This document shows positions 1 through 64,000 of a stretch of 64,000 bases of DNA, one piece after another (the stretch's first letter is position 1; every line of letters begins with the position of its first letter). Source of the stretch: Antedon mediterranea (taxonomy: Eukaryota; Echinodermata; Crinoidea; Comatulida; Antedonidae); contig NC_092677.1 in NCBI RefSeq assembly GCF_964355755.1, forward strand, positions 9,446,601 to 9,510,600. The letters run 5' to 3'. The notes beneath the pieces are model-generated. The model worked only from the letters and a program-made list of their open reading frames with translations. It was not told where the DNA came from and ran no database searches. Position numbers and translations under genes: made by a program.

Positions 1-154
1 TGTTCAGGGCATGATAAAAAGTAAAATTCTGACAAAGCATAATTGGGAGATCTGGAAGTACACATTTTTTATCCATTCTGTTGAATGTGACTAAAAATGA
101 ATAAATAAGAAATTAAAGTTTGTATCATTAAAAATTTGTTTTAATTATTTTAAG

Positions 155-330
155 GGCATACAGATATGTTTGACGAGTATCTTGATGACTACCGATACGG
201 TGAACTTTCTAGTGACGATGAGTTTAACGAATACTCTGACAACAACCGAAGACACATCTCCAGAAGGATGAACTATAGTGATGAGGTGCAGAATGGAGCA
301 GACAGTGATGAGCTCGAGATGTATGGCTAG
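155..330 (+). CDS. Last coding exon of an unrecognised gene (acidic C-terminus)
   Basis: A splice acceptor (pyrimidine/T-rich tract then AAG at 152-154) opens an exon that reads in one frame to a TAG at 328-330. Two bases (GG) complete a split codon, followed by about 57 codons. The peptide begins HTDMFDEYLDDYRYGELSSD and ends with DSDELEMYG. It is strongly acidic, rich in D/E/S/Y, with a short basic patch (NNRRHISRR) in the middle. This looks like a disordered cytoplasmic or nuclear tail; I see no domain and do not recognise the family. The rest of the gene lies upstream of the window. The acceptor, the open frame with non-random composition and the AATAAA signals downstream make a real terminal exon more likely than chance. 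An internal Met at 166 is in frame but there is no reason to treat it as a start. Confidence 0.6.
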
Positions 331-850
331 GCCAGAAAGAGAAGCAAGAAACCTATTGTGTGCTTATGTACTACTAGGTAGGATCAGGAATATAGTGCCA
401 AAGTTAGGGTGAAAAGATCTTACTAGCACTAGCCTAGCAAATACAGTATAACCTAGGTTAGGAAGTTTAAAAGGTAGGTGAATTTAAACCTTTAAAAGGT
501 TTTTGAAGGAAATTTAGGCTGGCTCACTCTGCTTGACCCAGCACAACTATGTCCATGAGTATTTAGGGCATAAAGAGATCTAACAATTGACCTGGATTCA
601 TGAAATTTAGCCTGTGGGCTGGAAGTAAAATTTCCTCTCACATTTTTATTAATGTCGTCGGATAACAATTTTTCCCACTACACAATAAGTGTTCTGAATA
701 ATAAAGTGAGTACTAACTGTACATGTGAAGGTTGAATAGAATAGAAGCAATAAGCTTGCCTGGAAATTCTATAGTACAACCTATAAAACATTTGCTTCTG
801 ATAAATCTTTGAATCTGATTCGTAATATTTAACCAATTTTTGGGAAATAA
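331..850 (+). other. Probable 3' UTR of the upstream gene
   Basis: Non-coding sequence follows the stop at 330. Candidate polyadenylation signals AATAAA occur at 700-705 and about 845-850. Which is used, and where the transcript ends, cannot be told from the sequence. Confidence 0.4.
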
Positions 851-3610
851 AATAGGCATTACTGGTTAAAAATAGCTATTTCTGATGTGCAAAGCCAGTT
901 AAATGAACTAGGCACCCTCTCTCCACCCTCAAAACATCTATCAGCCTTGTTACATACATTTCTTTACAGATGATGTAAAAAGAATAATTTTAAAAACATC
1001 GCGAACATTTTTAAAACAATAACATTACAGGACATCTGACAGGTTTTATTGTACTACCGTACCCATGCCATTATTTTTTATACTTTACTACAAAAAGCTT
1101 TCCAAAATATGTTAATAATCCGGTTAAAATTAGTACTTGAAACTAGTTTATAAAAACCATAAAAAAAATTAATTTCAGGGGAAATTTAATGCAATTGATC
1201 ATGACCTAATGACTTGTGGCAGGTTTCAATCCTATTCTTCATCAGTTACTATACCAAGTCTATAATTACTATACCAGAGTGAAATGTACTTCAATTGTTT
1301 ATCTTATTCTTGTGATGTTTTTTTAAAAGTGAGCACCTGGTCATTTTACAATTTTGAATTCCAGGATATTTTTTTTGGCTAGTTGTATACTGCATCTTTT
1401 CTTTTTATTTGAATCAAATGCACTTAATTCTTAGAAATTGGAATTTGTTTTGTACAAATTTTTGTACAGAAAAAAAAAGTTGCTTTGTTTTTTTATTATT
1501 CAAAGATCACAATGAACATAGATGAAAAAGACAACAATGGCAAACTAAAAGTTGAACAAATTTGATATGCTTTTCTGTCCAGATCCATGGATTTTAGCAA
1601 TAGGTGTGCTAGTTGCATACACTACAATAACAATTTCTCACCACCAAAATTGTAATTAGTGTATTATAATCTGTCACTATAAGCCAATAGTCGCTTGCCT
1701 TTTTAAAGACTTATAATAAATGATATTGATACATGTGGTATAGGAATTTCCTTTATATTGATACATGTGGTATAGGAATTTCCTTTATTAGTTCAAGAAT
1801 ATTTTAAGCCACGGTTCTACCATGAAATTATCATCAAACGAAAGATGAACGCAGGACCAAACACAGCTGAACGCGATGGTGCACGTATTGTAGTAGAACA
1901 CTGTAGTTAAAACTTACATAAACTTTAATAGTAGTTGCTGTTAGCTATACTACAGTATATCATCTATGTTTCATAAGATAACAGTGTTACATAAACTAAT
2001 ATATTGGGTGCATATTTTGAGATTTACAAAATATTTTTGCTTAGTTTCTCATACCCATCTCAAATACCTGTAGATTAAAATAAAAAAATGAATATATATT
2101 ATAATTCAGATATATATTTTCGGTGAATTATTATTAAATTATTGTTAATTCTATTTTTCTTCATGTGTTGTCATAGCCTAATGTGTTTGAAATTATAAAT
2201 ATTTTCTTAAAAATATGTATAAACTTATTTTCCAATCAATGTTCAATGTTAATATGAATTATGAAAATGTAATTAAATTGCATTAACAATTAGTAATTTT
2301 TCCATAGATCTTTATAATAATGTTTGTGAACAGTTTGTACATATAAGATCTGTGTTGGGACTGAAGCCCAGGGGAAGCATATCAATTTCAATCAAGCTTA
2401 TGGTATATAGTGGGCCAATACGTGTGTGCATTATGTTGCACCAATGGACGGTCATGTTTGAAAAGTCTGCTTGTCCAGGTAACATAATTTCTAATAACTG
2501 CCCCTTCTTCTTTAAATGTCTGTATTTATTAATTATTCACATTGACCTTTGACACACTCCATCTTTGTAATTAATTTAATAGTCTGCCAATTTTCAAATT
2601 AATTAATTTTTTTAATTAAAAATGTGCAATCGCCAACCATTCCAGACTAAATATTTCATTAAAATTAAAAATATTCTTGGTTTTGTAATGTACGTTTACG
2701 ATGAAGTAGTTCCTACTGTAGCACTAAAATATCACTAAAATAATACTTTATGAGCAGTTAATAGAAATAGCAATTAGTATAATAATAAAAAGATTACAAA
2801 AGCTGTTAAAACTATTGAAATAAGCATTCCTTTAAAACATACAATTAAATTGTAATAAGTAGCATGTTTTACTAATTGTTCATGCAGTCCAAATGAATGT
2901 AGTTAGTATTTAATATTTTAAATTATGTTGCATAACGATAGCCAGGATTGTTCTTTTCCCCTCAAAAGTGTAAGTGATCAAGGAAAGAAGTGAGGTTTGT
3001 GGGGGAATGGTGGAATTAGGGGCTTACTAGTTAGTTTGGTTAATGAAATTTGCCTGCTGGCTACGCTGCGTATAGGATTGCCATACGACGAGCTAGGCAT
3101 GTTTACTTGTTTACACTTTCACTGCTTGTCTGTCCCTATACTTGTGTAAAAAGAACACTTCAGGATGTAGCGAACCTTATGAACATCACAGGCTACGAAA
3201 AAGCAATAAATACTAAAGACGAATGAAGGTCTGAAGGAGGAAGAAAGGGAGAAACAAGCCTGCCAAGGTTGAGCCTTATTTCTGTTTACATTCATTAATT
3301 TACTCTCATCTTCTATAAGCATCTTAAACTATGTACTAATACGGTGTAATTTATTTGAGAATAAATACTGTTTTAAGAAATGTCTGTTTTGTCCTAATTA
3401 CTTATATTTTATGGATTCTGTATTAACAGTACAGGTGTTAACCTGTTTACTTAGGTTTAGGTTAATTTTTATTCAAAATAACATTTATTTTTGTTTAAAT
3501 TGTCTACGTTTAAAAATTAAATAAAAGAACAAGTATTAATATATTTTAAAATTAAAAGTTTTTATTTATCTTAACAATATCCCTCCCCATTTCTCCCACC
3601 CCACTCTCCT
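851..3610. other. AT-rich intergenic DNA, no gene seen
   Basis: No coding exon, RNA gene or transposon could be supported here apart from the 32-bp direct duplication listed separately. The few open frames of 60-70 codons have low-complexity or arbitrary composition and no splice context. Homopolymer A/T runs are frequent. Confidence 0.5.
1725..1788. repeat. 32-bp perfect direct duplication
   Basis: Two adjacent identical 32-bp copies (1725-1756 and 1757-1788) beginning ATTGATACATGTGGTATAGG. This is a recent slippage-type duplication. Confidence 0.9.
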
Positions 3611-4550
3611 TACCCTTCTATACTATTATACATCCTTCTATATACTATTATATACCCTTCTATACTATTATATACCCTTCTATACTATTATATACCCTTC
3701 TATACTATTATATACCCTTCTATACACTATTATATACCCTTCTATACACTTTTATATACCCTTCTATATACTATTATATAGCCTTCTATACTATTATATA
3801 GCCTTCTATACTATTATATAGCCTTCTATATACTATTATATACCCTTCTATATACTATTATATAGCCTTCTATACTATTATATAGCCTTCTATACTATTA
3901 TATAGCCTTCTATATACTATTATATACCCTTCTATATACTATTATATACCCTTCTATATACTATTATATACCCTTCTATATACTATTATATACCCTTCTA
4001 TACTATTATATACCCTTCTATACTATTATATACCCTTCTATACTATTATATACCCTTCTATACTATTATATACCCTTCTATACTATTATATACCCTTCTA
4101 TACTATACCCTTCTATACTATACCCTTCTATACTATAGCCTTCTATACTATAGCCTTCTATATACTATTATATAGCCTTCTATATACTATTATATAGCCT
4201 TCTATATACTATTATATAGCCTTCTATATACTATTATATAGCCTTCTATACTATTATATACCCTTCTATACTATTATATACCCTTCTATATACTATTATA
4301 TACCCTTCTATATACTATTATATACCCTTCTATATACTATTATATAGCCTTCTATACTATTATATACCCTTCTATACTATTATATACCCTTCTATATACT
4401 ATTATATACCCTTCTATATACTATTATATACCCTTCTATATACTATTAATTTATATACCCTTCTATGCTATTATACACCCTTCCATATACTATTAAATAC
4501 CCTTCTATACTATTATGATAAATACCCTTCTATATACTATCATATACCCA
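3611..4550. repeat. Minisatellite, 20-22 bp unit, about 44 copies
   Basis: Tandem copies of CTTCTATACTATTATATACC and near variants. Two variables are shuffled along the array: TACCC versus TAGCC, and the presence or absence of an extra TA (TATACTA versus TATATACTA). A run of truncated 14-bp units lacking the TTATATA segment sits near 4100-4160. The end near 4440-4550 is more diverged, with insertions. One strand is strongly pyrimidine-biased in the CCCTTCT part. Confidence 0.95.
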
Positions 4551-7424
4551 TGCTAAAAACATTTGTATTGAATACTTAATTTACTTAAGCACAATCAAAG
4601 TGGGACCAAAGCAGGAACATGACGCTTAATACTGTATAACCTATATCCTCTATTCTATACACAAAGGTATTTAGGTTACTGTACCATTTTATTTATGAAG
4701 GACACCCTCTATTGGCCAAACTGTATTTCAAACTTAATTTTGGCTTATAAGTTCATATTTCTACTGATTTCTCAACTGATTTTAACTATTTAAATTTTCA
4801 TTTTTTTTTCCAATAAGTTTATTTAATTTGAGAAGTTTCAATTCAATATTAAGTACCTTAACTGATAAGTATATTGTTGCATTAAGCTTAGTGCGACTTC
4901 CTATCAATCTCATTCTGGTCTCAATTTTCCCGCCTTGTTCGTTAAGTAGCTTTCAGCTTAAACACTCTTCCGCACTGTTCTTTTAATTTCCTGCAACCAC
5001 CTCCGCTTAAAAAACAACCAACATAAAGACATTCTTTGATTAAATTTTTTTATTATCTGGTTTCGGGTCTTAAGTTAAGCCTTCTAAAATAGAATTCAAT
5101 AGCATAGTGCTAGATGTTCTGAGAACTTAATTTACATGTTTTTCATGTTTTGGTTCGATTGTTTTTATTAGTTAACATTTTATTATTTGAAGAATAAAAA
5201 TGATAATACCGTATATAGAACAATCAATTTTCAAATCCTAGAATTAAGAAACTTTTAAAATTGACCTTTTACCCTAATTTAGTTAGATGTCTACATTATC
5301 TATTTAATATTGCTATTATATTGTTTGTCTTAAAAAATTATATTATAATGTGATGTATGTAATATTGTTTCTCGTATATGAAATATGGATTAAAAATACT
5401 TAATTTCCCAAGCCACCAGACATGTCTAAAATTAGTGCCCCGTCTCCTGATTTTTTTTTCCCTTTTAACATCAACAGTAAAAGGTGTAACAAGTTCAACC
5501 ATAATGTTTTACCATCAATATCATATAGTCTTTGGAAGTCATTAGACCATGATTGATTAGAGCTGGTAGCTTGAGATAGGGAATGGATTGTCTGCTTCCG
5601 TTTTCCGTTTTCGGGCTGGCGCAGATGCTTACACTCATAATCAACAAGCCAAATCCATTTTAGGAAATTTTCACATTGGCAGACGGCCAAAGTAGTTAGA
5701 CAAAGTCTGTTGACTGAACTTTATTCATAATTTTCTGCGGGGAAAAAATGGGTTATGTCGTACCTGGTTTTAGTAGAAAAGCGGTTCATGGAAAGTGTTT
5801 GAATCCAGGATGCGCCATTTACGAATAATAAATATAGATTGTACTAAATTTTACAATATCAGTTGATGCGTTATCGCTGTAATCCTATATATATTGCGTA
5901 CGTCGGTTTAAGAACATATAGATATTTTTAGACAAAACTTAGAAATAAACAAGGTTTACAGTGAAAATTACCATTTTCATCTCATTCTACAATTTACTAA
6001 AGGATGACATAATAATGACAAATGCAAATAAATTGTAATTTTCTACTACACAATTTAACATGCTTAAATCTAAATTTAAATCTAATCTTGTACCTGAATG
6101 TTCAAATCAAATTATTACCGTTATGGCCGAGTATAGTCCCAAGTTGCCTGAGGTATGAAATTTTGCGAAACCTAGATGGTTAGATTGTATTCATTGCATT
6201 GCATTAAGAATAGATCTACTAAAGTTCCGAATTTAGCCTAGAATAGGGGGTTATATATAGCCTGAATAGTTATTATAATCCGTCATACGATATTATCATC
6301 ATTGTCGTGCTTATTTAATACTGTAGAACCGGTTTAAGAAGTAACTAAATATGTTATCTTACCTTGAGTTACTTATAGAGTAGAACTCTATCTTGGATAA
6401 ACACTTGGTGAACATCTCATCAATTGTTATAATCCACTTATCATCCTAGATCCAAACTCACTTTTGTTGATAACTATTCATTTTTGTGAAGTCACATCTA
6501 CAAAGTTCTTTCCTGAATCCTTACAGGCAACAATCGTCGCAAGAGGGCGAAAGTCTTTAAAAAAGCCTTACGATAACTTCCTATAATTAATTTCATGCCT
6601 ATAGGGACACAAACTAATATAGCTTTTTTTCAAGTCTCAATTGGTTACAAAATATTTGTAAGATGTCGCCACAAAAAAAGTTTCTGAAATTTTTTCTTAT
6701 AGATATATTGCTGTTTTCATTTCTGTAAAATCTGTAATTTGGTTTTTGAATTTGAGGTAAATCTAGAAAAATTGGGAAATTTAGAGATATAAAAACTGTG
6801 TTTTATAAAATTTTCTAAAATAATAAGTACATGGTCCAGATTAACCGATAATTTATAATATTTAACAGAAAATTATTATTTTAGTATTTGATTTGTAGTG
6901 TATAATACACTTTTGTTCTATAATTGTTTTTAATAATCTTCAATCAAGAATACTGTATGATTACATAAGAAAACAATTGGACAGTGCAACTTCTGGCTCA
7001 GGTAAAAATAAAAAACAGACCCAGAATCCAGTATGGGAATGGGAATTTATGAATTCTTAAAATAGTTTGAAACATGCTTTTTTCATAAAAATTAATTTTT
7101 ACTTATCTTATACAATTTTATTGAATATTTTCCATAAACGTAGTAGTGAAAAATCGACAAATATATTTGAAAAAACCTACATTTTTGGTGAAAATACGGA
7201 CAGAAGATTTTTTGGCTGTTTTCCTCATTTTATTCCTATACAGTTTAATATTACGTATTTCAGATTGTAATTAGATTAAACATATTCAATATTCACAGTA
7301 TGTTTTATAATATCATTTTGTTAAAATATCTTTAATAGAAAAAAAAACATTTCTTATATTCAGAACACATTCATGTTAAACTTAACAACACAGGTTTTGA
7401 AGACATCAATTTCCACAACAAATT
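4551..7424. other. AT-rich intergenic DNA, no gene seen
   Basis: Nothing could be supported. A 96-codon open frame on the minus strand (5400-5690) has a fairly protein-like composition but no recognised domain, promoter or splice partner, and is treated as unproven. Confidence 0.45.
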
Positions 7425-7916
7425 GAGGCATTTTTTACAATCTTTATTTATTAGTACAGTAGACTATGTATAGTAGGATATTGGTCTATTTAACTAAACT
7501 TCGCCTTGTTAAATAACTCCGTCCATATTCCATCTCAAAAAAACAAATTTTAATTATCAATTGTTAATTATCTTTAAAAAAAAAACTTATATTTCAACAG
7601 AAGATGGAGGGATTTTTTTACAATCTTCATTCAGTTCCGTATGTAGTGTAGGATATTGGTCTATTTAACTAAACTCTGCCTTGTTAACAATCCATATTCC
7701 ATCTCAAAATAAGCAATTATAATTATTATTTGTTTATTATCCTAAAAAACCAACTTATATTTACACAGAAGATGGAGAAATGTTTTTACATTATCTTTAT
7801 TTAGTACATTATGTATTCTAGGATTGGTCTATTTAACTCTGCTTCATTAAATAGTGCAGTCGATATTCCATCTCAAGAAAATTGTATAAATCATTATTTG
7901 TATATTATCCTAAGGG
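7425..7916. repeat. Diverged tandem repeat, ~170-180 bp unit, about 2.7 copies
   Basis: Three successive segments begin near 7431, 7612 and 7781. They share the same order of blocks: T-run plus ACAATCTT, AGTAC..TATGTA, GGATATTGGTCTATTTAACT, CTGCCTTGTTAA, CATATTCCATCTCAA, AATTAT..TTATCCTAA and AACTTATATTT..CAGAAGATGGA. Spacing is about 181 then 168 bp with many substitutions and indels, so this is an old satellite fragment. Confidence 0.85.
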
Positions 7917-10000
7917 TTTGAAATACACATTGCATATGGTCATTAACCCAACAGGATATCCCCAGGACCCAACTTTCAATAAAGATGCGATATCTTTTCA
8001 ATTCATGAATTCACCGCATTTAAGCACCGTATTTGAATATCCTTTGACCTTCTTGCCGTTGATATTTCATTAACTTCCCAGACTAATTAAATACAATCAT
8101 TGTCAGATTATTACCATTATACAAACAAATTTCGTCATTAAGGACCCAAAACGTTTTGATTTACAACACCTGCATGCATTGTTGGAATAAATTTAATTTT
8201 GTTTATAATTAAAATTTAATTTTCAGTTGTGATAGCTTTGATCTATTCACTTTTGAAAGGATGTTAAATTTATTGATAGTGTTTTTAAGTAGGTAAAATG
8301 TGCCATAACAGGACATATTTTGCTGGATTGGATTCAATTTGTATTAGCCTGTTTGGCTAGAAGCTTATAATAGCCCATGCTAGCCCGAACTGAACACTTA
8401 ACAACAGTGTCTACTAAGCTCAATATTATTTTGTTTGAATGAGACACTGGTGCTGATGTTTCAGTAAACTCATTTAAAGATGTATTGCTCACCAAAAGTT
8501 TTCGCTTATAAAAAGACACAATAAATGGTTAAACTCAACCAAAAACCCATTGACATCCAGTCAATTTGAATATTTTTTGCTTTAAATTACAGTTTTCCGG
8601 GTAACAATTTTTTTCCCGATCTAATTTTTGGTCAAAGTGAGTAACTATTATGTGACATTAAAAAATTATTTTTCAGGGAACAATATACCTTTAAGCCAAG
8701 ACACGTAGACTGGTATTTGTTGGCCTTGGTACTAATGTTTGCATCCTCTGCCATAACCACTGTAGCATATTGAATACAGCAGAGGTAAAAGTACTCCTTC
8801 TGGATTTAAGAATGTGTTTTCTTGATAAGTTTAAATATACATCTCGTACTCATTCTCTCCAGCATCCAATGATAGACTGACATTTCTTCCTATCCTGCAT
8901 TTAAACATTCTTCAGCAATGTAGCCTGTATTCTTTTGTTGCAAACCATATTTTAGCAAACCGCTGTATAATAAATCAGGAACATCCGTATCAAGGTAAAC
9001 TTTGTTTGGTCCTGAAAATGTCCCTTTAATAGTGATAAAATTACTAGTGAATCTGTTACTAATCTTTAATTATCAATATCGGAAGATAATATTTCTTTAA
9101 AAAACGTTTTAATTAAATAATTTTTTTTATACTTCTGATTGATCTTTGACCTATTGAGCAAAATACCTGATTTTATTTCCTTTTGTGTATTTACTCATTT
9201 GTGTAAATCTGCGTGTCATTTCAAACAGTTTTCGTTATTTGTTATCGTTATCGATACGTGATTGCAGTTTAGTTCTGCTTTCGATAGATTTGTTTGCTGA
9301 TAATTATTAAAAATAGTTAATTGTACTTCCTGTTTCATCTCTTTCAAGTACTTCTTGCCTACATAAAGAATATATAATAAAGTTTTTATCTTAATTAGAT
9401 GTATTGTTCAACTAAAAAATGAAGATGAATAACCCATATTTTGCATACTTTAGCTCATTTTATAGTTTAAATAAAGTTATTCACTTTTGCCTAAAAAAAA
9501 ATAATGATTTTTCCAATAAAAAAGACAAAATATAAATATATATATAATAAATATAAACATAAAAGCCATTGAATTCCATCCAGGCAATATGCTATTAACT
9601 TTTTGACTGTGAAAATAATACTTTTTTTTTTCGCTCGAATTTTTGGGTTAAGTGAATAATTAATGTGAAATTAAAATGACCTATTCAACAATGTTTAAAG
9701 GGGAATATCTTAAGTAATTGAATCATGTACAGTATGTGTATAATTTTCTTCTATGTTCATAAACTGTTTATGTTGGTATTGTTTCAATTATCTTTGTTTT
9801 TTGGTGTGATATGCCTATATAACATGAACATACAAACAAAAGAAAATCTGCTAATGTCATTTTATTTAAAATTTATTTCTTTAAAAATGTATTTATACAG
9901 CATAAAAACATATAAGGTATAGATATTATACCTTTTAGAGCAATAGATTGAAACATTCATAAATAGACATTAAAACAAAACAAAATGAAAACAGTTTTTT
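7917..10000. other. AT-rich intergenic DNA, no gene seen
   Basis: No coding exon or recognisable element was identified; short open frames only. The segment contains several A/T homopolymers and a (TA)n-rich patch near 9535-9550. Confidence 0.45.
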
Positions 10001-10102
10001 AAAACATATGATGAATTATGAAGAACTTGTTCACACTAACTTTAGTTTTTTTAAACATATGATGAATTATGAAGAACTTGTTCACACTAACTTTAGTTTT
10101 TT
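10001..10102. repeat. 51-bp direct duplication
   Basis: Two nearly perfect adjacent copies (about 10001-10051 and 10052-10102), each containing ACATATGATGAATTATGAAG and ending in CTTTAGTTTTTTT. Confidence 0.9.
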
Positions 10103-10153
10103 TATTGTGGCAAATATATCAAAATGTGTACTTTAGCTGTGCACTACACTTTT

Positions 10154-10239
10154 TTTGACAAAAAATGTGATGTGCCCATATATGTACATGATGATCACTA
10201 TCACTACCATATTTGGGTATATCACATTTTTTTGTCAAA
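10154..10239. mobile_element. Short palindromic MITE-like element, copy 1
   Basis: Terminal inverted repeats: TTTGACAAAAAATGTGAT at the left, and on the right a sequence whose complement starts TTTGACAAAAAAATGTGAT. The homology continues inward (GTGCCCATATATG against TACCCAAATATGG). The element is about 86 bp with almost no core. A related copy lies at 18296-18397. No transposase is visible, so the superfamily is unknown. Confidence 0.65.
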
Positions 10240-10810
10240 CTAGTTTTATATTATAGACAGATCTTTAGTTAAAGTACAGAAGTAGCTGTTGAATACAAAA
10301 AATGTAGAATAGGACATTTTATATTAATGTTGATTTTGACAAGTTTGTCAACAGCGGAAATAGGTTTTAATGTATTTTAAAAAATGTTTTTGATATGAAA
10401 ATTAACATAATGAATATTTATGAACAAACTTAAAAACTTATTGTAAATTGTATTTATAACCATTTAAATGTTAGAATTTAATGTTAGAATTAATGATCAG
10501 ATAAAGTATATAATCATATTGTTTTTATCAAGGCGATTTAAGACAGCAATGTATTTTTAAACCATGGTAAGTATAATTTTTATTATTATTATCATCATCA
10601 TTAATTTGGATTTAATTAATTTATTATTATTTTACTAATGTTCTCACTTTATTTATATTACATTTTCATTTGTTTAATTTAAACTGTGTTCAATATTTTG
10701 TGATTTTTAAAAATAAATTAAAACTAAACATAAGCTGATTTAATGAGTTGCACCATTTATACCCTCTCTGTAGTTGCACAATTATCTTAGTTCAGACATC
10801 TGTGTTGCAC
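10240..10810. other. AT-rich intergenic DNA, nothing identified
   Basis: No gene or element could be supported between the MITE-like element and the minisatellite. Confidence 0.4.
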
Positions 10811-11590
10811 CATCCACACACCCACTGGTTGCAACCTAGACATCCACTGGTTGAAACCTAGACATCCACTGGTTGAAACCTAGACTTCCACTGGTTGAAA
10901 CCTGGACATCCACACATCCACTGGTTGCAACCTACACATCCACTGGTTGCAACCTGGACAATCACTGGTTGCAACCTAGGCATCCACACATCCACTGGTT
11001 GCAACCTTTCACACATCCACCGGTTGCAACAAGGACATCCACTGGTTGCAACCCAGACATCCACTGGCGGCAACCCAGACATCCACTGGCTGCAACCTAG
11101 ACATTGCAACTTCCACATTGGTCTCATCTCTCTGGTAGGAACGTTGGGCACCAGTCTCTGGTTGCAACTTTAGGCATCAGTCTCTCTGGTTGCAATTTTG
11201 GGCATCAGTCTCTGTGGTTGAAACCTAAACATCGGTCTCTATGGTTGCAACCTAGACATAGCCTCTCTGGTTGCAACCTAGGCATCAGTCTCTTTGGTTG
11301 CAACCTAGACATCAGTCTCTCTGGTTGCAACCTAGACATAGCCTCTCTGGTTGCAACCTTGGCATCAGTCTCTCTGGTTGCAACCTAGACATAGTCTCTC
11401 TGGTTGCAACCTAGACATAGTCTCTCTGGTTGCAACCTAAACATCAGTCTCTATGGTTGCAACCTAGACATCAGTCTCTCTGGTTGCAATCTAGACATCA
11501 GTCTCTCTGGTTAACACCTAGACATAGTCTCTCTGGTTAACACCTAGACATAGTCTCTCTCGTTGCATCTTGCACATCAGTCTCTTTAAC
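10811..11590. repeat. Two-phase minisatellite built on the palindrome GGTTGCAACC
   Basis: Every unit centres on GGTTGCAACC, a perfect 10-bp palindrome, or a one-base variant. In the first block (about 10811-11105) the unit is ~22 bp, ACATCCACTGGTTGCAACCT. In the second (about 11105-11590) it is ~27 bp, with TCTCTCTGGTTGCAACCTAG followed by ACATCAG or ACATAG. The switch is abrupt. Decayed units (GGTTAACACC) mark the right end. Open frames of 75-97 codons through the array on both strands follow from the repeat and are not genes. Confidence 0.93.
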
Positions 11591-14000
11591 CCGTCTCTGA
11601 TTTTCAACCACAGTGTCATACGTCATTCATTGCCATTCTAGTTATTTATCTGGTAACGAACATTGACATCACCCTTATTCATTATCCCCTATCACCCCTC
11701 CTATAACCCCTCCTATAACCTACATGCCATAGCAGCATTTTTGCCTTTTGGAGATATTGTATTTACAGTATGAAGTACTGTACTTAACCAGAGCATGATA
11801 CAAGGTATAGCGCCCTCATGTCTTATACTAATTTTACTGAAATCAGCGCCACACAACGTTATACCGTTATATTATTATTATATTATTATTATATTCAGAC
11901 GTTTTTTTACACGAATTAGTTACTAATTTGCTTTACTGTTATATTATTGTCAGTTTACACACTTTGTCAAAAAATCTGCGTACATGTTTAGTTTTTTGCA
12001 TTCTTACCAATTCGTTAAGCTAATCTAGAAGTTGCAGATTTCATGCACACACGTTATTCATTTATGCGCTTATTTTCATCATTACCACCATCCCCACCCG
12101 TCCTCCTTACATACAATTAATGACTATACAACCCCCCCCCCCTTTTTTTTTTTGTTCTTTACAAACATCAAATCAAACGATCTAAACACATTTCTGTCAA
12201 ACTCCAGTTTTCTTTCGGTTGCAATAAAAAAAAAATACTTACTACTCCATGATTTGCATGAGGGACTAATTCTCTAGAAATTGAGAGTTATTATTGATAA
12301 TTAACGACGTAAATTGCTTAATTTCTCGGAATTTTTTATTTGATGCTGCCGACTGGGGTAACTATTGTTATGAATATAACAGTTGTCAAGGAGAATTTGT
12401 TTTTTGTCACTACAGATCACTGCGTTTTTTCTGAAACAGGTGCTGTTTTTGCGTCAACTACCAATTTCTATTTTTATCCTCCGTCCGCCGTAATCCAGTC
12501 TAAACAAGGGGTATATACTATGCTGCTATATTTTTAAAAGGTGTTTTAAACAAATATTGCGATCGTACACATTTAATTTGCTTCAATCGAACGAACCAAG
12601 GCATAAACCATAGCCATATCGGTACAGGCTCTCATCGACCATAGTTTTGGTAGTTTCAGATAAGGACTTACAACCAGAGGTTGCACTAAACCAAATCCAA
12701 TCCATCTTTAGTGGGGGAAGGGGGGGGGGGGTATAACCCTGTGTTCTAGTTTGCATGTTCCCTTGCTATAAGCTCAAACGTTACTGCGGTGGTGCACTAA
12801 CGACGAATAACCTTTGAATCGAGCCTCAATATATACATTTTGGTTTTTTAAAACATACAAAAAGACCACCATAACACGCGTTATACTCCGATCGTACATT
12901 TAGCTCCACCCAACGTAAACGGGCCTAACATTTGTTAATGAGAAGCAATACTGAAAGAAACGAACGCGAATCGATTTAATCTAAACTTCATCTCTCCTCG
13001 CGATTTATTTTCGAAGTGGTCTTTAATTTAGTCGTCCATTTTCAACACTTATTTTTTTTTAATATTGCGGAATTTTTGTTCAGAATCACTTTCCCGGGGA
13101 CGTTTGTCACTTCAATTCGTGTTCCTTTAATACAGTACTCAGTCAGATTTCCAGCTATCGCTTTACCATGAATTTCCGATAATAAGTTGTTACAGATTCT
13201 TGTTAAAATAATTGAAACTAAAAAAAAAAACATCCGATTCTGAAAATATTTTTATTTATACCGTGGTGCAGTGGTGCTTTTTTTTTTAATTCGCAGATTT
13301 CGTCGTAGGCCTACTCGTATTTCGTGGACAATTTTGTAATACAACAGTGTCACATGTATCACCTGTACCGTAAACCTAGACAGGTGTGTGTATACCATGA
13401 GTATATGACTACTTACAGAGATATCACATTCTAAAGTTTTGGCTGTTAAAATATTGGTGTTTTGAGGAAAAAATGTGTTTAAAAAAGTTAAATAAGCCGA
13501 GGGGTATTCTAATTGTTGTATTTAAATGAAACTTGAATGAAACGCAATTTTTAAAAATTAAAACAACCCATTTGAAAACTTTTAATTTAATCATAAAACA
13601 TGATAGGTTTTATGAAAATCATACGGCAATGTTAAATTTCTGCATTTATTAGTCTCAAAATATAAAAAAGCAACTAATGTTTTCCGTTTAAAAAAAAAAT
13701 GTAATTTTTCAGCCTTTGATTGTTTTTGGCTGTCTATGCAAACCCATTCGACTTATGTCTGATTTTGCTTGAATGTGCCACGTGTGTATGTAACACAAAA
13801 TTGTAATTGTAAGATATGGTATAGGGTAAAAGGTATTTATATTTGTCCTCAAGATACAGACAGGTAGGCTTAATTGGGATTTTTTTTCTTGAGTCTGAAT
13901 GTTACATTTCTATACCATTTTAAATACACACTATAGTTTGATAACAAAATAATAACATAATCCTGTTGGTGCAGTACCCGCTGCTTACTTGGGCTCAAAT
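11591..14000. other. Intergenic DNA, no gene seen
   Basis: It contains a C-run/T-run (about 12131-12154), a G-run (about 12713-12731) and (ATT)n at 11870-11892. No coding exon with splice context was found. The first TAGGCCTA octamer of the window is at 13306-13313. Confidence 0.4.
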
Positions 14001-14172
14001 CTAACCACTAGCCATCAGCGCAAGCTCGGTGGTCTAGAGGTATAAACGCCAGGCTAGTGATCTGGAGGTCGTGGGTTCGAGTCCCACCCGAGAACTACTT
14101 GCGAATTTTTTCGCAAGTATTCTCAAATGTACTTAGTATAAAGTACAAATTACATCAGAGTAGGGCAAAACA
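14001..14172 (+). mobile_element. tRNA-derived SINE, copy 1
   Basis: A tRNA-like head at about 14023-14095 has an A-box-like TGGTCTAGAGGTATAAAC, a 5-bp anticodon stem CCAGG/TCTGG around the loop CTAGTGA (anticodon AGT), and a 5-bp T stem GTGGG/CCCAC around TTCGAGT. The acceptor stem pairs in only five positions (CTCGG/CCGAG), so this is a SINE head rather than a working tRNA gene. A perfect hairpin follows directly (ACTTGCGAA-TTTT-TTCGCAAGT). The same flanks and tail (CTAACCA..AGCCATCAGCGCAAGCTC before, TGTACTTA.. and GGCAAA.CAT after) recur at 63151-63300, which shows a dispersed element of about 150-170 bp. Confidence 0.75.
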
Positions 14173-15479
14173 TCTAATTACTCAACTCCCTGACGAAAAC
14201 CTACAATTTCAAAATAATAACAAATATACACCCCATTTATTATTCAATAAATGTGAACAAAGAATATTAGTAACCCTGCATTTAAGCACATTACGAAGAA
14301 AAAAACAATAGGACAAACTTTAGCTGTTCTTTGTATATGAAATGAAAAGGGGATTTCCCTTCACTTTCCATCATGACGGATACTTTAAAGAGCTATTGAA
14401 CAGCTGATTTGATTGGCCTTGTTCGCTATTTGTACGCACCGTTTTGCGTCAATGTCGATCGTGTATATAGGCCCTACGTGTTTGATTTTGTGCTTGGTAA
14501 AGAAATTAATTTCTATTGTTGGCTCAATGATGATAATTATCAGTATCGTTGCATCAATAACAACTGTCAATTAAGCAAATTGTAAATACTAATGTATTCA
14601 GTATTAACGCTTGATTTTAAATGTAAACTTTACCAAATTAGGTAAACATTGTAGCTGCTACAAAAAACATAGCGTTCTGTTTTTTAGAACACCAAAACGA
14701 TTTAATTGATAATTCAGAATTACATGATTTTAGAGAGTATTTTGTCGACACAAAACATTGTCGCGATTACAGTTTGTGACAAAATATCGCCCTCTTTATA
14801 AATGGATAAAAAACACTTCTTTATAATATTATAATACTGAATGAATCATATAATAGACGTTGGCTATAAATTTCCTCTCGATAGTTTTAGCAAAAATGTC
14901 CCTTTAATTGGTTTGTAGAATAGAAGATGGGAGAGGGGGTGTTGGTACTATCGATACCGAAGACTATTATCAATCTAGAGGTGAGAGAAACTCGAAAAAC
15001 AATGATGTTAAAATAGGCCTTATACACATGAAATATAAACAAGATGAGCTGAATTAAGAATTGATATCCAAAGCCGCAAGCATGGACAGTCTCTCTAGGC
15101 CGAGTCGATCACCAGAATATCGTTCAGTATTTTCTTACAACTTTCAATACTTCATTTGTCCAAATTATGTGTCACTCTTTCCTGGTTTACAAATTGCATG
15201 GACTTGTGTGTTTTTAGTCGCGTGCAACGTTACTCTACAGCTCGGTCAGTCGGTGGGTTGGTCGGTCGGTAAACACGCGACTGCAGCCATGTATATGGCC
15301 TTGCTTGGTTGTTGTTTTTTTGTTGCCTTTTAGACGTAGATTCTTTGAATTTGAATCTTTAATAACAACATGAACGTAGGATTGTCAATCCATTTTTATT
15401 TATTCCCTGATGATCTATTGTTTTGCCACTCACATTTCTAGAGCACACTTTGCTTTTATGCTACGCCATTTTTTAAATT
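14173..15479. other. Intergenic DNA, no gene seen
   Basis: A 90-codon open frame at 15061-15333 runs through a (GGTC)n-like patch and has no recognised similarity. Nothing else could be supported. Confidence 0.4.
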
Positions 15480-15663
15480 GTTTATATCTTTGTATTTTTA
15501 TTGTTTCACTTCTTCTATAGGCCTATGTATATGTTCAAGTGCAATATATGAGAGCCATCTTGATAGTGCTTTGCACTCATGGCAATCCTCATGGTGTTGC
15601 ACCGCTGTCTTGTTTTATATGTTTTTTTGCCTGAAAATTGAATAAAATAAAATAAAAATAAAA
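15480..15663 (+). mobile_element. Probable LINE 3' end with AATAAA-type tail
   Basis: A segment with the character of a non-LTR retrotransposon 3' UTR (CTCATGGCAATCCTCATGG, CCTGAAAATTG) ends in a short simple repeat TGAATAAAATAAAATAAAAA. Such A-rich microsatellite tails are typical of CR1/L2-like elements. No reverse transcriptase remains next to it, so this is a 5'-truncated fragment. The family is not determined. Confidence 0.4.
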
Positions 15664-15884
15664 CTTGGCCACCAAAGGTGCTTAAGGCGCTTTGGGATGG
15701 TTATAGTCTGCAAATAAATGTTATGAAAAAACATTTTAGAACGGGGAGAAATTATTTCCAAAGAAACTGAATTGCGCGCCAATGTAGACATCCTTCGTTT
15801 GCACCTTAGGCCTACCACTGATAACAACAATCACAGACAAACCAGGATGAACCAGGGAAAGTAGAGTAATAATCAATTGGTGAT

Positions 15885-15945
15885 TGATTTGAACCCATCA
15901 TCTCCAGGATCGGACTTGGCACTTAACCGATTGTCCACTTTCTAA
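15885..15945 (-). mobile_element. tRNA-like SINE head, minus strand
   Basis: On the complement there is an A-box-like CGGTTAAGTGCC, then a central arm, then a B-box-like ATGGGTTCAAATC at roughly tRNA spacing. The stems are degraded. It differs in sequence from the 14001 element, so it is a separate, older family. Confidence 0.4.
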
Positions 15946-16019
15946 ATTACAATGTTTTTTATGTTTACATATTACATAATTGTTATTGAAATACTCCTGA
16001 TTTGTTTTGCTGTGTATAG

Positions 16020-16348
16020 ACATGAGGTGAAAGAAGTATAGAAAGAGGAATAAATGTCCATGATATAGTAAGTACACAAATAAAATGTCTTATAAAACAC
16101 TTATGCTCGATAAATTAATGATTCAAAAGTATAAAACAAATAATTAATCTGACACATGTTGTAAATACTATGTGTTTCTGTGTATTCAAGATGAGGTAGG
16201 GTTGATGTAACCAGGAATATTATGATGAATTTCGATTGTGTATAGTTTTCGTTCCTGTTTCTACATTACTTATCGTTTTTAATTTTCTTTCAGAATCGAA
16301 GAAAAGCCGATAAAAATTCCACAACAATAAACAATCATCTCATTTGAG
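16020..16348 (+). other. Two exon-like blocks with good splice signals, not coding
   Basis: Block 1 (16020-16067) is bounded by GTATAG and the donor GTAAGTAC. Block 2 (16294-16348) is bounded by a strong pyrimidine tract TTTTCTTTCAG and the donor GTACAC. The intron between them would be 226 bp. Neither block stays open in a convincing frame, so these could be exons of a non-coding or 5'-untranslated transcript, or chance. Confidence 0.2.
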
Positions 16349-16794
16349 GTACACACTGCAAATTGTTAACATATATACTTTTAAATGGGATTTAATTTCT
16401 GTATAAAGTTTGTTTACGGTGTATGCCTACTAAATAATCCAATCGTACGTGGAATATGTCTGCGGGAATTTGTGTTGCAGTGAATATGTGTGTTTCATCA
16501 CTATTTTTGGATTTAATATACAACCTGGACATATTATTGCAATGTTACCTTGCATATCTTGTTTTAGTTTATGTTCATGGATGTATAATACTATTTGGGA
16601 ATTATTCAAAAAGTGTTCATCTTGCAGATCACTTGATGGTAATGCTGAAAACTATACTGATGTTCAATGGAAAATTCAACTGAATATGATGTCGTTACAC
16701 GTTGTTTCATTATGCAGAGAGTTTAACCACAAAAGGTCATCTGAAATTATCAGGTATTAATTCATATTATGTGTAATAAAGTTTGCAACATTTG

Positions 16795-16860
16795 TGGTTA
16801 CCAGATATTGTGGTTACCAATCGCGAGGCCTTTGTTCGAATCCTATTTGATGAAGATGAT
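16795..16860 (+). mobile_element. tRNA-like SINE head fragment
   Basis: GTGGTTACCAATCGCGAGGC is followed by the B-box-like TTTGTTCGAATCCTA, the order and spacing of the 3' half of a tRNA. The A box is weak. A degraded SINE head is the likeliest reading. Confidence 0.35.
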
Positions 16861-17190
16861 AAAACCAAGCAGCCAGTGTCTAATACTTTCGAGTTGCAGA
16901 ACAACTTACGTACAGTAACTTATTACGTTATGTAAGCCTGTTTTCCTAGCGACGTTATTCGATGCTATCGTTAACAATAATCGGCAATCTTCTACGTAAA
17001 CATTAAAATGTTACCGATTTACAGGAAAAGGTACTCGCTATCGTTATCATTTCAACTTGATCGTTTTCAAACGATCGTCTTTACGTGTATTTTTCTGTTA
17101 CGTTAGAGCAACTAACATGAGTACGTGTATTTTTGTTTTTTGTAACGTACTTGTTACATATATGACGTTTCTTTTCGTGTTACATCGTAA

Positions 17191-17249
17191 CTTAAGTGTG
17201 TTACATAGAGCAACTTAAGTGTGTTACATAGGCTTAAGTGTGTTACATA
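17191..17249. repeat. Three copies of a 17-bp motif
   Basis: CTTAAGTGTGTTACATA occurs three times, with 6-bp and 2-bp spacers. Confidence 0.8.
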
Positions 17250-17737
17250 AAATCTTACTTGATGTATTATTACAAATTAAGAATAATACAATTACATTGT
17301 AAAATGCAATTAAAGATAATTAACACTGAATCCAATTTAAAATTCTCAGAATAAGCCCATAAGCTGAACTGAAGTGATTTTAGTTACTAGCATTAACACC
17401 GTTTTGGTAACATTAAAACACTTTCCCTTAGCCAAAAATGAGCATATGACAAAATGTATTACTGTAGACATTATTAAGCGACTGTTAGTGATTAAGAAAA
17501 TAAGATATTCAAAATACAGGGCACATTTTAACGGATGTATGTCAAAATGTTTTTACTTTCGAAAACATTTAAGAAAAAATAAAGAAACCTTAGATTTTGG
17601 AGTGCTAACGCATATTGGACTTCCAGCTGAGTTCCAGAAAGATATTACTCGAAAAGAAAATGTTGCAAAATATCAGCTATGATATCGCATTCCGAAATAA
17701 TTATACAAAATAAAGTTAAAATTAAACTATAAATTTC

Positions 17738-17862
17738 AAATATATATACTGTATATATATATATTATCGTTTCAAATTAATTAATTAAATTTCAGTATAT
17801 CACCGGGCGGTTTAGAATTACTGTTCTTTGCCTGATTTGTTTATATATATATATATATATAT
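17738..17862. repeat. (TA)n microsatellites
   Basis: Two TA-dinucleotide runs, near 17740-17765 and 17842-17862. Confidence 0.85.
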
Positions 17863-18295
17863 AGTTATATCCATCCATCTAAAATGTTTTTTTTTAAATA
17901 CGCATGATGCGCATTATCCAACGTAAAATTGATTCTTATAATTTTATAATTTTTAATTCATAACTATTTTTTTTTTCATTTTCATGGAACAATACATCTT
18001 TACTTGCGTTCAAATTGACAATAAGTCAGACAATAATTAGTTATTAAATTGTACAAATTTAAGGTACGTATCCGAGTGTACAGATTCGTTCCTGTGGGTT
18101 CTCCATTTGGTGTCACGTTCTATACGGAATCCGGGTTCAATGTGAAAGTAGTAGTAGGTCCTATTCACTTTATATAATTATATTTCATGTAGTATTTGTA
18201 AAAACCACACCGTACTGTTCTAATGCGATGTATCAAGGTTATCATTTTCGGACAGACTATCAAGGGGCATGAAGCATTCAAGTAAAGCTCTGTCT

Positions 18296-18397
18296 GATGT
18301 GATGTGATGTACCCAAATATAGTAGTGATATGTCCAAATATAGTAGTGATATGACATCATCATGTCCATATATGGGCACATCACATTTTTGTGTCAT
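18296..18397. mobile_element. Short palindromic MITE-like element, copy 2
   Basis: GATGTACCCAAATATAGTAG at one side mirrors CCATATATGGGCACATCACA at the other. The right end (ATCACATTTTTGTGTCA) matches the terminal repeat of the 10154-10239 element. The left terminal GACAAAAA is missing. An internal 20-bp segment (CCAAATATAGTAGTGATATG) is duplicated. Confidence 0.6.
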
Positions 18398-18889
18398 ATA
18401 AAGTTTGATAGTATAAACAATGCTTTATTAAATAAAATGCAACTCTCTCAAATACTCAGAAAACAATGGTAATTGCGAGTAAAGTCCCACACCTTTCTAT
18501 ATACGGTTGTACAGTCCGAAACTGACTTACTGTATATTATACTGTACTATTATTATTATACTTATACTGTATATTATAGATTATCATAAATGTATTACTT
18601 TCTCCTATAAATACATAACGATATTTATCGTCATTGCCCATATAAGGTAATGTAAAATGTCCGTATAAAGGTTTTGCCTGGATGAGTTGTGTGTTTACCT
18701 TTATGCAAATATCTCCATAATTGGACATCGAAAGGAGGAAATTAGAAAGCATCTTTTACATTTTCTATGGAAATGAAAATAAGAAGAATCGTATATTATT
18801 TTGGTTAATAAAAATGAAATTTACAAAGCAATATCAAGTCTCATTTTCAGTTTCAGATTGTTTTTATTTGTACTTTATCGCGTTTGGAA
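18398..18889. other. AT-rich intergenic DNA, nothing identified
   Basis: No supported feature. Confidence 0.4.
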
Positions 18890-19340
18890 TCATTAAAACC
18901 AAGAGGACAAAGAACTTCTAAATAACTGATAACTAATTTCTCACGATTTCACATTTTTTGGTGATATTTACCTTGTTTGTAAAATAAACATTATACTGTA
19001 TCTGTATTGTTGTAACACATAAACGTTTAAAGAGCATGTAAACATATTCACGCCTTATTTTATTCAAAATACATCTAACATGTAAAACCAAGGCAAAGAA
19101 CTTCTAAATAACTCACAATTTCAAATTTTTAGTAGTATTTACCTTGTTTGTAGAATAAACATTCTATTTACGTATTGTTATAACATTTAACCATTTTATT
19201 CCAAATAGATCTAACATGCAAAAAAAAGAGTTCAAGATACATAGGGTATATTGAAATAATACCGATGATATTAATATTTGTTTTTATGTTTTTACCTTGT
19301 TTGTAAAAAAACATTGTTCACAACAGAATCTTTTAAAAGC
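18890..19340. repeat. Degenerate tandem repeat, ~190 bp unit
   Basis: ACAAAGAACTTCTAAATAAC-type blocks recur near 18907 and 19095. ACCTTGTTTGTAAAATAAAC-type blocks recur near 18970, 19141 and 19293. TTATTCAAAATACATCTAAC-type blocks recur near 19060 and 19197. Order is conserved with many substitutions, so this is an old local satellite of about 2.5 units. Confidence 0.7.
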
Positions 19341-21205
19341 GGTTTCAGTGTTTCATTTAAACATCACGTAGTTTATTTTATTCAAACATCCAAATTTCCA
19401 AAAATCAGGAGACTTAGCATTAATTTATAAAAAACTATTAAATAAATATTAAAAGTGTAAGTCAAGATGTTTCAGCGTTGTATTATAATCATTACCACGC
19501 CTTATTAAAAATAAATAAATGCCGTAACAGGTGGCTTAACATTTGTAACAAATATTGAAATAATAACTTTTTACACAAAACCCTTTTAAAGAATGTTCTT
19601 AAAGTTGTTTCAGTGCGTTTGATTTAAACATTAAGCCTATATCACGTTTCACCAGTTTTTTTTCTTCTCTTTTGTGGCGTTAACCACTATTTTATTCATT
19701 TCATTCTCAAATGATCAATATGAATGATTTTACACTTCATCCAAATATAATATTCCCTTGTTATTCTGATTTTTTTTTTCCAGTCATTTTCTTGTATTTT
19801 CTTTTATCTTTTATACGATTTTATCGAAACAGTTCGGTCAGTATACCTTATCGTGATTGTTCCTTTTCAAATATGAAAGCTATGCAACTAGAAAAAAGTA
19901 AAGATTCAGCCACTTTGTTTTCGCTGCATCCCAGGGCGTGTATACACGAAATATATGACAATATGACAATTACGAATAACATACATTACTACAATAATCG
20001 AGGACCATTTAGGCCTATATATTTCTGGAGGCGGTCCAGATACACCAGTAAACTATCAAATCGATTATAATATCACACCAAAAAACACTTCACTAAAAAC
20101 ACCTACTAAAGCCCGGACAAAAACTTACATATTGCCGTATTTTAATACAACTATTTTTTTAATACGATCGGAAAGTTAATGTTGTATTTAATACGGTAGC
20201 CTATATGTAGAGTACTCTTACTTATTTCTTTAAATATGTTTTCGCCAAATGTGGGACATTCGATTGTTTTGGGACAGCAGACGAGGAATCGCAACCGCCA
20301 GAATCTCATTCGTCTGTTTAATCCCGAAACGAAAGCTTGCAAACGACTCCCAACCGGGCAACCGGGTGTTATTGTGCCATTTATACAACTCTTTTCAGAA
20401 TTCCCGGGATTCGTTCCGAGTTCATTCTTTGTGCGATATAATTTGTCCATAGGCCTATCATTCAAAATCTATTAAAAAGGATTTAATTTCGTAACAATAT
20501 TTGATTAAACAAGACATTTATGACATTTAAAGCCAATTAAGAAAGTGATTGTTTAACTGGTATGTGCTAATTTCCCCTTTTAAAACATCTCATCACTAAC
20601 AGCCGACAAAAGAATGTTTACATTGCAGTTCCTGCATATTGCACCTGCAGTATAGACACTGTTCATCTTCACTTTTACGATACGCTAGGCCTACAGAACG
20701 TACGTAATAGGATATTGATCGCCTAATTTTACACACAGTTTCCTGGATGTCTCCGGCGTTATCGCCAATGCCTCACAAAGAATATTTGCTCAGTTGATTT
20801 GCTACCAATTCATAATAATTATTAATATATTTTTTAACAGTTATCGAAACTCAAATATACGCCGTTTAGGCCCTGTTAACAAGCGACGCACCTGCGACTT
20901 CAAATCAGTTCCGTCACGAAGGCAAAGGAAAATGATGAAACGCTCAGACTGTGGTTATAGCCAAACCGATTTCTTGATAAGCGAAGTGTATTTGGGTATT
21001 GCTCCTTAGTTAATTTGACAATCTTATCAAATCATTTATGTATTTGTACTAGGCCTAGAATTGGCATTGATTATCTTTATTATCAATATTAGTTTTGTAT
21101 TTGGATACAGAGGGGGAATGCCATGTAGATGGGGATTCCCTTTGAATACAGAGGTAAAAAGAAAGAATTATAGGCCTAAAAAATTCTAGATAAAGTACTA
21201 TATTT
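19341..21205. other. Intergenic DNA, no gene seen
   Basis: The longest open frames (119 codons at 19711-20070; overlapping frames on both strands at 20151-20475) have no recognised domain and no splice context, so I do not call them. TAGGCCTA octamers begin to be frequent here. Confidence 0.4.
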
Positions 21206-21362
21206 AACATAACATATTTAACTGAAATAATCTCGAGAAACGTTGGAATATTAAGTAAATTGAAATACATACTTCCTTTAAACATCTGTATAATACTCTT
21301 ATTTTACCCTATTTATCATACTGCAATGCTGCTTGGGCTACAACTGTAGATAAATTTACTGG
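21206..21362 (+). mobile_element. LINE reverse transcriptase fragment, 5' part (interrupted)
   Basis: Two adjoining frames encode a degraded non-LTR reverse transcriptase. First comes EIISRNVGILSKLKYILP; then, after a frameshift near 21285, LYNTLILPYLSYCNAAWA followed by TTVDKFTG. The YCNxxW block near the end of the RT domain and the ISxNVGILSKL block just before it are hallmarks of CR1/Jockey-type LINEs. The frame is cut at 21362 by the foldback element and resumes at 23051. It is a dead copy: frameshifts, an in-frame stop and 5' truncation. Confidence 0.75.
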
Positions 21363-21612
21363 TTCTAGGACACCTACCCCCTAGACAGTTACCCCCCGGA
21401 TGTTTACCACCCGGACAACTACCCCCTTAGGACAACTACCCCCCGGACAACTACCCCCTTAGGACAACTACCCCCTTAGGATAACAACCCCCCGGACAAC
21501 TACCCCCCGGAAAACCACCCCCTTAGGACAACTACCCCCTTAGGATAACTACCCCCCGGGTAACTACCCCCCGGTCAACTACCCCCCGATCAACTACCCC
21601 CCCCCCCCCCCA
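21363..21612. repeat. Left foldback arm: 15-17 bp tandem repeats
   Basis: About 14 copies of GGACAACTACCCCCC or the CCCTTAGGACAACTACCC variant. The outermost units are the most diverged (GGACACCTACCCCCTAGACA) and the array ends in a long C run at 21596-21610. Confidence 0.9.
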
Positions 21613-21673
21613 TCCAAAAGTAGACAAATATATAGGACCGGTTTCTGTAAAAATGAAATCATCTGTTTTTAAC

Positions 21674-22107
21674 GGGTGTTTCGAAAATAGAGACCCGAGA
21701 CCAGAGACCTGACACGAGACCCAATACGAAAAGGGAGACCTATATTTGGGTCTCCCTTTTCGTATATTAGGGTCTCCCTTTTCGTATAGTGTGGTCTTTC
21801 TTTTCGTATAGTGGGGTCTCCCTTTTCTTATAGTGGGGTCTCTCTTTTCTTATAGTGGGTCTCCCTTTTCGTATATTTGGGTCTCCCATTTTGTATATTT
21901 GGGTCTCCCTTTCGTATAACTGGGTCTCCCTTTTCGTATATTTAGGTCTCCCTTTTCGTATATTAGGGTCTCCCTTTTCGTATAGTGGGGTCTCCCTTTT
22001 CGTATAGTGGGGTCTCCCTTTTCGTACGTGGGTCTCCCTTTTCGTATATTTAGGTCTCCCTTTTCGTATTGGGTCTCTGGTCTCTGGTCTCTAGTTTCGA
22101 AACACCC
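21674..22107. mobile_element. Nested TIR element carrying its own minisatellite
   Basis: Imperfect terminal inverted repeats of about 36 bp start with GGGTGTTTCGAAA on both strands and continue with TAGAGACC..GAGACCAGAGACC. They are flanked by a perfect 9-bp target-site duplication GTTTTTAAC (21665-21673 and 22108-22116). A 9-bp duplication and G-rich termini are compatible with the Mutator superfamily, but that assignment is inference. The 434-bp element encodes nothing. Its interior (about 21735-22075) is a tandem array of GGTCTCCCTTTTCGTATA units with small variations. Confidence 0.82.
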
Positions 22108-22740
22108 GTTTTTAACCGATTATTCTGTTTAACAGCACGCTAGACCCTAGATGCGCTAGATTTAAAGTACCGTATTTATTGAAAAAACGGCCTGGGCTGT
22201 TTATTGTTTAGGTGGTTTTTAGGTGGACATTTATTGGAAGAAAGTTGTTTATTCAATGGGAGGGGGTATAATCTAATGGAAATAGACGCCGATTATTCCA
22301 TATGATGTTTCATGGGAGTGACATGGTCACCGTTTATTTGAGGGGAATTTATTTAAAGATCGACGTTTATTCGGTGAGTGAACATTGAGGTCAAATATCA
22401 AAAGTGATATTATTCTTCAAGTGTACAAAAATACATATATGACAAATTTGAGACAAAAATTAATTCTTTTAAGACCAGTGGTTATCGAAGCATTGTCCTG
22501 ACGAAAAAATTATTATTATTATTAGCGAACCCAGTCTTTACAGTAAATACAGGGAGTACTATATAATACGTTCGACTATCCTATGATCATGTGTGACAAT
22601 CTTCAGTTTATACCAGGCTATATTTATTTTCAATCTTTTACTTTTGTTTACAATAATGAATAGTAATTCGTCAAAGTAACGAATTAAAATATAGTTATTA
22701 ATTCCTATTATACACTGTTGCAGAATCAGGTTGTTGAATG

Positions 22741-23050
22741 GTCTGGGTGGTTAGGGTGTTCTAAAGGGATAGTTTTCTGGGTGGTAATTGTCCGGGGGGT
22801 AATTGTCCGGGGGGTAATTGTCCGGGGGGTAATTGTTCCTAGGGGGTAATTGTCCGGGGGGTAGTTGTCCAGGGGGTAGTTGTCCTAAGGGGGTTGTTGT
22901 CCTAAGGGGGTAGTTGTCCGGGGGGTATTTGTCCGGGGGGTAGTTGTCCTAAAGGGGTAGTTGTCCTAAGGGGGTAGTGGTCCAGGTGGTGGTTGTCCGG
23001 GGGGTAGTTGTCCGGGGGGTAAATGTCCAGGGGGTGAATATCCGGATACG
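22741..23050. repeat. Right foldback arm: 15-17 bp tandem repeats
   Basis: About 18 copies of GGGGGGTAGTTGTCC, GGGGGGTAATTGTCCG and AAGGGGGTAGTTGTCCT, the inverse of the left arm. The end unit GGGGGTGAATATCCGGATAC mirrors the diverged first unit of the left arm. Confidence 0.9.
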
Positions 23051-23740
23051 AAATTTACTGGATGATGCTGCCCCTGCTGGACAGATTCTGATAACACGAA
23101 AATTAATTCTCTCTTTAAATTACAAAAAAAGGCTATCAGAATCTGTTCGGGAGCACCTCCAAAATCTCACACTAAACCACTTTCTTCGCTCAATACTTTA
23201 AATATATAACTCCAAACAGCTTTATTCATGTTCCGCCTAAATCATAATAAATTACCAACTCAATTTCACTCCTATTTTCAAAATTTTAATCATTCTTACA
23301 ACACCAGATCTTCAACTGCAAAAAATCTAATATACGAAAAGCATACCATATTACTTAGAAGAACATCTTTTATTTACAATAGACCGTATATATGGAACAA
23401 CTTACCGCTCAATCTAAAAGCAATAACCATCATAAATTCATTTAAAACAAAATACAAACAAACACTTATTTCAAACTATTTAGAACATTAGTAATTCACA
23501 ATTGCCTTAAGACTGTTTTTTTTTTCTTTTTTGTGCCTTTAAAAAAAAATTATTTTTCAATTTGACGAAAGAAAGAAGTGTTTTTTGTTCTCTCACTTAA
23601 ATTAAATAATTAAATATATTACTTATTTGGAGGACCAAACTTAAAGCCTTGGCTTAATGCGTCCTCCTCACACAATTGTATTTATTAATTTATGTTTCTG
23701 TTCATATTGTATTGTGTGAAACAATAAACTTGAACTTGAT
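23051..23740 (+). mobile_element. LINE C-terminal region and 3' UTR (resumes after the insertion)
   Basis: The frame continues from the 5' fragment. After one in-frame stop it reads SDNTKINSLFKLQKKAIRIC and SGAPPKSHTKPL; it then frameshifts near 23205 and continues through FNHSYNTRSS, RRTSFIYNRPYIWNNLP and NSFKTKYKQTLISNYLEH to a stop at 23489-23491. The LQKKAIRI, HNTR-like and G/R..xWNxLP blocks are standard in the C-terminal tail of CR1/Jockey-type LINEs. A roughly 240-bp 3' UTR ends in ACAATAAACTTGAACTTGAT, a typical 3' terminus of these elements. Confidence 0.78.
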
Positions 23741-25811
23741 ATTTCGCTGTACCCAAAATACACACATGTTTATTGTTATCAATTATATTTTCTAGTATAG
23801 GTCTATTACCGACACTTAACAGAATCTTCCCAAATCCAAGAAGCGTTGAGAGATAAGGTCTATTCAGACTTAGTTATTTACCCGGACATCAAGTTGGTTC
23901 CTAACTAACGAGTTTAGCGGTAAATGTGAAACCAACTCAACAGGAAAAATACGGTAACTAAGGATCCATAGACGTATTCATTTTCCAGCATTAACGAATA
24001 ATTATAAACATATTTTTTTTTTTCGTTTGAAGATCTAATTACCGTATTTAATAATCCAACTGGGTCCATAGGCCCTAATTATAAATATTTCAAACAATAT
24101 TTATACGCATTTCTAGGTTAAAATAGACCTTGACGATCACCGTGTTATAATAATGTACCGTTGTGTTTGCTAGGCTAAGAATAGCTCCATTAGGAAGTCA
24201 TTTCCTCTCCAGTTAGTCATGTGTTTATATTTAATATACGATGGGAATTGCTTGTTGACCTTCTTCATAAAAAAATTATTTTGTAACAAGTTTATTTTTG
24301 TGTTTAATATGTTGAAAAATGTTCGCTTTAATTTTTTAAGCAAAATAAAAAAGAATTCATTAAAAAAAAATCTTTTAAAGTAAACGTACGTATTTCCCAA
24401 CATATTTTGTCTGAAATTGAACTATCTCTTTTATTGTAGGTCATATAATGTTTTTGCGATTGTTATTTGATTGGCTAAATTGTGGACATCCATTTTCAGG
24501 ACCTGGAAGTATCCAATTGATTTCTCCCATCCATGAACGCACATCATCAAACTTTTACCTACAATATCTATTTTTCGATCCTTTGCTTTATTGGTAAATT
24601 GCGCATATCCGTGGACGTGCACATAACCAACCATCTTTTTTGAGGGGGGAGGGGATGGGGGTCACGACTATTTAACCTATTTCCGGTCTAGGAGATGTTT
24701 CCATACCGGTATAACTGTTTGACACTATGAGAGGGAAAAACTTCCTTTGTGACACCCATTTAAGGGGACATTTTCGCGCGAAACTATAACGATACGAACG
24801 CCTTCAGCAGCGACACCACTATTAAGGGGAGTTGGGTTGGGTGGCGTAGGTGTTCACTGTATAACGTTCTGCGTTTGCTTAGTTGATTCATTGCATCAAA
24901 ACACATGTCCTCCTTCCATAATCTTCCCCATTCATGTTTCTCATTCCACAGTTAGTCTCTTGCAATAAGGCGACGTTTATGGTGTGCCATGGAGGTATAC
25001 AAACCTATGGTGGGATGAGCGCGCGGGGTAAATTATTAAGGCTGGGGAATTAACATTAGCCTGGTACTCGAAGAGTATTGAAAGTATACATAGTCTGAGC
25101 TGTACGGTTCATGGTCAAGGCAAGTGTAGGCCTAGACTTGAACTAGTGATCACCACAAGTCGAAGGTTATGCCGTATAACCATACATTTAATTATTGTTT
25201 GTTCTGATGGTTTTGAAACCACATGTTTTTTCCTAGGGTCTGGTTATTGACGTCTTAAATTTGTCATTCATATTTTTTCCGTCGATGATGAGTCACGATT
25301 ATCGATGACTAATCAATCCATATTATAGATCATTATTTTGCCTTTGTTTTTCCTTTATATCGATATGCAGGGAAGATATATCCACGTGGGAACTCAGCGA
25401 TGACGCTTTCCGTTATTCTTCTGATGACGTCAAAAGCTATGAACTTGAAGCGGTCTATATGGTGAATTGATTCTGATGGAACCTGCTGCCGGAACTACTT
25501 GAAAAACCCAATGACTGTTGTATGTGTTCTACTGTTGTTTGTGGATAACCGCTCGTGTCTCTTTTGAATTCACCTTTTATAATTTGACGTATGTACCACT
25601 TTTAAACTCCTCAACATTATAGAAACTCCTCTCCTCTAGAGAATTAAGGATCACGTGCGTGCGTAACAGACAGCAATATTGCGGGGGATTCTTGTCATGC
25701 GTAACTAAAAAACGACTTTTTATGCACTGACGTCATAACATCTACATTTGCAGTCTCTACACAAGAACTACTAGTAGAGCTACTACTACTATTTTCTGTT
25801 TGAAATACTTT

Positions 25812-25893
25812 TCCCACTAGAGACGCAACGCAAGTACGTAGACGCAACGCAAGTACGTAGACGCAACGCAAGCGAGCTAGTTGACCAATGAAA
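25812..25893 (+). mobile_element. Half-copy of the GCAACGCAAG palindromic MITE
   Basis: TCCCACTAGAGACGCAACGC, then three tandem GACGCAACGCAAG units, then TTGACCAATGAAAAGCGA. It matches one terminal arm of the 40553-40735 element. The second arm is absent and the GACGCAACGCAAGTACGTA segment is amplified in place. Confidence 0.65.
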
Positions 25894-27042
25894 AGCGACA
25901 GTTCTATTAATACATGGCATCGATTGGAATTTGCGATAACTTGTCCTACTGTATAATACTTCACCATGATAATGTATGACCGTATATATACAATAATTAT
26001 TTCTACTTGGGAAGCGCATCCGTTATCGAGGTTTAAAATGCCACGATTTTCCATCCCTTACAATTTGCTTACCGTCCCCTACCTACCTTGTTTGCAGAAT
26101 ATGTACATTTTGGGATAGGCATAAAGTTCACTCTTCATCCACGCTGATTTTTTTTCATTATGTTGTCGTCTTGTACGTGTTACTTTTTATTTTGTAGAGG
26201 GACTACAAACAATGTCTGGAATTGAATTGAAATAACTCAATCTGCACTTTTTCCAAACATCTTTACTGTACATGAAGAAGTAGGAATGCCCTCTGTAAAG
26301 CATGATTTGAGTTTCATAAAATGTGCCTCTTTATTTCCAAACATAATGCATATTTCTATTTTTGTTTTTCGTGAGATTTATTTTAATACCAACCATGTTA
26401 ATTCAAAGTATGTGATTTTAAAATTAAGAAAAACTATATTGAAACATAGAAAGTGAACTAGAACACTACCTATTGTTTTAGTGACATATATTACTAATGT
26501 TCAATTAGGTTACTGTAAACAAGTGTTACTACTGTTTTCTAGGCATATAATCGGATCAGCTGTCGATATTAGTTGGACCCTGGCCAAACGATGACGTCAT
26601 AAGTCCAGTTTAAAAATATATAGAGCATTACTTATGGAATCATTTCCGTTTTTCAAAGTTCAAATAAGTTTAACCGCATAAAAATCAAATAGAAACATTT
26701 AATAATACTTATTATCGTGAATAATACAACTTATTATTGTTTTTATACAATAAATGCAACTTTGTTGTCTATTATACATTGCACATCCCACTCACTCTTG
26801 TTTTGCGATCCTTTTGTAAAGTGTATTGATAACCCGGATGTGGGTGTGTGGGGGAAAACCTTATAAAAACATTTCAACAATACTGTATAGTTGAATGTGA
26901 CAATTTTGTATAAGCCTATCAACAAACACCATCATAATTAATTTAAAAGACCTTAATAATTTGGTCATATTTTCTCAGATCTCGGTTTTAAATTGGTAAT
27001 TTTTATTTTAATAAAGAAATCGAAAAAAATTAAAATATTGTT

Positions 27043-27070
<28 letters not shown>
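27043..27070. repeat. (AAT)n microsatellite
   Basis: About nine uninterrupted trinucleotide units, at the 3' side of the minus-strand LINE fragment. Confidence 0.9.
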
Positions 27071-27073
<3 letters not shown>

Positions 27074-27184
27074 GAATATATTTATACAGGATAAAACAAT
27101 CAGATAACAGTGTATCTGTTTTACATTGTGGTCCTGTCTTAATCAAAATATACAAAAGAGAAACTTAATTAAATATAATACAGT

Positions 27185-27482
27185 TTTTATGAAAAGAAAT
27201 GAGATTTGTATCTAGCCTTAAAGGACGTAATTGTTGGTGCCGATTTAATATTAATTGGTAAACTGTTCCATATTTTTTGCGCCTGCAACTTTAAAGGACG
27301 AATTCATTTTACTAAGGGTGTATTTAGGTATGGTTACATTCAAATTTTCTACTCCACGTGTTAAGTGGGTGTGAATATCGCGAATCAATTCAATTTCATT
27401 TATTAATCTAATTGGTGCAAGGCCGTAAACACATTTATACATTAGACATGCTAGGGAGAAATCTCGTTTCTCTTCAGTTTAA
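27185..27482 (-). mobile_element. LINE C-terminal fragment, minus strand
   Basis: The complement encodes EEKRDFSLACLMYKCVYGLA, then TIPKYTLSKMN, then SSFKVAGAKNMEQF (from the usual F..GAKxWNxLP block), then, after a frameshift, NIKSAPTITSFKARYKSHFF. These are the C-terminal blocks of a CR1/L2-type LINE of a family different from the 21-23 kb copy. It is 5'-truncated and dead. Confidence 0.7.
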
Positions 27483-29050
27483 CAACTCCTTTATTCCCTC
27501 TTCAATTCGTCTCTTTAACAAACAATTTGTAAGATAATTACTGTAATAATAATAATAATGATAAATAATAATAAATAATATTGTTTATAGTATACTGTGT
27601 GCTTCAAATTCTCTTTTATTAATCCTTTCGGAAATGCATTGATCGTTTTTAAATATATGTAAAAATGTATAACAATATAAAAGGTAAAAACGCCACAAAA
27701 CATGAGTAAAAATGTAACAATAAACTTTTTACAAATCGTCAATTACGTTTAAAATTGTTATTAAAAAGTTGAATGACTTGTGGAAGGAATGTGAGAAAGT
27801 ACCGTTTGTTGCGAGAGGTCGGTGTCCGAAAGCGACCACTGTGGACTATGTAGTGTTTCATATGGTCCATATACATGATCATACCTTTCTAATCACAAGG
27901 TTCAGTGTTCAATCCTGACATTGTGCTAGGATTGTAGGCATAACTCATGACTCTTTTACTCCACTCCCTAAGCCTAATAGTTTATCCATTCTATATTGGC
28001 GCGTTTCTCGCTGTTGGATGATGCGTATGAAAGATGCTCTTTAGTTCTCCTGATACGTTTGGTTGAGTTAATATTCAAAAACTTACTTTGTGGATATTTC
28101 GTTATTTATTTGTTTTTGTGTAGGTTTTTTTTTTTTTTTCATTTTAGATTTACCTATGTCCTTATGGTCATTACAAACTGGACATATTTTCTACGCGCCA
28201 AAGATTCTATATATGGAAAAGTCAATTTATAATTATAATTATTATTATTATTAAAATTTTTTTAGTTTTACATGCTTCTCCTTAAATCCTATACTCAATC
28301 TTGCTTTTTTATTTAGTAATTTATTTAGACCGATACTAGATTCAGGAGAAAAAGTTTCACTTTTGAACGGATTAACAGATTAACATACAACTTTACTACA
28401 CTGTCTATAAATAAAAAGAAGACAATGTTGCCATCAAAGAAGATCGATTCTGTCTTCGTTTGATGTACTTGGTCCGGGTTGTTGATGGAATAACCTGATG
28501 ATAAACAAACATTATTATCTTTGCAAAGCATTGCAATATTTCCGCACGGGACTGAATAAAAATGGGAATATATCGGGAAGGTTTCACTTCCCAAAATACA
28601 TTTATGTTCCTTGAAAAGGCCAAGTAAAAGGGAACCTTCCAGGATTTCCCGTTTTATCCCGAATCAAAGGTTTTTGTCGAAATCCAGGGCTAGGAGAACT
28701 GAACACTGAAACCCAATTTGTTTAATATGCAGGATAAGGAATTTGCTGAATCAGAGAATTTTCACAATCTTATTACCGCAATATTACCGTCTTGCAGCTC
28801 TGTGTGAAAGGGGCTTTCATTTTAAGATAACGAGCAGTTATTGAGCAGTCTAACTGAATGCCTCTAGAGTTAGTTTCCACACTGTTTGTTCTAAAATCAT
28901 GAAGGATATTACCATTACCATACCATTTTTTTTTTTCAAATACACTAACTCTCTAAATTTGTTTCTGATAATTAAGAATAAAATTCAAAATCGAAGTTCA
29001 AAAAAGATCTCTTAACTCGACCCAACGTGAATAATCGGTCAAACAAATTT
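27483..29050. other. Intergenic DNA, no gene seen
   Basis: AT-rich; a B-box-like string near 27898-27912 is too weak to call. No coding exon was supported. Confidence 0.4.
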
Positions 29051-29100
29051 TATTTAATTCAATTCAAGAAACTTTATTGTCAAACACATAAATGGCTTGA
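29051..29100 (-). mobile_element. LINE 3' terminus, minus strand
   Basis: On the complement, GTTTGACAATAAAGTTTCTT followed by GAATTGAATT has the form of a non-LTR element tail. No coding part was found adjacent. Confidence 0.35.
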
Positions 29101-29342
29101 AATGTTGAAAACATACGCTATTCTGACCAATTCAAATAATAAATGGTTGTAATTTATTATATGGAATGTAAGATTTAGAAAAAAATACAAAAAAAATATA
29201 ATACGTGAGGTTATTTTTAAAACTGACTTAATAATAAGCAAAATTATTGAGTCAAAACAAAATTAATATGTTTTTTTAGAAAGTGAACAATTATTAATTG
29301 AAGTAATTGAAGCAGAAAACACGGTGAAAAAAGATTCACTTC

Positions 29343-29460
29343 AGGTGGCAAAAGACCTAAGGTAGCAAAATATCTGGGTGTTTTACGACCAAATGGCAAG
29401 GGACCGGGTGGCACTGAAGACAACCCGGGTAGCAAAATGTCCAGTGGCAACGGCCTAGCC
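29343..29460. repeat. Degenerate 15-18 bp tandem repeat
   Basis: About seven diverged units around GGTAGCAAAATGTCC (for example GGTGGCAAAAGACCTAA, GGTAGCAAAATATCTGG, GGGTAGCAAAATGTCCA). Unit length and the GGTAG..TGTCC frame resemble the foldback arms at 21.4-23.0 kb, so this could be the relic of one arm. No partner arm is present nearby. Confidence 0.5.
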
Positions 29461-30551
29461 CTATTTTATGCACTATCGGGAGGTAATAATCCTAAAATAC
29501 CACTGTCATTCGTGTTCACTTGGTTTTTGTAAGCTACCGTTTAGATCCTCCTTGAAATTGAGATCCTGTAATATATTATATATAACTTACAAATTATCAC
29601 GAGATGGTCGTGGGCCTTTAATACAGTCAGGTGACCACTTCGCAGTCAGGTGACCACTTCGCAAATACGCCTTTCCGTATGTTGTTTACGAAATATGTCG
29701 ATATCTAGGCCTACAAAAAAAAAACCAACCGTGTTGCCGGTTGTATTTAATAAACGAACGCTCTTCTTACTTTTTTGTAGGCCTATATATATATAATTTT
29801 TTTTCACTTTTACGACAGTTGAAACGATACAACAAACACACACAGATTTCTACTTTGGGGAAGAGAGGTACGGCAACCATGCCTTTTAGAAATAGCGCCC
29901 GCAAAATCTGTCTAAAAATGTAGATAGTTTTCTGGCATCTGTTGAAAGTTACTAATTGCTGAATAATTGGTAAATAAGATGTGATTTTGCAGGCTTGAGC
30001 TTGAATTGAAGTAGACCAGTTTTGAGAAATGTCGCGGGTGATGACCAGCAAAAATATAAGTGAAAGCGGACTTTCGTATGACTACAGACAGGCTTTGGTT
30101 ATAGGACATAGAGTCTCAATTGTGTGTCTGTGGTTCGTATTTGTACAAATTAAGAAAATAAAGACAATTCCACTACCATATCACTTAATCTAATGAATAT
30201 TTATAAGCTTAATTGAATGGAGTATGACTATGTTTTAGTATGTGTATTTTATGAATACTCTATCGGTTTGGTCTAATTAATGTATTATTTATTTATTTAT
30301 GTCAACAATATTTCACGAGCGTGGTCTATTCAGCCGAAGCTGTACTCGAGTACATATCAGGGAGATGTTCACCCTGATTGTATTATTACGGTAATGTAAG
30401 TACTAGTAGCCCGACCGCAGTGTTTTTAGTCCACCTGTCCGATTGATACTGTTTGTTCATAGAAAACTAACCAAACTATTCATATAATGTTTAGTTCCTT
30501 CAAAGAAAAAAGATAAAAAACAACAATACGCGTCTACTTTGGCCTAGTGTG

Positions 30552-30633
30552 TTCCCACACAAGTAATTTGACTGATTGGTCAATTCAATTGCGTTGCGCC
30601 TACGTCATTGCGCTGCGTCCCACTGATGTGTAA
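30552..30633. mobile_element. Half-copy of the GCAACGCAAG palindromic MITE
   Basis: TGATTGGTCAATTCAATTGC, GTTGCGCCTACGTCATTGCG and CTGCGTCCCACTG follow the order of the right arm of the 40553-40735 element; only a GTTCCCAC-like trace of the left end remains. Confidence 0.6.
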
Positions 30634-33085
30634 ATTCAACCAAGTACGTATATGTACAAAATCCATATATAGAATGTTATTGTTTGAATACCTTCCCACG
30701 CGGACACTTTATAACCCAATCGTAGGGCATGAGAAGAAAAGAATCTTTGTATTAAAATGCAATAAACTCTAACATAATGGACGTTTCCCGATCCACCCTC
30801 ATTTAGAGTAGGCTTGATACATCCGTAATACGAAATATATTTTTCTGTTTTTGTTTTTGTGTTCGCAATCAGTAAACAAGCTCCCTTCTCAATTTAGGGG
30901 CCAATTGATGATGCTTACGGATCGTGTAAATTTGGTTGTTTTTACAAAATATTTTGTTCGTGCTGTAAAGTTTGTTCTCAAACTTAGTCTCCGTCCAAAT
31001 GTTTGTATTTCACTTATATTGTAGGCCTACTTATGTACAACTTGTACCTTTATTTCAGTTCATTTATACTTTGTGTTTGAAAAATGACAAACAAAACATA
31101 TTTTTAAGTTTTAACTGACGTCTTTGACTATTTCAGCCATTTATTGATTTTTAAAAGACATTTTTTTTTTAACATTACTTTAGCATTTGAATGTACTGTA
31201 TCGAAATTATTCAGCCTTTGGCTGGCATCTATTTTATACACTTTGTTGTAATAAATACCTCAATATATTGAATAACAGTGGATGTATAATGAATACGTAA
31301 ATCAATGGATTGCAATTGGTTTGAACAGCCTATTGAGGAAGACCGTGTAAAAGTCTATTAGCGTTTAATCATAATTAATTAAAATAGCCTAAGCTGTTAT
31401 CCTTTATGCGTTAATGGTACTGTAGATTTTACTTGTGCATTTCAAATATTGTATGTGGTTTTCTGAATAGAAACTATTTATTTCTGTATTGTAATAGTTA
31501 AAATGTCAAGTTCACCGTTAGACACTGTTCAGTTATCCGCGGCTTACACACCATGATGGCCTGGAAATTCCGGCTATACAATTCTAAAACGCAGTCAAGT
31601 GCATTTCCCGTAAGCCTAGCCGCCGAGTAGATGTAACGGGATTTCCCTTGTTATCGATTTATCTATTTACAGTACATAGGTAAAAAACCGTAATCTTTTT
31701 ATGAATTACTGTAGTAGCGTATAAAATAACAACAAATGATGAAATTTGTACTATTTGATTGTTGGACAAATATAGTGGTAGGCTTATTCTTCAGAGACGG
31801 ATCACAGGTTTGTGTGGTAAGCTTCCTTTTAAATTTTCGTATGGTTGTTATCACCCATCAGCACCTTCGATGAGAATAAAGTATGATAGGAATACAGTAG
31901 AGTCCCTCGTTTGGGTCTCCCACTATTCAGAGGAAACCGCCGTATTAAGGGAACATTAATAGGACGTCTAATGTGTTTATTGTGTATGCTATTTATGTGT
32001 TTACTTGCACTGATTTTCGGGTGTAACCCTTCATATACTATTCCTGCTGTGGCGTAGATAGGTTGATTACTATATAAATATGGGATCTAATGATGGAGTA
32101 AGAGCAGTTTTCTGTTTGGGCTCATGCCTATTACTTGCTCCTGGCAAGATGAAATGCAAAACCTACTCTTAAGAACTTTTGACGAATAACTATTATTATT
32201 ATTAAGAATCGTTTACAACATTAGGATGTTATCTGGTAGAACGCGGAGAATTAAACATCTAAGATCTCATACCAGAAGCCCTTCGATCGTTTACGAAATA
32301 TTAGTATATAATTATATATATTATCATATGAGCATAGAAAGAGTGTTTTTCCAGTGTGTAATTGATGTTACGCTTCGAACACTACAGAATAGAATACGAA
32401 CTAATTAAACATACAATCATAAATATTTGATTTTATCTTGATTTTAGTATAAATTGTTCTTTGTTTCTAAATGTTTAATAACTTTCTTCGAAGTTAAGAT
32501 TAGATTAGTTAATGGGCGTCTTCCTTTAAATTCCAGGGATAACCAGACAGATACTTTACTTCCACTATAATAACAGTTCAGGTGTAGGCTACGGTATAAC
32601 GTAAGTAGGTCTAACCTCCAAGTCCATTCTGAGCCAAGGTTCTTAATATAAACATGAGTCATGGGGTTCCCCGTCACTACACAAGCAGACTATCACAATA
32701 TGCATTCCTATTGGCTGAAGTAACCAGTGTCTAACTGCGATATGGGAAGTGAATAACCAATCAAAAAGGTAAAAAGCAGTTTGCTTAGAACCATAATGGA
32801 AATGGTATACGAGATCTTCAAGTGTAACATAATATCCGGAATAGTTCATTTTTAGGTAGCTAAAGTAAATATTAATAATTTTATCTTTTATTTTAGTTAA
32901 TAATTATCACAATTTTAATTAAATAGGATGTTTATTTTTATTTTATAAATATGTTTTTTTGTTCTCTTGGTTATAACATTAGATAAGAATAATTATGAAA
33001 GTTGTACGTTGTGATCTACCCCCTTTAACAAAATGGTTGAATCGGTAATGGGTTTGGTAGTTTAGTGACTTTGTTCTAAGTTTAG
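30634..33085. other. Intergenic DNA, no gene seen
   Basis: A short segment at about 31893-31965 (CAGTAGAGTCCCTCGTTTGG..) has the feel of a pogo/Tigger-type terminal repeat but no second end was found. Nothing else is supported. Confidence 0.35.
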
Positions 33086-33255
33086 GACTGTGTTTATAAG
33101 TTAGACGAAGGTAAGTAATTTGCATCATTTACTATCAATCTGGTCTATCATCAATATCTCTTTCAGAAGGTGTTGAGAAACCAATCATCATTGTATACGA
33201 TTTCGTAAACGGTGCATATTTCCTGCAAGTTTCTAAACCTCGTAACGGACATCAA
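33086..33255 (+). other. Candidate exon pair upstream of the IRF gene
   Basis: Block 33086-33110 (after TTCTAAGTTTAG, donor GTAAGTAATT) and block 33167-33255 (after ATCTCTTTCAG, donor GTAAGC) join in phase. They read DCVYKLDE, then EGVEKPIIIVYDFVNGAYFL, then QVSKPRNGHQ. The second block ends in phase 0. A possible acceptor at 34905-34906 precedes ATC ATG of the IRF gene, also in phase 0. The blocks could therefore be 5'-untranslated or N-terminal exons of that gene, or exons of something else. Against this, the intervening intron would be only 56 bp while the introns of the called genes here run from 74 bp to over 2 kb, and no start codon is convincing. Confidence 0.25.
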
Positions 33256-34330
33256 GTAAGCTAATCATTTGTTTTTTGTTCATTAGGCCTATTTAATGTA
33301 TGTTGCATTTCTTGCAACTTTTTGCAATTACACTTTTATATATCTTTTGCATTGAACTTCGATATCGAATACAACCTTGTACATTGGAAGAAGATTTTCT
33401 CAATGTTTTTCCTTTAAATATTTTTTGGGATATTTGCTTATTCGATTATTCCCGCATAATTGTTCCATATTGGCTTCATTGAGCACAAGCATGACATACT
33501 TACATTAATACATATGTTTTCCTTTTACTTTATTGAGCTGTTTTATTAAAGCGCTATTATTCTTTAGTTTAAGTTCAGATTGAATTATTTGTGCAAGGTT
33601 TAAAATTTCATCATAAGATTTTTTTGTCCAATTCTTGTGAAATCATTGCGATTATCAACCAGTAACATGTTTATACCTTTACACATTGCAAGCCCGTATC
33701 ATAGAAAGATAATTGTATAATGTATTTTAAAATAAATATAGTAAGTATGGAATAATAATGCACTGCTGAAGGACTAGTGTTGCCCGAATGCTCTGCTAAT
33801 TTTACTGGCTTACTTTATCGTGTTGCTTATTTAATTGTGTATCTCCATTGAAATCCAGCCACTGATTTTTTTCCTCAGTAATTTGCCTTTGAATTTATAA
33901 ACTAATAAATATATTGATTGTAATGTATTTGACTTTAAGAAAGCAAATCTTATTAAAGAATTTGAACTTTAAAAACTTCCATCGAGCTAAACAAAAACTT
34001 ATGGTTTTAAAAGTTTTTTTGCATAACATGCCACAAGTTCATAATTAATCATGATAATATATAAGTTTGGATTTTAAGGAAATATAGGCCTTTGTCTACA
34101 CACTGCCATGCTTAAAAGTTTTGTATTAATAATTAAAATATTTAATTTGTTGTCTTTGATTTTGTTTATATTGTTATATTTGTATTTTTTCTTTGAAACT
34201 TTTGGCTTGCATATCGATGTGATCGATTATTGATGTGATCGATTATTGATTTACCTCGGCTGGTCTGTTAGATAATCATATCAAATGATTTTACTGATAA
34301 AATTGTTGCGATTTTCGTTTATTACTCATT

Positions 34331-34340
34331 GAAAGTGAAA
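34331..34340 (+). promoter_or_regulatory. ISRE/IRF-E-like element
   Basis: GAAAGTGAAA matches the GAAANNGAAA core bound by IRF proteins. It lies 579 bp upstream of the IRF start codon and about 0.5 kb upstream of the candidate TATA box. It was the only full match I noticed by eye among several half-matches. Confidence 0.4.
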
Positions 34341-34802
34341 TAAATTTCAAAATAAACTTCTTGTTAGTAGAGGTACCAAAATTACCTTCCGTGTTTTGAT
34401 AAATCCAAGGTTTGCAATTGAGGAAATTCGAGGTAAACTTGACACTTTACCTATAAATTACATTTTAATCAGTTCATAAGTACGAATCTATTCAATCAAA
34501 CTGTAATTGAACTTTTTAGGTGCAAATATAGGGCAGCTCAGAACGAAACGTTTTTCTCTCATACTTCTATCAACACTCATTCTTTGTTTACTGTATTGAT
34601 TTTCGTAGCAATTTATCACTTTAAGACTAAAATATAGGTCAAAGTTCGTTTTGATCCTTTATTATTAAGCTAATGTACACTCGTTGTGAATGGTTACCTA
34701 CCAGTATAATTTATTTTATCTTTTCGATAGTTATTTCTAAAAATGATTTGTTCCTTTTTGTGATAAGCATCATCAATGCCTCTTTTTGATATAACAACAT
34801 TG

Positions 34803-34824
34803 ATTGGTTTTTCTACTATAAAAT
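34803..34824 (+). promoter_or_regulatory. Candidate core promoter of the IRF gene (inverted CCAAT + TATA)
   Basis: ATTGG (inverted CCAAT) at 34803-34807 and TATAAAAT at 34817-34824 would place a start site near 34850, 60 bp before the ATG. The CCAAT-to-TATA spacing is unusually short and AT content is high, so this is a weak call. A spliced 5' exon further upstream is the alternative. Confidence 0.3.
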
Positions 34825-34909
34825 AAATAGGACAATATACCAGTATCAGAGCACTTGCCCTTATTATAATTTGAATCTATAAACTTTGAATGGTTTTAAA
34901 ATCTAGATC

Positions 34910-37900
34910 ATGTCTAAGACACCTGAAGCATATGGAAACACGAACGGTCGCCAGCGCTTGAGGCCGTGGCTGGTGCATAAGATCAACAGCGGGACAATCA
35001 AAGGCCTAGAATGGATGGATGAAGAAAAGCTGATGTTTAAGATCCCATGGAAGCATGCAGGCAAACAAGATTACGATCCTGAAGAAGATTCCCGGATCTT
35101 TAAGGTAATTTGTCTCCTTAAATGTTATTCTGTATCTCTTTATATTGTACCGGTACACATCTTCCGGAATTCTTTTCTAACAAAGCAATGTAAACGTAAG
35201 TTTGTTTACGCCTAATTTGAAACATAGATGCACTTTTATTCAAAAAACGCTTTACAACATGTTTATTCTGTTTTGGGATACTGTTGTTAGGCCCATCATC
35301 GATGACCATAAGATAAGATAATAAGATTTATAAAGCGCACATATCCACAAAGTGCTCAAGGCGCTTGTGAAAACCATGAAAAATACTAACCTTGAAACTA
35401 TAAAAAAAATGTTGCTGTTTTATATATACTTTTGTTTACAAACGTATCAATTTTTAAGTTTAACTACAGGAGCCCGCGACAACAGACATATAGGCCTACC
35501 TCAGTCGCTATAGAAATTTGACCGTCCTTTTGTCAAATATCCTGTATGGGTATTTATACATTCGTTATATTCAACCACCTTTGTGGTCTCTTAATAGAGG
35601 TATCATTGAATAGGAGTCTCGTACTTCCGAAAAAAGGCATTTTATGTAATATGTTTATTTATGTATTTCATGAACAGTCAAACACGTAAATGTAATAATA
35701 AGTGATTTAATGTTGTCAAATATTGCATTATTTAAAGAGTCTGGTTTTTAAATGTAACAACTATACCAGTTAAAAATAAGATCATAAATCTAGCCCGTGA
35801 CATTTGATATTATTTATAACATTATCTGAAATCTTGTTGAAGTTTGAACATTATTTCATTTTAGTTTAATGTATGTATGTCAAAACCATTGACATATACG
35901 ATACATCAGGTTAGGTTGTTTATATCACGTTTGTTTCTTGTAAAAATGTTTTTACCTTCCAAATTATTATGTTAAAATTCCTATCCGGTTGCATCAAGCC
36001 TGTTATAATACATTTTAGGGTGAAAAGTCCAACGATTTTTAGTTAATTTCCGTAAAATCTGAATACGATTTAATTGTAACAATGTTCGGGTTGTTGTGTG
36101 GTGCTCCCGGTGGTAAGGTTACGCAGATTGTGTAGTCCCGGTGGTATTATTACGCGCGGAATTTTCATTAACACTTTATACGTACTGAACCCAAAGGACC
36201 CCGCGTAAAACAGTAGGTGTCAGTTATTATTCCTCTGTAATTAAATACCTTAAAATAATTTTTTCTGCTCAGTAAAGTTCACCAAGTTGGTGCGTGTTGG
36301 TGTCTATAAAAGAATAGCGTGACATTCCCGGTGAATGAGTAACATATAGATGTATCCCCTTACTAAACGAACCAGGGTGAATTTATACTTAAATTACCTG
36401 AACTTAGGAAAAAAGGGTTAAGTAGTCAAACCTAAGTACAATTCGCATTATTTACAGCGTTATGTCACTTTTATTGATAAATTAGTGACAAAACAATGGC
36501 ACTGTTTGTATTAGCTCAGGTATACTAATGAATTGCGTAGACCCGTACCTTCATGGATTTAATTGTGGGTGCACTACCGGGAATCGTATAGACACTGTAT
36601 TATATAATCGTCCTTGCGGAGTCTTACCTCATAGTAGTTTTTGAGAATCCGGGTTGTTAGCGCTAAACGTTGTCATGACCTTCATTAATTTGGTTAAAGT
36701 GGCCAAATTAAGTAATATTAGGAGGATGATTAGGCTTATATAATTGGATTAACTTGTATATAAGAATGACATAATATTAATATGAATAAAAACATAATGA
36801 TATTAATAATTAATCATTAATAATCGAAACTATAACTGAAGCAAACAGTCATTCATTGATATATTTAGGCCTAGTACAACATTACATAATCAAAACATCC
36901 TCTTATAAACTAATAATATATTTTATTACACATAGATTAAACAAACAAAAATTAACTCTATACCTATCACCACTATGTCTAATATTCATAAACACAGTAC
37001 TAAAATTAGAAATGTGTTTGATACACTACTAAGATAACACAGTACAGAACAAGTAAACGTCAATGGGATTTATCAGTGGTTACTAGAGGTACCCGTGGAA
37101 TGAAGGTTCTTTAAATAGACGTAATGCTAAAATAGGTTAGTTATATCACGTCTTTTAATTGTTTTCCAGGAATGGTCTCTACACACTGGCAAGTATAAAA
37201 TCACCATGGAACCTGAACCAGCTGTCTGGAAAACCAGACTACGAACAGCTTTGAACAAACTGCCCGACATCGAAGAGGTGCAAGATAAAACGCAGCTTGA
37301 CATACCAGAACCATACAGGGTTTACAGGCTCCTACCCAGACAGAAGAAACGTAAGTGCATATAAAATAACAAACCTAAATTGTACGCGCGCGTAGAGAAT
37401 TCCGATTTTCATCAGGTTTTGAACGCACGCGTCGAATGTTGAGTCTTTTATTTGCACCGACAATATCTTATGTTCGTATACGTGTTAGTTAAAACAAAAA
37501 ATGTGTTTGGCCAATCATCATTCGTTAATAAGCGCGCGTCGACGCGTCCACTTAATTAACAAATCAAAGAGTGATATTTAGGTATATGTAATTTTCATTC
37601 ATTTTAAAAACAATTTTCTTGAGGGTAAAGAGAATAACCACAACTGATCAGACATAACATGGTTTTATTTACGAGAAATGTAACCCGCTGAGGTCGAACA
37701 GTTACTGTAATAAGCTACCAACAAACATATTTCATGTTGTATTTTTCGCTTGGAGAATAATGCGATAAAAAAATAACTACAAATTCACATAAGGTTAATA
37801 AAATCACAGTAAAAAGAAAGATCTATATATATGATATTATAATTACCAATAGTGCCAATGTGCGGACCAACCATTTTGACAGATAATAAATTACAGTAAA

Positions 37901-39781
37901 AAGAAAGGCCTGACATTATAATCACCAATAATTAGGGGGTCACGATGCGCAACCAACCATATTTTTGACCTATTAAAATTAAGGTTGATCAATTTTAAAT
38001 TAGATAACAAGCGTGTGAAGGCAGAGAGAGAGAGCAAAAGGTGCCGTGGCATATTACCGATACAATTACTTATCAACAAAATCTATATACAATTTAAAAC
38101 AAAATTAAAAATTCGTTTAAGCTTCTAAGGTTCTAATTTATTTGTTGAACTCGAGTGGATGATGATGTTGAACTGATTTATTTTTTGAAAATATTTGGCA
38201 AAGTTTGGATGATTTTGTTATTTTGAGTTCAAACTGCAGGTAATACTAGGTAATAAAGCTAGTCTTTATTGTTTGAAATATCGACAAAGTGGTCATCGAG
38301 TTAGGCCAACAGGGAGATTACCTGGCTCTTGTTCGCCAACTACAGACTATATTGCCAACCACAATTATGAATAAACAAACCTAAAATAACTGAAATGATA
38401 TACACATGGGCTTCATAGTTGGTTTTTAAACCAACACAAAATATAACACCCAAGATTGCTTTTCAAGTCTCCGAAATCACTATTAATTTTATTAAAATGA
38501 GTAAATACATTACGTTTCTTGATCAGACATAGCATATTTATGACGCGTAGCCCCGTGCCGCACAAACGACAGTAAAATGGTGTAGTGATGTAGTGAACCG
38601 TACCACTAAAACATTTTTTTTTAAATTCTTTTTCCACGCGTTTATATTGCGTTTTAAACGTTTATATCGCGGATTACGCGTGTATATTGCGTTTTACGCA
38701 GTGTATGTCAATATGTAAATTAAGTTGTGGACGTGTTTAGATAAAGTGCTTTAACGCGCATAGCTATGCATACGCCAATACCATATAATGCCACAAGCCC
38801 AGCTTCTCCAATTTACACGCATTTTACTAAAGTACTATATTGTTTTGGTTTATTTACCAACTCACGTAGTATTTTTCCGTTGTCAAATGTAAACATCTAT
38901 AAATAAAACATTACCAAAAACTATCCACATAGGTCTGACTACCAGACGGGTGGAGCGCAGTGGCACAGCGTGTGCCCTAACCGACCACGCGTCTTGCATT
39001 CTTCGCCGAGACTTCTGCTGAGCTGTAGGCCTAGTGCCAAAACTACCAGTACGTTTGGCAGACAATATTGATCGGGTATCTTCTTACCAGTAACGCCGCC
39101 CACTTAGTCACACAAAGTGCTAAAATGACCATGTATCTATTTCTGTCCTCTTTTGTGAGAGTAAAAAAAAATGTATATATGATGTGTTGCTATGCTATGC
39201 GATTTAAGTCGAGATGCTTTACTTATATTTTTTTTTTTACTTTATATATTTGTAGCGTCTTCAATGCCGCTAACTCAGCGTAATAACGGATGTCGATCCC
39301 AGGTGTATCATCCGTACCAAAGACTTGATCAAACAAATGTACGTATATTTTATGCTTTTATTTTTATCGTTATTATCATCTCATCTTCATTATTGTATCA
39401 TTATCATCATTGATTGATTAATTATTTAATTACTTTATTTGATATAGGCCTATTTCCTTAATTCAAATACATTGAAAAGAATATCGGGATAACCCGGAAG
39501 CCGACAATTACAAGAATTATTTCCAATGTAGTCCAGAAAGATTATTATTATTTATTAATAATTATCATCATTCATAATAATTATTATTAATTTTCATAAT
39601 AATTATTATTAATTTCATTTTACAGCAACATCCAAGCCGACTCTCCCAAATGCGCCATAGCATGGGTTACAACAGGCCTAATAATGTACATACGGGTTAC
39701 CCAACTAGCTATATAATGCCCGGAATAGACCAGGTAAGACCGCTATCGAATCGTGATGACGTCATTATTATTATTATTACT

Positions 39782-39822
<41 letters not shown>

Positions 39823-42800
39823 TTAGCCAGCGAGCATAAGTAACGTCATTGATTTTTTATTTTAAACGGTAAAATTCAATGCTGAATTTAAAATATAGGT
39901 GTTTATATTCCACATGATTTTAACTTTTTAAACGTTAACATGGTTAAATATTAATTGTGTAATTAATTAATAAATGCATGTGTTACTTTTTTGCAGATGA
40001 CACCACCCGGTAACTCGAACGATATATTTTACGATTTCCAGCCACAAATTAGCCAAGGTAAGGGACACGAACCGGTCAAAAATTTTTACTCCAATTCATG
40101 TTCAATACCTCACCCTACAACATCAGCAGACAATACGCCCTAAATTTAAAATTCCATGACATTTTGTCCTTATTGCCCTGTTAGGTATTAATCCTTTTTG
40201 AAATTAATATATAAATGTGTATGTCCTTGGTGTAGTTTCCTTCCGTTATGTCTAGTATTGTGAATGCAACTCGTTCTCACAGTGATCAAGGGAAACGGAC
40301 AGGCCGTTCTAGTCACGTAGTAAACCAACTAACAATATTATCATTCATTGAAATGTCTATTAAGAAAAGCATTCTTTTTTGTGATGCAAACCTGTGACTC
40401 TCTCACTCTCATCTAGAACATTAATAAAACTAACAATCTGATCACAAGTAGGCCTAATCAAAGGACAGGTCCTTTACAAATATCTCCCTTGTTCGTGATG
40501 CGAACCGGTGACCCCTGACTTTCTACGAAACATTATTGATGCGCTGCACCATTAAGCTTGGTTCCCAGTAGAACGTAACGCAATGACGTAAACGCAACGC
40601 AAGCGCGTTGACCAATGACAAGCGAAATTATAGACAGTTAGCAATCACAAGCGAATAAGCCATCGCTTGTGATTGGTCAATTCACTTGCGTTGCGTTACG
40701 TCCTTGCGTTGCGTCGCTAGTGGGAACCACGCTTTAGTAGAATGTACGTGTTATAAATGTTAGTTAATATTATATAATCATCAATTTCATCATTCGTGGT
40801 TATGACATAGGCCTGGTATTGTGTTCTGGATACACACTGATATACAACCATGTACCCCTTTCACATCGCCTACAGTAGCAAAGGTCCGTAGTTGACACAC
40901 TGGGGGCATCAACACGCATTTTGTTAGCGATGTAAAAGTGGTATAATTATCATTTTAGATAATGATTATTGTTTTATTCATTTATAAACATATTTTCACT
41001 GGATAAAAATATCAACGTTGTCCCACAAAGGGGACATTGTTGATTTTCAAAAGGTCCAGCATAAAACATTACAACATACATATAATACATAGTTTCTTAA
41101 AAATAGTAAAACATTTTGAAATTAAACAGTCAACAAAAATGTTGATTATTATCTTCATTTACGTTATATTACAGTGTTTTCTCCGACTTCTGTTGGTGGA
41201 CTAAATATTGAGGATGTCAATGACGTCATAACACCTAGACTAGACCCTTACATGAGTGATTATGACCAGATGAGTGCTGGTTCGTCGTCACCCAACATGG
41301 ACCCTGAACCGCAGTATCAAAGTAAGCTTTATTTAAAAAATAGTCCTACACAGGTAGCTTACCGTTAAAAAACTAGCAATGCAAGTACTGTACACAAATG
41401 CAATCAAGTAAAAAAGAAAATTGGTAGCCGAAATGTAACACAATCATCTGGGTCAGTAGTAAACATAATATAATTGAAAATTAATAGATGTATTAGTTGT
41501 AATCTTATTGGTTCGTTCTAAATTACTTGGTCAATGTCAGAGGTATTTCTATAAGTAAATGTTTCCTGTATTTACGTTACAGACAATCAACTAACTCAAT
41601 TCAACTACACACAAGGCGGGATCATAGCCTCACAACCGACCATGACCAGCCTTCAATCCAGAACGTACGGCGGCGGTTACCAACACCAGACGAACAACGT
41701 GTACACAACGCAGGCGCAAGGATGCGCACCGACCACGGCAGTCGGAATGACGTCATCACCGGCGTACAACCAAACCTACCACCAGCAAACGCATAACGCG
41801 ATGGTACCGTACAGTGGCGGTATGCGAGCAGTTGATGATATATGGCCAGGTACAACGGTGCCCGTCAGAGAAGACAACATGATCATGAAAACAGGTATGA
41901 CTTGCACGCAGAACTACTACCCTTATTTTCTTTATTGTTTTATTGTGGTGTTGTTGTTTTTTTGCATTGAACCAAACAGTTTGGTCCCCATAACCAAATA
42001 TATTTAATGATGTTTTTCTGTTTTTTCCATCAGAGAAAGAAATGGATATAAAGGTTCGTTACAGGGGCGAGACAGTAATCGACAAAAGAGTTGGAGACTG
42101 TTGTATCTATTCCAAGACTATGCTGCCAGGCCTGGAGCTTCTGACGCCAATTGAGTTACCAGACAGTCAAACGGTGGAATATAAGGTACTAAAACCGTCA
42201 GAGAAACAGAAGGAGCACACTAACACAGTTATTGACAGCATGCTTAAGGGGTAATTTAATATCACACGTAGAAATGCATTATAGCAATTGCACGACGCGT
42301 CACCAAAGAACATCCTCAAACCAAGTTGCGTTCTCAACGCCAATTTACAGTAGGTTGTGAACATGAGCAGATATTCGTTGAGTTTGTTTCTTCGTATTCT
42401 TTGGTGCCGCGTCGTAAGCCCGTATTCACACCTGCTCCGTCACAAACCGCGAAAAAGATATCTATGTTGTTACAAGAAACATTCGTTCACACAACATTCG
42501 AGTGGGGTTTTATTATTTTTAGCTATGAATTGAAGTTCAGTTCGTTAATAGGTCACATCGACACTGTCGATTGTGATTGGTCAACTCGTTGTGTCAACGC
42601 CGTTGCGTTGCGTCTGAACCAAGCTTTACACATTACAAAAAAAAGTGAAAATTCAAATTGATTTGGTTTTTCAGCAGTAGATTAATTTTTTAGGCATAAT
42701 TTGTTTGTTTGAAAAAAAATATCAAAGCAGAACAATTGTTTGTATCAGTATTAGTTTGTGACGTAATAGTTAAACCACCGAAAAACGTTGACGGTGCGAA

Positions 42801-43695
42801 TACGGGTTATATAATTATATATTAATAAATTAACATTATTATTAACCTCTGTTGTACTACTAATTACTATAATTCTCCTAATAGAAAGTCATTGTACCTG
42901 TTCAATAATCGATAAGGCAGGCGACTTTCACAACAGTATGCTCTTAGTCAAATATAGACAAATTGATTGATTCATTTTTGATCGCCAACAACAAAGCATA
43001 GGCCTATTAGGAGATTTGAATCAATGCATTCCAGGACGAAATTACTATATAATTAAATGTATTATTAACTTTGTTTATCTTATAGTTTGATTTTTGAATA
43101 TGACCAGTCAGATCGTTCGTTATACGTGACACGGCATTGCAAAGGCAAGGTTTTCTGTCAGAGTACGCAGTTCCATATCGGCCAATCAGTAATCACATTA
43201 GAGAAGGAGAAAAGATTTAAAATCTTTGATTACAACAAATTCGATTGCGACTTCTACCAGTGGTACAAAGAAGACTATTTGTCCGGCAGCCGTATGCCGA
43301 TTCAGAAACCGGAGATTTTCTTCAGCGTTGCTCAAAAGTGGCAACCACCGTGCGCGGTTCTGGACGAAGACGCGTCATCGTCTGCTGATAATGGACTCGT
43401 GTTGGATGATTGTCTGCTTTCTATCATTATCCAACCGGTTTCTGCCAATGAAAACATCGAAGCAGTTGATAAAAAGAATCTTTCTGACCAAACTCCTACT
43501 GGTGTAAAGATGAAACATCTTTTATATTCGAATGATGATCAGCAGTTTGTCTCTGATAACTCGAATGTCCAGTACGCAAATGGGTATTACCCACAATACC
43601 GTCCATATGATGCATACAACAACGGAAGTCAACCAGTTACCCCCAGTAACAATACGCATGTTCAACAACATGTAATAACGCAGCTAACGCCTTAG
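34910..43695 (+). CDS. IRF: Interferon regulatory factor (IRF) family transcription factor, complete, nine exons
   Basis: Exons: 34910-35104, 37170-37350, 39256-39338, 39626-39733, 39997-40057, 41175-41321, 41583-41894, 42034-42250, 43086-43695 (stop TAG). All introns are GT..AG and phases agree throughout, giving 637 residues. Residues 1-125 form the IRF DNA-binding domain with all five spaced tryptophans (W20, W35, W47, W67, W85) and family blocks such as FKIPWKHAGKQDY, LHTGKY and LPDIEEV; this winged-helix domain binds GAAA repeats in the nucleus. Residues 126-362 are a Q/N/P/Y-rich, probably disordered linker. Residues about 366-553 are an IRF-association domain of the IRF3/4/8 type (IKVRYRGE, YVTRHCKGKVF, FKIFDYNKF, EIFFSVAQKWQPP), which mediates dimerisation. 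The tail is N/Q-rich. The DBD resembles IRF1/2 in places while the C-terminus is an IAD1, so no vertebrate orthologue is assigned. Initiation at 34910 is chosen because it directly precedes the DBD, as in other IRFs. Confidence 0.93.
35306..35371. mobile_element. Dispersed-repeat fragment in IRF intron 1
   Basis: AGATTTATAAAGCGCACATA followed by TCCACAAAGTGCTCAAGGCG has the look of a retroelement 3' fragment common in marine invertebrate genomes (from memory). A distant echo, AAGGTGCTTAAGGCGCTTTG, lies at about 15674-15693. The family is not identified. Confidence 0.3.
39763..39824. repeat. (ATT)n microsatellite in IRF intron 4
   Basis: About 20 trinucleotide units with one interruption, directly after a TGACGTCA octamer at 39757-39764. 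Confidence 0.92.
40553..40735. mobile_element. Palindromic MITE (GCAACGCAAG family), complete copy in IRF intron 5
   Basis: About 183 bp with long inverted repeats. The left arm is TAAGCTTGGTTCCCAGTAG, then AACGTAACGCAATGACGTAA, then CGCAACGCAAG..TTGACCAATGACAAGCGA. The right arm is the complement of TAAAGCGTGGTTCCCACTAG with GACGCAACGCAAGGACGTAA and TTGACCAATCACAAGCGA. TA dinucleotides at both outer ends could be a TA target duplication. Each arm carries a CCAAT motif. Partial copies occur at 25812, 30552, 42555-42640 and 57050. Nothing is encoded. Confidence 0.8.
42416..42808. mobile_element. Second MITE-like element in the last IRF intron, with a nested arm of the GCAACGCAAG family
   Basis: GCCCGTATTCACACC at the left is mirrored by GGTGCGAATACGGGTT at the right, giving inverted ends of about 16 bp. 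Inside, 42555-42640 holds GATTGTGATTGGTCAACTCG, GTTGCGTTGCGTCTGAACCA and AGCTTTA, the right arm of the intron-5 MITE family. The whole lies in the intron 42251-43085 that splits the IAD. Ends and superfamily are uncertain. Confidence 0.5.
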
Positions 43696-43920
43696 ATACA
43701 CTTAGTGAATTTAATCTGTTCATACTATATATTTGTAGGCCCTATGCTCAGAATTTAAGAGCAAAGCAAATGTTGTTTGTAGGGAACTCTACAATATCTC
43801 TATAGTCAGGTTGTAAATGTTTTAGGTTCCTGGTATTTGAGTGTGGGATAAAAAACGTGTAAATAGTACTGATGGTGTAAATTTAATTAGAACAACTCAA
43901 TAAATTATTTAGTACTTACT
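43696..43920 (+). other. 3' UTR of the IRF gene
   Basis: Short untranslated region with AATAAA at 43899-43904, about 205 bp after the stop, so cleavage is expected near 43915-43930. Confidence 0.6.
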
Positions 43921-44454
43921 TATTATATTTAGTACTAGCTAATTGTGTCCAGACAGACAGAGAAGAGTGAATCACCTTTGTCTAGGTTAACTATATAATT
44001 GTTTATACACTGGCAAAACACTGCCATTGCAAAAAAAAAAATTTAAAATGGCGGCTGGTATAAAACGTTGCAGTACATAGGAATTTATTTGTGTTTGATT
44101 CCTTAAACAAATGTATGGACCGCGCTTAGTCAATAGTGATACACAGTAGGGGAACCTTTCAACTAAATATTGTAAAATACCATATATAAAACGTGTTTTA
44201 TCTATGTTCTTTGTATTTAATTTCCCCTTATAACAATGTACATTTGTATATAGATGCTGTATATTTAAAACAAACATACCATAGTCAATACAAATGAAGT
44301 TTGATGATCAATTTATGCTGAATAAATTATGTAAATGAGGGATACGCAAATAAGGGAATATTTTAAACGAATTAAAACAATTACATTTTGCAAGAAAATG
44401 TTCGCATTGAATTAAATAGACGTAAAGATATTGTTTTAGTCTAAATAAAGCTAT
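43921..44454. other. Spacer between the IRF gene and the satellite block
   Basis: AT-rich DNA without a supported feature. Confidence 0.4.
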
Positions 44455-44714
44455 AGTCTAGTTATGTCATAAATAAAAGGGTCGAATTTTTGCAAATTTT
44501 TCGAAGAATTGCCAAATTTAGACTCTTTTTTTTCGACATAACTAGTAACTATGGCCCTATAAGATGATGATTACACAATATATGAGCATATATGACAATA
44601 TTATCGCAATTTTAAAAAGTGGCAAGGCCAAAATATCAAGTTTTTAAAATTTATTGATGTATATGATCATATATTGCTTTATGATCATCTTATAATACCA
44701 TAGAACCCAGTTAA
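44455..44714. repeat. Diverged left border of the satellite block
   Basis: It contains ATGGCCCTATAAGATGATGA, ATATGACAATATTATCG and TATATGATCATATATTGC. The first two recur in the same orientation at the right border (55810-55860) and the third is the core of the 77-bp satellite. So this is an older member of the same repeat family. Confidence 0.7.
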
Positions 44715-47700
44715 GCCGAAAAATAAAAAGGTCGAAAATTGGCCATATATCGAAAAATCCCTGTACTATAGTACAGGGAAATTTTCGAAAAATGATCGAT
44801 TTTCGACCTTTTTATTTTTTGACATAAATCGTTACTATTGCATAATAAACATGCGCAGAGGCGAATAATGGGTTCTGCGCATGTCAATTGTGCTATAGTA
44901 ACCAGTTTTGACATAAATGGTTACTATACCATAATAAACATGCGCAGAGGCGAATAATGGGTTCTGCGCATGTTAATTGTGCTATAGTAACCAGTTTTAT
45001 CGAAAAATAAAAACATCGAAAATTGGCCATTTTTTGAAAAAATCCCTGTACTATAGTACAGGGAAATTTTCGAAAAATGATCGATTTTCGACCCTTTTAT
45101 TTTTTGACATAAATCGTTACTATTGCATAATAAACATGCGCAGAGTCGAATAATGGGTTCTGCGCATGTCAATTGTGATATAGTAACCAGTTTTGACATA
45201 AATGGTTACTATAGCATAATAAACATGCGCAGAGGCAAATAATGGGTTCTGCGCATGTCAATTGTGCTATAGTAACCAGTTTTGACATAAATGGTTACTA
45301 TACCATAATAAACATGCGCAGAGGCGAATAATGGGTTCTGCGCATGTTAATTGTGCTATAGTAACCAGTTTTATCGAAAAATAAAAACATCGAAAATTGG
45401 CCATTTTTTGAAAAAATCCCTGTACTATAGTACAGGGAAATTTTCGAAAAATGATCGATTTTCGACCCTTTTATTTTTTGACATAAATCGTTACTATTGC
45501 ATAATAAACATGCGCAGAGTCGAATAATGGGTTCTGCGCATGTCAATTGTGATATAGTAACCAGTTTTGACATAAATGGTTACTATAGCATAATAAACAT
45601 GCGCAGAGGCAAATAATGGGTTCTGTGCATGTTAATTGTGCTATAGTAACCAGTTTTATCGAAAAATAAAAACATCGAAAATTGGCCATTTTTTTGAAAA
45701 AAATGCCTGTACTATAGTACAGGGAAATTTTCGAAAAATGATCGATTTTCGACACTTTTATTTTTTGACATAAATCGTTACTATTGCATAATAAACATGC
45801 GCAGAGTCGAATAATGGATTCTGCGCATGTCAATTGTGCTATAGTAACCAGTTTTGACATAAATGGTTACTATAGCATAATAAACATGCGCAGAGGCAAA
45901 TAATGGGTTCTGCGCATGTTAATTGTGCTATAGTAACCAGTTTTATCAAAAAATAAAAACATCGAAAATTGGCCATTTTTTGAAAAAATCCCTGTACTAT
46001 AGTACAGGGAAATTTTCGAAAAATGATCGATTTTCGACCCTTTTATTTTTTGACATAAATCGTTACTATTGCATAATAAACATGCGCAGAGTCGAATAAT
46101 GGGTTCTGCGCATGTCAATTGTGATATAGTAACCAGTTTTGACATAAATGGTTACTATAGCATAATAAACATGCGCAGAGGCAAATAATGGGTTCTGCGC
46201 ATGTCAATTGTGCTATAGTAACCAGTTTTGACATAAATGGTTACTATACCATAATAAACATGCGCAGAGGCGAATAATGGGTTCTGCGCATGTAAATTGT
46301 GCTATAGTAACCAGTTTTATCGAAAAATAAAAACATCGAAAATTGGCCATTTTTTGAAAAAATCCCTGTACTATAGTACAGGGAAATTTTCGAAAAATGA
46401 TCGATTTTCGACCCTTTTATTTTTTGACATAAATCGTTACTATTGCATAATAAACATGCGCAGAGTCGAATAATGGGTTCTGCGCATGTCAATTGTGATA
46501 TAGTAACCAGTTTTGACATAAATGGTTACTATAGCATAATAAACATGCGCAGAGGCAAATAATGGGTTCTGCGCATGTTAATTGTGCTATAGTAACCAGT
46601 TTTATCGAAAAATAAAAACATCGAAAATTGGCCATTTTTTTGAAAAAAATGCCTGTACTATAGTACAGGGAAATTTTCGAAAAATGATCGATTTTCGACA
46701 CTTTTATTTTTTGACATAAATCGTTACTATTGCATAATAAACATGCGCAGAGTCGAATAATGGATTCTGCGCATGTCAATTGTGCTATAGTAACCAGTTT
46801 TGACATAAATGGTTACTATAGCATAATAAACATGCGCAGAGGCAAATAATGGGTTCTGCGCATGTTAATTGTGCTATAGTAACCAGTTTTATCAAAAAAT
46901 AAAAACATCGAAAATTGGCCATTTTTTGAAAAAATCCCTGTACTATAGTACAGGGAAATTTTCGATAAATTGCCGATTTTCGACCCTTTCATTTTTTGAC
47001 ATAAATCGTTACTATTGCATAATAAACATGCGCAGAGTCGAATAATGGGTTCTGCGCATGTCAATTGTGCTATAGTAACCAGTTTTGACATAAATGGTTA
47101 CTATAGCATAATAAACATGCGCAGAGGCGAATAATGGGTTCTGCGCATGTTAATTGTGCTATAGTAACCAGTTTTATCGAAAAATAAAAACATCGAAAAT
47201 TGGCCATTTTTTGAAAAAATCCTGTATAGTACAGGGAAATTTTCAAAAAATGATCGATTTTCGACCTTTTTATTTTTTGACATAAATCGTTACTATTGCA
47301 TAATAAACATGCGCAGAGCCGAATAATGGGGTCTGCGCATGTCAACTGTGCTATAGTAACCAGTTTTGACATAAATGGTTACTATAGCATAATAAACATG
47401 CGCATAGGCGAATAATGGGTTCTGCGCATGTTAATTGTGCTATAGTAACCAGTTTTATCGAAAAATAAAAACATCGAAAATTGGCCATTTTTTGAAAAAA
47501 TCCCTGTACTGTACAGGGAAATTTTCGAAAAATGATCGATTTTCGACTCTTTTATTTTTTGACATAAATCGTTACTATTGCATAATAAACATGCGCAGAG
47601 GCGAATAATGGGTTCTGCACATGTCAATTGTGCTATAGTAACCAGTTTTTATATAAATGGGTACTATAGCATAATAAACATGCGCAGAGGCAAATAATGG

Positions 47701-50700
47701 GTTCTGCGCATGTTAATTGTGCTATAGTAACCAGTTTTATCGAAAAATAAAAACATCGAAAATTGGCCATTTTTTGAAAAAATCCCTGTACTATAAGTAC
47801 AGGGAAATTTTCGATAAATTGCCGATTTTCGACCCTTTTATTTTTTGACATAAATCGTTACTATTGCATAATAAACATGCGCAGAGTCGAATAATGGGTT
47901 CTGCGCATGTCAATTGTGCTATAGTAACCAGTTTTGACATAAATGGTTACTATAGCATAATAAACATGCGCAGAGGCGAATAATGGGTTCTGCGCATGTT
48001 AATTGTGCTATAGTAACCAGTTTTATCGAAAAATAAAAACATCGAAAATTGGCCATTTTTTGAAAAAATCCTGTATAGTACAGGGAAATTTTCGAAAAAT
48101 GATCGATTTTCGACCTTTTTATTTTTTGACATAAATCGTTACTATTGCATAATAAACATGCGCAGAGCCGAATAATGGGTTCTGCGCATGTCAACTGTGC
48201 TATAGTAACCAGTTTTGACATAAATGGTTACTATAGCATAATAAACATGCGCATAGGCGAATAATGGGTTCTGCGCATGTTAATTGTGCTATAGTAACCA
48301 GTTTTATCGAAAAATAAAAACATCGAAAATTGGCCATTTTTTGAAAAAATCCCTGTACTATAGTACAGGGAAATTTTCGATAAATTGCCGATTTTCGACC
48401 CTTTTATTTTTTGACATAAATCGTTACTATTGCATAATAAACATGCGCAGAGTCGAATAATGGGTTCTGCGCATGTCAATTGTGCTATAGTAACCAGTTT
48501 TGACATAAATGGTTACTATAGCAGAATAAACATGCGCAGAGGCGAATAATGGGTTCTGCGCATGTTAATTGTGCTATAGTAACCAGTTTTATCGAAAAAT
48601 AAAAACATCGAAAATTGGCCATTTTTTGAAAAAATCCTGTATAGTACAGGGAAATTTTCAAAAAATGATCGATTTTCCGACCTTTTTATTTTTTGACATA
48701 AATCGTTACTATTGCATAATAAACATGCGCAGAGCCGAATAATGGGTTCTGCGCATGTCAACTGTGCTATAGTAACCAGTTTTGACATAAATGGTTACTA
48801 TAGCATAATAAACATGCGCATAGGCGAATAATGGGTTCTGCGCATGTTAATTGTGCTATAGTAACCAGTTTTATCGAAAAATAAAAACATCGAAAATTGG
48901 CCATTTTTTGAAAAAATCCCTGTACTATAGTACAGGGAAATTTTCGATAAATTGCCGATTTTCGACCCTTTTATTTTTTGACATAAATCGTTACTATTGC
49001 ATAATAAACATGCGCAGAGTCGAATAATGGGTTCTGCGCATGTCAATTGTGCTATAGTAACCAGTTTTGACATAAATGGTTACTATAGCAGAATAAACAT
49101 GCGCAGAGGCGAATAATGGGTTCTGCGCATGTTAATTGTGCTATAGTAACCAGTTTTATCGAAAAATAAAAACATCGAAAATTGGCCATTTTTTGAAAAA
49201 ATCCTGTATAGTACAGGGAAATTTTCAAAAAATGATCGATTTTCCGACCTTTTTATTTTTTGACATAAATCGTTACTATTGCATAATAAACATGCGCAGA
49301 GCCGAATAATGGGTTCTGCGCATGTCAACTGTGCTATAGTAACCAGTTTTGACATAAATGGTTACTATAGCATAATAAACATGCGCATAGGCGAATAATG
49401 GGTTCTGCGCATGTTAATTGTGCTATAGTAACCAGTTTTATCGAAAAATAAAAACATCGAAAATTGGCCATTTTTTGAAAAAATCCATGTACTATAGTAC
49501 AGGGAAATTTTCGATAAATTGCCGATTTTCGACCCTTTTATTTTTTGACATAAATCGTTACTATTGCATAATAAACATGCGCAGAGTCGAATAATGGGTT
49601 CTGCGCATGTCAATTGTGCTATAGTAACCAGTTTTGACATAAATGGTTACTATAGCATAATAAACATGCGCAGAGGCGAATAATGGGTTCTGCGCATGTT
49701 AATTGTGCTATAGTAACCAGTTTTATCGAAAAATAAAAACATCGAAAATTGGCCATTTTTTGAAAAAATCCTATATAGTACAGGGAAATTTTCGAAAAAT
49801 GATCGATTTTCGACCTTTTTATTTTTTGACATAAATCGTTACTATTGCATAATAAACATGCGCAGAGCCGAATAATGGGTTCTGCGCATGTCAACTGTGC
49901 TATAGTAACCAGTTTAAACATAAATGGTTACTATAGCATAATAAACATGCGCATAGGCGAATAATGGGTTCTGCGCATGTTAATTGTGCTATAGTAACCA
50001 GTTTTATCGAAAAATAAAAACATCGAAAATTGGCCATTTTTTGAAAAAATCCCTGTACTGTACAGGGAAATTTTCGAAAAATGATCGATTTTCGACTCTT
50101 TTATTTTTTGACATAAATCGTTACTATTGCATAATAAACATGCGCAGAGGCGAATAATGGGTTCTGCACATGTCAATTGTGCTATAGTAACCAGTTTTTA
50201 TATAAATGGTTACTATAGCATAATAAACATGCGCAGAGGCAAATAATGGGTTCTGCGCATGTTAATTGTGCTATAGTAACCAGTTTTATCGAAAAATAAA
50301 AACATCGAAAATTGGCCATTTTTTGAAAAAATCCCTGTACTATAAGTACAGGGAAATTTTCGATAAATTGCCGATTTTCGACCCTTTTATTTTTTGACAT
50401 AAATCGTTACTATTGCATAATAAACATGCACAGACTCGAATAATGGGTTCTGCGCATGTCAATTGTGCTATAGTAACCAGTTTTGACATAAATGGTTACT
50501 ATAGCATAATAAACATGCGCAGAGGCGAATAATGGGTTCTGCGCATGTTAATTGTGCTATAGTAACCAGTTTTATCGAAAAATAAAAACATCGAAAATTG
50601 GCCATTTTTTGAAAAAATCCTGTATAGTACAGGGAAATTTTCGAAAAATGATCGATTTTCGACCTTTTTATTTTTTGACATAAATCGTTACTATTGCATA

Positions 50701-53700
50701 ATAAACATGCGCAGAGCCGAATAATGGGTTCTGCGCATGTCAACTGTGCTATAGTAACCAGTTTTGACATAAATGGTTACTATAGCATAATAAACATGCG
50801 CATAGGCGAATAATGGGTTCTGCGCATGTTAATTGTGCTATAGTAACCAGTTTTATCGAAAAATAAAAACATCGAAAATTGGCCATTTTTTGAAAAAATC
50901 CCTGTACTGTACAGGGAAATTTTCGAAAAATGATCGATTTTCGACTCTTTTATTTTTTGACATAAATCGTTACTATTGCATAATAAACATGCGCAGAGGC
51001 GAATAATGGGTTCTGCACATGTCAATTGTGCTATAGTAACCAGTTTTTATATAAATGGTTACTATAGCATAATAAACATGCGCATAGGCGAATAATGGGT
51101 TCTGCGCATGTTAATTGTGCTATAGTAACCAGTTTTATCGAAAAATAAAAAACATCGAAAATTGGCCATTTTTTGAAAAAATCCCTGTACTATAGTACAG
51201 GGAAATTTTCGAAAAATGATCGATTTTCGACCCTTTTATTTTTTGACATAAATCGTTACTATTGCATAATAAACATGCGCAGAGTCGAATAATGGGTTCT
51301 GCGCATGTCAATTGTGATATAGTAACCAGTTTTGACATAAATGGTTACTATAGCATAATAAACATGCGCAGAGGCAAATAATGGGTTCTGCGCATGTTAA
51401 TTGTGCTATAGTAACCAGTTTTATCGAAAAATAAAAACATTGAAAATTGGCCATTTTTTTGAAAAAATGCCTGTACTATAGTACAGGGAAATTTTCGAAA
51501 AATGATCGATTTTCGACACTTTTATTTTTTGACATAAATCGTTACTATTGCATAATAAACATGCGCAGAGTCGAATAATGGATTCTGCGCATGTCAATTG
51601 TGCTATAGTAACCAGTTTTGACATAAATGGTTACTATAGCATAATAAACATGCGCAGAGGCAAATAATGGGTTCTGCGCATGTTAATTGTGCTATAGTAA
51701 CCAGTTTTATCGAAAAATAAAAACATCGAAAATTGGCCATTTTTTGAAAAAATCCCTGTACTATAGTACAGGGAAATTTTCGATAAATTGCCGATTTTCG
51801 ACCCTTTTATTTTTTGACATAAATCGTTACTATTGCATAATAAACATGCGCAGAGTCGAATAATGGGTTCTGCGCATGTCAATTGTGCTATAGTAACCAG
51901 TTTTGACATAAATGGTTACTATAGCATAATAAACATGCGCAGAGGCGAATAATGGGTTCTGCGCATGTTAATTGTGCTATAGTAACCAGTTTTATCGAAA
52001 AATAAAAACATCGAAAATTTGCCATTTTTTGAAAAAATCCCTGTATAGTACAGGGAAATTTTCGAAAAATGATCGATTTTCGACCTTTTTATTTTTTGAC
52101 ATAAATCGTTACTATTGCATAATAAACATGCGCAGAGGCGAATAATGGGTTCTGCACATGTCAATTGTGCTATAGTAACCAGTTTTTGTATAAATGGTTA
52201 CTATAGCATAATAAACATGCGCAGAGGCAAATAATGGGTTCTGCGCATGTTAATTGTGCTATAGTAACCAGTTTTATCGAAAAATAAAAACATCGAAAAT
52301 TGGCCATTTTTTGAAAAAATCCCTGTACTATAAGTACAGGGAAATTTTCGATAAATTGCCGATTTTCGACCCTTTTATTTTTTGACATAAATCGTTACTA
52401 TTGCATAATAAACATGCACAGACTCGAATAATGGGTTCTGCGCATGTCAATTGTGCTATAGTAACCAGTTTTGACATAAATGGTTACTATAGCATAATAA
52501 ACATGCGCAGAGGCGAATAATGGGTTCTGCGCATGTTAATTGTGCTATAGTAACCAGTTTTATCGAAAAATAAAAACATCGAAAATTGGCCATTTTTTGA
52601 AAAAATCCTGTATAGTACAGGGAAATTTTCGAAAAATGATCGATTTTCGACCTTTTTATTTTTTGACATAAATCGTTACTATTGCATAATAAACATGCGC
52701 AGAGCCGAATAATGGGTTCTGCGCATGTCAACTGTGCTATATGAAACCAGTTTTGACATAAATGGTTACTATAGCATAATAAACATGCGCATAGGCGAAT
52801 AATGGGTTCTGCGCATGTTAATTGTGCTATAGTAACCAGTTTTATCGAAAAATAAAAACATCGAAAATTGGCTATTTTTTGAAAAAATCCCTGTACTGTA
52901 CAGGGAAATTTTCGAAAAATGATCGATTTTCGACTCTTTTATTTTTTGACATAAATCGTTACTATTGCATAATAAACATGCGCAGAGGCGAATAATGGGT
53001 TCTGCACATGTCAATTGTGCTATAGTAACCAGTTTTTATATAAATGGTTACTATAGCATAATAAACATGCGCATAGGCGAATAATGGGTTCTGCGCATGT
53101 TAATTGTGCTATAGTAACCAGTTTTATCGAAAAATAAAAAACATCGAAAATTGGCCATTTTTTGAAAAAATCCCTGTACTATAGTACAGGGAAATTTTCG
53201 AAAAATGATCGATTTTCGACCCTTTTATTTTTTGACATAAATCGTTACTATTGCATAATAAACATGCGCAGAGTCGAATAATGGGTTCTGCGCATGTCAA
53301 TTGTGATATAGTAACCAGTTTTGACATAAATGGTTACTATAGCATAATAAACATGCGCAGAGGCAAATAATGGGTTCTGCGCATGTTAATTGTGCTATAG
53401 TAACCAGTTTTATCGAAAAATAAAAACATTGAAAATTGGCCATTTTTTTGAAAAAATGCCTGTACTATAGTACAGGGAAATTTTCGAAAAATGATCGATT
53501 TTCGACACTTTTATTTTTTGACATAAATCGTTACTATTGCATAATAAACATGCGCAGAGTCGAATAATGGATTCTGCGCATGTCAATTGTGCTATAGTAA
53601 CCAGTTTTGACATAAATGGTTACTATAGCATAATAAACATGCGCAGAGGCAAATAATGGGTTCTGCGCATGTTAATTGTGCTATAGTAACCAGTTTTGAC

Positions 53701-54245
53701 ATAAATGGTTACTATAGCATAATAAACATGCGCAGAGGCGAATAATGGGTTCTGCGCATGTTAATTGTGCTATAGTAACCAGTTTTATCGAAAAATAAAA
53801 ACATCGAAAATTGGCCATTTTTTGAAAAAATGCCTGTACTATAGTACAGGGAAATTTTCGAAAAATGATCGATTTTCGACTCTTTTATTTTTTGACATAA
53901 ATCGTTACTATTGCATAATAAACATGCGCAGAGGCGAATAATGGGTTCTGCGCATGGCAATTGTGCTATAGTAACCAGTTTTTATATAAATGGTTACTAT
54001 TGCATAAAAAACATGCGCAGAAGCGAATAATGGGTTCTGCGCATGTCAATTGTGCTATAGTAACCAGTTTTGACATAAATGGTTACTATAGCATAATAAA
54101 CATGCGCAGAGCCGAATAATGGGTTCTGCGCATGTTAATTGTGCTATAGTAACCAGTTTTATCGAAAAATAAAAAGATCGAAAATTGGCCATTTTTTGAA
54201 AAAAATCCCTGTACTATACTACAGGGAAATTTTACCATTTTATTT
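44715..54245. repeat. Satellite array, ~284-bp palindrome-rich unit, about 33 copies
   Basis: Each unit has two hairpin modules and one central palindrome. The hairpin modules run GTTACTATAGCA..TGCTATAGTAAC around CATGCGCAGA..TCTGCGCATG. The palindrome is CCCTGTACTATAGTACAGGG, inside a wider inverted context (CGAAAATTGGCCATTTTTTG / CGAAAAATGATCGATTTTCG). Units are 282-286 bp; an extra ~95-bp hairpin module is inserted at some junctions (for example 44905-44995, 45193-45290, 53695-53785). Copies are nearly identical, so the array is young or homogenised. Open frames of 60-105 codons on the minus strand in every unit are by-products: they follow the repeat and change with indels in it. Confidence 0.96.
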
Positions 54246-55720
54246 TTTGATCATCTTATAGTACCATAGAATAATTCAATTATTATGCGTTTATATTGCT
54301 GTATATGATCATATATTGCTTTATGATCGTCTTATAGTACCATAGAAAAATTCAATAATTATGCGTTTATATTGCTGTATATGATCATATATTGCTTTAT
54401 GATCATTTTATAGTACCATAGAACAATTCAATTATTTTGCGTTTTTATTGCTGTAGGCCTATATGATCATATATTGCTTTATGATCATCTTATAGTACCA
54501 TAGAACCCAATTGTATCGAAAAATAAAAAGGTCGAAAATTGGCCATATATCGAAAAATCCCTGTATGGATTTTTTCCCAAAAATGGCCAAAATATCAAGT
54601 TTTTAAAATTCAATTATTATGCGTTCATATTGCTGTATATGATCATATATTGCTTTATGATCATTTTATAGTACCATAGAACAATTCAATTATTTTGCGT
54701 TTTTATTGCTGTAGGCCTATATGATCATATATTGCTTTATGATCATCTTATAGTACCATAGAACCCAATTGTATCGAAAAATAAAAAGGTCGAAAATTGG
54801 CCATATATCGAAAAATCCCTGTATGGATTTTTTCCCAAAAATGGCCAAAATATCAAGTTTTTAAAATTCAATTATTATGCGTTCATATTGCTGTATATGA
54901 TCATATATTGCTTTATGATCGTCTTATAGTACCATAGAACAATTCAATTATTTTTTGCGTTTATATTGCTGTATATGATCATATATTGCTTTATGATCGT
55001 CTTATAGTACCATAGAACAATTCAATTATTATGCGTTTATATTGGTGTATATGATCATATATTGCTTTATGATCATTTTATAGTACCATAGAACAATTCA
55101 ATTATTTTGCGTTTATATTGCTGTATAATATGATCATATATTGCTTTATGATCATCTTATAGTACCATAGAACAATTCAATAATTATGCGTTTATATTGC
55201 TGTATATGATCATATATTGCTTTATGATCATTTTATAGTACCATAGAACAATTCAATTATTTTGCGTTTATATTGCTGTATATGATCATATATTGCTTTA
55301 TGATCATCTTATAGTACCATAGAACAATTCAATAATTATGCGTATATATTGCTGTATATGATCATATATTGCTTTATGATCGTCTTATAGTACCATAGAA
55401 CAATTCAATTATTATGCGTTTATATTGCTGTATATGATCATATATTGCTTTATGATCATCTTATAGTACCATAGAACAATTCAATAATTATGCGTATATA
55501 TTGCTGTATATGATCATATATTGCTTTATGATCGTCTTATAGTACCATAGAACAATTCAATTATTATGCGTTTATATTGCTGTATATGATCATATATTGC
55601 TTTATGATCGTCTTATAGTACCATAGAACAATTCAATTATTATGCGTTTATATTGCTGTATATGATCATATATTGCTTTATGATCTTCGTGTAGTACCAT
55701 AGAACCCAGTTTTGCCGATA
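54246..55720. repeat. Second satellite, ~77-bp unit, about 17 copies
   Basis: The unit includes TTATAGTACCATAGAACAAT, TCAATTATTATGCGTTTATA and TTGCTGTATATGATCATATA; spacing of TAGTACCATAGAA is mostly 73-83 bp. The core TATATGATCATATA is a 14-bp palindrome. Between about 54500 and 54860, two pieces of the 284-bp family (TCGAAAAATAAAAAGGTCG, TTGGCCATATATCGAAAAAT) are embedded, and that stretch is itself duplicated. The two satellites are therefore interleaved, not simply adjacent. Confidence 0.93.
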
Positions 55721-56300
55721 AATAGATAAATACCAAGGTGGAAAATTTAGCAATTTTTCGAAAAATGGCCAAATTTCGACCCTTTTTTTCGACATAATTA
55801 GTTACTATGGCCCTATAAGATGATGATAACATAATATACGCGCATATATGGCAATATTATCGTATAATAATTGAATTTTTAAAAGTGATCGACTATTTTG
55901 GCCATTTTTTGAAAAAATCCATGTAATTTCGACTCTGATATTTTTTTACATAATTGGTAATCATAATTTGACATGCGCCGACGCACATAATGTGTTCTGC
56001 TCATGTTACCTCAATATTATATGCATATTTGTTAATGTCGATATTTTTTTTATCGACCATTTTTGACAAAACTTGTTACTACGGCTCTATAAAATGGTCA
56101 TAACATAATATGCGGGTATGTAGCAATATTATTTCATAATATGCCAATATGATATTTCGCCCCTTTCTTCAAGAGAAATTTTCGAAAGATTACAAATTTC
56201 AACCCATAAGATGATACAAATTGAATTTGTATCAACAAATAAAAGGGTCGAATTGCGAACATTTTCGAAACAATCCCTATATACTATGCTAAGATGATAC
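55721..56300. repeat. Diverged right border of the satellite block
   Basis: Degenerate pieces of the 284-bp family (ATTTCGACCC, GTTACTATGGCCCTATAAGA, ACATGCGC, GGTCGAATT) become less alike rightward and fade near 56300. Edge units more diverged than central ones is the pattern expected of arrays homogenised by unequal exchange. Confidence 0.7.
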
Positions 56301-56339
56301 TAACAGTAACACAATATTCAGATTCAGATTTATTTTATG

Positions 56340-56370
56340 TACTTATATATATATATATATATATATATAG
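56340..56370. repeat. (TA)n microsatellite
   Basis: About 12 TA units, immediately right of the satellite border. Confidence 0.9.
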
Positions 56371-57049
56371 TACAATACTTACAATGTTGGAATTATAGAT
56401 TTTTTTTTCAGGCCAGAACCCTTGATCTAGCCTAATTTGCTCGCTCTTGTGCACTCTCCCTCCCCCACCAAAATGAACCTCTATCCGTCCTGTATTCAGC
56501 AGATAAGACTAACGCGCTTGTCAACCGCTAATCACAATGGGTTACGTTTGAATAGAAGATTTACATACATAAGTTAGTCACGCGTGACCAATACTGCAAT
56601 CCAGGAAGTGTTTCATTAGTGATGTCGCAATCCATAATTTGTATACATCGGTATTGCGCAATACATATTTGCTACGCAACCAACCAACCAAACACAAGAA
56701 TACCAGGGAGTTGTTAATTGTATTGTAAATGATAACCAAATGTTTTTATTTTTATTATATTCATCATATTGTTCAAGTTATAGCAAAATTATATAGATTA
56801 TCGGCTTTCTATGTCACCGACGAAGAATTAGTTAATTGCAAAATGGCGAACCACCAGCTGTCGTATTACTAACAAAAAAATTTAGTACGGGAGATTCAAA
56901 CTATTGTGTTAATAATATCAATATCCAAGGCTGTAACTATTCGTTTTGCTACAACAATATATTTGATTTTATTTTTGTGAATACATATATGTTTACTATA
57001 GACCTAAATGCTTGTGTGAACACCATAGGCCTATTGTGTTCATTTTAAG
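56371..57049. other. Spacer, nothing identified
   Basis: Mixed-composition DNA without a supported gene; a 70-codon open frame at 56836-57048 has no recognised similarity. Confidence 0.35.
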
Positions 57050-57168
57050 ACGCAGCCCATGAACTTAGATGCAACGCAAGCGAGTTCAAATAATCCATCG
57101 CTTGTGATTGGTCAAATTAATTGCGCTTACGTGTCCTTGAATTGCGTTGAATGGTTGTGCGAACCAAA
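57050..57168. mobile_element. Diverged copy of the GCAACGCAAG MITE, upstream of IAD-only gene 1
   Basis: Both arms survive: GATGCAACGCAAGCGAGTTC on the left, then ATCGCTTGTGATTGGTCAAA and TTGCGCTTACGTGTCCTTGA on the right, ending near GTGCGAACCA. It sits about 0.5 kb upstream of the candidate promoter of the next gene. Confidence 0.65.
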
Positions 57169-57349
57169 CAAGTTATTATTAACAAAATAAATTCCATGAA
57201 ACAAGGACATTTGCATTAGACGTAAATCTACGAAATTAAATTGTTATATAAAATAACAATCATAACAATTTTTAACTTATGATGATTTTACAGAAGGATT
57301 AGCCGTTAAAATGGAAAATCTTGATCTACCTTCTACAAGGTAGCTACAG

Positions 57350-57407
57350 CCAATCACAGTACGACCTTTGTGACTAAGCGAGTAAGTTTCTGTAAAGATT
57401 GCCCAAT
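57350..57407 (+). promoter_or_regulatory. Two CCAAT boxes
   Basis: CCAAT at 57350-57354 (GCCAATCACAG) and 57403-57407 (GCCCAATCAG), 230-290 bp upstream of the TATA box. The flanking ATCA bases fit an NF-Y-type site. Function is inferred from position only. Confidence 0.35.
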
Positions 57408-57611
57408 CAGAGATCATCAGCATGTGACGTTGTGAAATCGTGTCGCTTATTCATTACCAATTTCAATACTGTGTCTTCAATGACTATCGATTTTGATCAA
57501 TTTTTAGTTTGTTTACTGTTTTATTGTCCCGGATTTTTCCATTTTCGGTTAATTTCGGATGACTGAGCGCCTTCGGTTTGGTTGTTGAGAAATGATGAAC
57601 TCTATGGTAAT

Positions 57612-57643
57612 ATGCAAATGAGGTGGCTCACTGTATATATAAA
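57612..57643 (+). promoter_or_regulatory. Octamer (ATGCAAAT) + TATA box core promoter
   Basis: A perfect octamer ATGCAAAT (57612-57619), the POU/Oct-factor site, precedes TATATAAA (57636-57643) by 16 bp. A start site near 57670 and an untranslated leader of about 75 bp to the ATG at 57745 would follow. A half-ISRE, CAGTGAAACT, lies at about 57654-57663. Confidence 0.5.
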
Positions 57644-57744
57644 TGTTGGCGCACAGTGAAACTTTGTACACTTCAAAAATTCAGAGGACCGAATTTAAGA
57701 ATTTATAGACACCTAAAAGAAACATTTATTTTCGATGGAAAACA

Positions 57745-59267
57745 ATGGCGCAGACGGTGCAAAACAGTCAGGTATGTTACTTACTATTACTTTACGGATA
57801 CAGTATAAAGTATAATCATGCTTAGGCCTATTGTTCTTCAATTGTGTTTTTTCGTAGGCCTATTTCTTTTTAATATTTTTCTATTATTAGGCCTAATACT
57901 TATCACGTATAAATCAAATATTATTAATGTAAACTTGTTGGCATTGTATTGCTGTTAATGTCATTTTTAAAATTATTACTATTGTAAAAAATAGTATTTA
58001 CTTATTTTAATACATACTTAAAACATTATTTAATATTTATGGCAATAAAAGTACTTTTACTTATTTTTTTTTTCAACTTGTACCTTTATTTCTTGTTTTT
58101 CTTTGTGATAATTTTTATTCCAAAGGGTCTTACGACTACAGATAATTATTTGTCTCTGGAAGATCCATGTAACAATGTAAATATTTATATTGTTCAATAA
58201 ATAAATAATTTTATTATACATTTTAAAATTTTATTTTAACAGATTTTCTTATGGAGGTTACAGTGCGTTACCGATCTGAGCAAGTTGCGCGTCAAACCGT
58301 ACGCGGGGTAGACGGGGTTTGCGTTTACCATGGCTCTAACAAAGTTAAAAATGAAGTTATGACAGCTATCGGCTTAAAACGTAGCAGATATGTTGATTAT
58401 AGAACACCGCAAAAATCAGAAAAACTGATTGAACTTACCGATCGTGTGCTATTAAACATGAAAAATGGGTATGTTTATCGAAACATTTATTTATCAAGTT
58501 GTGATCTTTTTTTCTTTGTTGAGGTGAAGGATTTGATTTTGGTTACAAGCAAAGTTTAATTGATATATTGTTGAGTAAAAAGCGTCGTATTTAATTCTTA
58601 TGTCGTTCTTTATTTTAGGATTACTTTTACGTATGATCCAAGTGACAACTGTGTGTACGCTACCCGGCTTTGTAACAGTATGGTATTTATGTACAGTCCG
58701 CAATTTCAAACCGGTCCTGAATATCCAGTTAAACTGATACTCGGACAAAAAACGAAAATTTACGACTGTACCGTTCATGGCATATCGGCATGTTCACTAA
58801 CAGACGAGAAAATGTTTCCGGAGGATCCCAGCGTGTTTTTTAGCGTTGCGCAAAAATGGCAGCCAATTGCATCGAAAGAAGATCGTTTCTGCGCCGACTT
58901 CTTACCTAACAAATTACCGTTGGAAGATTGTTTGGTTTCAATGGCTTTAAAATTACACATTTCTGGTGTTGCTGCCGCTACCCAGAAATTCAACGAAAGT
59001 ACAACGGTCAGTTCTTCCGACATCGACATGGGAAATACCATTTATGGATTGAACCAACCAATCAGACAACCAGACGTATGCCGACCGGAAGTATCAATTA
59101 TCCGTTTGCGTAAGTTTATGGATGCTATGTGCGCAAACGTTCCTGCGATGGAGGATAGGCTGAGATTGTTTCAGGAAAAGCTGGTTGAATTTGAAGCGTC
59201 AACGTCTGACCTACGGAATGAATTCCATGAGCTTGTGAGAGATGCAACAGGAATATCAATACAGTAA
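57745..59267 (+). CDS. IRF-association-domain protein without a DNA-binding domain (IAD-only paralogue 1)
   Basis: Exons: 57745-57771, 58126-58168, 58243-58468, 58619-59267 (stop TAA), all GT..AG and phase-consistent, giving 314 residues. The first two exons encode only a short leader (MAQTVQNSQ, then GLTTTDNYLSLEDP). Residues about 27-230 are an IAD: MEVTVRYRSEQVARQTV, TFTYDPSDNCVYATRLC, and FFSVAQKWQPI, which is almost identical to the equivalent stretch of the upstream IRF. No tryptophan-repeat DBD was found between the satellite and this gene. The last ~58 residues (from VSIIRLRKF) are charged, helical and heptad-like (MEDRLRLFQEKLVEFEAS, LRNEFHELV), a likely coiled coil not seen in the neighbour. 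Inference: it dimerises with IRFs without binding DNA. The two leader exons are less certain than the IAD exons; an overlapping upstream ATG at 57735 meets a stop in exon 2. Confidence 0.83.
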
Positions 59268-59300
59268 CGTAGGTAATCCTCGACACTCTGTATTAGATAA

Positions 59301-59306
59301 AATAAA
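59301..59306 (+). other. Polyadenylation signal of IAD-only gene 1
   Basis: AATAAA, 34 bp after the stop codon, implying a very short 3' UTR ending near 59320-59330. Confidence 0.55.
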
Positions 59307-59407
59307 CTTAATTATCAAGTCATTTATACAGAATGTACAATAATTAATTACGCAAAGTTAAGTAAACGCGCATGCACGCGCGAGCATTTGCAGGGTGCAC
59401 TCGGCAC

Positions 59408-59465
59408 AAACGCGTCTAATTTGCTCTAGTATGCAACAACAACATAGAGCAAGTTAAACACGTTT
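59408..59465. repeat. Imperfect inverted repeat downstream of IAD-only gene 1
   Basis: AAACGCGTCTAATTTGCTCT against the complement of AGAGCAAGTTAAACACGTTT, 18-bp spacer. It sits in a CpG-rich patch (59365-59510), with several GCGC/CGCG runs unlike the surroundings. It could be a small TIR element or a transcribed hairpin. Confidence 0.5.
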
Positions 59466-59509
59466 GGGTAGAGCGTGGCTTTATCTTCACACGCGCGCCG
59501 CCGACGGCA

Positions 59510-61317
59510 CCACTGACTTTTTAATATCGTTTTTATAATTTTATATCGTATTCATCACCAAGGTTAGTGTTCAACTCATATATTCAATACTTTGCCTGGT
59601 CAATTTTAGGACACATGATTTTTTAATTTAGTGTTGTGAAGTGAACAGGTACATTGATTGCATTGTGCGTTTAATACTTAACTGCACCGATAAGAAATTG
59701 ATCCATCAATCGATCGATATATTCCTTTCCAATAATTATTCTCTTAAATTTCGTTTACTAATGTATCGATCAATACTTAAAACGAGTACAAGAGGTTTTT
59801 ATTTACAACGTGATCCAAAAACATAATCTGTCATTTTTAGTATTCTTCTAAACTATATAACGATGCAATAGTTTGTGAATTTTATTTATTAGAATTTTAA
59901 ACATGTAATTAACTTCAAACTATAATTCAATTAATTGTAGAAAACAACCTTGATTGGGCATTATTAGAATTAGAACATTGCATTATTATATTACGTAATA
60001 TAGTGAGTTTGTCATAATATGTCATTATATTTTATAAAGTGTAGGTTTGATATTATCATTATATATATAATATAGTTCATAATATTTAAGATTATTAATG
60101 TCAACACGATGAGGTTCCAGCTTTTTCAAAGAACGTATATACTGGATTTGTTTATAGGCTTTTTGTACTATTACATTACAAACCTAAATTAAACTTAAAT
60201 TAATGAATGTCACGTATGAATTACTTAATTTCATTTCATTCCATATGAGGTCTCTGTATAAATTGTGTTCATGATCGGTTTGTACGGATGATAAAATAAC
60301 AATAGGCCAATTTGACATGGGTAACTAAAATGTCAATAGGGCACTTGGATGCCTGATTATAACAATAACATACAGTCGGCGGTGTGCCTATTCGGTATAG
60401 ATATGCGGATCTAACACGTATATTATAATATATAGGCCTATATTAACTCTTATATACCGGTAAGAAGTAGGGGCTGAAATTTAAATTTCAAAAACAACAG
60501 TGAGAATTAATATACGGCAGAACCAATTAAGTGCGGCTGCTAATTTCATTCGATTTTGTAATTTCCAGATTCGTTTCATGAATATTGTGTGACAGTTTTG
60601 TGGAAATTCCAACAAGTCATGTGACACGACCGAACTTTGTACCATTACCGTATTATCATTTAATTTAATATAATTACCAGGATGATTGTGTTGACCTTAG
60701 GGGTCACATTAGTATTGTAGTTCAGATATTGTCTAGACAATACTTCAGAAATGCTTGATGTAGCATTTGGGTGTATTACGATAGTTTCGTATGTCCTTAT
60801 ACATGAAATACATACGTCCATTATTATATTAAATGTACCAAGGCAACTAAATCGAGAAAATCCTAATCTAATCATAAAATTATACTCTATTTTTTCTACT
60901 AAGATGGTAACATTATTTGCTTGGTTTGAAGATCTTGAAGGTTATAAATAATATGTTGCCAATTATCCATCTGAAGAAATATATAATTTGCTTTTCAGTA
61001 ACAATGCCTACATTCATGTTTTCATCTGTTTGGTGTGCGTTCTTCTAACAATTGTACATATTATTAAATGGATAATAAAATGTAAAAATAGTTTTAACAA
61101 TCCACAGTTTAAATTATTTATATAACACCATTATGTATGATTGTATTGGTTGAGTATTATGGTACATATGCAAGTCAGTTATTGGTTTTATTGTGTTGTT
61201 GCTTACCCGGTTGCTTATTACAATCAGGGGAGAGATCAGTGACAATGATGTGCATCCAATCGGAACCAATGTCGATCGTTCAGTTTCCTTATTTAGTCAG
61301 ACAGTTTCCAAATATGG
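59510..61317. other. Intergenic DNA between the two IAD-only genes
   Basis: AT-rich; no exon, DBD-like coding or element was recognised in any frame. Confidence 0.4.
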
Positions 61318-61400
61318 TGGTCATACTAGGAAACACTTTGATTCGTCGAAACGGTATTTCCGAACATTGCGGTCATACTAGGAAACGACTGGATTCGTCG
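61318..61400. repeat. ~52-bp partial direct duplication
   Basis: GGTCATACTAGGAAAC followed by GATTCGTCG occurs at about 61318 and again at 61370. The remainder of the second unit diverges. Confidence 0.65.
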
Positions 61401-62022
61401 TAATTGTTTGGAAATTCCAGGTCTGAATATTACCGAGAAGTATCATAGGTAATGATTCAATGAAAGGTTCCTGGAGATTATATTGTGTTTCCGTTGCATG
61501 TACAACGTAAAGAATATAGAGTTGGTCGCGGAAGGGAGGGAGGAAGATGGAGAGGGCAGCGGGTACCACAACCTATGAACTCATGTAGCATTTACTAACT
61601 TGTTCATAATCACCCTGTGTATTATCATGATTCATCATCATCGTCGTCAGTATTCTTAACATCATAATCATCGGCTTCTTCTAATGATAATGTCATCATC
61701 ATAATTATGCCACAATACAACATTATTCAAAATCAAATTGTTATACATTCCCTATAATTAATTTTATCTCAATATCCGGCACTAAGTTACTAACATACGG
61801 TAAGCTTTAATTCTGAAATTAGAGTTGTTATTGCAATGAAAGAATCTCTTAACATTTTCTTTAATTTAATTACATCTTTTAATTTAAAAATCATGTTATC
61901 AAATCAGGAAACCTATATTGATTGGGAAGTTACGTGTCGTTATGGTTATCCGTAACGACATACTACTAATTTTCAATATAAACACTGCTTAGTTTTCCTG
62001 GTAACGAGACGCTTCAAACATA
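61401..62022. other. Upstream region of IAD-only gene 2
   Basis: Non-coding. It includes a short perfect hairpin TGTCGTTA..TAACGACA (61935-61960). Confidence 0.35.
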
Positions 62023-62057
62023 TTCTGGGAAAAGCACGCAGTGAACTTGCTATAAAA
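62023..62057 (+). promoter_or_regulatory. GAS-like site + TATA box
   Basis: TTCTGGGAA (62023-62031) fits the TTCN3GAA consensus of STAT-bound GAS elements. TATAAAA is at 62051-62057, 49 bp before the ATG at 62106, so transcription would start about 62080-62090 with a very short leader. Confidence 0.45.
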
Positions 62058-62105
62058 CACCGGTTTGACAAAAGGCGGCCTTAGCTTATATGCAACCCGT
62101 GAACG

Positions 62106-64000
62106 ATGACGCATCATAGTGGAGGTGTGGATCAATTTGGAAACTTCACCCACAATATCGGATATCCAACATTCGGGAATAATTTACCTGACCTCCCATT
62201 GGATTTTCTTAATTCTTCGTTCGCCGCCGGATTGGAGGGGGACACTGCATCGGGGGCTGTGGACTGGATATCGAAGATGTACGCGGGAACGACCCCCGAA
62301 ACAACATTTGTCACAGGTTCAACTGATTCCTGGGTGGTGACACAACCAGGGATGACACAGAGTGATGTAGCACCATCGAATCTGGTGTTAGGTTCGATGA
62401 TGCCCACGACGATGCATTGTGGTGAGATTGCATCTACATCAGCATTGACATGTGAATGGGTTGAAAATAGGATTGGCACGTCGATTATCGATGGGAACAA
62501 GAAAATGGTTCCCAATAGGATACAGGGTGAGGCAGCATCATCAAACTCTTGGGACATAGGCTTCCCGATAGATTCTATGCCTAAGATGATGATGCGAGGA
62601 GATTTCCCACTATCTACCGGATTTGACGAAGGGACATCACATGTGAAGGTACCACAAATTGCCACATCAACCACGTGCGGATTAATTGATGACGGTGTAG
62701 GTCTAATGGATGGAGAGTATGAGGAGGAGGAGGAGGAGGAAGACGACGACGATGATGACGTCATCGCTATATCTAATCCCGTAGCACAACGTAGGCCGGT
62801 GCGTAAAACAATACGAGAAGGTAAATTGTATTTTTTTAAATAAAATTGAATGTTTGCTTTTACTACTATTGATTTATATTAATTATTGACTATTATTTAT
62901 GAGCAGGGCGGATCTTGGGAGGGATAAGGGAAAAGTTACTACCGTTAATCCAGGGAAGAGTGATATTAATTAATTAAACTATTCACTGGGTGGTCAGGAA
63001 GATGATGGTGATGATGAGGATGATATTAATGGCGTTACTATGTCAGGTGATAAATATGAAGATGGTGATAACTAATTTGAGATTTCGTATATGCACTGAG
63101 AATGACAATGACTTCGAAATAGCGTTACGTAAAGTTAATTGGTCAGATATCTAACCATAGCCATCAGCGCAAGCTCAAGGAGTATGAACGCCAGGGCGAT
63201 GGCGGTCGTGGGTTTTAGTGGCACCCAAGAATTACTTATTAGAATTACATTCTAATGTACTTAATTCGCATAAATTAAAATAGATCAGTAAGGCAAACAT
63301 TTGATGTCAACGACAATATAAACATTTTCTTACATAGCTTTACCATCAGAACTGAAGATAACTCTAAAATACCGCAAAAAGGAAGTGAAGTGTGTCGACG
63401 TAGATATCAGCAACGGGTTTCGTGTTGGCTATGGCGTCGTTCTAGATACCAGCAACGTGTTGACGTTTCCCACTGTGTGCGTTCCTAACATCCAGAACGA
63501 GGCCGATAGATATGAAAAAGAAGCATCAATGAAGGAATATAAGTTGAGAAAAACCGTACTTGAAAACCTCGAGAACGGGTATGTATGTATAATGTATGTT
63601 TTAGCGTCAAATTACGCAAATTGTAAATATACCGTTCGCAACTAAATGAAAGGCGCCAATGGATCAAGGGCCTAACTAATACCAACCTAATTATAATTTA
63701 CAAAATTACTAAACATTTTCAATGCTTAGAAGATTGTCCTTTTAACAAGTAATTTGTCAGGAAAGATTATGATGTAAGTCTTTTTAATTCCACAGCGTTG
63801 AGTTTAGTATTTCGAACGGAATAATCTACGCAACTCGTCGATGCCGCGCCAAAGTATTCTGCTTCAGTACTCAACAGCACAACGGACAAGATCCAGTAAA
63901 ACTGCAACAAGGGGTACCGCTCAAAATATTCGACTACAATTCCTTCGATGACACCCTCAGGGAATTTTATTTAAATCAAATTGGCGCCAATTCTATTGCA
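62106..64000 (+). CDS. IAD-only paralogue 2 with an acidic N-terminal region (partial at window end)
   Basis: Exons: 62106-62820, 63338-63578, 63796 to beyond 64000; phases 1 then 2 agree, so 387 residues are visible. Exon 1 encodes 238 residues with no DBD. A hydrophobic/acidic patch DLPLDFLNSSF (about 29-39) resembles an activation motif; the middle is S/T/G-rich; 204-218 is an uninterrupted E/D/Y run; it is followed by a basic patch QRRPVRK (228-234) that could be a nuclear localisation signal. From residue 239 on, ALPSELKITLKYRKKEVKC opens an IAD that continues with GIIYATRRCRAKVFCFSTQ, PLKIFDYNSFDDTLREFY. It resembles the IAD of the complete IRF more closely than paralogue 1 does. The start is chosen because it is the first ATG after the TATA box with a long frame; an ATG at 62091 is followed at once by a stop. 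The 3' part lies outside the window. Confidence 0.82.
63151..63300 (+). mobile_element. tRNA-derived SINE, copy 2 (intron 1 of IAD-only paralogue 2)
   Basis: Same order of blocks as the 14001 copy: CTAACCATAGCCATCAGCGC, AAGCTC, GAACGCCAGG, GGTCGTGGGTT, TGTACTTA and ATCAGTA.GGCAAACAT. The tRNA-like head is badly degraded. It ends 37 bp before the exon 2 acceptor, so insertion so close to the splice site was tolerated. Confidence 0.7.

Follow-up and report, generated by a model that had tools for sequence, protein, structure and literature searches.

What does it mean when the IAD of an IRF occurs repeatedly, in genes of its own, beside a complete IRF gene, and on what would the encoded proteins act? 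In the crinoid Antedon mediterranea, this question is raised by a window of 64,000 nucleotides (the whole stretch of DNA that was analysed) on contig NC_092677.1, here C8, in which gene 1, a complete IRF, is followed on the same strand by genes encoding an IAD without a DNA-binding domain (DBD). The first-pass annotation had recognized two such genes; their nature and strand stand, but their number does not, as five DBD-less IAD genes (genes 2 to 6) occupy C8:9,504,335-9,523,448. Gene 3 runs across the window end, its last 258 bases, stop codon included, lying past it, and genes 4, 5 and 6 (C8:9,513,195-9,523,448) are located beyond it. Each of the five consists of one ATG exon and two IAD exons forming an uninterrupted three-exon frame, with GT-AG introns in phases 1 and 2, the same as the last two introns of gene 1. 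The reported sharing of blocks is confirmed, genes 1 and 2 having FFSVAQKWQP in common and genes 1 and 3 KIFDYN, and the unrelated N- and C-termini ascribed to genes 2 and 3 are borne out by the gene models, a level at which the separation of the DBD-less IAD genes from the adjoining complete IRF is supported. None of ten other frames scanned around the locus has a Pfam match at E<=0.01.

Table. Features of the IRF array within the window (window positions, 5' to 3').
Feature	Position	Strand	Remark
Gene 1 exon 1, start codon (ATG 34910) and N-terminal DBD half, exit phase 0	34910..35104	+	PF00605
Gene 1 exon 2, C-terminal DBD half and basic stretch, exit phase 1	37170..37350	+	PF00605
Gene 1 candidate linker exon, phase 1 in, 0 out	39256..39338	+	sole candidate from scan, tentative
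Gene 1 linker exon, phase 0 in and out	39626..39733	+	by eye: GT-AG, open frame
Gene 1 linker exon, phase 0 in, 1 out	39994..40057	+	by eye
Gene 1 linker exon, phase 1 in and out	41175..41321	+	by eye
Gene 1 linker exon, phase 1 in and out	41583..41894	+	
Gene 1 IAD exon a	42034..42250	+	PF10401 (joined IAD)
Gene 1 IAD exon b and stop codon	43086..43695	+	PF10401
Satellite array, mostly ~286-base period	44717..54233	.	between genes 1 and 2; several overlapping rows
TATA-like site, 99 bases 5' of gene 2 ATG	57636..57642	+	weak evidence, AT-rich DNA
Gene 2 first coding exon, 12 residues, exit phase 1	57735..57771	+	random-segment control 1/400
Gene 2 IAD exon a	58243..58468	+	PF10401
Gene 2 IAD exon b, unrelated C-terminal tail, stop; no DBD	58619..59267	+	PF10401
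TATA-like site, 55 bases 5' of gene 3 ATG	62051..62056	+	weak evidence
Gene 3 first exon, own N-terminal region of ~239 residues, acidic run, exit phase 1	62106..62820	+	control 0/400
Gene 3 IAD exon a	63350..63578	+	AG 12 bases upstream also in-frame acceptor
Gene 3 IAD exon b, cut by window end	63796..64000	+	PF10401; stop at C8:9,510,858

Gene 1 (34910-43695) carries the tryptophan-cluster DBD that defines an IRF (PF00605, 1.1e-38, 132.2 bits against a cut-off of 27) and an IAD (PF10401, 1.9e-17, 64 bits), the joined DBD and joined IAD parts being scored apart. By its domain content (DBD and IAD) and last intron phases 0,1,1,1,2, it resembles the sea urchin and acorn worm IRF-like-2 genes, whose last introns are in phases 1, 2 in Table 1 of PMC2885996, where human IRF4 has 1, 0. 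Gene 1 is a complete IRF, of the IRF4-group type. An AlphaFold prediction of the half-domain encoded by its exon b, from an alignment restricted to rows of the window, was discarded as unreadable (mean pLDDT 35.8).

Profile searches recover the IAD in 6/6 proteins (PF10401, 61.8-82.8 bits, cut-off 27; 9.0e-17 and 61.8 bits for gene 2, 57735-59267, as joined protein, 3.2e-18 and 66.6 bits for gene 3) and the DBD in gene 1 alone: PF00605 has no match at E<=1 in any of genes 2 to 6 (0/5, gene 4 being scanned as 274 of 451 residues). The claimed lack of a DBD downstream also holds at the DNA level, where tblastn with the gene 1 DBD, over the interval that starts at window position 34 kb and ends 40 kb beyond the window, retrieves the two DBD exons of gene 1 and then nothing better than E 3.9. 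The IAD profile also matches the IRF5, IRF4, IRF9 and IRF3 structures, and all six proteins score higher with the IRF IAD model than with that of MH2, the SMAD domain, which exceeds its cut-off in gene 3 only (30.2 bits vs 66.6 for PF10401) and is below cut-off or not listed for the others. Searches for relatives gave 55 pattern matches in bacterial or archaeal genome contigs and 16 in viral contigs, none of them confirmed. Judged from their sequences, the products of genes 2 to 6 are predicted IRF-derived IAD proteins, and not IRFs in the usual sense. Genome-wide, two DBD genes are found, both by Pfam and with the gene 1 DBD as query, the second being distant, on C6. Searches with four IAD queries return 9, 9, 8 and 7 matches, all inside the C8 array and none elsewhere; scanning the raw genome with Pfam yielded five IAD exons but not that of gene 2, probably because exons were scored singly. 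Gene 1 is consequently the only DNA-binding IRF with an IAD that was found.

Could the missing DBD exons nevertheless be present in genes 2 to 6, too diverged or misassembled to be recognized? The genome was searched exon by exon, so that weak matches may be missed, but the 104 kb of sequence around the array contains no N, and both DBD exons of the C6 gene were detected at 49% and 34% identity, which makes such a gene-model error very improbable. A different possibility is that the downstream exon pairs are alternative 3' ends, i.e. mutually exclusive last exons spliced to the DBD and linker exons of gene 1, the products being full IRFs with differing IADs. All units lie on the same strand, and all five downstream exons a accept phase 1, the phase of the last linker exon of gene 1, so that such joins would be in frame. 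Furthermore, in genes 2, 4, 5 and 6 the in-frame stop upstream of the ATG is separated from it by at least one AG, so these exons could also be spliced into. Against this, every unit has its own ATG exon with a phase-1 exit, and these first exons are better than random DNA, clearly in genes 2 to 4 (0/400 random segments being as good for gene 3, 1/400 for gene 2 and 2/400 for gene 4) and weakly in genes 5 and 6 (25/400 and 12/400), whose first exons are just 22 bases long. An in-frame stop precedes the ATG of the 715-base first exon of gene 3 by 3 bases, an interval that contains no AG, and the joins would have to span ~16 to 34 kb, including 9.5 kb of satellite. Alternative 3' ends hence appear unlikely as the general explanation. 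The donor of gene 4 is weak (score 5.0), and genes 4 and 5 lack a TATA-like site within 400 bases.

Equally unlikely is that genes 2 to 6 are decaying or silent duplicates without function. This reading finds an argument in gene 6, which ends, where gene 5 reads on, at a TAG within a short stretch that is frame-shifted relative to gene 5, the two frames agreeing again afterwards (by eye); one TAG inside a genome-search match fits this early end, and gene 6 is young and truncated. However, genes 2 to 5 retain usable splice sites and frames that stay open over 303-468 codons despite near-saturated synonymous sites. Across all six IADs 17 columns are invariant, and pairwise identity outside the 5/6 pair, with IADs cut at 215 residues, is 23-43%, a combination unexpected for unconstrained DNA. 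When the 5/6 pair is set aside, the other 14 pairs have pS of 0.66-0.82 vs pN of 0.41-0.56, values too saturated for a ratio, with frames intact, and genes 5 and 6 display fewer nonsynonymous than synonymous changes per site (dN/dS 0.44, Fisher p 0.006 on rounded counts). In a tree of the same segments, the six IADs are set apart from IRF4 and IRF5 (support 100/100), and genes 1 and 2 are grouped (87/91), with only two outgroup rows and 3/5 inner branches open.

If the proteins are functional, do they need to pair with gene 1 on DNA at all? They could instead be signalling decoys or adaptors, i.e. cytoplasmic IAD-only proteins that compete with gene 1 for binding to phosphorylated adaptors or a TBK1-type kinase, or that serve as scaffolds. 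A precedent is described in PMC7411613 for IRF3, one surface of which recognizes phosphorylated pLxIS motifs, both in adaptors and in the tail of another IRF3 molecule. The genome contains two TBK1-type domain matches and a tandem array of STING-like genes. Genes 3 (YLQIS) and 4 (HLFIS) harbor LxIS at a shared alignment column that follows the IAD core, which by its position may correspond to the S386 place of IRF3, and where gene 1 has HLLYS. Yet LxIS arises by chance in 765 and 465 of 20000 shuffled tails (2-4% per tail), and genes 3 and 4 are paralogues, which makes this a weak argument; pLxIS was retained as a lead, not as proof of a kinase switch. The only LxIS of gene 2 (KLHIS) is elsewhere, gene 5 has FFFFS and gene 6 none, the profile alignment to IRF5 ends before the LxIS place, and the + strand frames of at least 55 residues in the STING region contain two LxIS strings, both in hydrophobic stretches. 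The decoy role is thus possible but doubtful.

The account we favour, by a little over even chances, combines tandem duplication of the IAD with an action in trans on gene 1. The last two coding exons of gene 1 would have been repeatedly duplicated downstream, each copy with its own ATG first exon, to give five separate genes with an IAD and no DBD, whose products would associate with gene 1 through IAD-IAD contacts. Gene 1 being the only DNA-binding IRF with an IAD that was found, it is their most likely target, and that IAD-only proteins tune or block the full-length factor, as initially proposed, is plausible. The short proteins of genes 2 and 6 would be competitors, forming dimers with one or no DBD, as IRF-3a does with IRF3, and genes 3 (through its acidic N-terminal run), 4 (through a tail of 198 residues, 59% glutamine) and 5 (through a tail of 226 residues, 18% glutamine) may provide DNA-bound gene 1 with further surfaces for activation or interaction. 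A single DNA-binding factor would then have an output that can be adjusted by which IAD partner is made. The putative heterodimer surfaces may have diverged, since the IAD of gene 1 is only 28-33% identical to the other five. A bolder version would be a split, combinatorial IRF, with gene 1 as DNA-binding subunit and a tandem bank of DBD-less partners with differing activation or repression tails, possibly with some in-frame splicing to the gene 1 DBD, that expanded alongside the STING-like genes; we regard it as speculative and rather unlikely.

To what extent does this array resemble known systems? KSHV viral IRFs are IRF relatives that alter host IRF action; in contrast, the genes described here lie on an animal chromosome, with introns placed as in the adjoining IRF gene. 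Inhibitory SMADs, in which a related MH2 domain acts on full-length relatives without DNA binding of its own, offer a works-like comparison from a different family. A limited literature search found no cellular family of DBD-less IRF genes, and the IRF family history of Nehyba et al. 2009 may describe IAD-only genes. Unlike full-length IRF4-group IRFs, genes 2 to 6 have neither DBD nor linker exons. Two IRF surveys, PMC2885996 and PMC9334734, searched by DNA-binding domain, so that IAD-only genes would go uncounted in them. The acorn worm IRF-like-3-seg (phases 1, 2) was considered as an IAD-only gene and rejected, the authors stating that such segments contain a DBD (PMC2885996).

The closest parallel is provided by human IRF3 isoforms: according to PMC3639176 and PMC7411613, IRF-3a lacks part of the DBD, keeps the IAD, and pairs with and inhibits IRF3, and for IRF-3b, -3c, -3d and -3f loss of the entire DBD is predicted. 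Like IRF-3a, genes 2 to 6 have an IAD without a working DBD; unlike these isoforms, which are splice products of one gene, they are, by their gene models, five separate paralogous genes with their own N- and C-terminal parts. Should they be expressed and their products pair with gene 1, an invertebrate would encode as dedicated genes the kind of IRF antagonist that mammals make by splicing, and the array would offer naturally occurring IAD variants with which to test the residues that determine pairing.

In the 354-Mb genome (18 contigs), in which the window is placed at C8:9,446,601-9,510,600, the complete IRF gene (gene 1, with both a DNA-binding domain, DBD, and the dimerisation module, IAD) is followed on its 3' side by five units, genes 2-6, all on a common strand and each carrying an IAD without a DBD (see table). 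The first-pass annotation had recognised the kind of gene that follows gene 1 but counted two instead of five, because the window ends within gene 3. A satellite, mostly of 286-base period with an 89-base submotif, and then an array of a 76-base repeat lie between genes 1 and 2; in addition, two GGACAACTACCCCC short-unit arrays in mutually opposite orientation flank a 22-base array, the whole being perhaps a mobile element. The next clear coding stretch noticed past the IRF array is a RING-finger gene; its RING match scores above cut-off, and a TRAF-type zinc finger in it falls slightly short of its own.

Features of the IRF array and of other loci discussed (plain coordinates are window positions; C1, C6 and C8 are contigs of the assembly; L numbers are handles for genome stretches)
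Feature	Position	Strand	Residues	Content
Gene 1	start 34910	+		two DBD exons and two IAD exons, with several linker exons between them, one of these tentative
Gene 2	57735-59267	+	303	ATG exon, IAD exons a and b
Gene 3	62106 to C8:9,510,858	+	468	ATG exon, IAD exons a and b
Gene 4	C8:9,513,195-9,515,316	+	451	ATG exon, IAD exons a and b
Gene 5	C8:9,517,835-9,520,093	+	448	ATG exon, IAD exons a and b
Gene 6	C8:9,521,849-9,523,448	+	223	ATG exon, IAD exons a and b
Tract in gene 5 exon b	L001 8797-8819			pyrimidine tract ending TTTAG, acceptor-like
GGACAACTACCCCC arrays	21368-21602 and 22766-23035			short units
22-base array	21741-22069
Satellite	44717-54233
76-base repeat array	54244-55705
RING-finger gene	L002 7211-7879 (C8:9,527,811-9,528,479)	as IRF array
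DBD gene on C6	L005, C6:20,927,098-20,933,627
STING-like tandem array	L007-L010, C1:19,073,747-19,107,246

Gene 1 scores 132.2 bits for the DBD (PF00605) and 64 bits for the IAD (PF10401), while PF10401 is over cut-off in all five downstream genes (61.8-82.8 bits) and PF00605 in none of them at E<=1, gene 4 being represented by the first 274 of its 451 residues, with most of the glutamine tail left out. From 34 kb in the window to 40 kb beyond its end, tblastn with the gene 1 DBD finds just the two exons of gene 1 (next-best match, E 3.9). Both searches uphold the earlier reading that DBD blocks are absent between these genes, and the two Pfam models together give DBD plus IAD in gene 1 and IAD without DBD in genes 2-6. 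A profile built from the six IADs matches structures of IRF5 (1.1e-13), IRF4, IRF9 and IRF3, and all six of its structure matches at E<=0.01 are IRFs. Genome-wide, the searches find two DBD loci, gene 1 and a single further gene on C6, and four IAD queries return 9, 9, 8 and 7 matches, every one in the C8 array. Since these domain searches score each exon alone and may overlook weak matches, the absence of further DBD or IAD genes elsewhere is likely, not certain. Neither the Pfam scan nor the IAD queries give an IAD match on C6, which for the DBD gene there would fit an IRF1/2-type.

All six units have the same phases, 1 at the entry to exon a and 2 for the intron between exons a and b. The intron phases of the gene 1 model (0,1,0,0,1,1,1,2, one exon being tentative) share the ending 0,1,1,1,2 with the IRF-like-2 entries of sea urchin (2,0,1,0,1,0,1,1,1,2) and acorn worm (2,0,0,1,0,1,1,1,2), human IRF4 being listed as 0,1,0,1,1,1,0 (PMC2885996 Table 1). 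Because the zebrafish IRF-9 entry of the same table also ends this way, the ending is just a hint of an ambulacrarian (echinoderm or hemichordate) host.

The first exons of genes 2-6 were picked by eye, and a control was therefore run on 400 random segments, drawn from both strands of the window and its flanks so as to avoid the six genes (though possibly including other genes), counting phase-1 ATG exons of at least the candidate's length and donor score. No segment equalled the candidate of gene 3; for genes 2 and 4 the counts were 1 and 2, and for genes 6 and 5 they were 12 and 25. An in-frame stop lies 3 to 90 bases 5' of each ATG; an AG between stop and ATG is absent in gene 3 only, so that splicing into the exons of genes 2, 4, 5 and 6 is possible in principle. 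TATA-like sites, weak evidence in such AT-rich DNA, lie 99, 55 and 330 bases 5' of the ATG in genes 2, 3 and 6, whose counterparts in genes 4 and 5 are lacking over a distance of 400 bases.

In 14 of the 15 gene pairs, all but 5/6, identity is 23-43%, pS 0.66-0.82 and pN 0.41-0.56 with intact frames, synonymous sites being too saturated for ratios to be used. The pair of genes 5 and 6 is young, with 86% identity, dS 0.17 and dN/dS 0.44 (p 0.006 in a Fisher test on rounded counts). The gene 6 stop is a TAG inside a short stretch that is shifted out of the gene 5 frame, the two frames agreeing again after it (partly by eye), and this stop sits where gene 5 reads through its acceptor-like tract; the gene 5 tail may therefore be spliced differently. 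In the IAD phylogeny, the six split from IRF4 and IRF5, the sole outgroup rows, with 100/100 support; genes 1 and 2 are joined (87/91), but three of the five inner branches are without resolution.

LxIS, the core of the IRF3-type pLxIS motif, occupies the same alignment column in genes 3 and 4, occurs at another place in gene 2, and was not found in genes 5 and 6. In IRF3, S386, the serine of this tail motif, drives dimerisation (PMC7411613). Given the gene 2, 5 and 6 pattern, and since shuffled tails also carry LxIS (765 and 465 of 20000), the likeness is suggestive only. As to other pathway components, the TBK1-type model PF18394 matches two genome loci over 44 and 43 of its 256 positions, and the STING ligand-binding domain gives 15 exon pieces, all inside 34 kb of C1, in a tandem array of STING-like genes that by eye has roughly eight copies and also contains a retroelement.

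IRFs interact with one another through the IAD, and the human splice isoform IRF-3a, with an intact IAD and a damaged DBD, pairs with IRF3, resulting in inhibition (PMC3639176 and PMC7411613). No cellular family of DBD-less IRF genes is described among the matches listed in the partly covered literature searched. At the level of gene models, genes 2-6 keep the IAD and have lost the DBD, with one candidate DNA-binding partner, and their five products would pair with that of gene 1. The N-terminal part of gene 3 is 239 residues long and includes a 31-residue stretch with 52% D/E, and the tails of genes 4, 5 and 2 comprise 198 (59% Q), 226 (18% Q) and 75 residues, respectively. Activation domains can contain stretches rich in acidic residues or glutamine, so genes 3-5 may act as co-activators, and genes 2 and 6 may act as blockers.
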